In this document: piece by piece, positions 1 to 64,000 of the stretch | How the letters are laid out: each line of letters opens with the position of its first letter | How positions within the stretch are numbered: the first letter of the stretch is position 1 | Source of the DNA: Daphnia pulex | Lineage: Eukaryota > Arthropoda > Branchiopoda > Diplostraca > Daphniidae | Direction of reading: 5' to 3' | Length of the DNA stretch: 64,000 bases | Assembly: GCF_021134715.1 (NCBI RefSeq) | Contig: NC_060021.1 | Location: 62,001 to 126,000 of the forward strand | Made by a program: the position numbers and the translations under genes | Notes under the pieces: model-generated | What the model was told of the DNA's origin: nothing | Databases searched by the model: none | Seen by the model: the letters and a program-made list of their open reading frames with translations, nothing else

Positions 1-1335
1 GCCTTTGATGGCTCTTTCTCAACTTGTTCACTTTTCTCAGGTATAATTGTCTCTTCGGTGATTTTGAGTAGTTCAGTTTCACCCAGCACCTGCTGATCTT
101 CGTCGTTCGTCACATTTCCGGTGTCGTCAATGATCTCGGCCAAACTCTCGGTCAGACTCTTTGGCTGTTTCTCGTCCATTCCAAGTTGTGGGTTGGATGG
201 ACGTTTTTCTACCGGTTCCTGATTGTCGGCCGGCATTTCGTCGGGTAAACTCTCGGTGGCGTAAATAGCTTCCCGCGTTTGATCCTTGAGACTCTCCGGG
301 TTGTTTTGGAGCGTTTCAACTTGTTCTATCGTCGCCGGGATCTCATTGGGTTTTTCGACTCGAATGCCAACTTCCTCGCCATTCCTCAGGGTCAGACTAC
401 TCATTTGATCCAGTAGTTGCTCGATTGTGTCGGTCTGGTTGTTAAGGGATGCTCGTAGTTCTTCCACTTCCGCCTTACTGGATAGAAGAAGACGATCGGT
501 TTCTTCCATTTTTCGCCTCAATTGTGAATCATTTTCGGCCAAACGGAGATTTTTCGTTTCAAGTTCAGAAATGATTCTATTCTTTGACTCAAGCTCACGT
601 GTAGCCACGGCCAACTCGCGCGTGTCTAATTGTTGTTCGGCAAGGCAAACGCGAAGATTTTCCAATTCCGCCCGACTGGATGCGATCAGTCTATCCCTGT
701 CTTCAATTTTTCGTCTTAGACGGGAATCATCATTTGTCAAGTGAAGATTTTTCTCTGTCATGTCCGTAATAAGACTTTTCTTTTCTTCGAGTTTGCTTTT
801 GGTAGTTGCTGACTCGATGTGGAATTGTTGTAGTAACTTGGACTGGGAGTCTGTCAGTTGGGATTGAACTAGACTCAACTCATTCGCCAAACGTTGGTTT
901 TCTAATACTATCAGGTTGTTTAGTTGTATGGTTATGTTGTATGGTTACTATATGTCATATGGTTGTTCAAGTCTTCTCTGCGGGAAGCTACATAGATAGG
1001 TCTACGAAGGTTATGGTTCCAACGTCAACACTAACAAGCTGGTTAGTCCGGTTAGTCAATCCAATCCAATCAAACATCTTTCTCAACATTATTAGCGCAA
1101 ACATAAACATATATATATTTAGCGCTATATATATGAGCACCAAGAAGCAACAAAGTGCAGCCATAAGCGAAAGCAAAGCCAATATAGTGACTGCCATAAT
1201 GAAGATCATTTACACTGCTATTAGATGGTTTGTTTGCAATTGAAAACTGCGATGTTGACTATTGCCGTTGGGGTTGCCTTTATAAACTTGACAGGGGGAA
1301 TTCCGTTTAGCACTGTCCATTTCCACCGTTTTCAT
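1..1335 (-). pseudogene. Broken 5' part of a membrane-anchored coiled-coil family gene (runs off left edge)
   Basis: This is a paralogue of the genes at 10327-12690 and 18501-22913, cut by the left edge. From the minus strand it keeps the TATA block (TTTATA on plus at 1279-1284), a Met at 1209 and a hydrophobic anchor (MIFIMAVTILALLSLMAAL). The frame then stops at 988-990, and several more stops follow before the coiled coil resumes near 905 and stays open to base 1. That open part has the family phrases ELAVATRELESKN and NDSQLRRKMEETDRLLL, then the acidic linker with GETELLKITEETIIPE. Next to its intact paralogues, the stretch around 905-990 is frameshifted and replaced. A TAA sits directly before Met1209, which fits translation starting at that Met in the family. 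Most likely a pseudogene; an intron hidden around 905-990 is the alternative. Confidence 0.7.
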
Positions 1336-1724
1336 CAGATTTCTACTTACGTTTATGATTTTTAACTTTTTCAATTGATTTGTAATCTTAGTTTAAGATC
1401 TTACGCACATTGTTCAATGAGTTTGGAATTAATTGCAATTCATTAAAATATTTTAATTGCATTTTTGAAATGAAGGTTTTTGGAATTCTGGTTTGGATTC
1501 AAATGTTGCCGGTCTGGACATGTCTAGAAAACGACAGGGCGCCCATAGCGGGGAATCCACAAACTAAAGAAGTATTACGTAATAGTATTACAGAATTTTT
1601 AAATTCTTATCACTTTTGTATTTATTGCGTTCGGTTGTACCGTGTGTATTTTAATATATTTTGAAATACGTGGGAAGAATATGTTCGTTTTTTTAATGGT
1701 TAAAGTTTAGGTAAAAATTAAAGT
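1336..1724. other. Upstream flank shared with paralogues; no gene seen
   Basis: About 225 bp from 1336 are closely similar to 12691-12910 and 22914-23130. They include the shared stretch GTCTGGACATGTCT near 1512. This marks the duplicated upstream flank of the coiled-coil family. The remainder lies between this flank and the 3' end of the next gene. I see no coding potential in it. Confidence 0.6.
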
Positions 1725-3911
1725 TTATTTTGGAAGTGTTTTGGCTTTCTTCTTCAGCGCTTTGCCTTCTGCTTTGATGTTGTTTGCATGATCTTGCAAA
1801 ATTTTGGCCCTTTCTACCATTTGGAGCCCTGTCGTTTCCATCAAATTCGCGTATCCATCTTCATACTCTCGGGTCTTGCGCTTGGCAATCAGTTTTTTAA
1901 TCCAATTTCCCTTTTCCTTGTCTTCTCCTTTGGTTTTGGTCGTCCCAGAGTTCAACGATTCACGTTCGGTTTTCGTCGCTTTAGCTGCGTTTTGGGTTTG
2001 CTTAGTTGCTTCTTGCATAGCAGCCAGAGCTCCCGATAGCGCCTCCACTTGCTCTTTAGCCAATTTTGTCGATTTTTGCACGGAAAACAAAGTTTCCTCT
2101 TGAGTGTCCAAAAGTTTTTGATTCTCTTGTTTTAATCTCTCTAGTTCTTCTCGGCAATCTTCAGCCTCCTTCTTTAGGTTGTCATTATTCAACTCGAGTA
2201 AAGATTTATCGCTTTCCAGGTCCAAATTACGGGACGTTAATTCCTTATTTTCCCTCTCCTTTTCTGTGAGCGTAGCTTTGACAGATTCCAAGCTTATTTT
2301 TAGAAAACTGTCATCTTGTTTGATGCGCTCCAACTCCGACATCGTTGATGACAGGGTCTCATTCTGAGTTCCTATTGTAGATTTCAAATGGACGATTTCG
2401 TTTCTGAGAAGTTTTTCGGTGACATCCCACGTCGAGGCATTGCAGAGCAGAACGGATTTTTCTTTCTTGAGCTCGTCGATTTGAGACTCGAATGCAGTTA
2501 ACTCTGATTTTAGTTGAGTTATATTCGACTGAAGGAGATCGACTGCAACTTTTCGTTCGTCGGCTAATTGTGCCGATTCTTCTGCTAATTTGTTGACTTT
2601 TTCCACGAACACGAAAGCAGCGGCTTTTTCCTCTGAAATGCGTCGAAATTCCGCCTGTATCACTTCCGTTGTCCTTTTCGAACCTGTTAACTCATTTTCT
2701 AACTGATCATTTAGACTTGTCAAAACCAGATTTTTCTGATGGGATACTTTAAGTTCGAGCTGCCATTTGTGCATCTCCTCAACTTTCTCATCGGCAACCT
2801 TTTTGGCCTGCAGGGTAGACTCCAAAATTGCTTCTCTCTCCTCCAAGATTTTCTGCTTCCTGTTCAACTGATCCTTTAATTCGTTTATCTCCTTTTCCAA
2901 TTTCAATTCAGTCTCATGAAATGTATCTGTAATCGTCAGAGCCTTATCTCGTGAAGTAGCCAACTTCAAAATGAGCTCATCATTTTTCAAAGCTTTTCTC
3001 TGCAACTTGTTGTTCAGTTCGTTGGTTCTAGCCGTCAGGTTTTTAATTTCCTCCGATTGAAAACTCATCATACAAGCTGACGTCTCGAGATTAGTTTTCA
3101 GGTTGGAATTCTCTTCTACAAGTTGCTTAATAAGTTCATTGTTAACATCCGGTTTCTCTTCATCTTTTGGTTGATTTTTTTCGCTATCCACTTCGTCCTC
3201 AGCGACTTCCGAAGCCACGTATTTATCCATCAGCTCATCGTATTGCAATAATGTTTCCTTCAATTTATTGTTGAGGTCGTTTGTCGTATCCATCAGGTTC
3301 TGTATTTCGTCCGATTGGAAATTCACCGTACGATCTGACTGCTCGAGATTCGTTTTCAGTTTGGAATTTTCATCTCTGAGTTGCGTAAGTTCATCGGCAT
3401 CCAGTTTCTCTTGATTCCGGCTATCCGATTCGTATTTAGCCACAGTTTCCATTAGATATTTCACCTCGTCTTGGAGTCTCTCCTTCTCCTCTACAATCTC
3501 GTCAACACCGTGTAGCATGGCGCTGACATTGTGAAGCCTATTCTGACATACCCCAATTTCGTTTTTTAGATTCTGGTTGTCGTTTTCCAAGTTTTTCACA
3601 TACTCTTCGGTTATTCTCGTTGTTGTCGCCGGGAAATGATCAACCGGCGACTTTTCGGTATTTTTATCCATAGAATCAGTACTGTCAGGTAATACGGCAG
3701 AAGCTTGTTCCGGTTTCCACATAACAGGTTGGGGTGTTATGTGTGTCCGGCTGGTTGCCTCTTGCACTTTGGTTGTCGGAACTTGATTGTGACAAGATTC
3801 CGGATTAGGTTCTGGTCTGGTTTCAGTTGTGGTATCTGATTCAGAATTTTTGACCAGTAGAAACCAGACCCAAGCAAATATGGTTGCGCAAACGAATACT
3901 AAAAGAGCCAT
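1725..3911 (-). CDS. Signal-anchored long coiled-coil protein (728 aa)
   Basis: An uninterrupted frame of 728 codons. Residues 2-20 are a hydrophobic anchor (ALLVFVCATIFAWVWFLLV) followed by a lysine, so a type II/III membrane anchor or signal anchor is likely. Residues about 21-100 are a Thr/Pro/Glu-rich linker. From about 105 to 650 the protein is heptad-rich coiled coil, with related segments repeated (ENSKLKTNLEQS and ENSNLKTNLETS; SDEIQNLMDTTNDLNNKL and SEEIKNLTARTNELNNKL). The C-terminus is strongly basic (KGNWIKKLIAKRKTREYE and KALKKKAKTLPK). A TATATA box lies on plus at 4001-4006, about 90 bp upstream of the ATG. It shares anchor plus coiled coil with the neighbouring family but no obvious sequence identity. 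I do not recognise the family. Myosin-tail or golgin-like search hits would reflect composition only. Confidence 0.75.
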   Translation of the reverse strand: MALLVFVCATIFAWVWFLLVKNSESDTTTETRPEPNPESCHNQVPTTKVQEATSRTHITPQPVMWKPEQASAVLPDSTDSMDKNTEKSPVDHFPATTTRITEEYVKNLENDNQNLKNEIGVCQNRLHNVSAMLHGVDEIVEEKERLQDEVKYLMETVAKYESDSRNQEKLDADELTQLRDENSKLKTNLEQSDRTVNFQSDEIQNLMDTTNDLNNKLKETLLQYDELMDKYVASEVAEDEVDSEKNQPKDEEKPDVNNELIKQLVEENSNLKTNLETSACMMSFQSEEIKNLTARTNELNNKLQRKALKNDELILKLATSRDKALTITDTFHETELKLEKEINELKDQLNRKQKILEEREAILESTLQAKKVADEKVEEMHKWQLELKVSHQKNLVLTSLNDQLENELTGSKRTTEVIQAEFRRISEEKAAAFVFVEKVNKLAEESAQLADERKVAVDLLQSNITQLKSELTAFESQIDELKKEKSVLLCNASTWDVTEKLLRNEIVHLKSTIGTQNETLSSTMSELERIKQDDSFLKISLESVKATLTEKERENKELTSRNLDLESDKSLLELNNDNLKKEAEDCREELERLKQENQKLLDTQEETLFSVQKSTKLAKEQVEALSGALAAMQEATKQTQNAAKATKTERESLNSGTTKTKGEDKEKGNWIKKLIAKRKTREYEDGYANLMETTGLQMVERAKILQDHANNIKAEGKALKKKAKTLPK

Positions 3912-4000
3912 TTTTTCAATAGACGATTTGTTCGTAGTAATAGTATTTAGACTATTCTCTTCTAGTTAGCTATATTAGCCTATAGCTTTTGACTCTTCAT

Positions 4001-4006
4001 TATATA
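4001..4006 (-). promoter_or_regulatory. TATA box of the 728-aa coiled-coil gene
   Basis: TATATA lies about 90 bp upstream of the ATG at 3911. Other genes in this family carry TATA boxes at comparable distances. Confidence 0.5.
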
Positions 4007-5271
4007 ACCTCCGACCGACAATGGAGAGTACGCACGAGAGGAACTTTCGTATTTTTGTTCAATATTTCAATTTTCTATGTAATTATTTCAAAATTTTTTA
4101 TCTGAATGTAATCAGCAGAATTTAACGAACAATGTTCAAAAGAAATTATTGCGTTAAAATTAATTTTGATTATTATCAATATTATCAATTATTTCAATAT
4201 ATCGCCGATATATTGATTGCCGAGTCGATTAAAGATTGCCGTCAATTATTTTGCGATTGATGTAGTTTTTTAGCGCCAGATGGCTACGATCAGGAATCGT
4301 GACTCGTGCTGTCTGCAGTCTGCTGCCTCGTGACTAAAAGTCTAAAACATTTTTCTGAAACTACTCGGGTGGGAAGTCTCGAGTTTGTTCCTCGTTTGGT
4401 TTTGTAAACGTTTTAAAATAATAAAATAAATTGAGAAAGATTAATATTTTCCTATTGACGTTCCATGGGCAATACAGACAGAAACAATTAGAGTGACAAA
4501 ACCGAATTGTTCTGGTGAATTCTGATTCATGTGGTCGTTTGACAAGGCAAAATCAATCATCATTCCGTAGCCGACTATTTTCTCGTTAAACAGGTAATAT
4601 TTTTTTTATTTTTATCGAATTCTCAACTGTTAAAAGATTGTTCACATAGTGAAATTCTGTAATGTCCTTTGTGAATTACGTTTTCAATTCCCACATCAAA
4701 CGTTGCTCGCTACCCAGTTATTAACACCTGTTCAACTTCCTTTGTATTGACAGTTCAGATGTGACTCTGATGCCTAGAACACGAGGAAACTAATTTTATG
4801 CCAAAGTTTGCAAGGTTTTTCTGTTTTGGTGTTCCCGTGTTAGGTATTCACATGACATAACTGACTGTCAAGTTAATTTCATTCCATTTTTCACTATTTA
4901 CCAAAGATGCCAACAGAATTCAGGTGATTCAGCCTTGATTTCAAGTTATCGGGATGGGTTTTTGGTGTTGAGTTAATCATTTTCCAGGTTCACAAGAACC
5001 AGGACAGTTTTGCGTAGGATATTTTGGTTTTTGTAATACTAGACCTAAACCAACGCTGTAGCTCAGTAGGGAAATGTTTTCTTTTTGTGCTGGTTAGCTA
5101 CCGACTGCATTCTCAATTTTTTCTCTCTACCTTTTCCCTTCTTGTTGTGGTAGGGGCTGAATAGTAGTTGAAAGATAGGGCATTCTTAGGTTGGAAATGA
5201 CGATTTGATACCATATGTATTAATATATATTTTTAAATCTACGGACAGACTGTTCATTTGGTGTAAAGGAA
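4007..5271. other. Divergent intergenic region and probable 5' UTR of importin alpha
   Basis: AT-rich DNA between a minus-strand gene and a plus-strand gene, so it should hold both promoters. The motif GCGCCAGATGGC occurs near 4274. Importin alphas normally start 15-25 residues further upstream than the ATG at 5272. The frame directly upstream of that ATG is open, so a 5' coding or UTR exon may lie in this stretch, but I could not identify it. Confidence 0.4.
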
Positions 5272-7120
5272 ATGGAGCGTACTGAGGTGAATGTAGAATT
5301 GAGGAAATCCCAGAAGGACGACGACCTGCTGCTGAATCGACACAACCTTGAAATCGATGACGAAACCCTTAGCCCTCTTGAAAAAACAAATCGTGTGGAT
5401 GCAGCCTACATGAGCATTGAGGACATGGTTAATGGTATGTTTGTGGCAGCTTTTGTTTTCTGTATATCCTATTTTCTCAGATTTTTCTTTTTATCACGTA
5501 GGTATCAATAGTGGTGATGAAAACATGGAAATTACTGCAACACACGCTGTACGTCAACTCCTCAGCAAGGAACCTAACATGGACTTAACGATCTTAATCG
5601 ACGATATTATTCCCAAGCTGGTAGAATTCCTAGGTCGTGTAAACAAGTATGTTGTGTCTTTATAACTTGGTTATTTCCAAACCTTTCATTATATGATGCT
5701 TTTCTGTTAGCCCTGATCTTCAGTTTGATTCTGGGTGGGTTCTCAGCAATATTGCGTTAGGCTCTGAGTGTGAGCAGACTGAAGGCTTCGTCGACAGTGC
5801 TGGGGCTGTTGCTGGACTCATTTCTTTGTTGGGTTCACCACATCCAGTTGTGGCCGAGCAAACTGTCTGTGCTCTCGGTAAAATCGCCGATTTCAGACCA
5901 GAGCTTCGAGATCACGTCATCGAGCTAGGCATCATTAAGCTTTTGGTCACCTTGATAAAACCCGATGCACCAGTAAGTTTATTTTAAAATTAAATACATG
6001 TGAACATTTAATAACTGATTTTCTTATTAGGATACATTATTGCGTAACGTCACTTGGACTTTGTCCAACTTGTGTCGCAACAAGATCCCTCCGCCCAGTG
6101 TCCCTTCCGTCCGACAACTTCTTCCCGTCTTGGCCCACCTGATCCACAGCAACGACAAAGAGATCCTAGCCGACGCTTGCTGGGCTCTGTCGTACCTCAC
6201 CGATGGCCCGAACGAACGGATTAAAGAAGTGGTTGACGCCGGAGTCGTCCCTCGTCTCGTCGCTTTGCTGGACCATAATGAATTGGCCGTCATCAACCCC
6301 ACTCTGATTGCTATCGTCAACATCGTTTCAGGAAGTGATTTTCAGACGGAATCCGTCTTGGATGCTGGTGCCTGCCCGTCGCTGGCCAAGTTGCTGGTTC
6401 ATTCGAAGATGAAGATCGTCAAGGAAGCTACCTTGGCCGTGTCCAACATTGCTGCCGGCAATACTATCCAGATTCAAGCTCTCATCAACAACAACGTTGT
6501 TCTTCCGTTGGTGGACGTACTGGGCAACGGCGATTTCGAATGCCAAAAAGAAGCAGCTTGGGCCATCACCAACATCACCTTGGGTTATACATTTCAGTCT
6601 AACTGGTGCTGATTGATATTTTTAAACTTTGTCTTTTTAATTTTAGGTGGTACTGTCGAGCAGATCGCTTTGTTGCGCCAGTTTGGTGTCATTCCTCCGC
6701 TGTGCGCTTTGTTAGAGGCTAAGGAAGATAGCAAGACTATCTTGGTCGTTTTGGAAGGCTTGGCTAATATTTTGGCCGTAGCCGAAATAATGGGTGAACT
6801 GGAGAATGTTTGCCTTCACGTCGAAGAGTGTGGAGGCCTGGATCGCATCGAAGATTTGCAGAGCCACGAAAAGAATAAGATTTCTTACAAGGCGCTGGCC
6901 ATTCTGGAGAAGTACTTCTCAAATGACGTAAGTGATTCTATTTTCTGGCTTTTTGAAAATATTATTTCGATGACTACCACAACTGTTTACATTCGGAGTG
7001 TTTTTGTTGACAACTTTACCATATTATTGAGATTTTTAAACATTATTTTTTTTTTTAAATCTCTTTCTTTATTTCGATTCATCGTTTTTTTTATTGTCTT
7101 TTTTTTTTCGACAGAGGTAG
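5272..7120 (+). CDS. Importin subunit alpha, KPNA2-like, short form
   Basis: Karyopherin alpha is the adaptor that binds classical nuclear localisation signals and importin beta. Exons by frame and GT/AG: 5272-5434, 5502-5646, 5711-5972, 6031-6583, 6647-6927 and 7115-7120 (469 aa). Residues 1-30 resemble the importin-beta-binding segment ([15 protein letters not shown]). ARM repeats follow with family signatures [47 protein letters not shown] and [10 protein letters not shown]. Two oddities: the basic KRRN cluster of the usual IBB reads LNRHN here, and the protein ends right after EKYFSND, without the usual acidic tail. An overlapping acceptor (exon 7117-7164) would give 483 aa and a different short tail. 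The usual N-terminal 15-25 residues are missing or lie in an unseen upstream exon. Gene identity is secure; the ends are less so. Confidence 0.88.
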
Positions 7121-10100
7121 GGAGATTCCTAGTTGGCGCAATCTACATCGCAGAGGGGCAATAGGGAATTCAACAACCAGCCAACTCAATGACCCCCCCC
7201 GAAGGAAGGTTTCTCATTTTAAATTTTGTCGTCTAAAATTCTTTTTTTCTGCCTTTACAATGGTAACTATGTTTTTCACTTCCTTCCACGCTATCCTAAC
7301 AAGTTTTGGCCTTTTTTTTGAAAGATTTAACGAAATTTTTAAACTGAAATTTGCCATTTGCTTTCGTTCCTGTTCATTCTTTCCTCTTTCTCTATGCGCG
7401 ATAGAAGTGCAATACAGAACAACTCGGATCAACTTTTCATTGGGTCGTTTGATGTTGTCGCAAGTTGATTTGTGTTTCAAGTTGATTTCCTAATTGCAGG
7501 TTGTCGGTCGCAGTCCTACTCAGGACTTTAATTTCCTTTCTGAAATTGACCAGAAAGTAGTTATCGATCCTTATTGCACTTCCTACCCCAATTCCTGTCA
7601 TATGGATTAACACTGCAGTTCTTCTGTTCACTCATTAACCAGGAAAAATGCAACAACTATCATCTTTCCAATGGGGACAGCTAGCTAACTGTTTGAACGC
7701 ACAAACTCCTTCTTTGTAGCAATGAAAAATCTTGACCGTTGGGAGTGAGACTTTTTCGACTGCATGTCACGACCTGTAGCCAAATGAAGGACAGTCTATT
7801 CACATTTGCCACCGTCGTTGATGTCAACTTCTTCGTTTTCTAGAATTAAGTCGAGAATCTCGAAATCCTTTTTTCGTGTCGTTGCTACTTGATAATGAAA
7901 CGAAGTAGTCCATTCTCGTCGCGCATGGTGGGATCGGTTCCTTTTTCCAGCAACCCCATCTAACCCCATTCACGTTGTTGGCGAGTATTGCAATGAAGTT
8001 TCCTCATTTTGATCGCAGTAATCGATATCGATTTCTCTCCTCAGGCGCTAAGTAGAGTTTGAATCAACTCTAACAGGTTGCGCAACTGGTGTTTCAGTTT
8101 TGTCAAAATATGGGATTTCGGGCAGATTTGTCCTGTTTTTTTCGCTTCGGTAATTTAAGTATTTATAATTCTAGTTTTATCAATTGATTTTGGAAATTGT
8201 TGGGTTGTTGCTGTTCCATAGACCAGGAGATGCTGAACTTGTTCGAGGTATCTTGTCATTATCTTTTATTTTTTTACTGCACTCTTAATTAGTCTTTTTA
8301 TCCAATTTCAGGTTCACCTTTCACCATTGTGCTAGGATTTTTTAAAGTTGTCCGGACGACGGATCGGGACTCTCTAGAGGCTGAGGTATTATTAGAGCTC
8401 TTTTCGTTGGTTTGCCGGCTATACTTTTTTTGTTGGTTGAATTCTATCCAGTTTAAATCAAGATGGAACTTTGTTTAACACGATTGCGTTTTATTTTTGA
8501 TAGGATATTGTGTTCAATACCCTAATATTAACAACGAAAATTCATTCCAGGAAATATTCATCCCGACCTCAACTTCTGATTCCACCCTTTGTTTTCTTCA
8601 ACTTGTTGTGTTCCCGCCTGGGCTCCTCGACCACGAAATCTGTGATTGATACACACCGCCACTATACCTTTGTTCAGGTGAAAACAGTTTATTTACTTCT
8701 GGTGCATGTTACTCCTAGTTGTTCGATGACACAGACACTATGACTTTGGTTTTGAAAAGCGAAAACAGGTCATCTATATTGTAACATTATTTAGTTAATT
8801 GCCCTGGAAATTCAAAGTTCAATGTTTGCATATAGACGTTGCCATGCCAAGAAAGGTGATGAATCCATTTTTGTTATAGCAATGCCGGGGTCGGTTCCCA
8901 GTTGAATTTGTTGACGAACGTTTATCGTAGGACGTTTATTGTAGACTCTCATTATTACCATCGCATTCGCCGGTTTGTTTTCTCTTTTTCCGTTGCGCTT
9001 TTCTCTTTCAACAAATTGGCAATGCTTTCGCCGTGGCCGTTCTGGTTGATCGTTGCGTAATATAGCGCCTTTTTGTGTTGACTTTAAAACTCAGGAAATC
9101 AGTCATTGATCAAAAGCAATAACGATTTGCCGTGACACGAGGATAATGTGTATAGCTTTTTCTCCATTTTGGTGGAAGGTTCCATCCCTATTCCCTATAT
9201 AATTGAATTGATTTTCTTGTCCACGTTCTTGAAAGGACTTATTTGCGTTCTGGTTGTCTTTCGTTCTTGGAAAAGGTTTGGCGCTGCTGGGGGGGAAAAA
9301 CTTTGCTCTTTAATTATCTTTTCTTCATTGTGTCACTTTATGGCACGAATAAACCTTGCCGATTTTCAAAAGAGGAATAATCGCCAATCAATTCCGTGTC
9401 GGGAATTTCGACGTTGCTCCCCAAGGTTTTCTGTTGATGGCGTTCCATCACAAATTGTAAATTGTTGACAGCTCAATATCGCCATTTTCATAACAGTTTT
9501 ATTGCCGAATTGCCCGAAACTAGCCTTCCACATTGTCGTGTAATAGCCGAACAGCACAAGACGAAGACCTTTTTTGTTCGTTCTCATTAATCAAAAGTAA
9601 ATCGTTTCATCTTTTCGTCAAGATCTTGTGACTCTGCTTCTTGACTTTTTTATTCCTCCTCAATATTCGCTTTGATGAAAAAAAAAAAGTCTAGACATTG
9701 CAAATACGACAACCTCTTGTTGACGTTTTCTCCTTTTTACCATTTTCGTTTAATATTCAACATAAAATCAGCTAGGAATCAGTTTTTTCTTTTTCCCCTT
9801 GGTCTAGTAAAATGAATGACACAACGAAACTAAAAGATTTGAAATTTAAAAATGAAATTTATTTGAATCGAAAAAGAGAGGGAAAAACAAAATCAAAGGG
9901 TAAACAAAAGAAACTACTGGACCAGCCCTACCATCGATAATAGTCGTCATCTTGCTCGGCTACCTCCACCCGCAACGCACGTTAGAAACTGATGGACTCG
10001 TTTGAGGGTACTGAAATCCCCCGTCAAGGTGTTAGTCAACTGTACACTGGCGTGCGAGTGAAGATGATCTAATTCCTTTCACCGTGTATAGAGAAGTCAT

Positions 10101-10326
10101 GATAACTCAACTCGTACACAAGTGCCAGGAATTTCGAAAGTCTTCACTCACATCACACCAGCGACCAGCTCACCAACTCCGTCGACGGGTTCATCCATCA
10201 ATCCCTTTGGATTGTCACGAGAGGAGGTAACGTCATCGCAAGATGACAACTATACTGATAGGCAAAACTGACGTCCAGCTTCAATTGTAACTTAATTTTA
10301 ATTTAAGAAAAAAAAATAATCAAAAA
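7121..10326. other. 3.2 kb without a recognised gene; probable importin 3' UTR at left
   Basis: AT- and T-rich DNA with no frame that looks coding in composition or family. A long importin 3' UTR could occupy the left part, and an AATAAA lies near 9348. The right part leads to the 3' end of the KH-domain gene. No repeat pairs or RNA genes were recognised. Confidence 0.4.
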
Positions 10327-12564
10327 CTAGCGAGTTCCGTTTTGTAGAATTTCATAAACTCTTTTGCAATTGGCTAGCGTACCCCAGATGGTGACGTACT
10401 TATTTTCTCTACACGGACGATAAATCTGTACATTATGATTAAACGCTAATTCTCTCAACAAATAATCCTCGTAAAAAATGTTTCTTCTCAAATTGATTGT
10501 AGGACACTCGATGGTGACTGGCAGGTTGTCGATAACGTCGGAGCAAGCGGCCAGTCGGCTTTCAGCATCTCCGCCGGTGATGAAAAGATTCCCATTGATA
10601 AAGTAGACACTTACCCAATATTCATTTTCTAGCCTTTTTACATTTGTTCCATGGCGTCCAATAACTCGCCCGCAATCCTTATTCGCTATCCCAGTCACGA
10701 CAATTCGATCGACGTAGACTTCTTTTTCTATAGTGGTTGTGATGGAAAATTCGGGTAATGCATCCTGCGGTTGTTCAGTACACTGCTTGACGGCTTTCTT
10801 TTCATTAAAGGTGTTGGCCGGGGTATTCTCCATTGCGTCAGTTACTAGAGGCTGTGGTTCGGTCAGTGGTGGTTTAGCTTGAACTGCAGTGGAATTACAA
10901 GCTAAGAATGGCGTTAAGATTTCAGTAATTTCAGTGACTGGAGGGATGATGGGCTCTTCGATTTGGAGTTGGTTGAATACCTCCTCATCGGTGCTGCATC
11001 CAACGTCCACTGTCAACTTTGGTTTCATTTGTTTCTGATTATTTTCCATTTCTGCCAACTTCTGGAGGGCCTCGTCTTTTTCCTTTTCTAGACTTTTTAC
11101 TTGATCCAGTAGTTGCTCGATTGTGTCTGTCTGGTTGCTAAGGGATACTCGTACTTCTTCCACTTCCGCCTTACTGGATAAAAGAAGAAGATCGGTTTCT
11201 TCTATTTTTCGCCTCAGCTGTGAATCATTTTCGGATAAACGGAGATTTTTTGCTTCGAGTTCAGAAATGGTTTTATTCTTTGACTCCAGCTCACGTGTAG
11301 CCACGGTCAACTGCGAGGTGTCCAATTGTTGTTCACTTAGGCAAGTCCGCAGTTTCTCCAATTCTGCTCGACTTTCTTGATTTTGCTCTTGAAGTTTAAT
11401 TATGGCTCTGTTTTTGGATACCAGAGCACGTTGACTTGAAGCTAGCTCATTGTGCACCTTGTGCAATTTTTTTTCTTCATAACAATTATGTAGTTGCTCC
11501 AATTTCGTTCGTTTATATGCGATAAGTCGATCTCTGGCTTCAATTTTTCGCATTAGACCCGAATTCTCTTTTGTCAAATGGAAATTTTCCCCTGTAATGT
11601 CAGTAATTTCACGTTTCTTTTCTTCGAGTTCGTTTTTGGTAGTTGCCAACTCGTCTTGTACATTTTGGTACTGTTGCAGCTTTGATGAGGAGTCTGTCAA
11701 TTGTGATTGAAGCAGACTCAACTCATTCTCCAAACGTTCTTTATCCAAAACAAATAGATTATTCTCATTCGCTCGACTGGATGCTAAACATGCAGTTTCG
11801 ATTTCGGGGATTTCAATGACTGGAGTGCTGGGCTCTTCAATTCGCCTCAGTTGTGAATCGTTTTCGTCCAAGGTGACATTTTTCGCTTCGAGTTCAGAAA
11901 TGGTTCTATTCTTTGACTCAAGCTCACGTGTATTCACGGCCAACTCGCGCGTGTCTAATTGTTGTTCGGCAAGGCAAACGCGGAGATTTTCCAATTCCGC
12001 CCGACTGGATGCGATCAGTCTATCCCTGTCTTCAATTTTTCGTCTTAGACGCGAATCATAATTTGCCAAGCGAAGATTTTTCTCTGTCATGTCAGTCATT
12101 TCAATTTTTTTTTCTTCGAGTTCACTTTTGGTAGTTGCCAACTCGTCGTGTACGTTCTGAAACATTTGCAGCTTTGATGAGGAGTCTGTCAGTTGTGATT
12201 GAACTAGACTCAACTCATTCTCCAGGCGTTCATTTTCCAATACAATCAGGTTGTTTTCGTCCATCAAACGAAGAAAACTTTGGTTGTTCAAGTCTTCTCC
12301 GCTGGCAGTCGGAAATCCATCGTCAATTACAGGTCGGGGAAGTGCATGCTGGTTAGTGCATGCAAAGTCAGGTTCAATCATATTCAGGTTATCAGCCGAA
12401 TGCCGAGTTGGTGATTCGGTCTGTCGACTGATGATGAAGGCACACAGTGCATTGATGATTAAGGTATACAGTGCATTCACTGTCCATATGAGCTCCAAGA
12501 TGATATACAGTGCAGCCATAAGCGAAAGGAAAGCCAATATAGTGACTGCCAAAAGGATGATCAT
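10327..12564 (-). CDS. Membrane-anchored coiled-coil protein with C-terminal KH domain
   Basis: An uninterrupted frame. The open frame continues upstream to an ATG at 12690, but a TATA box (plus 12634-12639) lies inside that extension, so Met at 12564 is the better start (745 aa; 787 from the upstream ATG). Residue numbers here count from the 787-aa form. Met43 starts a hydrophobic anchor (MIILLAVTILAFLSLMAAL). A long coiled coil with internal repeats runs from about 135 to 560 (ELESKNRTISELEAKN twice; LLQSQLTDSSSKLQ). A Pro/Thr-rich linker follows. Residues 656-725 are a type-I KH domain with the GXXG loop GRHG at 678-681 (VIGRHGTNVKRLE). A second, degenerate KH-like half without GXXG fills the C-terminus. 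KH domains bind single-stranded RNA or DNA, so this would be an RNA-binding module tethered to a membrane. Its paralogue at 18501 has C2 domains instead. Confidence 0.8.
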   Translation of the reverse strand: MIILLAVTILAFLSLMAALYIILELIWTVNALYTLIINALCAFIISRQTESPTRHSADNLNMIEPDFACTNQHALPRPVIDDGFPTASGEDLNNQSFLRLMDENNLIVLENERLENELSLVQSQLTDSSSKLQMFQNVHDELATTKSELEEKKIEMTDMTEKNLRLANYDSRLRRKIEDRDRLIASSRAELENLRVCLAEQQLDTRELAVNTRELESKNRTISELEAKNVTLDENDSQLRRIEEPSTPVIEIPEIETACLASSRANENNLFVLDKERLENELSLLQSQLTDSSSKLQQYQNVQDELATTKNELEEKKREITDITGENFHLTKENSGLMRKIEARDRLIAYKRTKLEQLHNCYEEKKLHKVHNELASSQRALVSKNRAIIKLQEQNQESRAELEKLRTCLSEQQLDTSQLTVATRELESKNKTISELEAKNLRLSENDSQLRRKIEETDLLLLSSKAEVEEVRVSLSNQTDTIEQLLDQVKSLEKEKDEALQKLAEMENNQKQMKPKLTVDVGCSTDEEVFNQLQIEEPIIPPVTEITEILTPFLACNSTAVQAKPPLTEPQPLVTDAMENTPANTFNEKKAVKQCTEQPQDALPEFSITTTIEKEVYVDRIVVTGIANKDCGRVIGRHGTNVKRLENEYWVSVYFINGNLFITGGDAESRLAACSDVIDNLPVTIECPTINLRRNIFYEDYLLRELAFNHNVQIYRPCRENKYVTIWGTLANCKRVYEILQNGTR

Positions 12565-12690
12565 TTTCACTGCTGTTAGATGGTTTGTTTGCAATTGAAA
12601 ACTGCGATGTTGACTATTGCCGTTGGGGTTGCCTTTATAGACTTGCCAGGGGGAATTCCGTTTTGCACTGTCCATTTCCACCGTTTGCAT
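12565..12690 (-). promoter_or_regulatory. Core promoter and 5' UTR block of the KH gene (TATA at 12634-12639)
   Basis: TATAAA reads on the minus strand within the block AAGTCTATAAAGGCAACCCC, followed about 30 bp later by AGTCAACATCGCAGTT, a plausible initiator. The same block precedes the paralogues at 1209, 22787 and 42743. In the last of these it is clearly not coding, so the frame seen through it here is probably incidental. Confidence 0.65.
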
Positions 12691-13468
12691 CAGATTTCTA
12701 CTTATGTTTATACTATTTAACTTTTTGTATCAAATTGTAATCATACTTTAAGGTGTAACGAACATTGTTCAATTAGTTTAAAATTTATTGCAATTCATTT
12801 TAATCTTTTAATTTCATTTTGAAATGAAGTTTATTCGGAATTCCGGTTGGGATTCAAATGTTGCCGGTCTGGACATGTCTGGAAAACGACAGGGCGCCCG
12901 TAGCGGTAAGTCCACCAACTAAGAAGAATAAAAGTTAAAGGAATCATTTTTCATTGAATTGAGATTCTACACGGCAATTATTTTGTTTCTAGGTGGGTTT
13001 GCCCTAATAAACCGATAACGAAATTATAAATGACGTTACATGACCCCGTGAAGTCGTTAATTTAATCGTCTGCGTGTTGTCTAGCCTAATGTAAGTGTGT
13101 AACGAGGTAAGCCGTGTTAAGCTCGTTATGGCGTTAAGATCGTTTAGGTTATATTTTAAGTATTCAAATTTCAGTTACTCCATACTCCACTCGATGGGAG
13201 ACGACGTGAAACTTTTGATACCATATCTGACCAAATATTGTTTGACAACCGTTTTCCCGTAAACTAAAATCAGTAACAAAACTCGTTAACGTTTATCACT
13301 TTTTCTTTTAATTGGTTTATTTCGAAATCTTTTTGGTGTTTGTTTTATAATGGAAATAATTGGACATTATCATGAAAAAAGTACCTTCCGTATAATCAAT
13401 GAATATTGCAAAAGTTGCCGGGAATATGCGTGTTAGTTGTTTCTTTTTTCCCTTTATCGAATTCAAGT
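12691..13468. other. Duplicated upstream flank of the KH gene
   Basis: About 650 bp (12691-13340) align with 22914-23605 upstream of the 1470-codon paralogue, with small indels. The segmental duplication therefore included distal upstream DNA. No coding sequence was recognised. Confidence 0.6.
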
Positions 13469-14029
13469 TCAAGACGAATTCAAGATCTCCACCTCAAGAC
13501 AAGCTTTGCCCTCTGGATTGTAAGACTTGTCGTACAGTTTCAGTTTATAGACTTGATTTACTTCCAAGGCGGAGACGTAAAATACGACGGAGCCGACCGC
13601 GGACGTCTTCAAACCGAATTTCGATGACTTTTTCAGTTTAATTGTTATTAGGCACGCTTCCGGATTGAGAGTCTTGATGGGAAAGTATTTGTTCCATTCC
13701 GGCTGGCTGCTGCGGATCGTTTTGGTTTTGCTGACTTTCTTGTTGTTCTTGTCCTGTTCGCGAATCTTGCCGCCCCATTTCTGGACCCGCGTGGAAACCG
13801 AAAGGTAATATTTGTCAGAATCCTTTTCCTTGGCTTCCGGAAGGTATCCTCTCAGAACTCTGACATTGAAATGCTTTGGTGTCTGGTCTCCTTCCTCGCA
13901 TTCAGACTTTTCGGGATTTGGGGGCAATGAATGGGGATCTCCACGATTATCACGATATTGATCTTTTTGTAGAAGTGACCACGGATAGAGGAGTTCTTGT
14001 GGAATTTTCTCATCCGATAGATTTGCCAT
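13469..14029 (-). CDS. Small C2-like domain protein (186 aa)
   Basis: Single-exon frame of 186 codons. The N-terminus has no membrane segment and carries ELLYPWSLLQ, matching ILIYPWKELQ in the small paralogue at 42743. After an acidic stretch (DPHSLPPNPEKSE, also found in the giant paralogue) comes one C2-like beta-sandwich at residues about 52-183. Shared marks are VRVLRGYLPEAK, YYLSVSTRVQKW, SQPEWNKYF and IKLKKSSKFGLKTS. The loop that normally carries calcium-binding aspartates is poor in Asp, so calcium binding is doubtful. The Lys-rich strand could contact acidic lipid or protein. TATAAA on the minus strand (plus 14123-14128) is about 95 bp upstream of the ATG, inside a promoter module shared with the gene at 37626. 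The C2 assignment rests on pattern. Confidence 0.75.
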   Translation of the reverse strand: MANLSDEKIPQELLYPWSLLQKDQYRDNRGDPHSLPPNPEKSECEEGDQTPKHFNVRVLRGYLPEAKEKDSDKYYLSVSTRVQKWGGKIREQDKNNKKVSKTKTIRSSQPEWNKYFPIKTLNPEACLITIKLKKSSKFGLKTSAVGSVVFYVSALEVNQVYKLKLYDKSYNPEGKACLEVEILNSS

Positions 14030-14122
14030 GGCTACTTCTTCAGTTAATTTTATTCGTCAAGCCTTGAAAATGGAAATCACAGACTAAAAGACGATATAAC
14101 TGCAGACCAACTGTCAACCCCC

Positions 14123-14186
14123 TTTATACCTTTGGAACAGATTGTTGACGCGGCAGCTATTGGAAAGTCACTTTTTGTTAGGCATT
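14123..14186 (-). promoter_or_regulatory. Shared proximal promoter module with TATA box
   Basis: Read on minus: GCCTAACAAAAAGTGACTTT, then CCAATAGCTGCCGCGTCA, then GGTATAAAG. The same order and spacing occur at 37511-37574 upstream of the plus-strand gene at 37626. Weaker similarity continues distally to about 14330 (GTAGATGATGGGCCAAGAC). Confidence 0.7.
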
Positions 14187-14925
14187 TAATAATTTAGAAT
14201 AGCCAAATCTTGTTATTTTGATTGAATTCCAACTTAGTTTTATATTTAAAAATGTTCAAAAAGAAATTTCGTTTAATTCTATTATCTTTATTTTTTACGT
14301 CAATTTGAATGTAGATGATGGGCCAAGACTTGGGTTAGATTGTAGAGGTTGCGAAATCAAGGTTGCGAATCTTATTTCAAAAATGGTTCATAGATGGCTG
14401 CTCGAAAAATATCAACTTTCATGAAAATTAATTAATTAAAAATTAAGCCTCTTACCTCATAGTTCGATAAACTATGTTATTCCCCGTATGAAGCTTAATT
14501 TTCAATAATCTTTATAACCAAATCTCTGCAAATAGAAATTGTGAGTTCATGTTTGGATGTCAGAACTAGAAAAATTGTGAATTAAGATGGAGCAAAGGCA
14601 AACTACTCATCAATTGTGTCTCCTTTTAATTAATTAATTGGATCACTTAATTTCCTCCTGCAGGCCTACCACAAACAACAAAGTGCTGCTGTTGAATTCA
14701 ATGCAAGAGGGCTGACTTGAAATGCTGTGCAACTGTCGTCAACAGCTTTTTCGACTCTTTGTGGCAACCCAACTTGGGTAAGCCAAAATTTTGGAATCAT
14801 TTTGTCTTTAGTATCTCCAAAGATTTTGTATCTGCTAGCGAATTTCATTAAACCTTTTAAAATATCTTAAAATGTAAGCTAATTGTTTGCTTATATAATG
14901 TCAATAGTTTAGTTGGGAATCAGGG
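14187..14925. other. Intergenic, distal part of shared upstream region
   Basis: 14187-14330 matches the region upstream of 37511. The rest is AT-rich with no gene recognised. Confidence 0.4.
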
Positions 14926-15456
14926 ATGAAATTAGCAGCTCTATTTCGATGGCCATTTTGGCATCGACTCGAGCCTTCATTCTTCTCGGGACTCCCTGAA
15001 CAAATTGACATCGCAAATCAGCATCGCAAATTGCCAAGTCGGCCGCCGGAGAAAATCATATCGCCACAAATCTGGATTATTTTCTCGGAAACCTTTGACG
15101 ATCATGAAGTTCGCGGACACAACTGAGCTCAACATTTACCGCGCGTCCAAGGGCGGAAAAAATACCACAGCAAGTCCCGGCCTTTACTAGTTCAGTCCAG
15201 CGGCCATTCTGGACAGCTCCAGCATCACCCAGTGGTACAGCGGAGTCAACAGCCAGCACTATTTCGGCTTCCGCGTTCAAATGTGGAACGAGACGATCTA
15301 GCAAGCTGTTGCCACCCATCTGACGCGGGTAGGTTAAGAAGGTCTGAACTTATACCAGGTCCAGTCGATCCCGTTCGACCGTGTCATCATCATGGTGTCA
15401 TTCTGACCAGATCAAGCGACGGAGAAGAGGACGAACGTTACCACATTATACATACG
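14926..15456 (+). pseudogene. Decayed 5' fragment of the FTWR-repeat secreted-protein gene
   Basis: Highly similar at DNA level to the 5' part of the gene at 58464-60477, starting at the same ATG context and running to the segment encoding FDRV..EED. It keeps TELNIYR, QFSPAAILDSSSIT, WYSGVNS and FGFRVQMWNETI. Frameshifts and deletions separate these pieces, a TAG follows WNETI, and an insertion lies before the last part. Similarity covers only the first third of the parent and includes DNA just before the ATG, so this is a truncated segmental copy. No introns exist in that part of the parent, so a retrocopy cannot be told from a DNA duplicate. Confidence 0.85.
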
Positions 15457-18400
15457 TAATTATACATAACGTTTCCATTATTATTCATTGTGCCGGTCTT
15501 AAAGTAATTATCTTCACGGATTCGTGTAAATTTTATTTGTATTTTTATCTTGAATGTGGTAGGGGGGCTCAGTGTAACTTGTTGAGATGACAATCAATAA
15601 TTAGATACGTAAATAATCCCATTCATTTTTGATTTGTTTGTTTAATCAGGATCAGGAGAGCTGGAAAGGGGTCGATTGTTTTTTCTATCGATATCTTTAG
15701 AAAATGAAAGTGTCGTCTGCTTTCAATTTGTTAAAAGTTTCAGTGATTCATTTTTTAAGTTTTGGAGAAAAGTCAGAAGACTAAAAGAGACAAAGTTTAA
15801 GATTTCAAAGCAATTGAAACGATATGTGGCTGCACGAAAAATAGCAGTTCACATCAAATTACAAAAAAATGTGTTCGTCGAGTAAACTTTGTGTCGTGGC
15901 TCTTTAATAGAATCGCCTAAATCACACTCCATGCTTTTTAGCGGGTAAATAAGATAAAGTTTACATAAAAGAATGTTTATGGGAGCTTAAGTAAAACAGT
16001 TAAGCCTGTTACAAAGTTGAGAAATGTATTTCCTGTGACTAGCCTTTAACTGCATTTAACTAGCATTCGTGATGTAAGCCTTCTGTCAATGCATGGCAGT
16101 TTGTTCGCACTGTCTAACCTTTTTCTTTCAAGTGCAGATTTGAGTACTGAACCATGCACAGCCATCGTGACAACAAGATATTCCAGTTTTGCTTCTGCTG
16201 GATCTGTCATCTCAGCAACAACCTCAGCATCATCATTTGGGTAAATGACTTTCAATACTTTTATTCCTGTGACTTGCCAGTTAATGTTTCATTTTCAACT
16301 TTGCCTTACTTGTTGTCCAAATATTTTTCGTGACTAAATGTTTATTTTTCATTTAGATAAACAGCATCCCTGTTGATTGGAGATTCTACCCGATGGCCGA
16401 GCTACGTATCTCTTCCTTCGTCTCCCTTTCTTAAAATGTCCTCATGTACACTTCATGTGAATGTGGGTGTATTCACGAGGACCCCCTTTTCTCCCTATCC
16501 CGCCTGGTGGACTCAACTTTTCAGCGGATGGATGGATCACTTGTGGAAGGATACCTGGCTGAATTTAACAAGTTCAAAAGTAGGAAAAACATTTATCTCT
16601 ATTCTTCCTATTTGAGTATTGAGTGGGCGTTGATTGTAAATTGTTACCGAGTACTATTACTCCTGAGCTATAGACAGTTATTGACTGGAACTGATTTCTC
16701 TTGTCGTTTTTGTTGACTCGGTCAGGGCTCATTAAATAGCTCATAGTACGACAACAGATCAGGCTTGTTTTGTCCAAAATATTTCAAACTTGAATTCAAT
16801 CAAAATGCAACTAGGAGATTTTATTGAGCGAGAGGGGGACCTTCCGCCACACTGCGTGCACCTCCTTGTATATAGATGCTGGTCGGTCATTGTCGGTTTA
16901 CCGGTTTTGATTGCAGTCACCTTTTTTTTCGGTTCTTCTTTCCGGGAAAGGAGAAGAGAACAAATGAACAATGTACTGCGCACACGTTGATTGTTTGCGC
17001 TGCAATCGATCGGTCGTTAGTGTTTTCCTTTGAACAGGAAAGAGATGAGACACAAATATCTACAGCACAATGGGACTTTTGGTGCCATTGTGGTACGGTA
17101 CGGATCATCCACACTAAACTTTTTCTTTCTTTTTCTTTCGGGAAAGAATAAAAGGGTACCGTGAATTTTTGATTCTTTTTTTTTTCATCTCTGCGTGTAC
17201 TGAAATACCGGTTTTTTTATTTTGGCGGCGTGTTGCTTTTGTGGCGTCCTGTTTTTCCCTGCGTTTCTTTCATTTCTCTCCTCCATTCTCGCTGTTCCAT
17301 CAAAGGATGTGATGATGATGACTTGTCGACTGATGAATGATGATCGAGTGGCTAAGCATTACAGGGTCACGAGCTCATCGGTTGGGCTTCTGGAACTTGC
17401 TGGCCGACATTAAAAAAAAATGAGAAATAACAGCTGTTTTCTTATTTTTATTTTTTACCCCTCTGGCGGTGTATATATCAATATGCACGGAGATTATATG
17501 CTTTTATAAAATGTTGACGGTATGGCATCTGTTGTTTTAGCTGCCAGTTGCTCTGATTCGATTAAGTATTAGGCGGGGGGGTCCTGTATATTTCACTTTT
17601 GCCTTGTATAACTTAATGAGAATAGATTGCCTTTTACCACCCAACGAATACGGTACCTGCTATAGACCTGATCAGTCTGATGCCACGAAACGGCAATCAT
17701 GAAAGGCCATGGCTTGATATGAAGATGCGTACTCATTAAAGCAGCCGGCCAGCCGGTATAAAGGAAAGGTTAGGTAATGGAGAGTGGGGGTTAAAATTGT
17801 TTAAAATTTGAAGTTTCAAAGCTAGAAAAGAGAAAAAAGGTATAAATAGTAGAAAAGAAATTGGGTCGGAATTACTAACACGTTCACCCAACAAAACTTA
17901 ATAATTCGACACCAATTATTCGACGCATAAACAACAAGCAAAGCAACTACATTTCCGCAATGGTGTGAAAATATTTCGACAACGGATGTAGCGTACAAAT
18001 ACTTTGACCTAACCTAACTTAAACTTAACTTAACTAACTTAACGTAATCTTAAAAACGAATTGTCAAAGTACTTTTGCTACACTGTGTCGACGTATTTTG
18101 TCACCAGTCGAAATGCAGTTGCCTTATAATGTTGAAGGTAACATCAAATGGAAGGTGTCGAATTAAAGTTTGGTCGGATGGACCCGATTATGAAAGAAGA
18201 TGACGAAAAAGATTGAAAAAAAATTATGGAGGTAAATAATTTAGGGGAAGAAAAAGAATAAGAAAGAAAGATTACTCAGGTCATCAATTTTCTCATCTTC
18301 CGGTCATCCACCTGTCCCGTCTATTTCCGGTTTCCACCTTCCTGATCGTCGCGTCATCTCTCGGATCCTCAACTCTCTTTTCTCCAAGTTCCTTTCTATC

Positions 18401-18500
18401 CACTCTCGATCTCAACTTCCTCTGGGTGGAGGAATTGGCATTTAGTGAGAAACTCATTCAGCTTCCGCGTCAGGTTAACGGGGTTTTGGTACATCCAGTA
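15457..18500. other. 3 kb intergenic region with no firm gene
   Basis: Mostly AT-rich. A minus-strand frame at 16046-16255 (LKVIYPNDDAEVVAEMTDPA and following) looks coding-like in composition, but I recognise no family and no flanking exons; it may be a gene remnant. Around 18008-18050 there are short CCTAACCTAACTTAA-type repeats, resembling arthropod telomere units but too few to call. The right end is the 3' flank of the giant C2 gene. Confidence 0.35.
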
Positions 18501-21500
18501 TCAGAACCAGCTGTCCATCGTATCTAGAATATCAGAGAGCGTCTTTTTGGGGGCTGGGGATGGATTGACGAACAAATTATTCATGTAGTTTCGTTCGGTT
18601 GGCTGGTAGCCGTCGGTGCTCTGCTGCGGGAGCGACTCAGCCTCTGCTGATGCTGGCTGTTGTTCAACGACTTTCTGAAATTCCTTAGCTTCCGTTTCCC
18701 CCACTTCCGCATCTTCGTTAGTCACATTTCCGGTGTCGTCAATCGTCTGGTGAATATTATCGGTCGGACTCTCCGGTTCCGGCTTTTTCTCATCCGTTTC
18801 AAGTTCATGTTCGCTAGACGGAGGTATTTCAGCCGGAGTCTCCTTGGGTTCAGAAACGATCTTTGAGCTGGGAATGACTTCTGGCAGGTAGTCGATCTTG
18901 TACTCAACCTCAAGACAAGCCTCTCCCGCTGGAAAATAACAGTCGTACAGTTTCAGCCTATTGATTTCATTGACTTTCATTTTGTGTACGCAAATAACGA
19001 ATGAAAAGACCGTGATTGACGTCTTCAAACCCCATTTCGACAACTTTTTGAGTTTAATGACCATCATCCACTTTTCCGGATTTCGAGTCTTGATGGTGAA
19101 GTTTTGATTCCATTCCGGCTGACTACCGCGGATGATTTTGGTTTTGATTTTCTTGGACTGGACGCGGTTCATGCCGTGCCATTCCTCGACCCTAATTGAA
19201 ACGTAATATTGGTCAGAATCCTTTGCTTCCGGAAAGTTTACTCCTCTCACAACTTTGATTTGGAAATTCTTGGGCGTCCTTTTTCCTTGCTTGCAATCAG
19301 GGTGCGGCTTTGCTGCTTCCGTTTTCTCATCCATTGCCCGATTCTGTACAAGTTGAGATTTTTCGGTATTTGGGGGTAATGCATGTGGTTCTTTTGGTAC
19401 TTGGCGGGGCTGATTATCAGTGGTCTTGGATTGAGCCTTCGTTGGCTGTTGCTCAACCTCGGGTATAATTGTTTCTTCGGCCATTTCAAGTAGCTCATCA
19501 GTTTCACTGAGTACAGGATCTTTGTTTGTCATAATTTTGTCGTAGTCAATCGTCTGCTGCAAATTTTCGGTCGGACTCTTCGGTTCCGGCTTTTTCTCGT
19601 CCGTTTCAAGTTGTTCGTTGGACGCAGGTACTTCAGCCGGAGTTTCCTTGGGTTTAAAAACGTTCTCTGGGCTGTGAATGACTTCCGGCAGCGGGTACTC
19701 GATCTGCAACTCAACATACGCGTTGCCCAATGGTTTGAAAATTTGTTTGAAGAGTCGGAGCCTATTGACTTGATTTACTTTTATGTCGCTCACGTAAATT
19801 ACGTTGGAGCCGACCGTGGACGTTTTCAAACCCAATTTTGACGACTTTTTCAATTTAATTGTTATTAGGCATTCTTCCGGGTTTTGAGTCTTGATGGTAA
19901 AGTCTTTGTTCCATTCCGGCTGGCTGCCGCGGATCGTTTTGGTTTTGCTGACTTTCTTGTTGTCATGTTCGCGTATCGTGCCGCACCATTTCTGGACCCG
20001 CGTGGAAACCGAAACGTAATATTTTTCAGAATCCTTTGCTTCCGGAAGGTCTACTCCTCTCACAACTCTGATTTGGAAATGTTTAGGGTTTTGGTTTTCT
20101 GTCTTGCTATCAGATTTTTCGGGATTTGGGGGCAATGCGTGTGGGTCTTCTGGTATATGGCGGGGCTGATTGTCATTCTTGTTGAACGAATCAGGTTTTT
20201 CAGGAATTTGGGACTGTACCTGTGGATTTTCAGGCTTATGAAGGAATTGATTATCAGTGCTCTTATTGGATTGAGCCTTTGATGGCTGTTCCTCAACTTG
20301 TTCACTTTCCTCAGGTATAATTGTTTCTTTGGCGATTTCAAGTAGTTCAGTTTCACCCACCGGATCTATCTTTGTTACATTTCCGGTGTCGTCAATAGTC
20401 TTCTGCCAATTATCGGGCAGACTCTTCGGTTCCGGCCTTTTCTCGTCCGTTTCAGGTCGTCCTTTAGACGCAGGTACTCCAACCGGAGTTTCCTTTGGTT
20501 TAGAAACGATCTCTGGGCTGGGTTCTTCCGGTTTCTCATCCATTGTCTGATCATTAAGAAGTTCAGGTTTTTCGGGAATAAGGGGCTGGAACTGTGGATC
20601 TTGAGGCTGGAACTGTGGATCTTGAGGCTGATGACGGAATTGATTATCAGTGCTCTTATCGGATTGATCCTTTGATGGCTGTTCCTCAACTTGTTCACTT
20701 TTTTCCTCAGGTATAATCAACTCTTCGGTGATTTCAAGTAGTTCAGTTTCACCCAGCACCTGCTGGTCTGTGTTAGTCACATTTCCGGTGTCGTCGTCAA
20801 TGATCTCGGCCAAACTCTCGGTCAGACTCTTTGGCTGTTTCTCGTCCGTTTCAAGTTGTTGGTTGGATGGACGTACTTCAACCGGAATGTGTTTGGGTTC
20901 AGAAACTGGCTCTTTTGGTGCTTCCAGCTCCTGATTGTCGGCCGGCATTTCGTCGGATAAACTCTCGGTGGCGTAAATAGCTTCCCGCGTTTGATCCTTG
21001 AGACTCTCCGGGTTATTTTGGAGCGTTTCAACTTGTTCTATCGCTGCCGGGATCTCGTTGGGTTTTTCTACTTCAATGCCGTTTTTCTCGCCATTCCTCG
21101 GGGTCAGACTACTCATTTGATCTCCCAGTTGCTCGATTGTGTCGGTCTGGTTGTTAAGGGATACTCGAAGTTCATCCACTTCCGCCTTACTGGATAGAAG
21201 AAGACGATTGGTATCTTCTATTTTTCGCCTCAACTGTGAATCGTTTTCGGTCAAACTGAGATTTTTCGCTTCGAGTTCAGAAATGGTTATACTCTTTGAC
21301 TCAACCTCACGTGTAGCCACGGCCAACTCGCGCGTGTCTAATTGTTGTTCACTTAGACAAGTCTTCAGTTGCTCCAATTCTGCTCGACTTTCTTGATTTT
21401 GCTCTTGAAGTTTAATAATGGCTCTGTTTTTGGATACCAGAGCACGTTGACTCGAAGCCAGCTCATTGTGCACCTTGTGCAATTTTTTTTCTTCATGATA

Positions 21501-22787
21501 ATTATGAAGTTCCTCCAATTTCGCTCGTTTATATGCGATCAGTCGATCCTTTGCCTCAATTTTTCGCCTTAGACCCGAATTCTCTTTTGTCAAATGGAAA
21601 TTTTCCCCTGTAATGTCAGTAATTTCACGTTTCTTTTCTTCGAGTTCGTTTTTGGTTGTTGCCAACTCGTCTTGTACATTTTGGTACTGTTGCAGCTTTG
21701 ATGAGGAGTCTGTCAGTTTGGATTGAAGCAGACTCAACTCATTCTCCAAACGTTCTTTATCCAAAACAAATAGATTATTCTCAATCGCTAGGTGCTCAAT
21801 TGTTTCTGTCTGGTTGTTGAGGGATGCTCGAAGTTCTTCCACTTCCGCCTTACTGGATAAAAGAAGACGATCGGTTTCTTCCATTTGTCGCCTCAATTGT
21901 GAATCGTTTTCGGTCAAACGGAGATTTTTCGTTTCGAGTTCAGTAATGGTTATACTCTTTGACTCAAGCTCACGTGTAGCCACGACCAACTCGCGAGTGT
22001 TCAATCGCTGTTCAGCAATGCAAACGCGGAGACGTTCCGATTCCACCTGACCGGATAGAAGAAGTCGATTTGTATGTTCCATTTTTCGCCTGAGCCGCTT
22101 ATCGTTTCTCATCAATCGAAGATTTTTTTTTTGAATTCTAGTAACGGCTCTGTTCCTTAACTCAGGCTCACGTTTAGAAATAGCCAACTTATCATGCACT
22201 GTGTCCAATTGCAGGACATCAAGACGATTCTTTAGTTCCTCCGCTTCCGCCTGACTGGATGCGATCAGTCTATCTCTGTCTTCAACTTTTCGCCTTAGCT
22301 GCGAATCGTCATTTGTCAAGCGGAGATTTTTCTCTTTTATGTCAGAAATTTCACGTTTCTTTTCTTCGAGTTCACTTTTGGTAGTTGCCGACTCGTCTTG
22401 TACATTTTGGTACTGTAGCAGCTTTGACGAGGAGTCTGTCAGTTGTGATTGAAGCAGACTCAACTCATTCACCAAGCGTTCATTTTCCAATACAATCAGG
22501 TGGTTTTCTGCCATCAAACGAAGAAAACTTTGGTTGTTCAAGTCTTCTCCGCTGGGAGTCGAAAATTCATCGTTAATTACAGGTCGGGGAAGTGCATGCT
22601 GGTTAGTGCATGCAAAGTCAGGTTTAATCATATTCAGGTTATCAGCCGAATGCCGAGTTGGTGATTCGGTTAGTCGACTGATGAAGGCATGCAGTGCATT
22701 CACTTGGACTATGAGCTCCAAGATGATATACAGTGCAGCCATAAGCGAAAGCAAAGCCAATATAGTGACTGCCATAAGGAAGATCAT
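18501..22787 (-). CDS. Giant membrane-anchored coiled-coil protein with acidic repeats and two C2-like domains
   Basis: Uninterrupted frame; 1470 codons from an ATG at 22913, but a TATA box lies inside the extension, so Met at 22787 (residue 43 of the long form) is preferred (1428 aa). Order, in long-form numbering: anchor at 43-68 (MIFLMAVTILALLSLMAAL); coiled coil about 130-640 with at least two copies of the unit ELESKSITI..END.QLRR; a linker rich in Glu, Pro, Ser and Lys with a roughly 110-130-residue repeat (GETELLEI..ETIIPEE..EQVEEQPSK, several copies); C2-like A about 943-1075 (VVRGVDLPEAKDSEKYYVSV, SQPEWNKDFTIKT); a linker repeat; C2-like B about 1216-1342 (VVRGVNFPEAKDSDQYYVSI). It ends in LSDILDTMDSWF, echoed by LLDNLDVILSSF in the gene at 42743. 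The layout suggests a tether reaching from one membrane to another surface, which is inference only. Confidence 0.8.
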   Translation of the reverse strand: MIFLMAVTILALLSLMAALYIILELIVQVNALHAFISRLTESPTRHSADNLNMIKPDFACTNQHALPRPVINDEFSTPSGEDLNNQSFLRLMAENHLIVLENERLVNELSLLQSQLTDSSSKLLQYQNVQDESATTKSELEEKKREISDIKEKNLRLTNDDSQLRRKVEDRDRLIASSQAEAEELKNRLDVLQLDTVHDKLAISKREPELRNRAVTRIQKKNLRLMRNDKRLRRKMEHTNRLLLSGQVESERLRVCIAEQRLNTRELVVATRELESKSITITELETKNLRLTENDSQLRRQMEETDRLLLSSKAEVEELRASLNNQTETIEHLAIENNLFVLDKERLENELSLLQSKLTDSSSKLQQYQNVQDELATTKNELEEKKREITDITGENFHLTKENSGLRRKIEAKDRLIAYKRAKLEELHNYHEEKKLHKVHNELASSQRALVSKNRAIIKLQEQNQESRAELEQLKTCLSEQQLDTRELAVATREVESKSITISELEAKNLSLTENDSQLRRKIEDTNRLLLSSKAEVDELRVSLNNQTDTIEQLGDQMSSLTPRNGEKNGIEVEKPNEIPAAIEQVETLQNNPESLKDQTREAIYATESLSDEMPADNQELEAPKEPVSEPKHIPVEVRPSNQQLETDEKQPKSLTESLAEIIDDDTGNVTNTDQQVLGETELLEITEELIIPEEKSEQVEEQPSKDQSDKSTDNQFRHQPQDPQFQPQDPQFQPLIPEKPELLNDQTMDEKPEEPSPEIVSKPKETPVGVPASKGRPETDEKRPEPKSLPDNWQKTIDDTGNVTKIDPVGETELLEIAKETIIPEESEQVEEQPSKAQSNKSTDNQFLHKPENPQVQSQIPEKPDSFNKNDNQPRHIPEDPHALPPNPEKSDSKTENQNPKHFQIRVVRGVDLPEAKDSEKYYVSVSTRVQKWCGTIREHDNKKVSKTKTIRGSQPEWNKDFTIKTQNPEECLITIKLKKSSKLGLKTSTVGSNVIYVSDIKVNQVNRLRLFKQIFKPLGNAYVELQIEYPLPEVIHSPENVFKPKETPAEVPASNEQLETDEKKPEPKSPTENLQQTIDYDKIMTNKDPVLSETDELLEMAEETIIPEVEQQPTKAQSKTTDNQPRQVPKEPHALPPNTEKSQLVQNRAMDEKTEAAKPHPDCKQGKRTPKNFQIKVVRGVNFPEAKDSDQYYVSIRVEEWHGMNRVQSKKIKTKIIRGSQPEWNQNFTIKTRNPEKWMMVIKLKKLSKWGLKTSITVFSFVICVHKMKVNEINRLKLYDCYFPAGEACLEVEYKIDYLPEVIPSSKIVSEPKETPAEIPPSSEHELETDEKKPEPESPTDNIHQTIDDTGNVTNEDAEVGETEAKEFQKVVEQQPASAEAESLPQQSTDGYQPTERNYMNNLFVNPSPAPKKTLSDILDTMDSWF

Positions 22788-22913
22788 TTTCACTGCTGTT
22801 AGATGGTTTGTTTGCAATTGAAAACTGCGATGTTGACTATTGCCGTTGGGGTTGCCTTTATAGACTTGCCAGGGGGAATTCCGTTTAGCACTGTCCATTT
22901 CCACCGATTTCAT
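22788..22913 (-). promoter_or_regulatory. Core promoter and 5' UTR block of the giant gene (TATA at 22857-22862)
   Basis: Near-identical to the block before the KH gene: TATAAAGGCAACCCCAACGG then AGTCAACATCGCAGTT on minus. Transcription from this TATA would start near 22825, downstream of the upstream ATG at 22913. That makes Met at 22787 the first usable start codon. Confidence 0.65.
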
Positions 22914-23623
22914 CAGATTTCTACTTATGTTTATACTATTTAACTTTTTGTATTAAATTGTAATCATACTTTAAGGTGTAACGAACATTGTTCAATTAGT
23001 TTAAAATTTATTGCAATTCATTTTAATCATTTAATTTCATTTTGAAATGAAGTTTATTCGGAATTCCGGTTGGGATTCAAATTTTGCCGGTCTGGACATG
23101 TCTGGAAAACGACAGGGCGCCCGTAGCGGTAAGTTCATCAACTAATAAGAATAAAAGTTTAAGAATTACGTATCATTTTTCATTGAATTAAGAATTAAGA
23201 TTCTAAGGCAATCATTTCCGTGTTTTTCTGGAGCATTATTTTGGTTTTAGTTGGATTTTTAAAAAGGATGACGAGTTGCTGTTGCCCTAAAACTGATATT
23301 TACGAAATGATAAATTAGGTTACAGGGACCCGTCAATTCGTTAATTTTATCGTCTGCGTGTTGTTTAGCCCGTTTAGCCTAATGCAAGCGTGTAACGAGG
23401 TAAGCCGCGTAGCTGTTAAGGTCGTTAAGGTAAAATTTTAAGAATTTGAATTTCAGTTACTCCACACTCAACTCAGATGCCGTGAAACTTTGGATACCGT
23501 CTCACCAAATATTGTATGACGGACATTTTACCGTAAATTAAAATCAGAAACAAAACTCGTTAACGTTAATCTCTTTTTCTTTTAATTGGTTTATTTTGAG
23601 ATCTTTTTTAGAAATTTACTCAG
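22914..23623. other. Duplicated upstream flank; ends at the foldback element
   Basis: Aligns with 12691-13340. Similarity stops near 23605, essentially at the left end of the foldback element. No coding sequence. Confidence 0.6.
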
Positions 23624-26600
23624 AACAAAGTTCACTTGTTAGTTTTATGCAAATTTTCCGGAAGTATACCGGAAGTAAGCGATAGCGCCTCAACCATTAG
23701 GCTGCCGACCAAATAAAACAAATATTCGTGATCTACGTCAAATTTGGGGTCTATTAGATGTAATTTAAACGAAATCCAGAATTTGGCCAAAAACCGAGAA
23801 TTTTCCTGAACTATATAGTTCAGGGAAATGCTCAAAACCGGAAGTACGAAAACGTACAAAACAAAACATGAACTTTACCACAAACTTGACGAGGATCACG
23901 AATATGTGGTTCTTTTGTGCGTTGAATGAATAGTTACTGAACTACTGACTGAAAAGTGTAAACCGGAAGTAGAAAAAAAAAGCAATTATCGAAAATTTAA
24001 CAAGTGAGCTTTGTTGGGGGAATAATAATCGTCAGTTATCACTAAATATTTCAACAAAATAACTGTCGATAAATGTTTAAAGAGATGTTCAAAGTAACAG
24101 AAACTGACTGTTTTGACAGCTGTTTAGACTGCAAATTATCAAAAAGCCATCTAGCGTTAGAAAAAAGAAGCGTCCAACTAAACTTTGTTTGCGCGCAAGA
24201 AGGGCCTAATTTTGGAAACTATTACACAGACACAGTCTAACGCAACTAGACTATTGGTAGATAACCTAAGAAAATAAGTCAATTGTTGGGTACCTAGGCA
24301 TAATCCCGTGGTGAGTGACTGCAGGTGTGTAACAGCTGACGGAAGCGATCTTGAAGTGGTCCAGAAACTTGCCAAGTCGCCAGGGAAGTAAAACAAATCT
24401 TGTTTAAAAGCAGTGAAGCTAGATGAGCGTGCGTCGCGAAGATAAGGATGGAGAAGAATGTTGTTGAAAATCCTTCTTCCGTCATGGACAAAGGTCAGCA
24501 TTGGCAAAAGAATCTCCGTGCTCTGTAAAAACAAATTTTTACATTATTGAAAATATAACAAAGAATAAAGCATTTACCATTTACCTTTTTTAAGAAGCAC
24601 ACTGAAATGCTCACGATGAAAAAACTGTAAAAATTGAATTCACAGCAACAAACAGCATTACTCCTTAGGTTGATGTAAATTTCCTGATGTCACAGAAAGT
24701 GTCATGAAGTATTGCAGTAGCATGGTGATGGGTGGTATTGATGCTTATCATATGGGTGATGAATTTAGTAAGGCATTTAACTTTCATCAAGCAGATCCGG
24801 TACATGTGCATACACATGGCAGGTTATTCACTCCACACGCTTCATGTCTCTGAAACTGCAAGTGGCAATGGGACAAGGAAATTCTATATGTTACTTATAA
24901 ATTGACATAAATTTACCCATGAGAAATAAAACTGTACCTATTTCAAAGCTGGGTCACCTTCTAAACAGAAGTAAAAACATCCATAACAACAAACATGCTG
25001 TTGCAGGGTGCGCCACAAAAATTGCAAGATTCAGAAAAGTCTTATGGTTCAGGATACATATGTAATAATAAGAAAATCTGAATTGTAATGGTCTGGTAGC
25101 AGTAATGGGGAAATACCTTATCTCGGCAGATTTGTTTTCCACTACATGTGATCTTTAAACATGAGTTTTAGGCTTTTGACAGCATGATGGGGCTAATGAA
25201 TGGAAGTTGACTGAGCGCTAAGTCAACTTGTTGGAATGACTTACACTGACAGTATGCATCTAGAAGACTAGAATTTGAAGAAATAAGTTGGTATAAAAAT
25301 AAGTAAACTAGGTCAAGATAAACCTACACATGATACGAAATTCAATTTGGTAATTGAAATCACAGGAATAAAAGTATAAATTAGCTACAGCTTTGTTTTG
25401 CCCTTTTCGGCTTCGTCTCGTTTGTAACAACAACATAGGCGACACTGGCGACATCTTGAGTTTTGAATCCTAAGTTGGTTGCACAGTCGCAGCTCAAATT
25501 ATCGGAGTTCTATTGTCTCGTAGTGGAATTCTACTGTCGAGCACTGGAGTTCTATTGTCGGGTATTTTAAAATAAAATATTGGGATTCTATTGTCGGGCA
25601 TCTTTAATAATATTGCAACCAACTTAGGATTCAAAACTCATTACCAGATGTCGCTAGTGTCGCCCTTGTTGTGTTTACATCGTGAAACCAGGAAAAAAGG
25701 GGTGAAACAATTGGATGCGAATTAATACTTATATTCCTGTGATTTCATATACCAAATTGAACTTCGTATCATGTGTAGGTTTATCTTGACCTGGTTCCCT
25801 TATTTTTATACTGTACCAACTTATTTCTTCAAATTCTAGTCTTAGATGCATACTGTCAGTGTCAGTCATTCCAACAAGTTGACTTAGCGCTCAGTCAATT
25901 TCCATCCATTAGGCCCATCATGCTGTCAAAAGACTAAAACTCATGTTTGAAGATCACATGTAGTGGAAAACAAATCTGCTGAGATAAGGTATTTCCCCAT
26001 TACTGCTACCAGACCATTACAATTCAGATTTTCTTATTATTACATAGGTATCCTGAACCATAAGACTTTTTTTTTTTTTACAGAGCACGTAAAAGATCCT
26101 AATAAGCCAATGCTGACCTTTGTCCATGACGGAAGAGGGACATTCAGCAACGTTCTGCTCCATCCTTATCTTCCCGACGTTCACTCATCTAGCTTCACTG
26201 CTTTTGCTGCTACAACTTGTCTTACTTCACTGACGAGTTGGAACACTTCAGTGGTCGCTACCCCTTTGCTGTTACACACCTGCAGTCACTCACCACGGGA
26301 TTATGCCTAGGTACCCAACAATTGACTTATTTTCTTAGGTTATCTACCAATAGTCTAGTTGCGTTAGACTGTGTCTATGTAATAGTTTCCAAAATTAGGC
26401 CCTTCTTGCGCGCAAACAAAGTTTAGTTGGACGCTTCTTTTTTCTAACGCTAGATGGCTTTTTGATAATTTGCAGTCTAAACAGCTGTCAAAACAGTCAG
26501 TTTCTGTTACTTTGAACATCTCTTTAAACATTTATCGACAGTTATTTTGTTGAAATATTTAGTGATAACTGACGATTATTATTCCCCCAACAAAGCTCAC

Positions 26601-26977
26601 TTGTTAAATTTTCGATAATTGCTTTTTTTTTCTACTTCCGGTTTACACTTTTCAGTCAGTAGTTCAGTAAATATTCATCTGACGCACAAAAGAACCACAT
26701 ATTCGTGATCCTCGTCGAATTTGTGGTAAAGTTCATGTTTCGTTTTGTACGTTTTCTTACTTCCGGCTTTGAAAATTTTCCTGGACTATAGTTCAGGAAA
26801 ATTCTCGATTTTGGCCAAATTTTGGATTTCGTTTAAATCACACCTAATCGACCCCAAATTTCATGGAGATCACGAATATGTGGTTTATTTTGACGACAGC
26901 TCAATGGTTGAGGCGCTGTGGCTACTTCCGGTTTACTTCCGGAATTTTTTTTTATAGACTAGCAAGTGAGCTTTGTT
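23624..26977. mobile_element. Foldback element: very large imperfect palindrome
   Basis: The two halves are reverse complements, so the whole 3.35 kb could fold on itself. The left end AACAAAGTTCACTTG mirrors the right end CAAGTGAGCTTTGTT. Matching pairs include 23640-23930 with 26660-26960, 24115-24530 with 26095-26475, and 25030-25350 with 25750-26070. The inner arms (about 25430-25490 and 25612-25670) continue to a loop of about 120 bp holding four copies of TTCTATTGTCG. The left arm carries about 450-500 bp (near 24535-25030) that the right arm lacks, or has lost. Both arms keep a similar frame (PMLTFVHDGR, CLGTQQLTYFLRLSTNSLVALD), too short and damaged for me to assign to a transposase. 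Several GGAAGT..CCGGAAGT motifs lie near both ends. No target duplication was identified. Confidence 0.8.
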
Positions 26978-28074
26978 ATGTGTACAGTTTTCAATATTGT
27001 TAGCTAGATTTTAAGCAATTTAAAGCGCGCCTTTAAAGTTTTGAGCCAAAAATAACAGATCGATGTACCTACATGTATTATGTAACTTTTATTGGCATGT
27101 CACTTAATAAGAATTTTTTCTCTTTCTTCAGATGATGCAGAGGAGACGTCGAGAAGATTGACACCAAAACATCGCCGGTATCTCCAAAGTGTCAGCGCGG
27201 ATCATTATTTGTTGTTGGTAATATGTGTTAGTGTTAGTTAACCTGTTGGTTGCCACGCCTTTGTTCTCCCCTGCTCCTTAGCACGGGCTGCGTGCGCTGT
27301 TCGGCCTCGTGGTTTTCATGCCGAGGGGTCGGAAAGTCGCACCAGCCCAAAACTTGCCGCAAGGCGCCTGTTAGGCAATGCACCATACCTAGTTCCCCTT
27401 TGTCGATGCGGTGATGGATTCTTCTGTCACCGTGTCAGCCCGGACTTGTCAGCAATGGCAAGTTCCACCTTGGCCATAGATCCTTCAGACGTGGCGCGTA
27501 GAATAGTAGAGAGCAACCTACGGGTTGTATGGCGTGGCAGCCAACGGGTTAACTTGTATGTATGTGATTGTAAAATGTGGTGGAATTGTGGGTGGAGGTG
27601 GGACAATAAAGCAATTCCTTTTAATGTTTTTGTTTGCTATGTTTCATAACTTGTAATAAAGTATTTGTGTATTTTTTACAACTTTCAAGTTTTACATAAG
27701 TAATAGGCAAGCAACTGATAAACTCCACATTCTTCAAATAAACTTCTATGATAAACCACACATTATCTGCAGCTCTTTTGTTACGCCAACTTAAGTTAAA
27801 AAGAGAGCTGTCAACATCAATCAATTTTAGTAAACACCACACAGTACGTCTCTTTCGTAACTTGCCCTGTAAATGAAATTTGTCCAAACACAAGAATATG
27901 TCGGAATGCGGAGAGACTAAAGCAATAATCACCTCCAACATGCGAAATAGGAAAGACCCAACCAAAATAAGAAAACGTCGCAATGTCTCAAGGCTTTTAG
28001 GTGGCAAGAGAAGTCGTACACAATGATAACCCAGGTTAAAAAAAAAAAACATTTCCCTATTAAAGATCAACAAT
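26978..28074. other. Intergenic, possible transcript 3' end
   Basis: A GC-richer stretch at about 27120-27600 ends in AATAAA near 27605, so it may be the 3' end of a plus-strand transcript. I could not assign a protein to it. The rest is AT-rich flank of the tyrosine-rich pseudogene. Confidence 0.3.
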
Positions 28075-28800
28075 TCCCAGTGACTATACTTCGGAGCTTC
28101 GGTGTAGTTGGTCGGAGCAGCGTAGGTAGTGTTATAATACTCAGGTGCCTTGGTAGTGTAGTACATAGAGGCCTCGGTGTAGCATAAGTTGTGGTGTAGT
28201 AAACTGAAGCCTAGGTGTAGTATTCCGATTCAACGTAGTACGAAGGAGCAGCCGCTGTGTAGTAAGTTGGGGCTGCGTAGTACTTGGCCGCCTCAGTTGT
28301 AGTTGTGTAGCTTAGGGCAGAGTAATACTTCGGGGCTTCGGTGTAGAGGCTCAGGGAAGCACAAGTTGTGGTGTAATACTCTGGGAGCATTGTTGGTGTA
28401 GTACTTGGGCGGCTCGGTGTAGTATTCAGCCGCTTTGGTGGTGTAATAAGTTGGAGCCTCGGTGTAGTAGCTAGGAACTAGGTAATACTTGGGAGCCTCG
28501 ATGCAGCAAGCTGGGGCAACATACGTGTAATACTCTGGTGACTTGGTGGTTTTAGTACTTGGGAGCTTCGGTGTAGTACGTTTGATGTTGTAACTCGGGG
28601 CAGCATCAGCTTCGGTGTAATACTCTGGAGCCTTGGTGGTGTAGTAATAGTGTGCCTCAGTGTAGTAACCGGTTCTTGCGAATGTTGTCGTTGTGTAGCA
28701 AGGCGGCGGCGTGGTGCTTCGGTATCCGCCATACCCAGGAGACATCGGTACACCAGTGATCGACCCAGCCTTCAACGATACGGCAAACGGCGACATCACG
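28075..28800 (-). pseudogene. Tyrosine-rich YYTTKAP repeat protein gene, disrupted
   Basis: On the minus strand the body exon starts near 28800 with a damaged signal-peptide end, then GSITGVPMSPGYGGY and a run of tyrosine-rich units (YYTTKAPEYYTEA, CIEAPKYYLVPSYYTEAP, YYTTKAAEYYTEPPKYY). The repeat continues to about 28075 (APEYYNTTYAAPTNYTEAP), but only by changing frame at least twice (near 28570 and near 28400). Its first exon is a relic at 28905-28950 without a start codon. In Daphnia, secreted repeat proteins of this type are probably cuticle or matrix proteins (inference). Broken by frameshifts and loss of the start. Confidence 0.75.
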
Positions 28801-28904
28801 ACATCACATCAACTATGCGGTAAATAATTTGAACATTAATATTCAATATGGTACATAAACAGATAAAAAACAAATAATTTATAAAAACTCCGTGAAACAG
28901 AATA

Positions 28905-28950
28905 TTTACCCGATTGCGTACTGATAATCCGACGAAGAATGCACTTGATA
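28905..28950 (-). pseudogene. First-exon relic of the tyrosine-rich gene, fused to AIFM1 sequence
   Basis: Reads GTGCATTCTTCGTCGGATTA, then a donor-like GGGTAAAT on minus, matching exon 1 at 30980-31000 and 30715-30755. The ATGG before the donor is lost. It directly abuts the AIFM1-like exon on its 5' side, so it no longer has its own promoter. Confidence 0.6.
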
Positions 28951-30015
28951 ACAGTGCACTGCAGTTTTTCATCCATGTTTCTTTGCCAGTATTGTTCTCT
29001 CCAGCCAATCGCCCAGATACAACAGCATGGTGAACATGTTCCATACAACAGCGACCCAATTTGATATCACAAAAGAACGTAACATCTCCAGTCTAATAAA
29101 AAATAAAGTCCAAACCCAATAATTAAAATCTAATTTAACAAGAACTTCATATACTATCTAACAACAACATTAGAGCAGTCAATGTTAGTCAAGTTTTAAT
29201 CACAATAGCACAATTAATATGAAATAAAATGTTCAAGGATTCTTACCAAACAAACGTTCGATTGTGCTTCAAGTTCGGTATTCACTCGATAACCACCAAA
29301 ATCTCCTCTCCTCTCTTTCCAAACCAAAAGCAACAGCCAAATCCGTGTTTACGTCCCAACCGACAGCAGCGACGACATGGTCAGTTTAAATCTGCTGAAA
29401 TAATTTTTAGATTTTAATTAACATCGCTAAAACATGTACAGAAATAACTGTTTACCTTTTGACCATTGTTTAAGGACAATGCAACCTTGTAGTCTTCCAA
29501 AATTACACCCTCCACATTAGCTTTGAGCAAAACATTAACACTTTCCGCTTTCACCTTCTCGGTTGTTCATTGGCTCAAATATTTAGGAGAACGGAGAACT
29601 CGACCTATGTTACCGCCATCGATATTGCGGAACAGCGCTACGTGTTCTTGGTCTTGGGCATCTTTAAGGGAACCGCTCAGGGATTGGAAAAGATTTTCGT
29701 GTAACACCTAACAAGAAAGGCCATTTTTAGAGGAATTCGTAGAACTAATTCTAATCGTAGAACTAATTCACAGAAATAAATTGCTAGCAGTTTAAATAGA
29801 CTCTTAGATACTATCGAGCAGGAGGATTAAAAAGTTATTCAGCATTCCATAAAGGTGTTATCATTGAGACTTTTAAAGACAAATTTCGTTTGGCATAAAA
29901 TGTTTACCTGTGGCAATAACGCACTTGTCGTAGGTGATGGTACGGCCATCGTCAAGTGCGGCTTGCCGACCGACAATGTCAAGTTTAACGGCACGGTGTA
30001 CACGTACGGAATATG
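28950..30015 (-). pseudogene. AIFM1: AIFM1 (apoptosis-inducing factor) fragment, several broken exons
   Basis: Four exon-like blocks on the minus strand match the mitochondrial flavoprotein AIF in order. (a) About 29908-30015: KLDIVGRQAALDDGRTITYD and CVIATG, the FAD-domain end. (b) 29456-about 29702: NIDGGNIGRV..PKYLSQ, stop, TTEKVKAESVNVLL and following. (c) 29247-about 29382: DHVVAAVGWDVNTDLA, then GGYRVNTELEAQSNV in a shifted frame. (d) About 28950-29088: [13 protein letters not shown] and [15 protein letters not shown]. Damage: TGA at 29567-29569 where AIF has Trp (NWT), a frameshift in block c, and no exon for the GG-start NAD-binding part between a and b. N- and C-terminal parts are missing, and block d fuses into a tyrosine-rich gene exon. 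A non-functional duplicated fragment. Confidence 0.85.
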
Positions 30016-30239
30016 TTATCTTTGCTATTCAATTCGACGCGATTGCAGTCGAATTCGTCTTCTTCGAAAGACAGACAAGGAACGAAAACAAGTCATTTGT
30101 ACATGTTGCACAAGATTACAATAATTAAGAACTCACCTTCACTTTTTGCCGTTCCACTGTTTGAAACGAAGTTTATTCGAAACTTCGGGGTTGCCGTGTT
30201 GGGTGTCGGAGAAGCTCACTTGACCAATTTCTGTCGTAC

Positions 30240-30605
30240 TTTGGCGCTCCAGTGTAGAATTCGTTAGCTTTGGTGATGTAATAAGCTGGAGCCTCAGTGT
30301 CGTAGGTTGGGGCAGCATACGTAGTTGCGTAGTCTCAGTAGGTGCCTCGGTGTAGTACTGTAGCGCTTTGGTAGTGTAGCTCGAGGAGCAGCACAAGTTG
30401 TGATGTAATAATTTGGATCCTTGGTGATTTAACTGTAAATCCAACAGTGCAACCTCGGTGTAGTATCTGGTCGTTGCGTATGTTGTTGTGTAGTAAGGTG
30501 GTGGCGTTGCGGTTTGGTATCCGCCTTATCCAGGAAACGTCGGTACACCAGTAGTCGACCCAGCCATCGACGATACAACAACCAATAGCAGCATGACGGC
30601 ATAGT
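30240..30605 (-). pseudogene. Second tyrosine-rich repeat gene copy, exon 2
   Basis: With an acceptor near 30612 the exon reads VNYAVMLLLVVVSSMAGSTT then GVPTFPG, a good signal peptide and mature start. A TAA stop then interrupts PG-GGY. Afterwards PPPYYTTTYATTRYYTE and further fragments follow in shifting frames. Its exon 1 relic at 30715-30800 has ACG in place of the start codon. The original two-exon design is clear: exon 1 supplies ATG G, exon 2 the rest. Confidence 0.75.
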
Positions 30606-30714
30606 TAACTAGACAATATTAAATATTCAACAATATAACGGACACATTATCAAATAGAACAAATGGAAATTGATACAAAATTCCACGTAGAAAAACAGAT
30701 TATTTACCCGTGAT

Positions 30715-30880
30715 TGCGACCTAGTAATACGACGAAGAATGCAGTTGTTGCCAGGTCGGAGATGCTCACTCGATTGACTTATGTTGCCTTTTCTCTTTCC
30801 TTTTGAAAGATTTTCTCTCGTGGTCGACATCAACGGTACAACACCCAACAGCAACACAATGCCATAATTAACAGTGCATT
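30715..30880 (-). pseudogene. Chimera: exon-2 start of one tyrosine-rich copy joined to exon 1 of the next
   Basis: From the minus strand: 30880-30825 reads VNYGIVLLLGVVPL, the signal-peptide start of exon 2. It then runs straight into GAGTGAGCATCTCCGAC and the exon-1 leader down to 30715, where ATCATGG has become ATCACGG. This is the scar of unequal exchange between tandem copies. Confidence 0.65.
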
Positions 30881-30978
30881 AAAAACAATCGGAAATTATT
30901 TTTCGAAGGTAACTAGTCGTACCAAAAACTAATAACAAGATGGAATAGATTTACAACTCGAAATAAAAATGAACATTT

Positions 30979-31080
30979 ACCCATGATTGCGAACTGTTAT
31001 TACGACGAAATATGGAGTTATTGCCGTGTCGGAGATGCTCACTCGACTGATCCCTGTCAACTTTTCTCTCGCCTTTTATA
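30979..31080 (-). promoter_or_regulatory. Core promoter plus exon 1 of a tyrosine-rich gene copy (TATA and TCAGT initiator)
   Basis: On minus: TATAAAA at plus 31074-31080, and an arthropod initiator TCAGTCG at plus 31044-31050, placing the initiator A about 32 bp from the TATA start. Then a leader of about 60 nt and ATG at plus 30982-30984 followed by G and a GTAAAT donor. This is the only copy here with promoter, start codon and donor all intact. The exon 2 that follows is truncated. Confidence 0.7.
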
Positions 31081-31112
31081 CAATTTTTTCTCACCCCTCC
31101 TCTTAAGCCTAA

Positions 31113-31500
31113 TGGCTATATTTTACCTTCTTGATAATGAAGCAAAACGTCCCGTTCTCACCCAACCTCTACACCAATGCCTGACACCTTTTACGTAATG
31201 ATCTCCATGACCTTCGATTGAAATGCAAACTGGCCTTTCCTTCTGCAGGTGACTTTGCCGGGGATGGGTCTACAATAACCAATTTCAAAATGAATACCAA
31301 AAAGCTTACACTTACGGCTATTGTACCTTTTTGATAAGGAAGCAACACGTGTCATTCTCACCCAACCTCTACACCACTGCATGACACGTTTTACGTAATG
31401 ATCTCCGTGACCTTCAATCGTCATGGTCATAGAAACTGGCCTTTTTCTTTCTGCAGGTTGACGTTGCTGGGGATGGGTCAACAAAAACCAATATCAAAAT
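31113..31500. repeat. Tandem duplication, about 204-bp unit
   Basis: Unit 1 (31113-31316) and unit 2 (31317-about 31500) share GGCTAT..ACCTT, TTCTCACCCAACCTCTACAC, TTTTACGTAATGATCTCC, AACTGGCC and GGGGATGGGTC, with scattered substitutions. No coding function seen. Confidence 0.8.
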
Positions 31501-34500
31501 AAATATCAAATCATAAATGATAATGGCTTAAATTTTAGTCACTTTAAAAATACCACATTTGACTCGTTTCTTCGGTGTCAAATGAATAAATCTTCCATTT
31601 CGAACCGTTTGAAGGACAGTTGGCTTTTTTTAAAATATTCTACTGCAAACTTTTCTAAGTTTCAAACATATTCCTTGCACCTGCGGTCGGAGAAGAAAAT
31701 CTAAAAAAAGATAAAAAAAAAGGTAAATTATTAATATAAAAAAAATACAAATCAAAAATTCTCATAGATTGGTTGAATAAAATCAATAAAATAAGAAATT
31801 AGACGCAATTGCTAAAACTCGATAGACTGTCAGAGTTCGTCCGCTACGTTCACAACGAATAACTCAAAAATGAACTTAAATGATCCTAAGTAACCACCCA
31901 GGAGAAGCGGGGGGAATCGTATTTCCACGGCTGATTTAGGTGTATCTAAAACGCAAATCAAATGATTGATTGACAATACCTGAACTCTAGGGCTATGGAT
32001 TTTGTAACCGCAAATCAACAATGAGATCCTACTAGCAGCTATTTAACATAAATGAATAACATTTACAGGAGCTATCCTTACCCTGTCTTTTACATTGACA
32101 TGTCTACCATCTTGAATAGTTGATTACCGCCGGAACCTATCGCGTGTCGTTTGATGCTGCATGAACGAAAGGAAAAAAAATTCCACCCTATTACATGACC
32201 AACGCGTTTCTGCCCCAATAAAGTATGCGCAAGTAAAACAATGTTTAGACACTCGCTTTGTTTTCGTTGCTAAGCAGTAAAATGTGTTGAAATTTGGGTT
32301 TTTCTCTTCACACCGAATGTAGACGGAAAAGACTCGGCTCGGATATATAAAGGATCGTTGGCTGCAAACAAATTCACATTATTTTCTGCGAAAGCAAAAG
32401 CTTCATGTCATTACCTTTCTTATTTTTTTCATTTGGTTTAGCGTTTCGTTCAGTGACTCCTTGTCACAAAAACCCCTCAATGGGCAACACCTCCGCGTCA
32501 TCTGGGTAATACAAACAATTGAATTTGTAGCTTTAACAATTTGACTAACGTGTAATTACTTACCCTCGTTTAAGCGTCGATGGAATGGCTACCCTAAAGG
32601 ATTCAGGATTGTCCGGGCCGTCACTGTTGGACAACCATCAGGCAGCATGAACTATTTTAACCATCCGTTCAACACGGCATATACTGCATGAACACCAACA
32701 TAGGCAAATGCACATTTAAGTCGATTTAAGTGTGATGTTGACCTGCAAGTCTGCACCAAACTCCATTTCAGAGCATCTCTCAATTGGAAAGGGGCTGCAA
32801 AACCACTGAACACCAAACAGCAACACCATAAACAGCTCAAACATCCAATTAACTCCTACAAATCAAAAGAACATTTATAAACCAATAAGCAATAACATTT
32901 TGAAATGTGAAAAAGGGTACCAATAATAAAGTTTACTTAATTTAAAAATTAATATTTAATTCAAATTGAAAAAGAAACCAGGAAAGAATTCTGTACATCT
33001 ACTTCCAATATGTTAGAAAAACTTGGTAATACTGAACGGGAATTTGTGTTCTAGATTGATTGAAAGAAAATTGGGAAAAAAATCTCAGTGGAATCTGACC
33101 AACAAAAAGCGGGCCATGATGGGACTATCTTTGAATGGAAACAATTATTAGGAAGGAAGAATTATCACCCCTAGTTTTCTCAATTTTTATCTAATTTCAA
33201 ACTTGTCAATTGAATACAACATTTAATAAACAAACTAAAAAACAAGACTTTCCAAGTTACAACCAATAACATCAATCAAGTTACCGATTCAAGAAGTTTT
33301 CCTGCAGTGACACTTGGGATGACACCAGCTTTATAAACTTCATGCAGCAGCTGCAGCTCAACTTGGCTCGATCACATCTTTCACCAGCTGGCTGTAACAA
33401 ATCCATGTTGATGAAACAACTGCCTTGAAGCTCAGACTTTGCTGTGTTCTCAATTTCTACAACAGTAGAGCAAAGGGATCTCCATCTCTGACCTGAACAT
33501 CAACTAATGAAACAAATTACAATATCGCAGGGTAATTCATCAACAACATTACTTTATTAGACTGTCTGAAGTGTTTCTGCACGAGATGAGACGTACAGCC
33601 GTTTAGGTACAGCTAACAATGGCCGACATTGGACAGCAGTTTCGACCCAAGTCGTCACATTATTTGGCCAAGTGAAATAATATCCCAGATTGCCAGTAAA
33701 TTCAGACAAAAACGTCTAAGATAAATTAAATTTAAGAAATCCAAACTATAGCATTACCATTTCATGGCTGAAAATGTAGATCGACACCGCAATTCCGTAA
33801 TGAATTTGGAAAACACTTTCTGTCAGCGTCTCGGAACAAATGGCGAAAAGCTTCTGACAATGATGAAAGGCCATAGCCATCTAGCGTTAGAAAAAAAAGG
33901 TTTTAACCAAAAACCAATGAAATAATCCCTGCGTGAAATAAGCATCTCACAACAATAAAAAGGCTTTACAAAAATCTTTCTCACATTATTTTCTCCTCAC
34001 AAAATCATTGCTATCTCAACGTCAATGGCACCAAGAACTGCTACAAATATGTACTATTTTTGCACCCCACTAATGGCCACAACTAACGAATACACAAAAT
34101 GTGTTTTGGTAATCCGCTTTTTTTTTTTACCGAATATTGAATATTGATAACTTACGACATTGCAATCGAAATAGATCGCCATCAAATGCAATAAATAAAA
34201 TCAATAAATCGACAGATAAAAAAAAAATTAGAAACATGTGTACATAGTGTCAACGAGACTTCATAACCGTCAAGATATACTCATCTACACGCCATTGATA
34301 ACCAAAGTCCTGATTGCCTCATCCTTTCGGAACTTGTTTACAATGAGCCTGAAATGCGTTTGCAATGACCTCGTTAAATTCACGTCATCGGCGTGACGGC
34401 CGCTTTCGGTTCTAGTCTAACTGCAAACAAAACACACGCATCCACCTGATGATTGTGAATATGCAAAGGCCGTGGTTTGAAATTGTTTGTTTCAGCTGGG

Positions 34501-34545
34501 TTTATTGCTCTCCTATCAAACGGCTCACAATCACGCAGCTAAAGG
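31501..34545. other. 3 kb AT-rich region with one possible small gene start
   Basis: At 32344-32351 TATATAAA precedes ATG at 32405. A short reading frame of 34 codons (MSLPFLFFSFGLAFRSVTPC and following) looks like a signal-peptide exon and ends at a GGTAAT donor-like site, but no second exon was identified. On minus, 33560-33720 reads YYFTWPNNVTTWVETAVQC and following, which looks coding-like; no family recognised. Elsewhere nothing was supported. Confidence 0.3.
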
Positions 34546-34707
34546 ATGTCAAAGGAGGAGGAAGAGGAGAAAAGAAGGGAGAAAAACAATTGGATTAAGT
34601 TGTTTGGCAATCGAACGATGAGAAGCTTTTACAATCTATTGGTAGTTATTGGAGCGTCAGTTAGTCACGCCCTCAACCCACCACCACCACAAAAGGTCCG
34701 CTGTACC

Positions 34708-34714
34708 TATAAAA
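34708..34714 (+). promoter_or_regulatory. TATA box of the EndoU gene
   Basis: TATAAAA lies about 165 bp upstream of the coding start. A non-coding first exon ending near 34759 (CAACTTCAA before GTAACC) would be spliced to the exon starting near 34860 (TTTGACAG acceptor). Confidence 0.5.
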
Positions 34715-34873
34715 CCGTGTCAGGGGCGATGGACCGAACCAGGAGACTTGTCAACTTCAAGTAACCTGGATCACTTGATGTAACCAAACAATTTGTTTTT
34801 TCTTAAATTATTGAAATAACTGTTAACAATAATTGTTACCTTATAATTTCTTTGACAGAAGAATAGCATCACA

Positions 34874-36365
34874 ATGATGAAGTTGTTGGCATTGACCATC
34901 TTGGTGGTGACGATCGGATCTCTTGTTGAGGCTAAGCCCAGCTTCCGCCAACGTAAGTCAAAATCAATGAATAGTTGAAACTAATATTCGTCTTAAGAAT
35001 AAGAATTACTTGGAATTTGGAAATGTTGCAGTTGTTTTGGGTGGTGGCAAAGCTGACGATTCCTGCGTCGGTCGGTGCGGAATTGCCGGAACCGATTTGA
35101 CCAAGCCCTGCCAGTGCAATCCATCCTGCCAGACGTACAACGACTGCTGCGCCGATTTTATTGCCGTTTGCAACACTTGCGACGGACGATGCACAGCCGG
35201 ATACGACAACAAATGGCCGTGCCAGTGCAATGCTGACTGCTCCAACTTCAACAATTGCTGCCCGGACAAGCCTGATCTCTGCGGAGGCACTGGTAAAAAA
35301 AATTTCAATTAACTTGGTAATGAATCAAAATTAACATTGTTTGAAATTTGACAGGTGGCGGAGCCGTTACTGATGCCGAGCTTAAGGCTCTTTCCCAACA
35401 GCTCCACATTGATGACGTCAACGCTGTCCAGGGGATCGTTTTGAACATGCAATCCACCACGACATCTGGAAGCACAACCGACAAAGCTCCATTGCCGTTA
35501 GTCGATCCTATTAAATTTCTGATAATGTCAATTTTATTAAATTATTTACGATTAATGTAGGTTGTTTTCGAGTGTTCCGGCTGATGCTTTCTCCGGCCCG
35601 ACCATCAGTGCCCTTTTGGCACTTTTCGACAACTACGATGAGAACTGCAAAGTAACTGAGGACATCACAGCTGAGGAACAGATTGAAAATGACGCCTTCC
35701 TCGATGCCATTCTGGCCACCAGCGTCTTCCAACAGGCCCACCAGTTCCTCGTCTCTAAAGGTGAGTCCGTCAAATAGAATCTGAAATGTTGAATTGAATG
35801 AATAATTATTAACTGTTTCCATGTAGGTTTGGCCGATGCGGATATTGCCGTCTTCAAGGAGTACCTGCGTCTTATCTGGTTGGGCCAGTACAACCGAGGA
35901 GGCGGAATCGAAGGCTCTTCCGGCCTGGAACACGTTTTCCTGGGCGAGAAGAACGGCAACAGCATTTCCGGCTACCACGGCTGGATCAAGTATTACCAGG
36001 ATGAGTTGGCCGGAAAGATGAACTACCTGGGCTACATGGTCAAACTCGATCTCGGAGTGGTCAGTCTCAGTTTTCCAACTCAATTTTCTCGAATTCAAAA
36101 TTCATTTCACTGATTTGTTTGAAATTTGTAGAGCTCCGTCATTGAAATGCCAATGAGCTGGGACGGTATTTACAAGTCCATCAGCTCCATCTCCGTGTCC
36201 GGCAGCCCCGAAATCGAATTGGCATTGGCCACCGTCTGTTTCCTGGCCAGGCCCAACGCCAAGTGTCCACTTTCTGGCGCCGATGGAACTGCTTACGCCT
36301 ACCAGACTTACACTTTGGCGTACAATGGCAACACCTACGTCGGTAGCGCTTACCCCACCTATTAA
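34874..36365 (+). CDS. Secreted poly(U)-specific endoribonuclease (EndoU) with two somatomedin-B domains
   Basis: Exons: 34874-34952, 35032-35292, 35355-35496, 35561-35760, 35827-36059 and 36132-36365, giving 382 aa in frame. Residues 1-20 are a signal peptide (MMKLLALTILVVTIGSLVEA). Two Cys-rich somatomedin-B-like domains follow (SCVGRCGIAGTDLTKPCQC and CDGRCTAGYDNKWPCQC, each ending in a DCC or NCC step). The EndoU domain follows. Catalytic candidates are His in SSGLEHVFLGE, His in SGYHGWIKYY and Lys in YKSISSISVSGSPEIE, matching the XendoU His-His-Lys triad by context. EndoU enzymes cleave single-stranded RNA at uridines; this layout matches vertebrate ENDOU (placental protein 11). Secretion implies extracellular or gut action (inference). 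AATAAA follows at about 36399. The donor at 36059 could be 3 bp earlier. Confidence 0.92.
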
Positions 36366-36404
36366 ATAGAAAAAAGCCAAACATAATCAAACGATGTGAA
36401 TAAA

Positions 36405-37364
36405 TAAGAAAAAATACGCATTACCCAATGAACCTGCCGATATTGAAAATTATAAGCTGCCGTTATTGTGTGACAATTGAATAGCAGACGAGTCGCTGGT
36501 TAATCATTTTCAATATACTGTTTTTGTGTGCCATTGAACAACGAAGGAATTTAATTAAACTACATTTCATTTTGGGTCGTCATCAACGGCATCTGTGGGT
36601 AAGAATTTGAGCTCAAATTTGTTACTAAAAAAAGTTAATTGAAATGTCGTGTTATTCGTTTCGACTAATTCAGGTTATAGACTTTGAATGTTTTTAATAT
36701 AATAAAAAGTCCATTTCTTTAGCGGGCGGTGTGTGTGTGTTGTGTTGTTTTTTCGTATCGAGTTACCATCACGAGCAAAGTGCGTGCGGACGTGCAGCAG
36801 ACGGGCGAGTGGTACCACCGTAGAGAGAGGCTATCGAGACTTAGGACTTTGGAACTTTTATCGAGTTGGGGATATTTTTGAGGACAGTGGGAGAAACGAC
36901 CCACACACATCTCCGCCCGGCTATTTTTTCCCTGGGCCCATTGGGTGTTGTAATTTAGACTCTCGTACTACACTCACATCGAAAAAACCCAACCCCTGTA
37001 CTGCTGCTGCCCTATAGCACCGCCACATTTCACTGATAAAATGGAATCCAACGTGACACAAGGCACAAGGGCAAGTTGCACACAAAAAAATTGGACCACA
37101 ACTATAGATATCAATCAGACTATTACTTATTTTTTTACTTTATCGTAAAAAAGCTAGGAAGCGCTAGGAAGGATGTATGGTTGAGTAGTTTCCATCTATT
37201 ACACAGTCTCAGATCTTTAGTTCTGACTTCCACATTTCCACACATGAAATCACATCAATTTCTACTCAAATTTAAAGAATTGAATTTTATCGCCTGACCT
37301 AACCTAACCCACAGCCCACACTATTTCGCACCTTTGATTTCGCAACGTCTACAATCTAACCCGA
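36405..37364. other. Intergenic, GT-microsatellite and possible first exon
   Basis: A short (GT)n tract starts near 36728. The GC-richer stretch 36745-37020 resembles a 5' UTR or first exon in composition, but no protein family or splice partner was recognised. Confidence 0.3.
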
Positions 37365-37574
37365 GTCTTGGCCCATCATCTACATCCAAAACGACGAAAC
37401 AAAAATAAGATAATCGAATTCAACAAAATTTCTTTTTGAACATTTTTCGAAAAATACAAAAAAGTTGAAATTCAATAAAGATAACCACATTGGGCTTTTA
37501 TAAATGACGAAATGCCTAACAAAAAGTGACTTTCCAATAGCTGCCGCGTCACTTATTCGTTCCGAAGGTATAAA
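37365..37574 (+). promoter_or_regulatory. Shared upstream promoter region with TATA box (37569-37574)
   Basis: Contains TTGGCCCATCATCTACAT (37368), AAGATAATCGAATTC, TTTCTTTTTGAACATTTTTC, then AATGCCTAACAAAAAGTGAC, CCAATAGCTGCCGCGTCAC and GGTATAAAG. All occur in the same order upstream of the minus-strand gene ending at 14029. The TATA start is 57 bp before the ATG. Confidence 0.7.
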
Positions 37575-37625
37575 GAGGGAAGACTATCTGTTCGATATTA
37601 TTCTCTGATTCTTCAAGCCTAGCAA

Positions 37626-39332
37626 ATGATTACCCAAATGTTTTACATTGTTCTCGCGCTGCTCTTTGCGATTCATCATCTTGGCCTCCCAAAAATATTT
37701 GTTGTTATTGGCTGCCTGGGCTGGGGAGCATTTTTGATCGAGATGATGGCCAGTCATTTTCCCAAACGCCAACTGAAACCCGAATCGGAGTCTAAATCGT
37801 TTGATGGCGAGGAAGTCGGCATTAAAGTCAATAAACCCAATGAGATCCCGGCAGCGACAGAACAAGTTGAAACGATCCAAAATAACCCGGAGAGTCTCAA
37901 CTTTCAAACGGGGGAAGCTATTCTCGCCACCGAGAATTTTTCCGACGAAATTCCGGCCGACAATCAGGAACTGGATGAAACACCAGAAGAGCCAGTTTCT
38001 GAACCCAAATACATTCCGGTTGAAGTACGTCCATCCAACCAACAACTTGAAACGGACGAGAAAAAGCCGGAACTGGTGAGTTTGGCCGAAACCATTGTCG
38101 ACACCGAAAATGTGACTGTGACTAACAAAGATCAGCAGGTGCTGGGTGAAACTGAACTAACTGAAATCACCGAAGAGACGATTATACCTGAGGAAAAAAG
38201 TGAACAAGTTGAGGAACAGCCATCAAAGGATCAATCCAATAAGAGCACTGATAATCAATTACGTCATCAGCCTGACGATCCACAGGTACAGCCCCTTATT
38301 CCCGAAAAACCTGAACTTATAAATGATCAGACAATGGATCAGAAACCGGAAGAACCCAGCCCAGAGATCGTTTCTAAACCAAAGGACACGCCTGAAGCTG
38401 TAGAACCTGCGTCTAACGAACAATTCGAAACGGACGAGAAAAGACCGGAACCGAAGAGTCTGCCCAATAATTTGCAGAAGACGATTGACGACACCGGAAA
38501 TGTGAGTAACGAAGATCCGTTGGGTGAAACTGAACTACTTGAAATCGCCAAAGAAACAATTATACCTGAGGAAAGTGAGCAAGTTGAGGAACAGACATCG
38601 AAGGCTCAATCCAATAGGAGCACTGATAATCAATTCCGTCTTAAGCCTGAAGATCAACACGCATTGCCCCCAAAACCCCAAAAATCTCAACTTCAACAAA
38701 ATCGGGCAATGGATGAGAAACCGGAAGCAACAGAGCCGCTACCTGACTGCAAGGAAGAAAACCAGACGGCTCTAGAATCCAAAGAAACAGAACCAGCCGG
38801 GTCGAATAAAGAATATCCACCACCTGAAGCTGAGGAAGTCGACAAGGCCCCCCGACATGTCGAAATCATTTTTCGGAGACCAGTCAATTTTCCGGAAGCC
38901 GACAAGTTTTACATTTCTATGCGGGTCGAGGAATGGCGCAACGAAATCTGCAACAAGGTCAAGAAAGTCAAATCCAAAAAGTTCCTCGGCAGCGCTTTGG
39001 AAGTGAATCAAAACTTCATCATCGACACTCGTAATCCGGAAAAGTGTTTCCTGACCCTCAAAGTAAAAAAGACGTCGAAATTGGGTTTGGAAACGTCCAC
39101 GGTCGGCCAAATTAAAATGACCGTGTCTGATTTGATGGATATCATCAGTCGGAAGCACTCGCACCTCATTTGGTTGCCAGTGAACGACGAGTCTGGCAAT
39201 CCAGTGGGAGAAGCTTTGCTTGAAATGGACATCAAGATCGACGGTCTGCCGGACGACACTCCCAATCCGGCCGAGGTCAAAAGACAACGGAACATAAAGA
39301 AGGCGAAAAAAATCAATAGACGGAGAATCTGA
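37626..39332 (+). CDS. Membrane-anchored acidic-linker protein with one C2-like domain (568 aa)
   Basis: Single-exon frame. Residues 1-43 form one or two hydrophobic segments (MITQMFYIVLALLFAIHHLG, then IFVVIGCLGWGAFLIEMM). There is no long coiled coil. The linker (about 50-400) has the repeated acidic units seen in the giant gene: NKPNEIPAATEQVET, GETELTEITEETIIPEE, EQVEEQPSKDQSNKSTDNQ. A C2-like domain spans about 411-540 (FRRPVNFPEADKFYISMRVE, LKVKKTSKLGLETSTVG). The tail is strongly basic (KRQRNIKKAKKINRRRI). It seems to be the giant gene with the coiled coil removed and a different anchor. The basic tail could bind acidic membrane lipid or RNA (inference). The start is supported by the TATA box 57 bp upstream. 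Confidence 0.8.
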   Translation: MITQMFYIVLALLFAIHHLGLPKIFVVIGCLGWGAFLIEMMASHFPKRQLKPESESKSFDGEEVGIKVNKPNEIPAATEQVETIQNNPESLNFQTGEAILATENFSDEIPADNQELDETPEEPVSEPKYIPVEVRPSNQQLETDEKKPELVSLAETIVDTENVTVTNKDQQVLGETELTEITEETIIPEEKSEQVEEQPSKDQSNKSTDNQLRHQPDDPQVQPLIPEKPELINDQTMDQKPEEPSPEIVSKPKDTPEAVEPASNEQFETDEKRPEPKSLPNNLQKTIDDTGNVSNEDPLGETELLEIAKETIIPEESEQVEEQTSKAQSNRSTDNQFRLKPEDQHALPPKPQKSQLQQNRAMDEKPEATEPLPDCKEENQTALESKETEPAGSNKEYPPPEAEEVDKAPRHVEIIFRRPVNFPEADKFYISMRVEEWRNEICNKVKKVKSKKFLGSALEVNQNFIIDTRNPEKCFLTLKVKKTSKLGLETSTVGQIKMTVSDLMDIISRKHSHLIWLPVNDESGNPVGEALLEMDIKIDGLPDDTPNPAEVKRQRNIKKAKKINRRRI

Positions 39333-39737
39333 TATACCGAATGTACCAAAAAGTATTAGCCTGACGCGGAAGTTGGATGAGTGTCTTGACGAATGAATAT
39401 CCACCCGAAGAATCGTTAAACGCGTTGGCATTTAAAGTCTTTTGAGCGATTGTTCGATACACACTCTATACACTAATCGGTAGATTCAAATCGACAAGAA
39501 ACAATTACACTAAAAACAAACACCACTTGACCATTGGACTGGCCCCGAAATCCGGGGTCCAATACATTTTTCCAAACAGTTATGATTAAGATGCTTACTT
39601 ATTGTTACTTTTCTGCGAGTCACGATTTTCCAATAATTTTCAAACTGACTTTTAATAATTTTTTTTATCGAACCATCTATGAACCATTTTTTTAAATAAT
39701 GTTTGGCAACTGTTCAGAATTTGTCTCGTAATCTCGA

Positions 39738-40066
39738 ATCTTGGCCCATCATCTACATTCAAATCGAATTAATAAAAATAAGATAATCGAATTCAATGAC
39801 ATTTCTTTTTGAACATTTTTCGATATATTCTTCAACCCTAGCAAATGATTACGCAAATGTTTTACATTGTTCTCGCGCTGCTCTTTGAGATTCATCACCT
39901 TGGCCTCCCAAAGATATTTGTTGTTATTGGCTGTCTGGGCTGGGGAGATGGATTCGAGAGGGATTGGGATTTTTGATCGAGATGATGGCCAGTCATTTTC
40001 CCAAACGCCAACTGAAACCCGAATCGGAGTCTAAATCGGTTGATGGCGAGGAAGTCGGCATTAAAG
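39738..40066 (+). pseudogene. Truncated, promoter-less duplicate of the 5' end of the 568-aa gene
   Basis: Repeats TTGGCCCATCATCTACAT, the distal upstream DNA and then the first about 65 codons, up to GAGGAAGTCGGCATTAAAGT, where similarity ends. Relative to the parent, about 165 bp including the TATA box and proximal module are deleted (junction near 39823). About 20 bp are inserted within the second hydrophobic segment, which breaks the frame. Confidence 0.85.
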
Positions 40067-40369
40067 TAGGATAGGAAATAGCTCCGTCAGCGGCATCGAC
40101 TCGAGCTAAAAGGACCAAGGAGACAGCCAACCCCATGAAGCAAACACATGGAGAGATTTGACTAGCGAATTCTTACTTCGTTGTTCTCTTAATTGTCAAA
40201 AGTGGAGCATCTTCCTAACTGAAGTCCACTATTTCTCTCTTAAATCTAACGAATTAAATCATCTAGTCTTGATGCTCTCGAAAGAATTAGACGCTCGTAA
40301 ATTCATCTCGACATGGTACAGCTCGTGGTGCGCAATACTAAATGTCTTTTGATTTGTGGTTTCTTACCT

Positions 40370-40483
40370 TGTGCATCTCGTGCCATTCTATCCACTCATC
40401 AGCAAAGGGTTGCGTGAATTGGTCAAACATTTTCGTTAAATGCAGGTCCCAGCAAGACGTCGAATCATCGATGGAGCTAGTTG
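40370..40483 (-). other. Isolated exon-like segment
   Basis: On minus, a frame between an AG acceptor (AACTAG before CTCCATCG) and a GTAAGA donor reads SIDDSTSCWDLHLTKMFDQF then TQPFADEWIEWHEMHK. Composition and borders look like a real exon. I do not recognise the family and found no partner exons nearby, so it may be a relic. Confidence 0.35.
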
Positions 40484-41077
40484 AGGAACGAAATAAGAAA
40501 GAACTCGTTACATAATTATTGACTATAACTTAAGATTAGTCAGGTTATCATTACACTGTAAAAGATTCCAATTACAAATAACGACTGAGAATAAGTTGAC
40601 CTGTTCCTTGCGTTATGATGCACAACAAAATTTAAACGGGCCAAAATTAAATGAATGAAGCGTTAAGAGTCGTATCTAGAATAACTCAAACTATCAAGAG
40701 TATACCTTATTTAAAAGGCTGGGCAGTTCCGATTAAATGCGACACTCCAACCGATACCCTTTCTATTCCCCTGTGCCTGTACGAAAAGGCTGCCCGGCTG
40801 GAGCATCTCTCCGACAATGAAATGACCTCGTCTCAGACCTTCCCGAAAGTTAGATTGAGCACCAATGTACCGCGTGAGTGACCCCCCGGTGCGGGATTGC
40901 CGAAAACCAAGACAGAAACATCCCAAATCAATTGTTAGTAATGAGAAATGGCCTCTACTAAGATCACACACAACTTACACAATGTTGAGGTGAAAAAACC
41001 AGCAGTAACCGACAGATGTACATACGTTGCAGCAATGACGGGCTCCAACACTACAATTATCTGTGACAAACAATAAA
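40484..41077. other. Intergenic, no gene supported
   Basis: An open frame at 40651-40881 on plus, with its antisense partner, has no recognisable family. The GC-richer stretch 40720-40880 may be a gene or repeat fragment. Confidence 0.3.
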
Positions 41078-41300
41078 AACACGTTAATGTTAGATGAACA
41101 AATACATACTATAGGAAGAATACAATTTTAGATGATTGCGATAGAATGAAGTATCCTCAAAATCATCCATCAAGGTATGTTGTAATAATCATACATGAAA
41201 GTTATACCACAGAATAAGAATCAAACTTACATCTGATTATGTTGGCAATGAACTGGAGAGAAACAAGATGTGAACAGCTGATATGGAAACGTCAATCAGT
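41078..41300 (+). repeat. Direct repeat, copy 1 (about 223 bp)
   Basis: Copy 1 of a pair with 41685-41911. Shared anchors include ACACGTTAATGTTAGA, AAGTATCCTCAAAATCAT, ATCAAGGTATGTTGTAA and ATGTTGGCAATGAACT. The copies lie about 607 bp apart, start to start. Confidence 0.8.
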
Positions 41301-41684
41301 TTAACTACCTGTGAGAGAGTAAATTTAGCACAACCACAAATTAAACCTCACATTTTGTCGATAATACAATACTTAAGTAGAGGCCTTGATTGATTACCTA
41401 AACTGTTGACAGCAGATGTTGCAATTGAAACTCATCCATACAGAACGACTGGCAATCAAACACTAGTTGCAGAGCACTAGTGCAGAGCACGGATAAGGAA
41501 CTTGTCAATATATCTTGAATATATGTGTCACATGCTTTACCTTTGCAAATAGTGAAATGGATCGACCACCATGGGAATACATTCTGTGACAGGAAGTAGA
41601 GACTGCAATATAATTCACCGCTCATCATTCAAAACACAAAGAAAATGGTTAAACAGGTGAAGCAGTCAAAATTGCAGCCAAAAC

Positions 41685-41911
41685 AACACGTTAATGTTAG
41701 ACGGAAGAATGCATATCCTATATAAAGAATACAATTTTAGAAGTTTGCGATAGAATCAAGTATCCTCAAAATCATCAATCAAGGTATGTTGTAACTATCA
41801 TATATGAAAGAAATACCACAGAATGAGAATCAAACTTACATCTCATTATGTTGGCAATGAACTTGAGAGAAATAAGATGTGAACAGCTGATACGGATATG
41901 TCAATCAGTTT
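41685..41911 (+). repeat. Direct repeat, copy 2
   Basis: Partner of 41078-41300, similar throughout with point changes and small indels. It ends in CAATCAGTTT like copy 1. Confidence 0.8.
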
Positions 41912-41978
41912 GATTGAGGCCTCGGCTTTCAGGCCCACTTTTTACGTGGGCCTGAACGTCCAGCTGTTAGGCCTGAAC

Positions 41979-42433
41979 CATAGACAAAGACCACTGGTTG
42001 AAGCTCTTCATAAGAAAATTAACATGGCCAACTGTCGCCAGAATTCTTGCTACCCTTCCTCCGATTTCTCCAACCCCGTATTACTTGTCCTGCCCTCTAG
42101 TGTACGTTTTCATCTCTACACTCTGCTTACTTCTATTCAATTGCAATGATTCAATTGATTTCTCTGCTTTTGTAATTAGCTAATGTCAAAATTTAATACA
42201 ATTTGACTTCTTAATAAAAATTTTTAAGGCAAAATTACCTAAAACTATTAAACGCCAGCAAAGAATTTTACCAAGACAGAAGGAAAACAATCTTCGTCTG
42301 CAAAACCCTTCGTAGCCGCGGCGCAGTACAGTACTTTGTCCGCTAGAGGCACTACAATCGATACGGGAGCTCGGGGTCAGTAGGGATAGGGCTAAAAGGA
42401 TAGCACAGCATCAACCAGTGGTCTTTGTCTATG
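41979..42433. mobile_element. hAT-like MITE with 23-bp inverted ends
   Basis: The left end CATAGACAAAGACCACTGGT and following (41979-42001) is the reverse complement of the right end at 42411-42433. Flanks repeat GCCTGAAC: 41971-41978 on the left, 42433-42440 on the right (one base can be given to either element or duplication). That suggests an 8-bp target duplication, as made by hAT transposases. The 455-bp interior shows no coding capacity, so a non-autonomous element. It lies about 210 bp upstream of the TATA box of the gene at 42743. Confidence 0.8.
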
Positions 42434-42467
42434 CCTGAACGTCCAAAATTTTAATTTCAGCAGGACA

Positions 42468-42511
42468 GTGGCGCTAGTAAGCCTGTTTCCGGCATGTACT
42501 ACTAGCGCCAC
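42468..42511. repeat. 12-bp perfect inverted repeat (hairpin) near a promoter
   Basis: GTGGCGCTAGTA (42468-42479) pairs with TACTAGCGCCAC (42500-42511) across a 20-nt loop. It lies about 135 bp upstream of TATA at 42647. It may be the relic end of another element or a dyad binding site. Confidence 0.6.
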
Positions 42512-42646
42512 CACACCACGCTGAGGCAGCTCCCATCAGTCACGTGTTGGCGATGATTCTCGAAGGAGTTGCTAACGGTTTATTTTTATTTTTGGTGTGT
42601 TTGCCGTAAATAGACGAATGCAAATTGGTATTTCCCCTGGCAAGTC

Positions 42647-42652
42647 TATAAA
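42647..42652 (+). promoter_or_regulatory. TATA box in the family promoter block
   Basis: TATAAA inside CCCTGGCAAGTCTATAAAGG then CAACCCCAACGGCAG, the same block as before the KH and giant genes. Here 14 bp after the block are missing, and the first ATG of the gene is 91 bp downstream, so the block is untranslated. Confidence 0.65.
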
Positions 42653-42742
42653 GGCAACCCCAACGGCAGTTTTCGATCGCAAACACCCAATCTACCAGCA
42701 GAGAAACAAATCTTAAGACATTTTGGCAGCCCAGTCACTATA

Positions 42743-43645
42743 TTGAACAAAATGAAAATGATCGAACCTGAACTCCCGATTCCACCTGCTGATCTCCCGA
42801 TTCTAATTTATCCATGGAAAGAATTACAAGATATGTGGGCATCAAATTATGGGTCTGAAGAAAAACCTGATTTGGCGGTAGTCGCTAACCAATTCCGTCA
42901 TCAGCCTGGGGACCTGCAACAGGTACTGCCCCATTTTCACGAAAATTTTGATTTCATCAACAAGAATGACAATCAGCCCAAGAATGACAGTCATACACCA
43001 AAAGACCCACATCCACTCCATCCAAATCCCGAAGAATCTGATTGCGAGGATGCAGAAATCGATAAGCCTAAGCAAATCAAAATCAAAATCAGAGTTTTGA
43101 GAGGAGAAAACCTACCGGAAACAAAGGACAAGTACTACGTTTACATTCGGGGCGAAGAATGGCACGACAGAATCTGCGTTCAGTCGAAGAAAATAATAAC
43201 GAAACCCATCCGCGGCAGCCATCCGATGTGGATAGAAAACTTTACCATCGAAACTCGAAACCCGGAAAGGTGGATGTTGACAATTAAACTGAAAAAGTCG
43301 TCAGCATTGGATTCGAATACGTCCATCACGGTCGGCTCCGGCGTAATTGACGTGTCCAACTTGTTGGCATATCAAGTCAATAGAGTGAAACTGTATGACA
43401 ACAAATACTATCCAGTGGGAAAACGTTGTGTTGATTTGGAAATAAGGATCGAGTATCCGCTGCAAGAAGTCTTTCCACGGCCAAAGAAAATTTTTGAAAC
43501 CAAGGGCACTCCGGCTGAATTACCTCCGTCTGGCGAACATGAGCAAGAAAAGGATGAGAAAAAGCCTAAACCGAAGAGCCCCAGATCCCAAGCCCCAAAC
43601 CAGACGCTCCTCGACAATCTAGACGTGATCCTGAGCTCGTTCTGA
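42743..43645 (+). CDS. Small C2-like domain protein (300 aa), anchor lost
   Basis: Single-exon frame starting MNKMKMIEPELPIPP; Met4 or Met6 are also possible. There is no membrane segment. ILIYPWKELQDMW near residue 20 matches the small paralogue at 13469. One C2-like domain spans about 112-240 (IRVLRGENLPETKDKYYVYI, SHPMWIENFTIET, IKLKKSSALDSNTSITVGSG). A Lys/Pro-rich tail follows, with the end motif LLDNLDVILSSF echoing LSDILDTMDSWF of the giant protein. The 5' UTR contains GCAGCCCAGTCACTATATTG, clearly derived from the anchor-coding segment of the paralogues (ATGGCAGTCACTATATTGGC). This gene therefore descends from an anchored form whose anchor now lies untranslated. Confidence 0.8.
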   Translation: MNKMKMIEPELPIPPADLPILIYPWKELQDMWASNYGSEEKPDLAVVANQFRHQPGDLQQVLPHFHENFDFINKNDNQPKNDSHTPKDPHPLHPNPEESDCEDAEIDKPKQIKIKIRVLRGENLPETKDKYYVYIRGEEWHDRICVQSKKIITKPIRGSHPMWIENFTIETRNPERWMLTIKLKKSSALDSNTSITVGSGVIDVSNLLAYQVNRVKLYDNKYYPVGKRCVDLEIRIEYPLQEVFPRPKKIFETKGTPAELPPSGEHEQEKDEKKPKPKSPRSQAPNQTLLDNLDVILSSF

Positions 43646-46600
43646 AAAGAGATAATTTGCAAATAATATTAATTTCGCCGATCCTTCGAAAACAATTTGA
43701 CATTTCAAAATTCAAAAAATAAACATATATAAAGCAAACGTATGACTTTTTGTTTTTCTTGTTAGGGACATGACATCTGTTCATAAGCGTAAGAAAAAAG
43801 GTGGCTTACATCTTAAAATGACGAGTCGAATACTCGAATGAAACGAAAATTGTTAGGTAAAAAATTAAATAGGCTAAAGATGTCAACAGGAAATTTGTGA
43901 AGCAATAAATATAATGTCAAGCCGATCCTCCACTTTCCTTTCCCAATCCCGGATACACGTTTATTATTGGTTGACATAAACATCCCACATTTGTTTTTGT
44001 TGCTTCTGAACTTATAAACGGTAAACTGCAATAGTCACGATAACAATTTAACAAAATATGATGCAACTTCGGCAACACAACATCATCACCAAGGAACGGC
44101 CAATTGAGCTTGATGTCGAAAGATCTTTCACCAGTATAGGCTGCAACAACGTGCCACATCGGACAGCAACTACGCCAATATAAACGCTAAACCTAATAAC
44201 AAAAATGAAATGAATTAAATAATCTTCAGCATCAATGGAAATGCTGTCAATTAAAAGGCGAATAAATGTCACTTTATGTTATTTACCAGAGTTAAAGCCC
44301 TCAGCTGGCTGCATCAAATCCATGTGAAAGTTGGGCAGCAACAAAGAAGCTCAAACTCCACCAGGGTGTTAATCCTATTTAAAAAAGAAACACAAAAAAA
44401 AAAACTCAATTGCTATCAAGCAACAATTTCTCAAATGAAAAAACATTTTGATCGAAGTTAAGTTAAGCAAAGTTAAGTTAAGGCAAGCTTTTCAAAGGTT
44501 AAATTTCCACAACTGAAATAAATTGAAGAGAACTTAATCTGTAGTCTCAGTTAGAAAGTTGAACATTATATTACCCGAATTGTTCTGAATTGTATCCGAC
44601 AAACGTGAAGCTGGTACAGGAAAAAGAGACGACATTTTGGCAAAATGTTCAGCTGCTCAGGCCACATGACCAGATGAAATTGCCATGTAGAAATTATAGG
44701 CTGTTACCAAATAAATACCTAAATTCACACACAAATAATTAACACAGTCACATCGAAGAATCTTAAGAGCAATTACCGTTATTACGAAAAAAAATGTCAA
44801 GAAAGAAAAGTACGCCGTATTAAGTATCCAATCCAACGATACGTTTTCAACATGTGGTTTCCAATCAGTGTTGTAAGAAATGGCGGAATTTCGTCTTGAG
44901 TAACGAAGACACTCGCACCATCTAGCAGACATAATTTTAGCCACCTAGTGATATCCAACATATTCCTTGGGCACCCGGAAGATTGGACGGAACGGAAAAC
45001 TTCTGGTTTAACTTCCAACTAAACACATTTAATTTTTGAATAAACTGAATAAGATAGTCACCTAAATGGACTTCAATTAGTGCAGATGTTACTTATGTTC
45101 ACAGCAAAGGTAAACGAGAATTCCATGCAACCTGCACTATAGGATCCAACTCCAAGTGATAGGTTGACATGGCTAAAGTGAAGTTCCCTATTTTAAAGGT
45201 GCCTGCAATCAAACATAACAAGAGTTTAATCAGTTTAATCCATATAAGAAAATATATAAAATAAAGAAGTATAATAAATAAAGAAAATATCCAATACAAG
45301 AAATACCTGAATCAGGATATCTAGCACACATTTGAGTGACAGGAGGTTGATAGTGAATCTTTTCTTTGAAAGGGGCTGGTATGGTTGCCGTGTGAGATTT
45401 GGAATTGCTCCTCATTAGTCTAAGAGAATCTTAGAGAATAAATAACGATCAGTAATAGAAAACATATTTTTAATTCGAAATACTTACACTATACATGTTG
45501 ACTCATGAACAATGTCGACGAAATTCACGCGGTGTGAAGCAGTGACGACGGTTGAGTTTGGATTCCTAAGGCAGTACGACACTGTTACACACACACACAC
45601 AAAATCAAAGTAGCAAAGTTTCAAATGCTAATGGACATGTGCGAGCTGACCCAAAAGAGGAACGGCTGTCCGCGCCATTTCTTCTGACATCTCGTCAACC
45701 ATGTCGTCGACTCCATCGAAAAAGGCGGCCAATTTCGATCCCTGGTGATCCGTCGTGTTGAAAACGTTCACTTTCGTGTCGTTGGTCAAATAAAGTACTG
45801 CAGGTGGGCCACACCACAACTGGAGTTCACATTTTCAGATTCATTTCGGCAGCCTATGAACAAAAAATTAACTTCCCTCAATCAACCCAATTTCAACACA
45901 AAACATATTCTGTTGCAAAAATCTACAGCTATTGTTCTCCCAAACTAACGAACCCATTGTTCCCCCAAATAACCGCCATGCCACTGATTAAGGGATAAAG
46001 CTAGCCCTGATATCCACCAACTGAGATGAAGCTTATACCTGCTGTTCTACAACCGCAAAGGCCTAATGTGTTTCCACCGATTTTACCCAGTCACACGGAC
46101 CTTGATCATTCTAAATACCGCTGGAAGGATCGTCATAGTTTTGCTCATGGAACAGAAGAGTAGCTCCAAGAGATTTGTTCCGATAACACCTGCGGAAAAC
46201 ATTGTATACAGAAAGTCTTGAAAATGTTTGAAACTTGCGATTTTTCACTAACTTTTGAATACGGGCCACTGCCAATGGAGGCTGTTCACTCAGTTTCCAT
46301 TGCCTTGCAAAAAAACAGTTTCCAATTCACACATAAATTTGTGCTCTTTCTTTGTAAATGACGGAAAATTATACCTGTTTGGATTGAAGGGCTAATTTGC
46401 TACCATCTGACTGAGGCTGATCCTTGCTGACTACTGAGCGAATTCTACCAACACAATGACACAAATAAAAGTGCATCTTGAGCTGCTAAATCTAGCAGCA
46501 AATCGCCACCATCTGGAAGCAATAAAATAACTGTAGTTATTGAGAGTAGGAATAAGATTATTTAAGATTAACACCTTCAACGGTGGGCCTAAAGGCTAAA

Positions 46601-47561
46601 GGTGGGCTAGGGCACAAATCCCATTTGATCTCCTCCCACCGCTACAGCAACAGTGGCAATATTGTCTCTGTATTTCCAATATGACACACTTAACCCAATA
46701 GCAAGCACAACTTTTAAACGATTAGTTCCAAAAGAAATTTTGTCTACAGACCCACTTACAATTTTCTTGAATCCATTGCATACTTGGTCCTGGTGCTCAC
46801 GAAAGAGTACACATAAATCCTTCCATGATTACCAGAAAACTGGAAAAAATTCAATCCAGAACGTGAGATCGTCTTCGTCGAAAGAACAAACGCTTGTGGT
46901 CATACCATAATCAGCGTATGCACTAGTGGAAGCAAAAAGGGCTTAATCATTGATGTCCACAATCAAGAACGTGACGGGTTTGATTAGGACGATTACACTT
47001 GAGAACTTGAGATGAGAAGGGCAGCCAGCAAGCCACGCTGTTCAAGGAGAAGAAAGAAGGCCGCCATATTGTAAGGGGGTGGGGTTTCGTTGCCATGACA
47101 ACGCGGGTGCAGCGGCGAAATTCTGAACCACGTCGGCGCGCTTTTTGAATCGCACGAATCGCACTGAACTAAATCTAGCCAAATGGGAAATCAAATCAAT
47201 CAATTCTCATCACTGAAACTTGTGACACGTCAAATTGAGTAAGTCTATTATCCCTTACTCATTGACTTGACAAATGATTTCCAGCACATCAAGTGGAACT
47301 GAGACAACCCAAACCGCCTTAACTAACACTTCTTCTTACACCCTTGCAGTAGTCAAGCCAAACAACGTGTATATATTATTATATTTCTGAACGAGCACAT
47401 TTAGGAGGGGAGAGAAAGAACACACGGGACTAGTCTGATCCAACAACCGTTAAAGTGAGTCATAAACTGAATGACGTATACGACTAAATGAAAATAAGAA
47501 AACAGCAACAAGTTCAAAAAGCGATGGAGAGACGGGCCACATTTCATTCCAAACCAAAAAT
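43646..47561. other. 3.9 kb region with exon-like remnants on minus, no assigned gene
   Basis: Several minus-strand segments look like exons with GT/AG borders: 45620-45820 (DTKVNVFNTTDHQGSKLAAF), 45485-45560 (SYCLRNPNSTVVTASHRVNF), 45305-45425 (MRSNSKSHTATIPAPF..KIHYQPPVTQMCARYPDS), 45155-45225 (GTFKIGNFTLAMSTYHLELD), 44765-44890 (one hydrophobic segment, YFSFLTFFFVITVIALKIL), and 44020-44160. Together they suggest one decayed or unrecognised membrane-protein gene. I could not join them confidently or name a family. A (CA)n tract lies near 45588-45600. From 46000 to 47561 nothing was supported. Confidence 0.35.
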
Positions 47562-50500
47562 CTAGTAGGGAATTTGATTCTGGTAGTATTGAATCATGTC
47601 GTAGGTTCGGGTGCGGATGTTGCGGAACGACGAGCGGACAATGTTGATCATGTGGTTGGCCGCCTCTCGGTCAGAGGCCATGGGCACGAAACGGGCCTGC
47701 AGCAACTTGATAGTCTGCCCACGGAAGCAGGGCAGTCGGGTGTCCAGCATCAACGAAACGAGAGACACGATGGCCTCGCGGTACGGCCGGACGGCCAAAT
47801 AAGCCCGCACGCACAGTTCCATGAAATAGCGGAACGGTGGGGCTTCCATCTTGCCGCCCATAATCATCACCATCTCCTCCGTCAATTTGATGTCCGGCTC
47901 GAATCCCAAATTGCCGCCGGGCGAACTTTCAAACATGAATCCGAAATCGATGTGGATGATGTGGCCGTCGCCGTCGATCATTATGTTGCCGTTGTGTCGA
48001 TCCTTGATCTGCAGGAGGAAGCCGACCAGCGAGTAGGCGGCCATGGAGCGGATGAAATTGCGTCTGGCCGTCTGGAACTCTTGCGTCATCTCGTCGCCGT
48101 ACTTGTTGATGAAATAGTCGTTGAGGTTGACGTCCGTCTGCCGGCCGAGCTGGTCGCGCGACTTGGCATTGGGCACGCACTCGATGACTCCGCAGCCGGG
48201 CGAGGTGGCCACCACTCGGTAAGGGAAGAGAAACAAATCCAAATCCACTTGCTGGAAAATGTTTTTAAACAGCGAAATGACCTGGGCAAACGTCAAATTA
48301 TTTAGTAAATAGCAATTAGCTGGACAACATTTAATTTGGGGCAAACCTGTAGGGCCAGCATGTCTTGGCGGACGTCATCACCCACTTTGAAAATGGCCGC
48401 TTGCCAGACCAAATTGCTGTTGTCTTGTTCCTGTTGGCCGGCCGATTTCTGATCGCCTTCGCTGGTGAGACCGCGGTGTTCCAGTTCCAGCAATCCGCAG
48501 CGGAGGACTCTGAAGCGGGCCAAATACGGGGCCTTGGCTGCGCTCTGCATGGGCGTCCCGCTGTTGTAGTCAATGTCCATAACCAGCGCTTCAGGATTGG
48601 ACGGCAAGTAGCAGCCGGGCTGGACGGCGATCTTGGACAATTGTTCCAGGCAGGCTTTCTTGCGCTCGGCACCTTTGGGGAACGGGCGGATGTCGCCCGA
48701 GACGGCCGTGATCTTGCCGAAAAAGTCAAATTCGCGCTCGTAGAATTTTTTGGCCGGCCCGGAAAGGCCAGTCACGATGGATTCGATGAGACTTTCCAGG
48801 GTGTCGTAGAGATCGTCGTCTTTGGTGTGACCCTCCTCGTCCGTGAACTTGTTGGTCTGCATGTTCCAGATGAGCTGGTGGGCGGCCAGCTGCGATTTTT
48901 GGGCCAGCACCTTGATGAACTCGACAACGTAGCCCATGTTGTCGTAGCGAACGGCCTGGACCAGTTGCGGAACGTAAAAGAGGACCGCGTCCGGCGGATA
49001 CGAGTTGAGGCATCGAACGGCTGCGGATGAATTTAAATGATTAAAATGCGGATGTGGAAGAAGAAAAATGAAGGCTGGACCTTACCCAATTGAGCCGTGA
49101 TGGGGTGAGGCGGATACTGGCGGGAAAAAAAGGCCAGGGCTTTCACCGGATGGACCCTGGACCAGTAAAGGGCGTGGGTCAGCTCGGGCGATTCGTTGAT
49201 GATGCTGTCCGGCGTCACGAGGTAGTCGAGAGCCTCGGGTATGTGGGCGACACAGCTGGGCGTCAGTTGGACCAGCCGCTGGATTTCGCGTTCCACTCCG
49301 GCGGCGGATCGGAGTCGAGCGGCCATCCGGACGGCCAGTACGGGGCTAATGTCCCAAGCCAGTCGGACATTGTCCCTCCAAACTCGTTCCGTGATCTGCT
49401 GGGCCCGCCACGAATTGACCACGTCCTCGCCGGGCAACTGCAATTCCGGAAGGGAGAGCGGATTCAACCAGGTGGAGAAGAATTCCACCTCGGCGGCCAG
49501 CAGAGAGAGGATCAAATTGCGTTTCTTGATGTAGTCCTTGACGAAATTGTCCGGATTGTTGGCCCGTTTCATCCGGTTGACGCGCCGCGACAGGGAGCTC
49601 ATGGCCGTCGCGTTGTTGAGCGGCACCGTGTTGGCCCAGCCGGCGCCGGCCAGGGCCGAGCCCGTTCCCCGGGTCAAATCCGTCGACGAGGCGCTGGAGC
49701 GGACGTCGTAATTGTTGCGGGAAGAGGCCGGCGGTTGCAGAGTGCTGCTGTTGCCGCTTCCGCCGACACCGGCCCGGTCGCCGGCCAACGACCCACCACC
49801 ACCGCCACCTGCCGTCAGTTGATAATTGGACGAGAAAGTCGACATGGTGTCGTCGTTCTAGAAGAAAAAAAAAATTAAAATTCCGGCCGGAATTCCGGAA
49901 GAAAAATAAAAATTTAATTTACCTGGTCCGTCCCGACGAGACTTTGTTTGAGATACTTTTTGTCCGAGTGCATCGTGTGCCAAAAGCGGATCATGGCCAG
50001 AGCGTCTTCTCTGAGTTCCGGCATCCGCTTCTTGTTGGGGCACTGCGGCCGGCAGCAGAAATAGTCCAGGCAAGTCTGGTAGACCCGTTCGCGCAGGAGG
50101 TTCTTGGACAGCGATCGGGCCAGCATGTCGCCCTGCAGCAGAGACAGGGCGCACTGCAGCAAACGGTAACGAGTTCCGGCAGCCGCCGGATGTCGACTCA
50201 TCCGCGGCTTGCGGCTGCCCACGTCGAACGGCAGAGTCACGTCAAACATTTGGGCAAACAATTCGACCTAAAATAAATAAAAACGCATCCGTCAGTTTCA
50301 ATTCCGGCACAAAATTCCATCCGGATGGAAGTAAAAAAAAAAAAAATTGCACCTGATCCTGACTGCAGTGTTTGGCTATTTCAATCCGCTCAATGAGAAA
50401 GCGAATCCAGAGGTCGTGCGGCTCGACCAGCGGAGCTGCCGGAAGCAATTCGGCGCCTTCGTGAACGGCCAGCGGATTGACGACGGCATCCTCGTCCTCG

Positions 50501-53500
50501 ACGGCAAACAATCCCATCCGCTTTTCAAAGGCGTACTGCCAAGCGGCCGACATTTCCTGCAGGAAGCAAAATTCCAGGTCCGGCCGTGCGGATATGATCC
50601 ATTGCCAACACTCGACGGCTGCGCTGACGGCCCCGCTGGTGAACAGCTCCAAATGCGACCAGGCGATCGAGTGGAGTAGATTCCGGCAGACGCCGTCGAT
50701 GCGGATGACAAGGGCGGCGATGCACCTGGAAATTAATTTTTTAAAATACAAAATGACAAATTCCGGCGGATGACCAAAAAGAATTCACAACGTACCACAA
50801 TGCCCGGCAGTGGGCCTTTTCGTCTTTGGCCAGGCACGACTGGCGCATGTCTTCCATCAACTGGGCCGACAATTTCTCCTGGACTTTGTCTTTGGTGACG
50901 GCCGTGTCCGACTGGAGGCAGCTGAACATTCCGGCCACTTGGCCCGAGTAGCGGTTGCGCTTGCCCAGGACGGCGATGAATCGCGGCGAGTCGCACTTGA
51001 CGCACGACGGAAGCTTGTCCAGGGTCTGTTTGGCCAGCGGCGAGCACTGGCAGTTGAGCGAGGCGAACGTGTGGAGCGACTCGGTGATGAGCAGAGCCAT
51101 TCCGGCGTGATGGCGCGGAACACCTGAGCTCGACCCGCCCTGGCGGCGGTGCGAATACTCCTGGAGACGGGCCCGGGTCGATTCCGGTGCCCATTTGATG
51201 GCCTCGGCCAGGATGGCGTGGCATCGATCCGAGAAATCCTTGACGATCCCCTCACGGGCCTCCTGCGTGTCCATCAGAACGATCGAATGCGGCGAATTGG
51301 GAACGGCCAGTCGACTGGGACCTTGGTGAGGATCCAGGTGGAGTGAGCCGGACAGGACCTCGAGAATGTCCAGCATGGCGAAGAGAACGTTCTGATTCCA
51401 GAGGAGGTGCGGGAACCGGTCGACCAGCGACGAGAGGCATCGATCGGCCACTTTGCGGATCTGCCGCTGGACGTGATTGAACAGGACCAGGAGGTACTGG
51501 GCGTGTCGCTCCAGCTCGACTTCCCTCCGCCCGTCCTTGGGCTTGGAGGAGAGGACGTCGAGGAAAATGGCAAAGACGCGCTCGCCAACGCTCAGCAGAC
51601 ACTGCCACATTCCGGATTTGTCCTTCTGGATGACGGGATCCTGGAGGTACTCGAAAATGGCGTCGAAACTCGTGTCGGCCGCGTGCTGGACCCGCAGTGT
51701 CTCCAGACTGTAGACGGAAAAGAGGTAACACGACTGGGCGAACGAGAGGTTCTTGACCAGCGGCACCACCTCGGCCGGATTGTCCAGCAGGTGGAGGATC
51801 TGCGTCTTGAGGTCCGTCAGCTCGTTGACCGAAATGCTCTCGTTGCGCAAAGCGGATGTGTACTGAAGCTCGCGCAGCTCCGAGCGCAGTGACGTCTGCG
51901 AGACCAGCAGCGGCGACTTGACGGCGATTTCCACCACGCCGCGGTACCACTCGGCCGGCCACAGGCCAGACTCTTGCAGCGTGAAGCCCATCACGACGCA
52001 GTAGAGCCAGAAATCACGAAAGAGTTTGTGCAGGCGAGGCTTGATGGGTCCGGCGCCGGCCATGGTCGGCATCCGCCGGATGACGGCCGCGATGATGGGA
52101 ATCAGCACCCCTAAATTGCCGGCACTGCTCGAAGCTGGACAGAATATCATAAATTTAGTTAAATGAGCGAATAAATTGAAATAATTTGCGATGGATCACC
52201 TTTCATGAGGGAAGCGGACCGTTCCGACGCTCGTTTGCCTTCCAGGCCCAGCTGGACAAAGAGTTCCAGCAGACGGACTAGTAGCTCGTTGGTTTCATTA
52301 TCTCCTTGGATGCCGTTGGCCACGTTGGCCAGGGCATTCAAAACGGCCTGCGAAACGTGCCGGTATTGATTTTTAGTCTTGTCCGGCATGTCACCACCAC
52401 CACCCTGGGTCTGAGGCTGGCCCTGGCCCTGGGCCGACGACGACGAGTAAACGGTGCTGCAATCTTCGACCGTGATGGACGTAAACATGCGCATAATCTC
52501 ATCGCAAATGTGAACTTCGCTCTTGGCCAGCACCATGCAGCCCAGCTGGTCGACAATCAGGACGTCCAGCGGCGACGGCGGGTGACAGAAGCGCACCTGG
52601 AAAAACTGGAGAATCGACTCGGCCGTCCTGGACGTCTCCTTGAGGGTGACGGCCACGTGACCCAAAGTGATGACTGTGTTGTTGGCGATCAGGGCGCTCT
52701 CGTTGTCGGAATTCTCGGCCATAAACAGACGGTTAGAGACGCTGGCCAGGAACGCCTGGACGCAGTTAGGGTCCACCTGCATGCCGGCCTTCAAGGCCAA
52801 GCACAGATTATCGATGCTGGCCTCTCTGAGTCGCTCGAAAGCCGCCCGGGCCGAAAGGGCCAGTGGGTCTTCCAGATTTGGATTTTGGTGGTTCTGCGAC
52901 TGATGGTGGAGTCGCAGGAGGATCGGCGACGGACTGACGAGAAAGTCCCGCAAACAGGCGATGACGTTGGAAGCCAGGTGAGTGAACTTGACGGCCAACT
53001 GGCCCAGGGCTTTGAGGCAGACCAACAACAACGGCAAATGGGCCATGATGAGGTGGTTGTTGTCCTTGGAGTGGATCTTGTCCGCCAAGCGATTGAGGAC
53101 GCTCTCGGCCGTCACTTCTTCCATGGCCGCCCACACCAGCAAATCGACGCACGAGGCGTTGGCCTGAACCGTCAGTCGATACCTGGGCAAGAAAATCAAT
53201 TAAATCTCCAATTAGAATTAAATTTAAAATTCAATTTTACCTGGTGGCGCTAGTGAGGGAACTGCTGGTCGCTTTGGATTCCATCAGCAAATGCTTGTGC
53301 TGGTCGAAATGTCGACTCTGCAGCTCCGTCTGTCCCGAAGTGAAGAGGGATCGCACCAATTCTTGAATGTCCGTCATGAAGGTGAGTGGCAACTGGCCGT
53401 GGCCGCTCAGGATCTGCTTGAGGACCGTCACCAGGACCAAGTTGAGGGTTTCGCTGAACGACTTGTACGGGTACTTGCTGGCCGTTTGCGACGAGAACGT

Positions 53501-54520
53501 TTCGCCGGCCAGGCCGTCCAGGTACTTGAGCACCGACTTCTCCAGCAGACTCAACTGGGCCACCCTGAGAATGGCCTCCAGATGGGACACGGTAAACTGG
53601 ATCGAGTGGCCATGGCTGGGCACTTCGAAGCTGGAACCAAAGGCTCGAAAGTAGACGGCCGAGGAGTCGTCTTCTTCTTTTCCATTGGCTTTCGAGTGGA
53701 ACGGGTCGATGTTGGCGAAGATGGTGGTCGACAGAGACTGCGGGATGATGGACCGGAAGTTGGAGAAACTGCGATTCTTCGTCGACGAAGGTTCGGTACG
53801 AACCAGAACGGGCGGAGTCGCTTTGGGGAAGAGCTTCAGGAAAAGTGGGGCAGAGAAACGGCCCATGGCCCTGGCATGCCCAAACAGCAAGGGCACAATA
53901 CGTTTGCACAAAACGACATTGGGCGGATTCTCAGAGTCCTGCCTCTTGCTGAGAATCAGCTGCGAGATTTCAATCAGGAAGGTGACCTGGAAATCCAGGA
54001 TCTCTGCCCTGGCCTCTTCGTCCAGCACTGCCACGTCGCACAGCAGTGTGGTCATGGAGAAAGCGAAGCATTCCGAAGTGGGCAGGCAACGGTTTTGAAA
54101 CAGCAACTGGCTGTCTGTCCATCTGGCGAGGGGAAGGTTTCTGATCAAATCGAAAAAGTAGGGCAGTATTTTGTTCTTGTGTGGGAATGGACTGTTGGGG
54201 AAGTTGAGACGGGACTCCAGGTAATAAATTCCAAGGGCAATAACCGCTGATTGACCACGGTGGTCCAACTTGTATTCCCCTCTAGCACCTCTGGCAGGGC
54301 AAAGGTTGAAAAGATTCGACACCTAGAGACAGAAAGTAGGGCACTGTAAGTTTTGAGACTGGTTTTTGCTCACGTCAAGATGCATTTCTAGTACCTTTTC
54401 CCATGGCGTATTTTCAATGTGAGCTAGCGACCGTGCAAGATGCTGCACCGTTTTGCTGAAGAAATCGCTCGTCTCAATCATTTTCCATGAAAAACACTGA
54501 TCAGCAATATCTCCAACCAA
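47562..54520 (-). CDS. PI4KA: Phosphatidylinositol 4-kinase alpha (PI4KA)
   Basis: Makes PI4P from phosphatidylinositol at the plasma membrane, acting with TTC7 and EFR3 partners. Exons (minus): 54374-54520, 53241-54322, 52200-53182, 50796-52134, 50353-50725, 49923-50267, 49086-49857, 48347-49020 and 47562-48281. They sum to 6435 nt, or 2144 aa in frame, close to the vertebrate length of about 2100. The N-terminal solenoid carries family blocks [29 protein letters not shown] and [15 protein letters not shown]. Before the kinase come [20 protein letters not shown] and [17 protein letters not shown]. The kinase has [14 protein letters not shown], the catalytic loop [14 protein letters not shown], the activation loop [13 protein letters not shown], and the typical end [16 protein letters not shown] Gly/Ser-rich insert follows exon 7's start (49790-49840). 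The start Met is at 54520, or 54481 if the second Met is used. Confidence 0.97.
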
Positions 54521-55313
54521 ATTTCATATCTGTCAAAACACTTATCAGACTTCTCTTACGGCTACTGGGGGCCGGGAGCTTTCAGTCGATAGCAGACAAC
54601 GTTCAGTCGGCAACGCTGCATTTGAATTATGAATTTGTTTAAAAAAAAAAAAAAAATAAATAAAATAAACTTGAATTTTGAAATTATTTCTAACTTATTT
54701 TATTTATTAAAACTTAATCTCGGTGCATGTTTTATCCCACATTTATTATTGATTTGTCAATCAACAGTACATTTGCACATTACAATGCAGAGAGATTTGA
54801 CAGTGAATTCATGTCCGGAAATCCGGAACTGGCGTTCTTAGAATTCTCTTTGATTAATATATTAGTAGTTAAAATGCAATTCCTTAAATGTGCACAGCAC
54901 AGCGCACTTTCTGATGCGTCGGTGATTTCTGACGTCAAGCTTTCAAGATAAAGAAAAAGTAAGCTATGATGGGATTGAAATTGTCAAAGGAAATTAAGGT
55001 TTCGGCAAAGTGACTTTTGGCCGATGGACTATGACTAAACATCAATTTTGTTCATGCTTTTATCTCATGACTATCTCGCAACTCTCGTGTGAGTCATCGG
55101 CTCATTTTCTCTGATAAAGGCCATGGTGGCAGTTGTAGTAGGCGGTACCACTAGGCCAACTTCAACAAAATCGGCATTAGTGACTGGCGTGACAGCTCGG
55201 AGAAAACATCGACTCGGATCGGGATTGACCGCAATTGTGTCCTCACACATTTCCCTGCATATATTTAAATTCTAGTAGTCACGCCCGAAAAATACATCTG
55301 TACAGGATAAATC
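54521..55313. promoter_or_regulatory. Divergent promoter region between PI4KA and the S1P phosphatase
   Basis: The two genes are head to head about 790 bp apart. No TATA box is obvious next to either start. An A-rich tract at 54642-54665 and AT-rich DNA lie in the middle. No gene is supported within it. Confidence 0.5.
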
Positions 55314-56739
55314 ATGCTCAACTTTATTTGGCAATGGATCCTGTACCTGAACGAGCCCATACACGTCGCCAATATTCAACGCTATTTCGGGCTGGAGAGA
55401 AAAGATTCGCTCATTAAGGATTCAACTCAGCAACCTCCTTCCTCAAACGGTCATTCCACGCCCAATCCAGTAAGCCTAATACTCATTGATCATTTATTCG
55501 AAACCCATTAAAATGTTTTCTGTTCCGATGATCACAGGAAAAAGAACTTGCCACATCCAGCAGCGATGGAGAGTCATCGGATTCAGAATTAACACCTCAA
55601 AACTATGTGATTCACAACTACTACTGGTACTGGCTCTTCAAATTTGGGACAACCCTGGGAGAAGAGATCTTCTACGCTTCAGTGTTTCCCTTCTGGTTTT
55701 GGAATATTGATGGTGCCGTAGGTAGACGAATCATCAATGTCTGGTCGCTCTCCATGTTTATAGGTATTTGGTGAACATGTGTATATCGCAAAGGAACTTG
55801 TTGTATACTAACCTGTTGGTTCTTTTTGAAAAAGGACAATCGTTGAAGGACATCATCTGTTGGCCCAGACCTCAATGCCCTCCAGTCATCAGAATGGAGA
55901 ATAAATGGGCCCTGGAATACGGCATGCCTTCAACTCACGCCATGGTCTCTGTGACGGTGCCTTTTTCTGTCATCCTCCTTACAGCCAATCGATACGAATA
56001 TCCAGTGTATATTGGCGTTGCTATTGCGTTCACCTGGTGTATCCTGGTCTCAACCAGCCGACTGTACCTGGGAATGCATTCCGTTGCCGTAAGTTGCTAT
56101 CCTTAATGAGCTTCTTTTTGTTGTACAACTTTAACTGGACGTCTTTATACACAGGACATTCTCGGTGGATTAGCCCTGGCTTCTTTACTTTTGCCCGTCC
56201 TGCTGCCTTTGGTCGACACTCTCGACGCCTTCCTGTTGACACATCCGGCTGCTCCTGGACTACTAGTCACAACGACCATAACCCTAATGTTGGTGTACCC
56301 CGGATCGAAATTCTCCTCTGCCAAAGAGGACACGGCCGTTATTTTAGGATCGTCGATGGGACTCCAGCTGGGCGGCTGGATCTCTTTCCAGATGGGCTGG
56401 ATCCGTGGGCCGCCCATTAAACCGCCTTATTCCATCATCTGGCCGTCGTACGAGATGTTGGGCCTGTCTCTGCTGCGCACCATCATCGGACTGATTACGG
56501 TCGTTGCCACGCGGGCCATCGCAAAGTCCGTCTCCTACGCGGCCATGAAAGGAGTGGTCTCTACCCTGCGGAGTAAAGACAAGCTGGCCAAGGAAGACGC
56601 CCGCGATGTGGAGCTATTCGTCAAACTGGGCGTCAAGTTGATGACTTACGCCGCCATCGGCATCGACGTCGTCTGTCTGGCCCCGGCCGCTTTCCGCTTT
56701 CTCAACATCGAACGGCCGACATTCCACACGGAAATTTAG
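55314..56739 (+). CDS. Sphingosine-1-phosphate phosphatase (SGPP family)
   Basis: Dephosphorylates sphingosine 1-phosphate in the ER membrane, feeding sphingosine back to ceramide synthesis. Exons 55314-55469, 55538-55763, 55835-56088 and 56155-56739 give 406 aa in frame, near the family length of about 400-440. The PAP2 phosphatase signature is complete: KDIICWPRP, then YGMPSTHAMVS (PSTH in place of PSGH, normal for SGPP), then SRLYLGMHSVADILGG, carrying the catalytic and phosphate-binding Lys, Arg, His, Arg, His and Asp. A short acidic N-terminal domain precedes several membrane segments (FIGQSL, YIGVAIAFTWCILV, LALASLLLPVLLPLV, ITLMLVYPG and C-terminal helices). The divergent PI4KA gene also acts on membrane lipids, but co-regulation is only a guess. 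Confidence 0.95.
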
Positions 56740-57100
56740 AAATCCGTCTGACGTTCAGATCAGACATTAATCGTTCAGTATTTTGAAAAACCTTTGCCTT
56801 TGCAAGTAAAAACACGATACCAAAAGTGCACACACGTTAACGAGTGCCTTCGTTCAAAAAATGTACATAATAATAGTCGTCGTCGTTAATTTTGTTTCTT
56901 TTTGTAATTAGAAAATGTCCTACCCCGTCTGTGTCCAGTAATCTGTGGGAATTTAATTCGTTTCATTCCATTACGATTTCCTCGTTTTGTTTCTTGTTAG
57001 AATTCTGCACAAATGTTAACTCGTCTTATCTCGATTGAACTTAACAAAATATTACACATTCCCAATGTAGAACTGGTTTTCCCCCCTCTCGGCCCTATCT
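56740..57100. other. 3' UTR and flank of the S1P phosphatase gene
   Basis: AT-rich, non-coding. It ends at the target-site duplication of the hAT element. Confidence 0.5.
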
Positions 57101-57542
57101 TCCATTTGCAGTGTTAGGAACGTCACCAATTGACTTAAGTCAAATTTTGACTTAAGTCATGACTTAAGTCAAATTTTGACGTATACGTCGACTGCGACTG
57201 AAATAAAATTTATGCGTGACTTTTACGTTGACGTTTGACGTGAAAAAAATTTGGAATCTTAAAAAAAGTCAAAATAAAAACGTCATCTGGCAATGTTGAC
57301 GAACAATGCCGTGGATCGGAAGATTTTTTCGTCTATAATTTTCGTAAAACATATCAGTTGTCATCAAAAGTCATGACAATGGCGTCTACTACTATAGAGA
57401 AAGATTCGTGGACTGATTCTGGTGTCTTTAGTTTTTTTTAATTTCACTCAAGCCGTTATTAAGTGTTTTACTATTGACACATCTCTTACTCGTCTTGAAC
57501 AAAAGGAGAAGAAAGCTTTATTGGGAACTGAATTCGTAGCCG

Positions 57543-57721
57543 GCATCCACAGATTAAATCTTTGTTTTTAAAATATAATACTGTCATTCCAACTAGCGCT
57601 CCAGTAGAGCGTCTTTTTAGCTTAGCAGCATTAATTTTAACAATAAGAAGAAATAAGTTGTCCGATTCAATGTTGGAAATGTTAATATTTCTAAAAATTG
57701 CTTTAAACTTGTAAAAACCAC
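57543..57721 (+). pseudogene. hAT transposase C-terminal fragment, copy 1
   Basis: Encodes the hATC dimerisation region (NTVIPTSAPVERLFSLAALI and following, to KIALNL and stop). The catalytic DDE parts are absent. Some coding-like sequence upstream (57380-57540) may be the remnant of the preceding region. Confidence 0.85.
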
Positions 57722-57900
57722 CTGTCAAATAGCGTAAAAATACATGACTTATTTTGTGACTTAAGTCATGACGGTGACGTAATTTTTTTTGGCAGTTACG
57801 TTGACTTTTTTTTTTGACTTTTGACGTTAGGTTTTCAAATGACGTATGACGTGCAAATTTTTTCTAAGTCACTGAAAACTCCGTGACGTTCCGAACACTG

Positions 57901-58079
57901 GCATCCACAGATTAAATCTTTGTTTTTAAAATATAATACTGTCATTCCAACTAGCGCTCCAGTAGAGCGTCTTTTTAGCTTAGCAGCATTAATTTTAACA
58001 ATAAGAAGAAATAAGTTGTCCGATTCAATGTTGGAAATGTTAATATTTCTAAAAATTGCTTTAAACTTGTAAAAACCAC
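57901..58079 (+). pseudogene. hAT transposase C-terminal fragment, copy 2
   Basis: Same sequence as copy 1, in the second unit of the 358-bp tandem duplication. Confidence 0.85.
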
Positions 58080-58463
58080 CTGTCAAATAGCGTAAAAATA
58101 CATGACTTATTTTGTGACTTAAGTCATGACGGTGACGTAATTTTTTTTGGCAGTTACGTTGACTTTTTTTTTTGACTTTTGACGTTAGGTTTTCAAATGA
58201 CGTATGACGTGCAAATTTTTTCTAAGTCACTGAAAACTCCGTGACGTTCCGAACACTGTCCATTTGAAAATGTGGTAACATCCTTGAACTAATCTTTTAC
58301 TTAATCGCCAGATTGTGTGGAGGCCACGACGTGGGCGCGTGTCATGCCACTGGCAACGTGACGCCAATGCTGATAGGACAATTAACAGGATTTCGTCATC
58401 AGAACTTTATTCAAACGCTCAAAATTCATCCTGGACTGGAATTAATTTGGGGGAAATTGGTGA

Positions 58464-60477
58464 TTACAAGGATCGGACGACTTCAATGTCCCATTGGTTC
58501 TTGAGTCCGACCCAAACTTCGTTCTCTGGACCGCGCCAGGTGAAGACCCGATGGCGGGTCTCGTCCAGGGCCAACTGGTCGGGAGCCACGTAGAGGTACT
58601 CGCGTCGTTTGGGACTGAAAAGAGCGTAGCGGTTGGGGAATTGCTCCGTGTTGACGCGGTAAGTGTCCAGGAGCCAATCGGCCGCTCCATCGGCCCAGGT
58701 GTGGACGTCCTCGGGTTTGCTGTACTGGCGCCAGGTGAAGACGCGACGTCGATCCTTGTCGTAGGAGAACTCGTCGGTCGACGGGTACAGGTACTCGTGC
58801 GGGAACCGCAAACTGGTGAAACGAACCCGGAAGACGCCGGCCTTCCACAGTCCAGTCAGTCGCCATTCGGCCCACAATCCCAGCGGCTCGTCCTTGTTGC
58901 GCCACGTAAAGACTCGGCGTCGTTTGGCGTCCTGGGAGAACTCGTCCCGTCCAGGGTAAAGATACTCGCCAGTTCGGGCGTTTTTAATCCGGACGATCAA
59001 AATCTGCCCGTCAATCAGCCGGGAGATGACACTCTTCTTCTCCTCGCAATTATTCGGAATTTCCTCTTCCAGTTCCACTGAAAAAATGAATTAAGTTAAT
59101 GACATAACAGTTAAATTGATTATCAGATGAAATACCTGACGCAGGTAAAACGAGCCCCAAGGAATAAGAAGTAGATGCGCTGTGGACGATGGGTCCAGTC
59201 ATTTCAGCTCCCGCGTGGTAATTCACTTCGAGCCGGCCGAGATCCTTCCAGACGCGACCCTCGCGGATGGCGTTCAACTTGATCCTGTACAGCTGGATCG
59301 GTTTGGGCACGAATTTCTCACCGTCAAAGCTGACGAATTCCTTGTGCTGGTCGTACAAGGCGTCGATGGCCTCCTTCGACCGGGTCTTCCATTCACTGGA
59401 CGATTGCTGCTGCTGTTCCTCCTGGACGTCAAAGTTATCGTCGTCGTGGTGGACCAGGTGGCGTTTGCGTTCATTGAGGGATCGGGCGATGGCATCGGGA
59501 CGGCTCAGTGGGTCTTCCCAGTAGACGGTGGGCCATTTGGCGTCGTCGGCCGTCGAGATTGTCAATTTGGCCGCCACGACAACTTTTTCCAGTTGGTCGT
59601 AGATTTTCTGGCGAGAGTCCCTGCGCACGATCGCTTCCGGTTGTTCCCCGAAACTTTCGCGGACAATGTCGGAAACGGCCCGCCATAAAAGACGCTGGGC
59701 ATCACCGACGGACAACAGGATCTCGTTGGTCCGCGGGAATCGCTGGCTGATTTGACTGAAAAGCTGATTGGTCTGCGTCAACATGCTCTGCGTTACCTGG
59801 ACGATTTTGGTCTCCGTCTGCCTCCGGCTGTCCATGCTGTAGGCCACTTTGAATTTGTCGAATTGTTCCGGCTCCTTACTGAACTGCTCGGCCAGTTGTT
59901 GGCATTCGGCTTTGTCGTAACAGGCCAAACTGAAACCCACCGTTTGCGTGTACGGGATCATGGGCTGGGCCATATGATAACGTCCGTCCTCTTCTACGTC
60001 GCTGGATCTGGTCAGGATGACCCGGTCGAACGGGATCGACTCGACCTGGTAGGTCCGCACCTTTTTGCCCGTTACCCGCGTCAGATGGGTGGCGACAGCT
60101 TGCTGGATCGTCTCGTTCCACATTTGAACGCGGAAGCCGAAATAGAGTTGGTTGTTGACTCCGCTGTACCAGTGGGTGATGCTGGAGCTGTCCAGAATGG
60201 CCGCTGGACTGAACTGGTAAAGGGACTTGCTGTGGTAGTTTTTCCGGCCCTGGACGCGGTAAATGTTGAGCCTAGTTGTGCCGGCAAACGACATGGTCGC
60301 CAAAGGTTTGCCCAGAAAATGTTCCAGGTCTTTGGCGATTTGATTTTCTCCAGCTCCAGCCGACTCGGCAGTCTGATATACATTTGCAATGTTGGTTTGT
60401 TCGGGAGTCCCGGGAAGAATGAAGGCTCTAGTCGATGATGCCAAGATGGCCATCGTTAGTAACAAAGCTAGTTTCAT
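58464..60477 (-). CDS. Secreted protein with three C-terminal FTWR repeats
   Basis: Two exons (59136-60477 and 58464-59077) give 651 aa in frame. Residues 1-19 are a signal peptide (MKLALLLTMAILASSTRAF). An upstream in-frame ATG at 60519 exists, but the pseudogene copy at 14926 and the signal peptide support 60477. Residues 20-447 form an unrecognised domain with mixed helix and strand. Residues 448-651 hold three repeats of about 65 aa with EYLYPGRDEFSQDAKRRRVFTWR, EYLYPSTDEFSYDKDRRRVFTWR and EYLYVAPDQLALDETRHRVFTWR, shown here as EYLY..D..S.D..RRRVFTWR in essence. The repeated Tyr/Phe/Trp pattern looks like a three-fold beta fold (beta-trefoil is a guess). I do not know its function. A truncated duplicate lies 44 kb to the left. 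Confidence 0.85.
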
Positions 60478-61290
60478 CCTGGAATCCAAATGTACTGTGG
60501 CCAAGATAGTAGCAAACAATTAGTCTATATTTTGGGGTATTTTAAAAGGTTAAATCAAATTCGTCAGCAGTGCAAATCATTTGAGATACTAATAGTTGCA
60601 AAACGTTGGCTTACCCAATTGGAATGAAGTGTAGATATGTATTAGAGAGATTTTCGAATGGAAAAGTGGATTGAAAGTGACGGCAAGTGGCGGTCGTTCG
60701 CCGACTGATCAGCTATTATCGCAGAAGGATGGCCACCTTTTGTATCGTACCAGATGCCCTTCGCCATCATCGATATCACCATCAGTTGGTGACGAAGTGA
60801 GTTCATGGCGGATTCAGCAGTTCATCAGAAAAATAATGAGGTCAGCAGAAGAGATGAAATGTTACACCGACAGAAGGTTTTCTGGGTTTTACCAAACCAG
60901 ATTTGGACGTGAGCTATCAAAAATTCAAAACAAGTGAAGCATCAAGTTCGTCTGAATGTTGTTGTTGCAACAGCGACCGACGACAAAACATAAACAATGT
61001 TCCAGGCGTGTCAGTTTATTAGACGTCAACGACTTCGACGAATTTAGAAAAATCAAATCCGGGGTGATCATTTGATCAACAAAGTCGGAAGACAACTTGA
61101 ATCCGTAAATTGGCTGAAATTCTATCTAAACGGACCCAAACGACCCTTGATAGATGGCGCGATTAACTATCCATGTCTGATCTCCATTCCAAGATGGCAC
61201 TGTTTTCTATTTCATTTCGTTTGTTTGTGTTTCCAAAGTCCATCTGTCAAAAGATTCTCAATCTAATCAGAATCAAAGTTTTCGATAATC
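60478..61290. other. Divergent intergenic region between the secreted protein and ECH1
   Basis: About 810 bp between a minus-strand and a plus-strand gene, so both promoters should lie here. A short frame at 60671-60937 has no recognisable family. No TATA box was identified. Confidence 0.45.
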
Positions 61291-62473
61291 ATGCAAACTG
61301 CTTTTAAAGTATTGGGTAAATTGCACACCAAAAATATGTGTCTTAGAAATCAAATTAATGTAACATTTTTTTAAATAAATTTAGGACAAAGCGCAGTAAG
61401 AACATTGTCTACCTATTCAGCAGCCATGGCATCTTCTGCTGCTTCGTCCAACAAGTACAAATTTGAAACCTTGTCAGTGTCCACTCCAAAGGACTATGTT
61501 TATCATGTTCAACTTAATAGACCTCAGCAATTTAATGCAATGAATAGTGCCTTCTGGAGGTATGGTCTTGTTCAAATTCCCATTTTATAATTATTAATTA
61601 TCTTTTCGTTTAAAGGGAAATGGTAGAGTGCTTTCAAGCAATTAGTGAAGACAGCGACTGCAGGGTTGTAGTCATCTCTGCAAATGGCAAGCATTTCACT
61701 TCAGGTCTTGATTTGAGTGACATGGGTCCGTTAATGGAGACCGTTTTGGGAGATGATGATATTGCCAGGAAATTTCGTACACTTCATCAGTTCATTAAAC
61801 GCTATCAGTTGTCATTCACCTCAATTGAGCAGGTTTGTTATTATTTTGCAGCCACAGAATAATTTATTACAATTTTTCATTCTATACTCGATCCTTTAAG
61901 TGTCACAAACCAGTAATTGCTGCTATTCATGGAGGTTGCATAGGGGGTGGTGTGGATTTGGTCACTGCTGCTGATATTCGTTTCTGTACTCAGGATACCT
62001 TCTTCCAAATCAAAGAAGTTGAAATCGGTATTTATAGTCACCAATATTACAAGGTTTTCATGTGATGTAACTCTTCCATTGTTTCCATAGGACTTGCTGC
62101 CGACGTGGGAACGTTGCAGCGCTTACCTAAAGTGATTGGATCAGATAGTTTGGTCCGCGAATTGGCCTACACGGCCCGAAAAATGTTTGCGGACGAAGCA
62201 GCTCAAGCAGGTCTGGTGAGTCGAGTCTTGCCCGATAAAGACTCGCTGCTCAAAGCAGCTCTGGAGACGGCCAGCGCCATTGCCGGCAAATCACCGGTGG
62301 CCATTCAAGGTAGCAAACATAATCTCAATTACGCCCGAGATCACTCGATCGAACAAGGACTGAGTTACATGGCCACATGGAACGCGGCGATGCTGCAATC
62401 GGAAGACTTGCGCATCGCCGCCATGGCCGCCATGGATCGTAAAGGTCCTCCGCCAGTCTTTTCAAAGCTTTAA
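61291..62473 (+). CDS. ECH1: Delta(3,5)-delta(2,4)-dienoyl-CoA isomerase (ECH1)
   Basis: Crotonase-fold enzyme that isomerises 3,5-dienoyl-CoA to 2,4-dienoyl-CoA in beta-oxidation of unsaturated fatty acids. Exons 61291-61315, 61385-61559, 61616-61832, 61901-62027 and 62091-62473 give 308 aa in frame. The N-terminus (MQTAFKVLGQSAVRTLSTYS) looks like a mitochondrial presequence, while the C-terminus is SKL, a peroxisomal PTS1 signal. ECH1 in mammals likewise has both. The oxyanion-hole region is HFTSGLDL and IHGGCIGGGVDLV. Catalytic acidic residues expected for ECH1 are present by context (GVDLVTAADIRF, IKEVEIGLAADVGTLQRLP). The Asp/Glu pattern favours ECH1 over a plain enoyl-CoA hydratase. 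Confidence 0.95.
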
Positions 62474-62627
62474 ATTGTTAAAAAAACGAAATGTAATTTT
62501 TTTAGTTCATATTTTAAAATTATACAGATATTATGGCTAATATTGATTGAATCAAAAACGAGAAAAAGCTATTTGATGCAATTAATTTTGTATTTAAAAA
62601 TGTTCGGGTAAATGTGCCATTAATCTT
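62474..62627. other. Convergent 3' flanks of ECH1 and the ACE-like gene
   Basis: About 155 bp of AT-rich DNA between two convergent stop codons. Confidence 0.6.
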
Positions 62628-64000
62628 TTAAAATCGAATGTTGCGCAACGAATGAAGCGTCTCTTCGAAAATGGGTGCCAGATATTTGGCCGCCTCTTTG
62701 CTGATTAATGGAGACGATCCTTCTTTCTTGGTTTCGACAATTTTTTCGATTGGCGATTCGATTTTAGTTGCTGGAACGTCCCATCCAATGTATTCGCCAT
62801 TCTTAGCATTCTCAGCTTCCAGCCACACTTTCAATGGCTCAAAGTAATTGAGCAGAGGAGTAGCAAGGACATCGCGCTGACCAGTCATGGCTTCCATGGC
62901 GTCTTGCCAAGGCTTGGAGGCTCCTAATTGCAACATTGCCCTATTACCCCCCACCAAACAGACAAAAATTTATTTAGTCAGAAATTAACACACGAAATTT
63001 TGAATTTAAATACGCAAGAGCATCTCCAGCGGCGGTCGAGTTGTAGAAATCGCATTTGTAAAGTGGTCCAACATGGCCGGCAGCGGTGCAGAGTACTTCA
63101 TTGAATTGATATTGGAAGAAAGTGCGCATGAAATAGCGGATCATGTCGTAATTGTTGCAGACGTGGAAAATGGCCGTAATGTCCAGATCCTGGGCGGGAT
63201 CACGTCCCACAGGTGGCGCCACTCCTAGCACTCGAGCTCTACATTTTTGTTTTGATTATTAAATTATTTTAATTGCCAATTGTTCATTTTTTAAATACTT
63301 GTCGGCCCAGTATTGGGTGTTGAGTTCGGCTTCTGGGATGTCACCTCTGAACATGTTCCAGCGCCAAGTGTCTTGAGTCAAATGGAACGGCAAGGTCGAA
63401 ATGGTGTTTAACGCTTGGAAAAGTAAAAAGTTCATGTCCACATCTGGGAAAAGAATTATTTTGATGGGTTAATCGAAATTCATTTCATTTGCAGAGTTTT
63501 AATTAATCCACCTGGATCATCTGGAACGTTAAGTAGCCCAAGAGTGTTGAGATGTTTGGTGGTGGAGAAACTCATAGACATGAGCTCTCCGACAGCCTCG
63601 TGAAATCCATCGTTGGCTCCATCCCTGTCAAGTCATTGATAAGAAATGATTTTTATTTGACTTTTGTCTAGCCGTTTTTAAAATTATATAAGCTACAGGG
63701 ATCAGTCAACATGTCAAACGACGCAGTTTGCTTTATCTTCGATCAAACAAAGTCAACAAGGACACAAGGATATCTGATAAAAATGGTTTTTACCTGTAGT
63801 TGAGTGGCTGAAATGCATATTGCTGAAAAGGTAAAGAAAATATCCAAATTACGTCATATTCGGTAATTAAAAAATTAAATGTTTAATACCATAAAGTATT
63901 GAATGTGACCCAGTTCGTGATGGACAGTCTGGAAATCTTCAAAAACGACTCGAGCGCACATTCGAATCCTGAAATCCTTGGCGTCGTAGAAATCCCATGC
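62628..64000 (-). CDS. Angiotensin-converting-enzyme-like peptidase (M2 family), 3' part
   Basis: Zinc dipeptidyl carboxypeptidase of the ACE family. Exons on minus, cut at the right edge: 63890-64000 (partial), 63794-63822, 63512-63624, 63299-63443, 62994-63238 and 62628-62940. Zinc motif [21 protein letters not shown], third ligand in [16 protein letters not shown], then [21 protein letters not shown] and [14 protein letters not shown]. Later come [20 protein letters not shown] and [16 protein letters not shown]. The C-terminus ends at IRF with no membrane segment, so this would be a soluble, secreted form as in many arthropod ACEs, not a membrane-bound vertebrate type. The N-terminal half lies beyond the window, so a second ACE domain cannot be excluded. 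Confidence 0.95.

Follow-up and report, generated by a model that had tools for sequence, protein, structure and literature searches.

AKAP1 and TDRKH/Papi are anchored KH proteins, FUBP/KSRP, IGF2BP and PCBP are soluble multi-KH proteins, and the extended synaptotagmins and MCTP proteins are anchored C2 tethers. Full-length metazoan eIF4G carries C-terminal MA3 and W2 domains. The window, by which we mean the whole stretch of DNA analyzed (64,000 nucleotides; C5:62001-126000 of a genome with 133,188,837 bases in 13 contigs), holds members of a gene family that resembles each of these systems in part. The family is real, large and composite; its parts are known, and our searches of the open-licence literature returned no paper naming the family or its domain combination.

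Family loci and module exchange in the window

A sequence-only reading of this DNA had proposed at least six loci in which anchors, coiled coils and KH or C2 ends are combined in different ways. The loci it named are present, those at 10327, 13469, 18501, 37626 and 42614 being open frames in the ORF listing of the window and the left-edge copy being broken, and the shared phrases it quoted occur in the translations; as a family size, however, six is a large understatement, with 50 KH-module and 38 C2-module matches genome-wide. The neighborhood also includes an anchored coiled-coil gene and a second anchor fragment. The features are as follows.

~1-1332, minus strand: broken anchor - coiled coil - linker copy (stop in the anchor, frame change)
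1506-1544, minus: 39-bp upstream core of the broken copy (1 mismatch)
1725-3911, minus: neighboring TM - long coiled coil - basic tail gene, 728 aa, belonging to its own multicopy family (ORF, hydropathy)
10327-12687, minus: TM - coiled coil - KH gene, 786 aa, single uninterrupted frame (ORF, Pfam KH_1, hydropathy, heptad scan)
~12466-12588, ~11023-12285 and 10330-10800, minus: TM, coiled coil and KH module of the 10327 gene (hydropathy, heptad scan, Pfam)
12861-12899, minus: 39-bp upstream core of the KH gene 10327 (exact match)
13469-14029, minus: C2-only gene, 186 aa, without predicted membrane segment (ORF, Pfam C2 E 1.2e-5)
~14123-14128, minus: TATA-like box of the C2-only gene (by eye)
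18501-22910, minus: TM - coiled coil - acidic linker - C2 - linker - C2 gene, 1469 aa, uninterrupted (ORF, Pfam)
19701-20096 and 18900-19295, minus: the two C2 stretches of the 18501 gene (Pfam and family comparison)
20193-21094, minus: linker block of the 18501 gene, 85.7% identical to 37804-38687
23084-23122, minus: 39-bp upstream core of the two-C2 gene 18501 (exact match)
37325-37579, plus: upstream region of the 37626 gene, 85% to 14118-14369, upstream of the C2-only gene 13469
37626-39332, plus: second anchor type - acidic linker - C2 - basic tail gene (ORF; C2 at 38832-39233 by family comparison)
39827-40067, plus: second anchor-2 fragment, 88% to 37608-37828
42614-43645, plus: 42743 gene, with C2 (43064-43444) and a remnant anchor-1 leader, without membrane segment (ORF, family comparison, hydropathy)

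The proposal that the layouts arise by swapping of modules is borne out at the DNA level by the swap points in a self-blast of the window. Upstream DNA, leader and membrane segment are common to the KH gene and the two-C2 gene (11887-13334 versus 22130-23608, 82% over 1527 bp), as is the coiled coil (11090-12081 versus 21106-22127, 84% over 1023 bp). The similarity to the KH gene stops at about 21.1 kb within the 18501 gene, which then continues with the linker of the 37626 gene (86% over 914 bp), and the same junction of coiled coil and linker is spanned by the broken left-edge copy. Upstream of the 37626 gene, the DNA matches the corresponding region of the C2-only gene 13469. The 42743 gene, which had been described as C2 only, does lack a predicted membrane segment but retains a remnant of the anchor-1 leader (42608-42745, 72% to 12677-12535). 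The extent of the shared parts is far beyond chance. Retro-duplication of whole anchor-1 genes was considered and ruled out, because about 600 bp of upstream DNA have been copied along with them.

Within this upstream DNA a core of 39 bp shows 98.3% pairwise identity in eight copies, as against 75% and 85.5% in the upstream and downstream flanks, and precedes both KH and C2 genes. When up to three mismatches are allowed, the genome has 17 sites for the core and a reversed control has none; all 17 lie within copies of the longer upstream region, and 14 of them have an anchor-1 protein match no more than about 250 bases away. Conservation is not universal, since some copies of the longer region exceed the three-mismatch limit. 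At 12861-12899 (minus strand) the core contains AGACATGTCC, which adjoins the palindrome GGGCGCCC; AGACATGTCC fits the p53-family half-site RRRCWWGYYY.

Other genes share the window. An Armadillo-repeat gene, which we take to be importin-alpha-like, lies among the family members (5271-7164, plus strand; domain found in 6031-6609). A phosphatidylinositol 4-kinase type gene probably occupies 47565-54322 (minus strand), with PI3_PI4_kinase and PIK domains at 47565-49081 and a G+C content of 0.55-0.59, above that of the rest of the window. At 57486-58221 (minus strand) lies a direct repeat, offset by about 358 bases, of two open frames (125 and 128 codons) whose translations are nearly identical.

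Family members and modules across the genome

Genome-wide searches gave 50 matches from 54 candidates for the KH module, 38 from 40 scored candidates for the C2 module, 21 from 30 for anchor 1 and 34 from 56 for the coiled-coil neighbor gene (1725-3911); these are lower bounds and count matches rather than genes, several C2 matches falling within some genes and two KH matches at some places. Uninterrupted frames of at least 300 codons contain 35 of the KH and 30 of the C2 matches, and the family genes appear to be single-exon. Copies are arranged as tandem or inverted blocks; on C5, for instance, three of 1644 codons lie about 11.1 kb from one another. Five arrangements occur among the KH genes read. 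Two consist of TM, coiled coil and KH, one being that of the window and the other a shorter version (L066, L067, L072, L074). In the third, on C10 and C12, coiled coil and KH stand without TM; the fourth (L073) adds a charged N-terminus to these two parts; and in the fifth MIF4G sits between coiled coil and KH. At C5:386 kb the window KH gene has a near-twin whose anchor lies mostly in a separate short frame. On contig C2 (C2:11655716-11657694; L041), a coiled-coil copy of the 1725-3911 type runs into a stop-containing copy of the KH module, another junction of two families.

Three C2 proteins on C10 (16109547-16112912, 16125475-16127283 and 16129243-16131033) carry an anchor resembling that of the 37626 gene; two share a similar GWRKxK-type tail, and the tail of the third is different. 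At C7:6466707-6469364 (L032:160-2817) an anchor-2 and C2 protein is followed by two retropepsin-like stretches with DSG and DTG motifs, for which a genome search gave 23 matches from 36 candidates; a 68% relative of the pair lies in a 410-codon frame at C4:8216555-8217325. By eye, no reverse-transcriptase frame is evident in the approximately 580 bases after this pair, and since the retropepsins also have relatives elsewhere, the identification of the family as a retrotransposon was dropped. A viral or mobile origin was likewise rejected: of the 171 and 24 pattern matches from two viral-contig scans, none was confirmed as a family relative.

A hydrophobic N-terminal segment is predicted by hydropathy (threshold 1.6) in the window genes 10327, where it scores 2.78, 18501, 37626 and 1725, and no membrane segment in the C2 genes 13469 and 42743. 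The description of the set as membrane tethers remains a prediction from hydropathy, one that covers 10327, 18501 and 37626 and does not extend to 13469 and 42743. The MIF4G-KH proteins reach at best 1.17-1.37 in the four read of six full proteins, under the threshold, and the cytosolic coiled coil-KH members have no predicted anchor. Membrane location of the anchored proteins is a prediction, and is least secure for the MIF4G branch.

The KH module itself is well supported. In the window gene 10327 the Pfam KH_1 match has an E-value of 3e-6 (27.3 bits against a cut-off of 21.5), KH_1 is above cut-off in all ten KH-bearing relatives scanned, and the GxxG loop is retained in all 22 aligned copies. 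The best matches among solved structures in a PDB sequence search are far-upstream-element-binding protein 2, IGF2BP3 and Nova-1. In a tree of 25 rows, seven window-type, six MIF4G-KH and one truncated row cluster together with 99/99 support; of the 50 matches, the alignment of 22 rows and the tree omit the near-identical L055 and L062-L064, the stop-containing or short-frame L041, L052, L059 and L068, and those that were not fetched. The last 65 residues of the KH proteins are also conserved and look KH-like by eye, yet a claim of a second KH domain is not supported: their profile-comparison score (11.5) lies below the maximum of 40 shuffles (14.9), their best PDB match has an E-value of 0.31, and a single-sequence model is poor (pLDDT 44). 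Pfam scans of the window KH gene revealed no Tudor domain (E<=1) and no eIF4G core.

In two of the four window C2 genes Pfam C2 is above its cut-off of 22 bits: 18501 (E 8.6e-14, two stretches) and 13469 (25.9 bits). The 42743 gene falls just under it at 20.5 bits and 37626 has no Pfam hit at E<=1, but both match the 13469 C2 (E 3.9e-21 and 6.4e-16, respectively) and align with it. The C2 profile has no PDB match at E<=0.01 by sequence (best single-sequence E 0.2). A predicted model of the module has eight strands (pLDDT 78.5, pTM 0.72), and nearly all of its fold matches, among those listed, are C2 domains, headed by phospholipase C (PLC) C2 domains that are tied with others within 1 Z. The sole non-family match of the C2-module genome search is also a PLC, at C9:7531302 (probability 98.3, E 2e-14). 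This gene (C9:7531302-7532921; L071) encodes a PI-PLC whose X, Y and C2 domains all lie within a single uninterrupted frame; where PLC-gamma1 has the stretch SIEDH, which has a catalytic role, it reads SMDDN. In the one loop compared, YEEDMFSDQN of PLC-gamma1, whose acidic positions are calcium ligands, corresponds to KKSMYFGMIN in the C9 PLC and to KKSSKLGLKTS in the family, in which K88, K90 and K91 are invariant. The family C2 appears to be a PLC-type domain; by this loop it lacks the loop acids and would fall outside the calcium-binding class.

An eIF4G core in the closest relatives of the KH genes

Absent from the sequence-only reading were the upstream element, the PLC type of the C2 and the eIF4G-core relatives of the KH genes, and it is the last of these that is new in this analysis. 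The MIF4G domain of the MIF4G-KH relatives is unambiguous (Pfam E 6.3e-41; match to eIF4G1, PDB 8huj, E 2.3e-63). A genome search with it finds seven unsplit family copies, of which one contains a stop, and the cognate eIF4G on C4 as four separate hits; by eye, the YDRNFLL stretch and the MIF4G stretches of that gene lie in different frames with stops between. A further one-piece match, eIF4G-like and 38% identical, occurs at C4:5535255-5535953 in a 347-codon frame with one stop.

The motif YDRAFLM precedes the start of MIF4G by 85-90 residues in all four of the six full family proteins that were read. Its spacing is that of Y808, L813 and M814 in Aplysia eIF4G, which were mutated as key residues of the eIF4E-binding domain (PMC3760813). 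The family has thus apparently been joined to an intron-free copy of the eIF4G core, comprising a putative eIF4E-binding YxxxxLM motif and MIF4G. No MA3 or W2 domain was found in L051 (Pfam E<=1) or in L050 and L053 (E<=0.01), and the frame ends at the KH module. Because the parent eIF4G on C4 is split, capture of the core would have been RNA-mediated, an argument that we make for the eIF4G core only; a similar capture of the PLC C2 is possible.

Selection, rival explanations and comparison with known systems

Our best explanation of the whole, to which we give a little under an even chance, is that these proteins are membrane-associated, RNA-binding translation scaffolds with swappable KH and C2 ends. 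DNA-level recombination would join a fixed front end, consisting of the conserved promoter core, a short leader, a membrane segment and a coiled coil, to exchangeable C-terminal modules, and the front end would hold its coiled-coil rod at a membrane. Proteins of the KH branch would bind RNA with the intact GxxG loop of their C-terminal module, so keeping chosen mRNAs on the membrane or in a coiled-coil assembly and adjusting their cap-dependent translation. Relatives with the eIF4G core would recruit eIF4E and eIF4A to the bound RNA, and the window KH gene, which has no such core, might sequester, store or localize mRNA. Since the nearest relatives carry an intron-free eIF4G core, adjustment of the cap-dependent translation of held mRNAs is the most likely role of the KH branch. 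In the C2 branch, a PLC-type C2 would replace the KH module and bind an acidic membrane, a lipid or a protein without calcium, forming a bridge from anchor to membrane. The more specific proposal that the Daphnia mini-eIF4Gs are membrane-associated, mRNA-selective scaffolds of cap-dependent initiation, with the window family as anchored sisters in which the core is missing and the KH is exchangeable for PLC-type C2 ends behind a single conserved promoter core, is possible and should be held loosely.

Selection was assessed from dN/dS ratios, which are Nei-Gojobori type counts over pooled, non-independent pairs of chosen copies (five of six MIF4G-KH, four and three TM-coiled coil-KH, four anchor-2 C2, five of seven C2-only and five cytosolic); one of the two counts masks poorly aligned columns, which lowers dN. 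In the five copies of the MIF4G-KH branch, MIF4G has a ratio of 0.17 and KH one of 0.20, while the final 65 residues come to 0.26 and the linker to 0.59; MIF4G and KH of this branch are clearly under purifying selection. Elsewhere the KH module gives 0.53 (cytosolic copies) and 0.89 (the C3/C8 set, which shows little divergence). These two values tell against our explanation, as do the ratio of 0.92 over the N part of the cytosolic members, the weak constraint on the C2 branch, the broken copies, the subthreshold N-terminus of the MIF4G-KH proteins, the cytosolic members' lack of a predicted anchor, the separated anchor of the near-twin, the absence of an eIF4G core from the window KH gene and the lack of a PDB sequence match for the C2 profile at E<=0.01.

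The ratios also bear on an explanation that we consider unlikely, in which KH and mini-eIF4G proteins would act as restriction factors or decoys, capturing the RNA of viruses or transposons along with components of translation, and would owe their diversity to duplication and exchange of modules. The many tandem, inverted and broken copies would suit such a conflict, as would the moderately raised ratios in the linkers (0.45-0.59) and in the N part of the cytosolic members (0.92), whereas the purifying selection on MIF4G and KH of the mini-eIF4G branch speaks against it.

We regard as improbable a germline RNA-granule family resembling AKAP1 or TDRKH/Papi, that is, KH proteins anchored to the outer mitochondrial membrane or the ER whose cargo in oocytes or testis would be mRNAs or piRNA precursors. 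The predicted N-terminal anchor with KH is what such a family would have, and insects possess duplicated translation factors with germline roles, but the window KH gene is without Tudor, and neither the C2 nor the tandem-retropepsin variants fit. Equally improbable in our estimation is a mostly decaying or neutral amplification, in which a few mini-eIF4G and KH genes would be functional and the C2 branch and many coiled-coil copies would be drifting. The C2 branch is under weak constraint, with ratios of 0.59-0.69 and 1.4 for one C2-only pair, and some copies are broken, such as that at window 1-1332 and that at C2:11657074 (contig C2); against drift stand the C2 frames that remain open over 1483 codons in one case and 1644 in three, and the near-identity of the upstream core between its much less conserved flanks. 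That these genes are divergent members of one known conserved family is very improbable: TM with coiled coil, TM with KH and TM with C2 do occur in extended synaptotagmins, kinectin/RRBP1 and AKAP1, but no SMP, Tudor or other defining domain is found at E<=1, the swap points reveal composites, and the PDB matches are KH domains for the KH module and none at E<=0.01 for the C2 profile.

Should the translation-scaffold explanation be correct, gene-specific scaffolds for translation would have arisen in one animal lineage through the copying of the eIF4G core into a KH family, and behind a common promoter and anchor this lineage would have exchanged ends that bind RNA for ends that bind lipid. 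The family would then be a natural and still readable domain-exchange series that ties mRNA-binding specificity, a membrane and cap-dependent initiation to one another, a link that is testable.

Compared with eIF4G, the nearest relatives of the window KH module have the eIF4E-binding motif and MIF4G in the eIF4G order, but their MIF4G is intron-free in one frame, with a coiled coil before it, KH after it and no MA3 or W2, and the window KH gene itself is without the core. With FUBP/KSRP, IGF2BP and PCBP, which are among the best solved matches of the KH module, the family shares a KH_1 domain with GxxG; here there is one supported KH and a conserved 65-residue end. The likeness to AKAP1 and TDRKH/Papi lies in the N-terminal membrane segment (predicted in the present case) and the KH, from which the window family departs by the long coiled coil between them, the absence of Tudor at E<=1 and the many copies. 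Extended synaptotagmins and MCTP proteins similarly combine an N-terminal membrane segment, here again predicted, with C-terminal C2 domains; the window C2 genes and the C10 and C7 relatives scanned have no SMP domain at E<=1, and the family lacks the loop acids and has a coiled coil and an acidic linker instead. By sequence, the family C2 is closest to that of the C9 PI-PLC, yet the family proteins scanned are without the X and Y catalytic domains present in that gene, and carry their C2, in one to several copies, behind an anchor and a linker.
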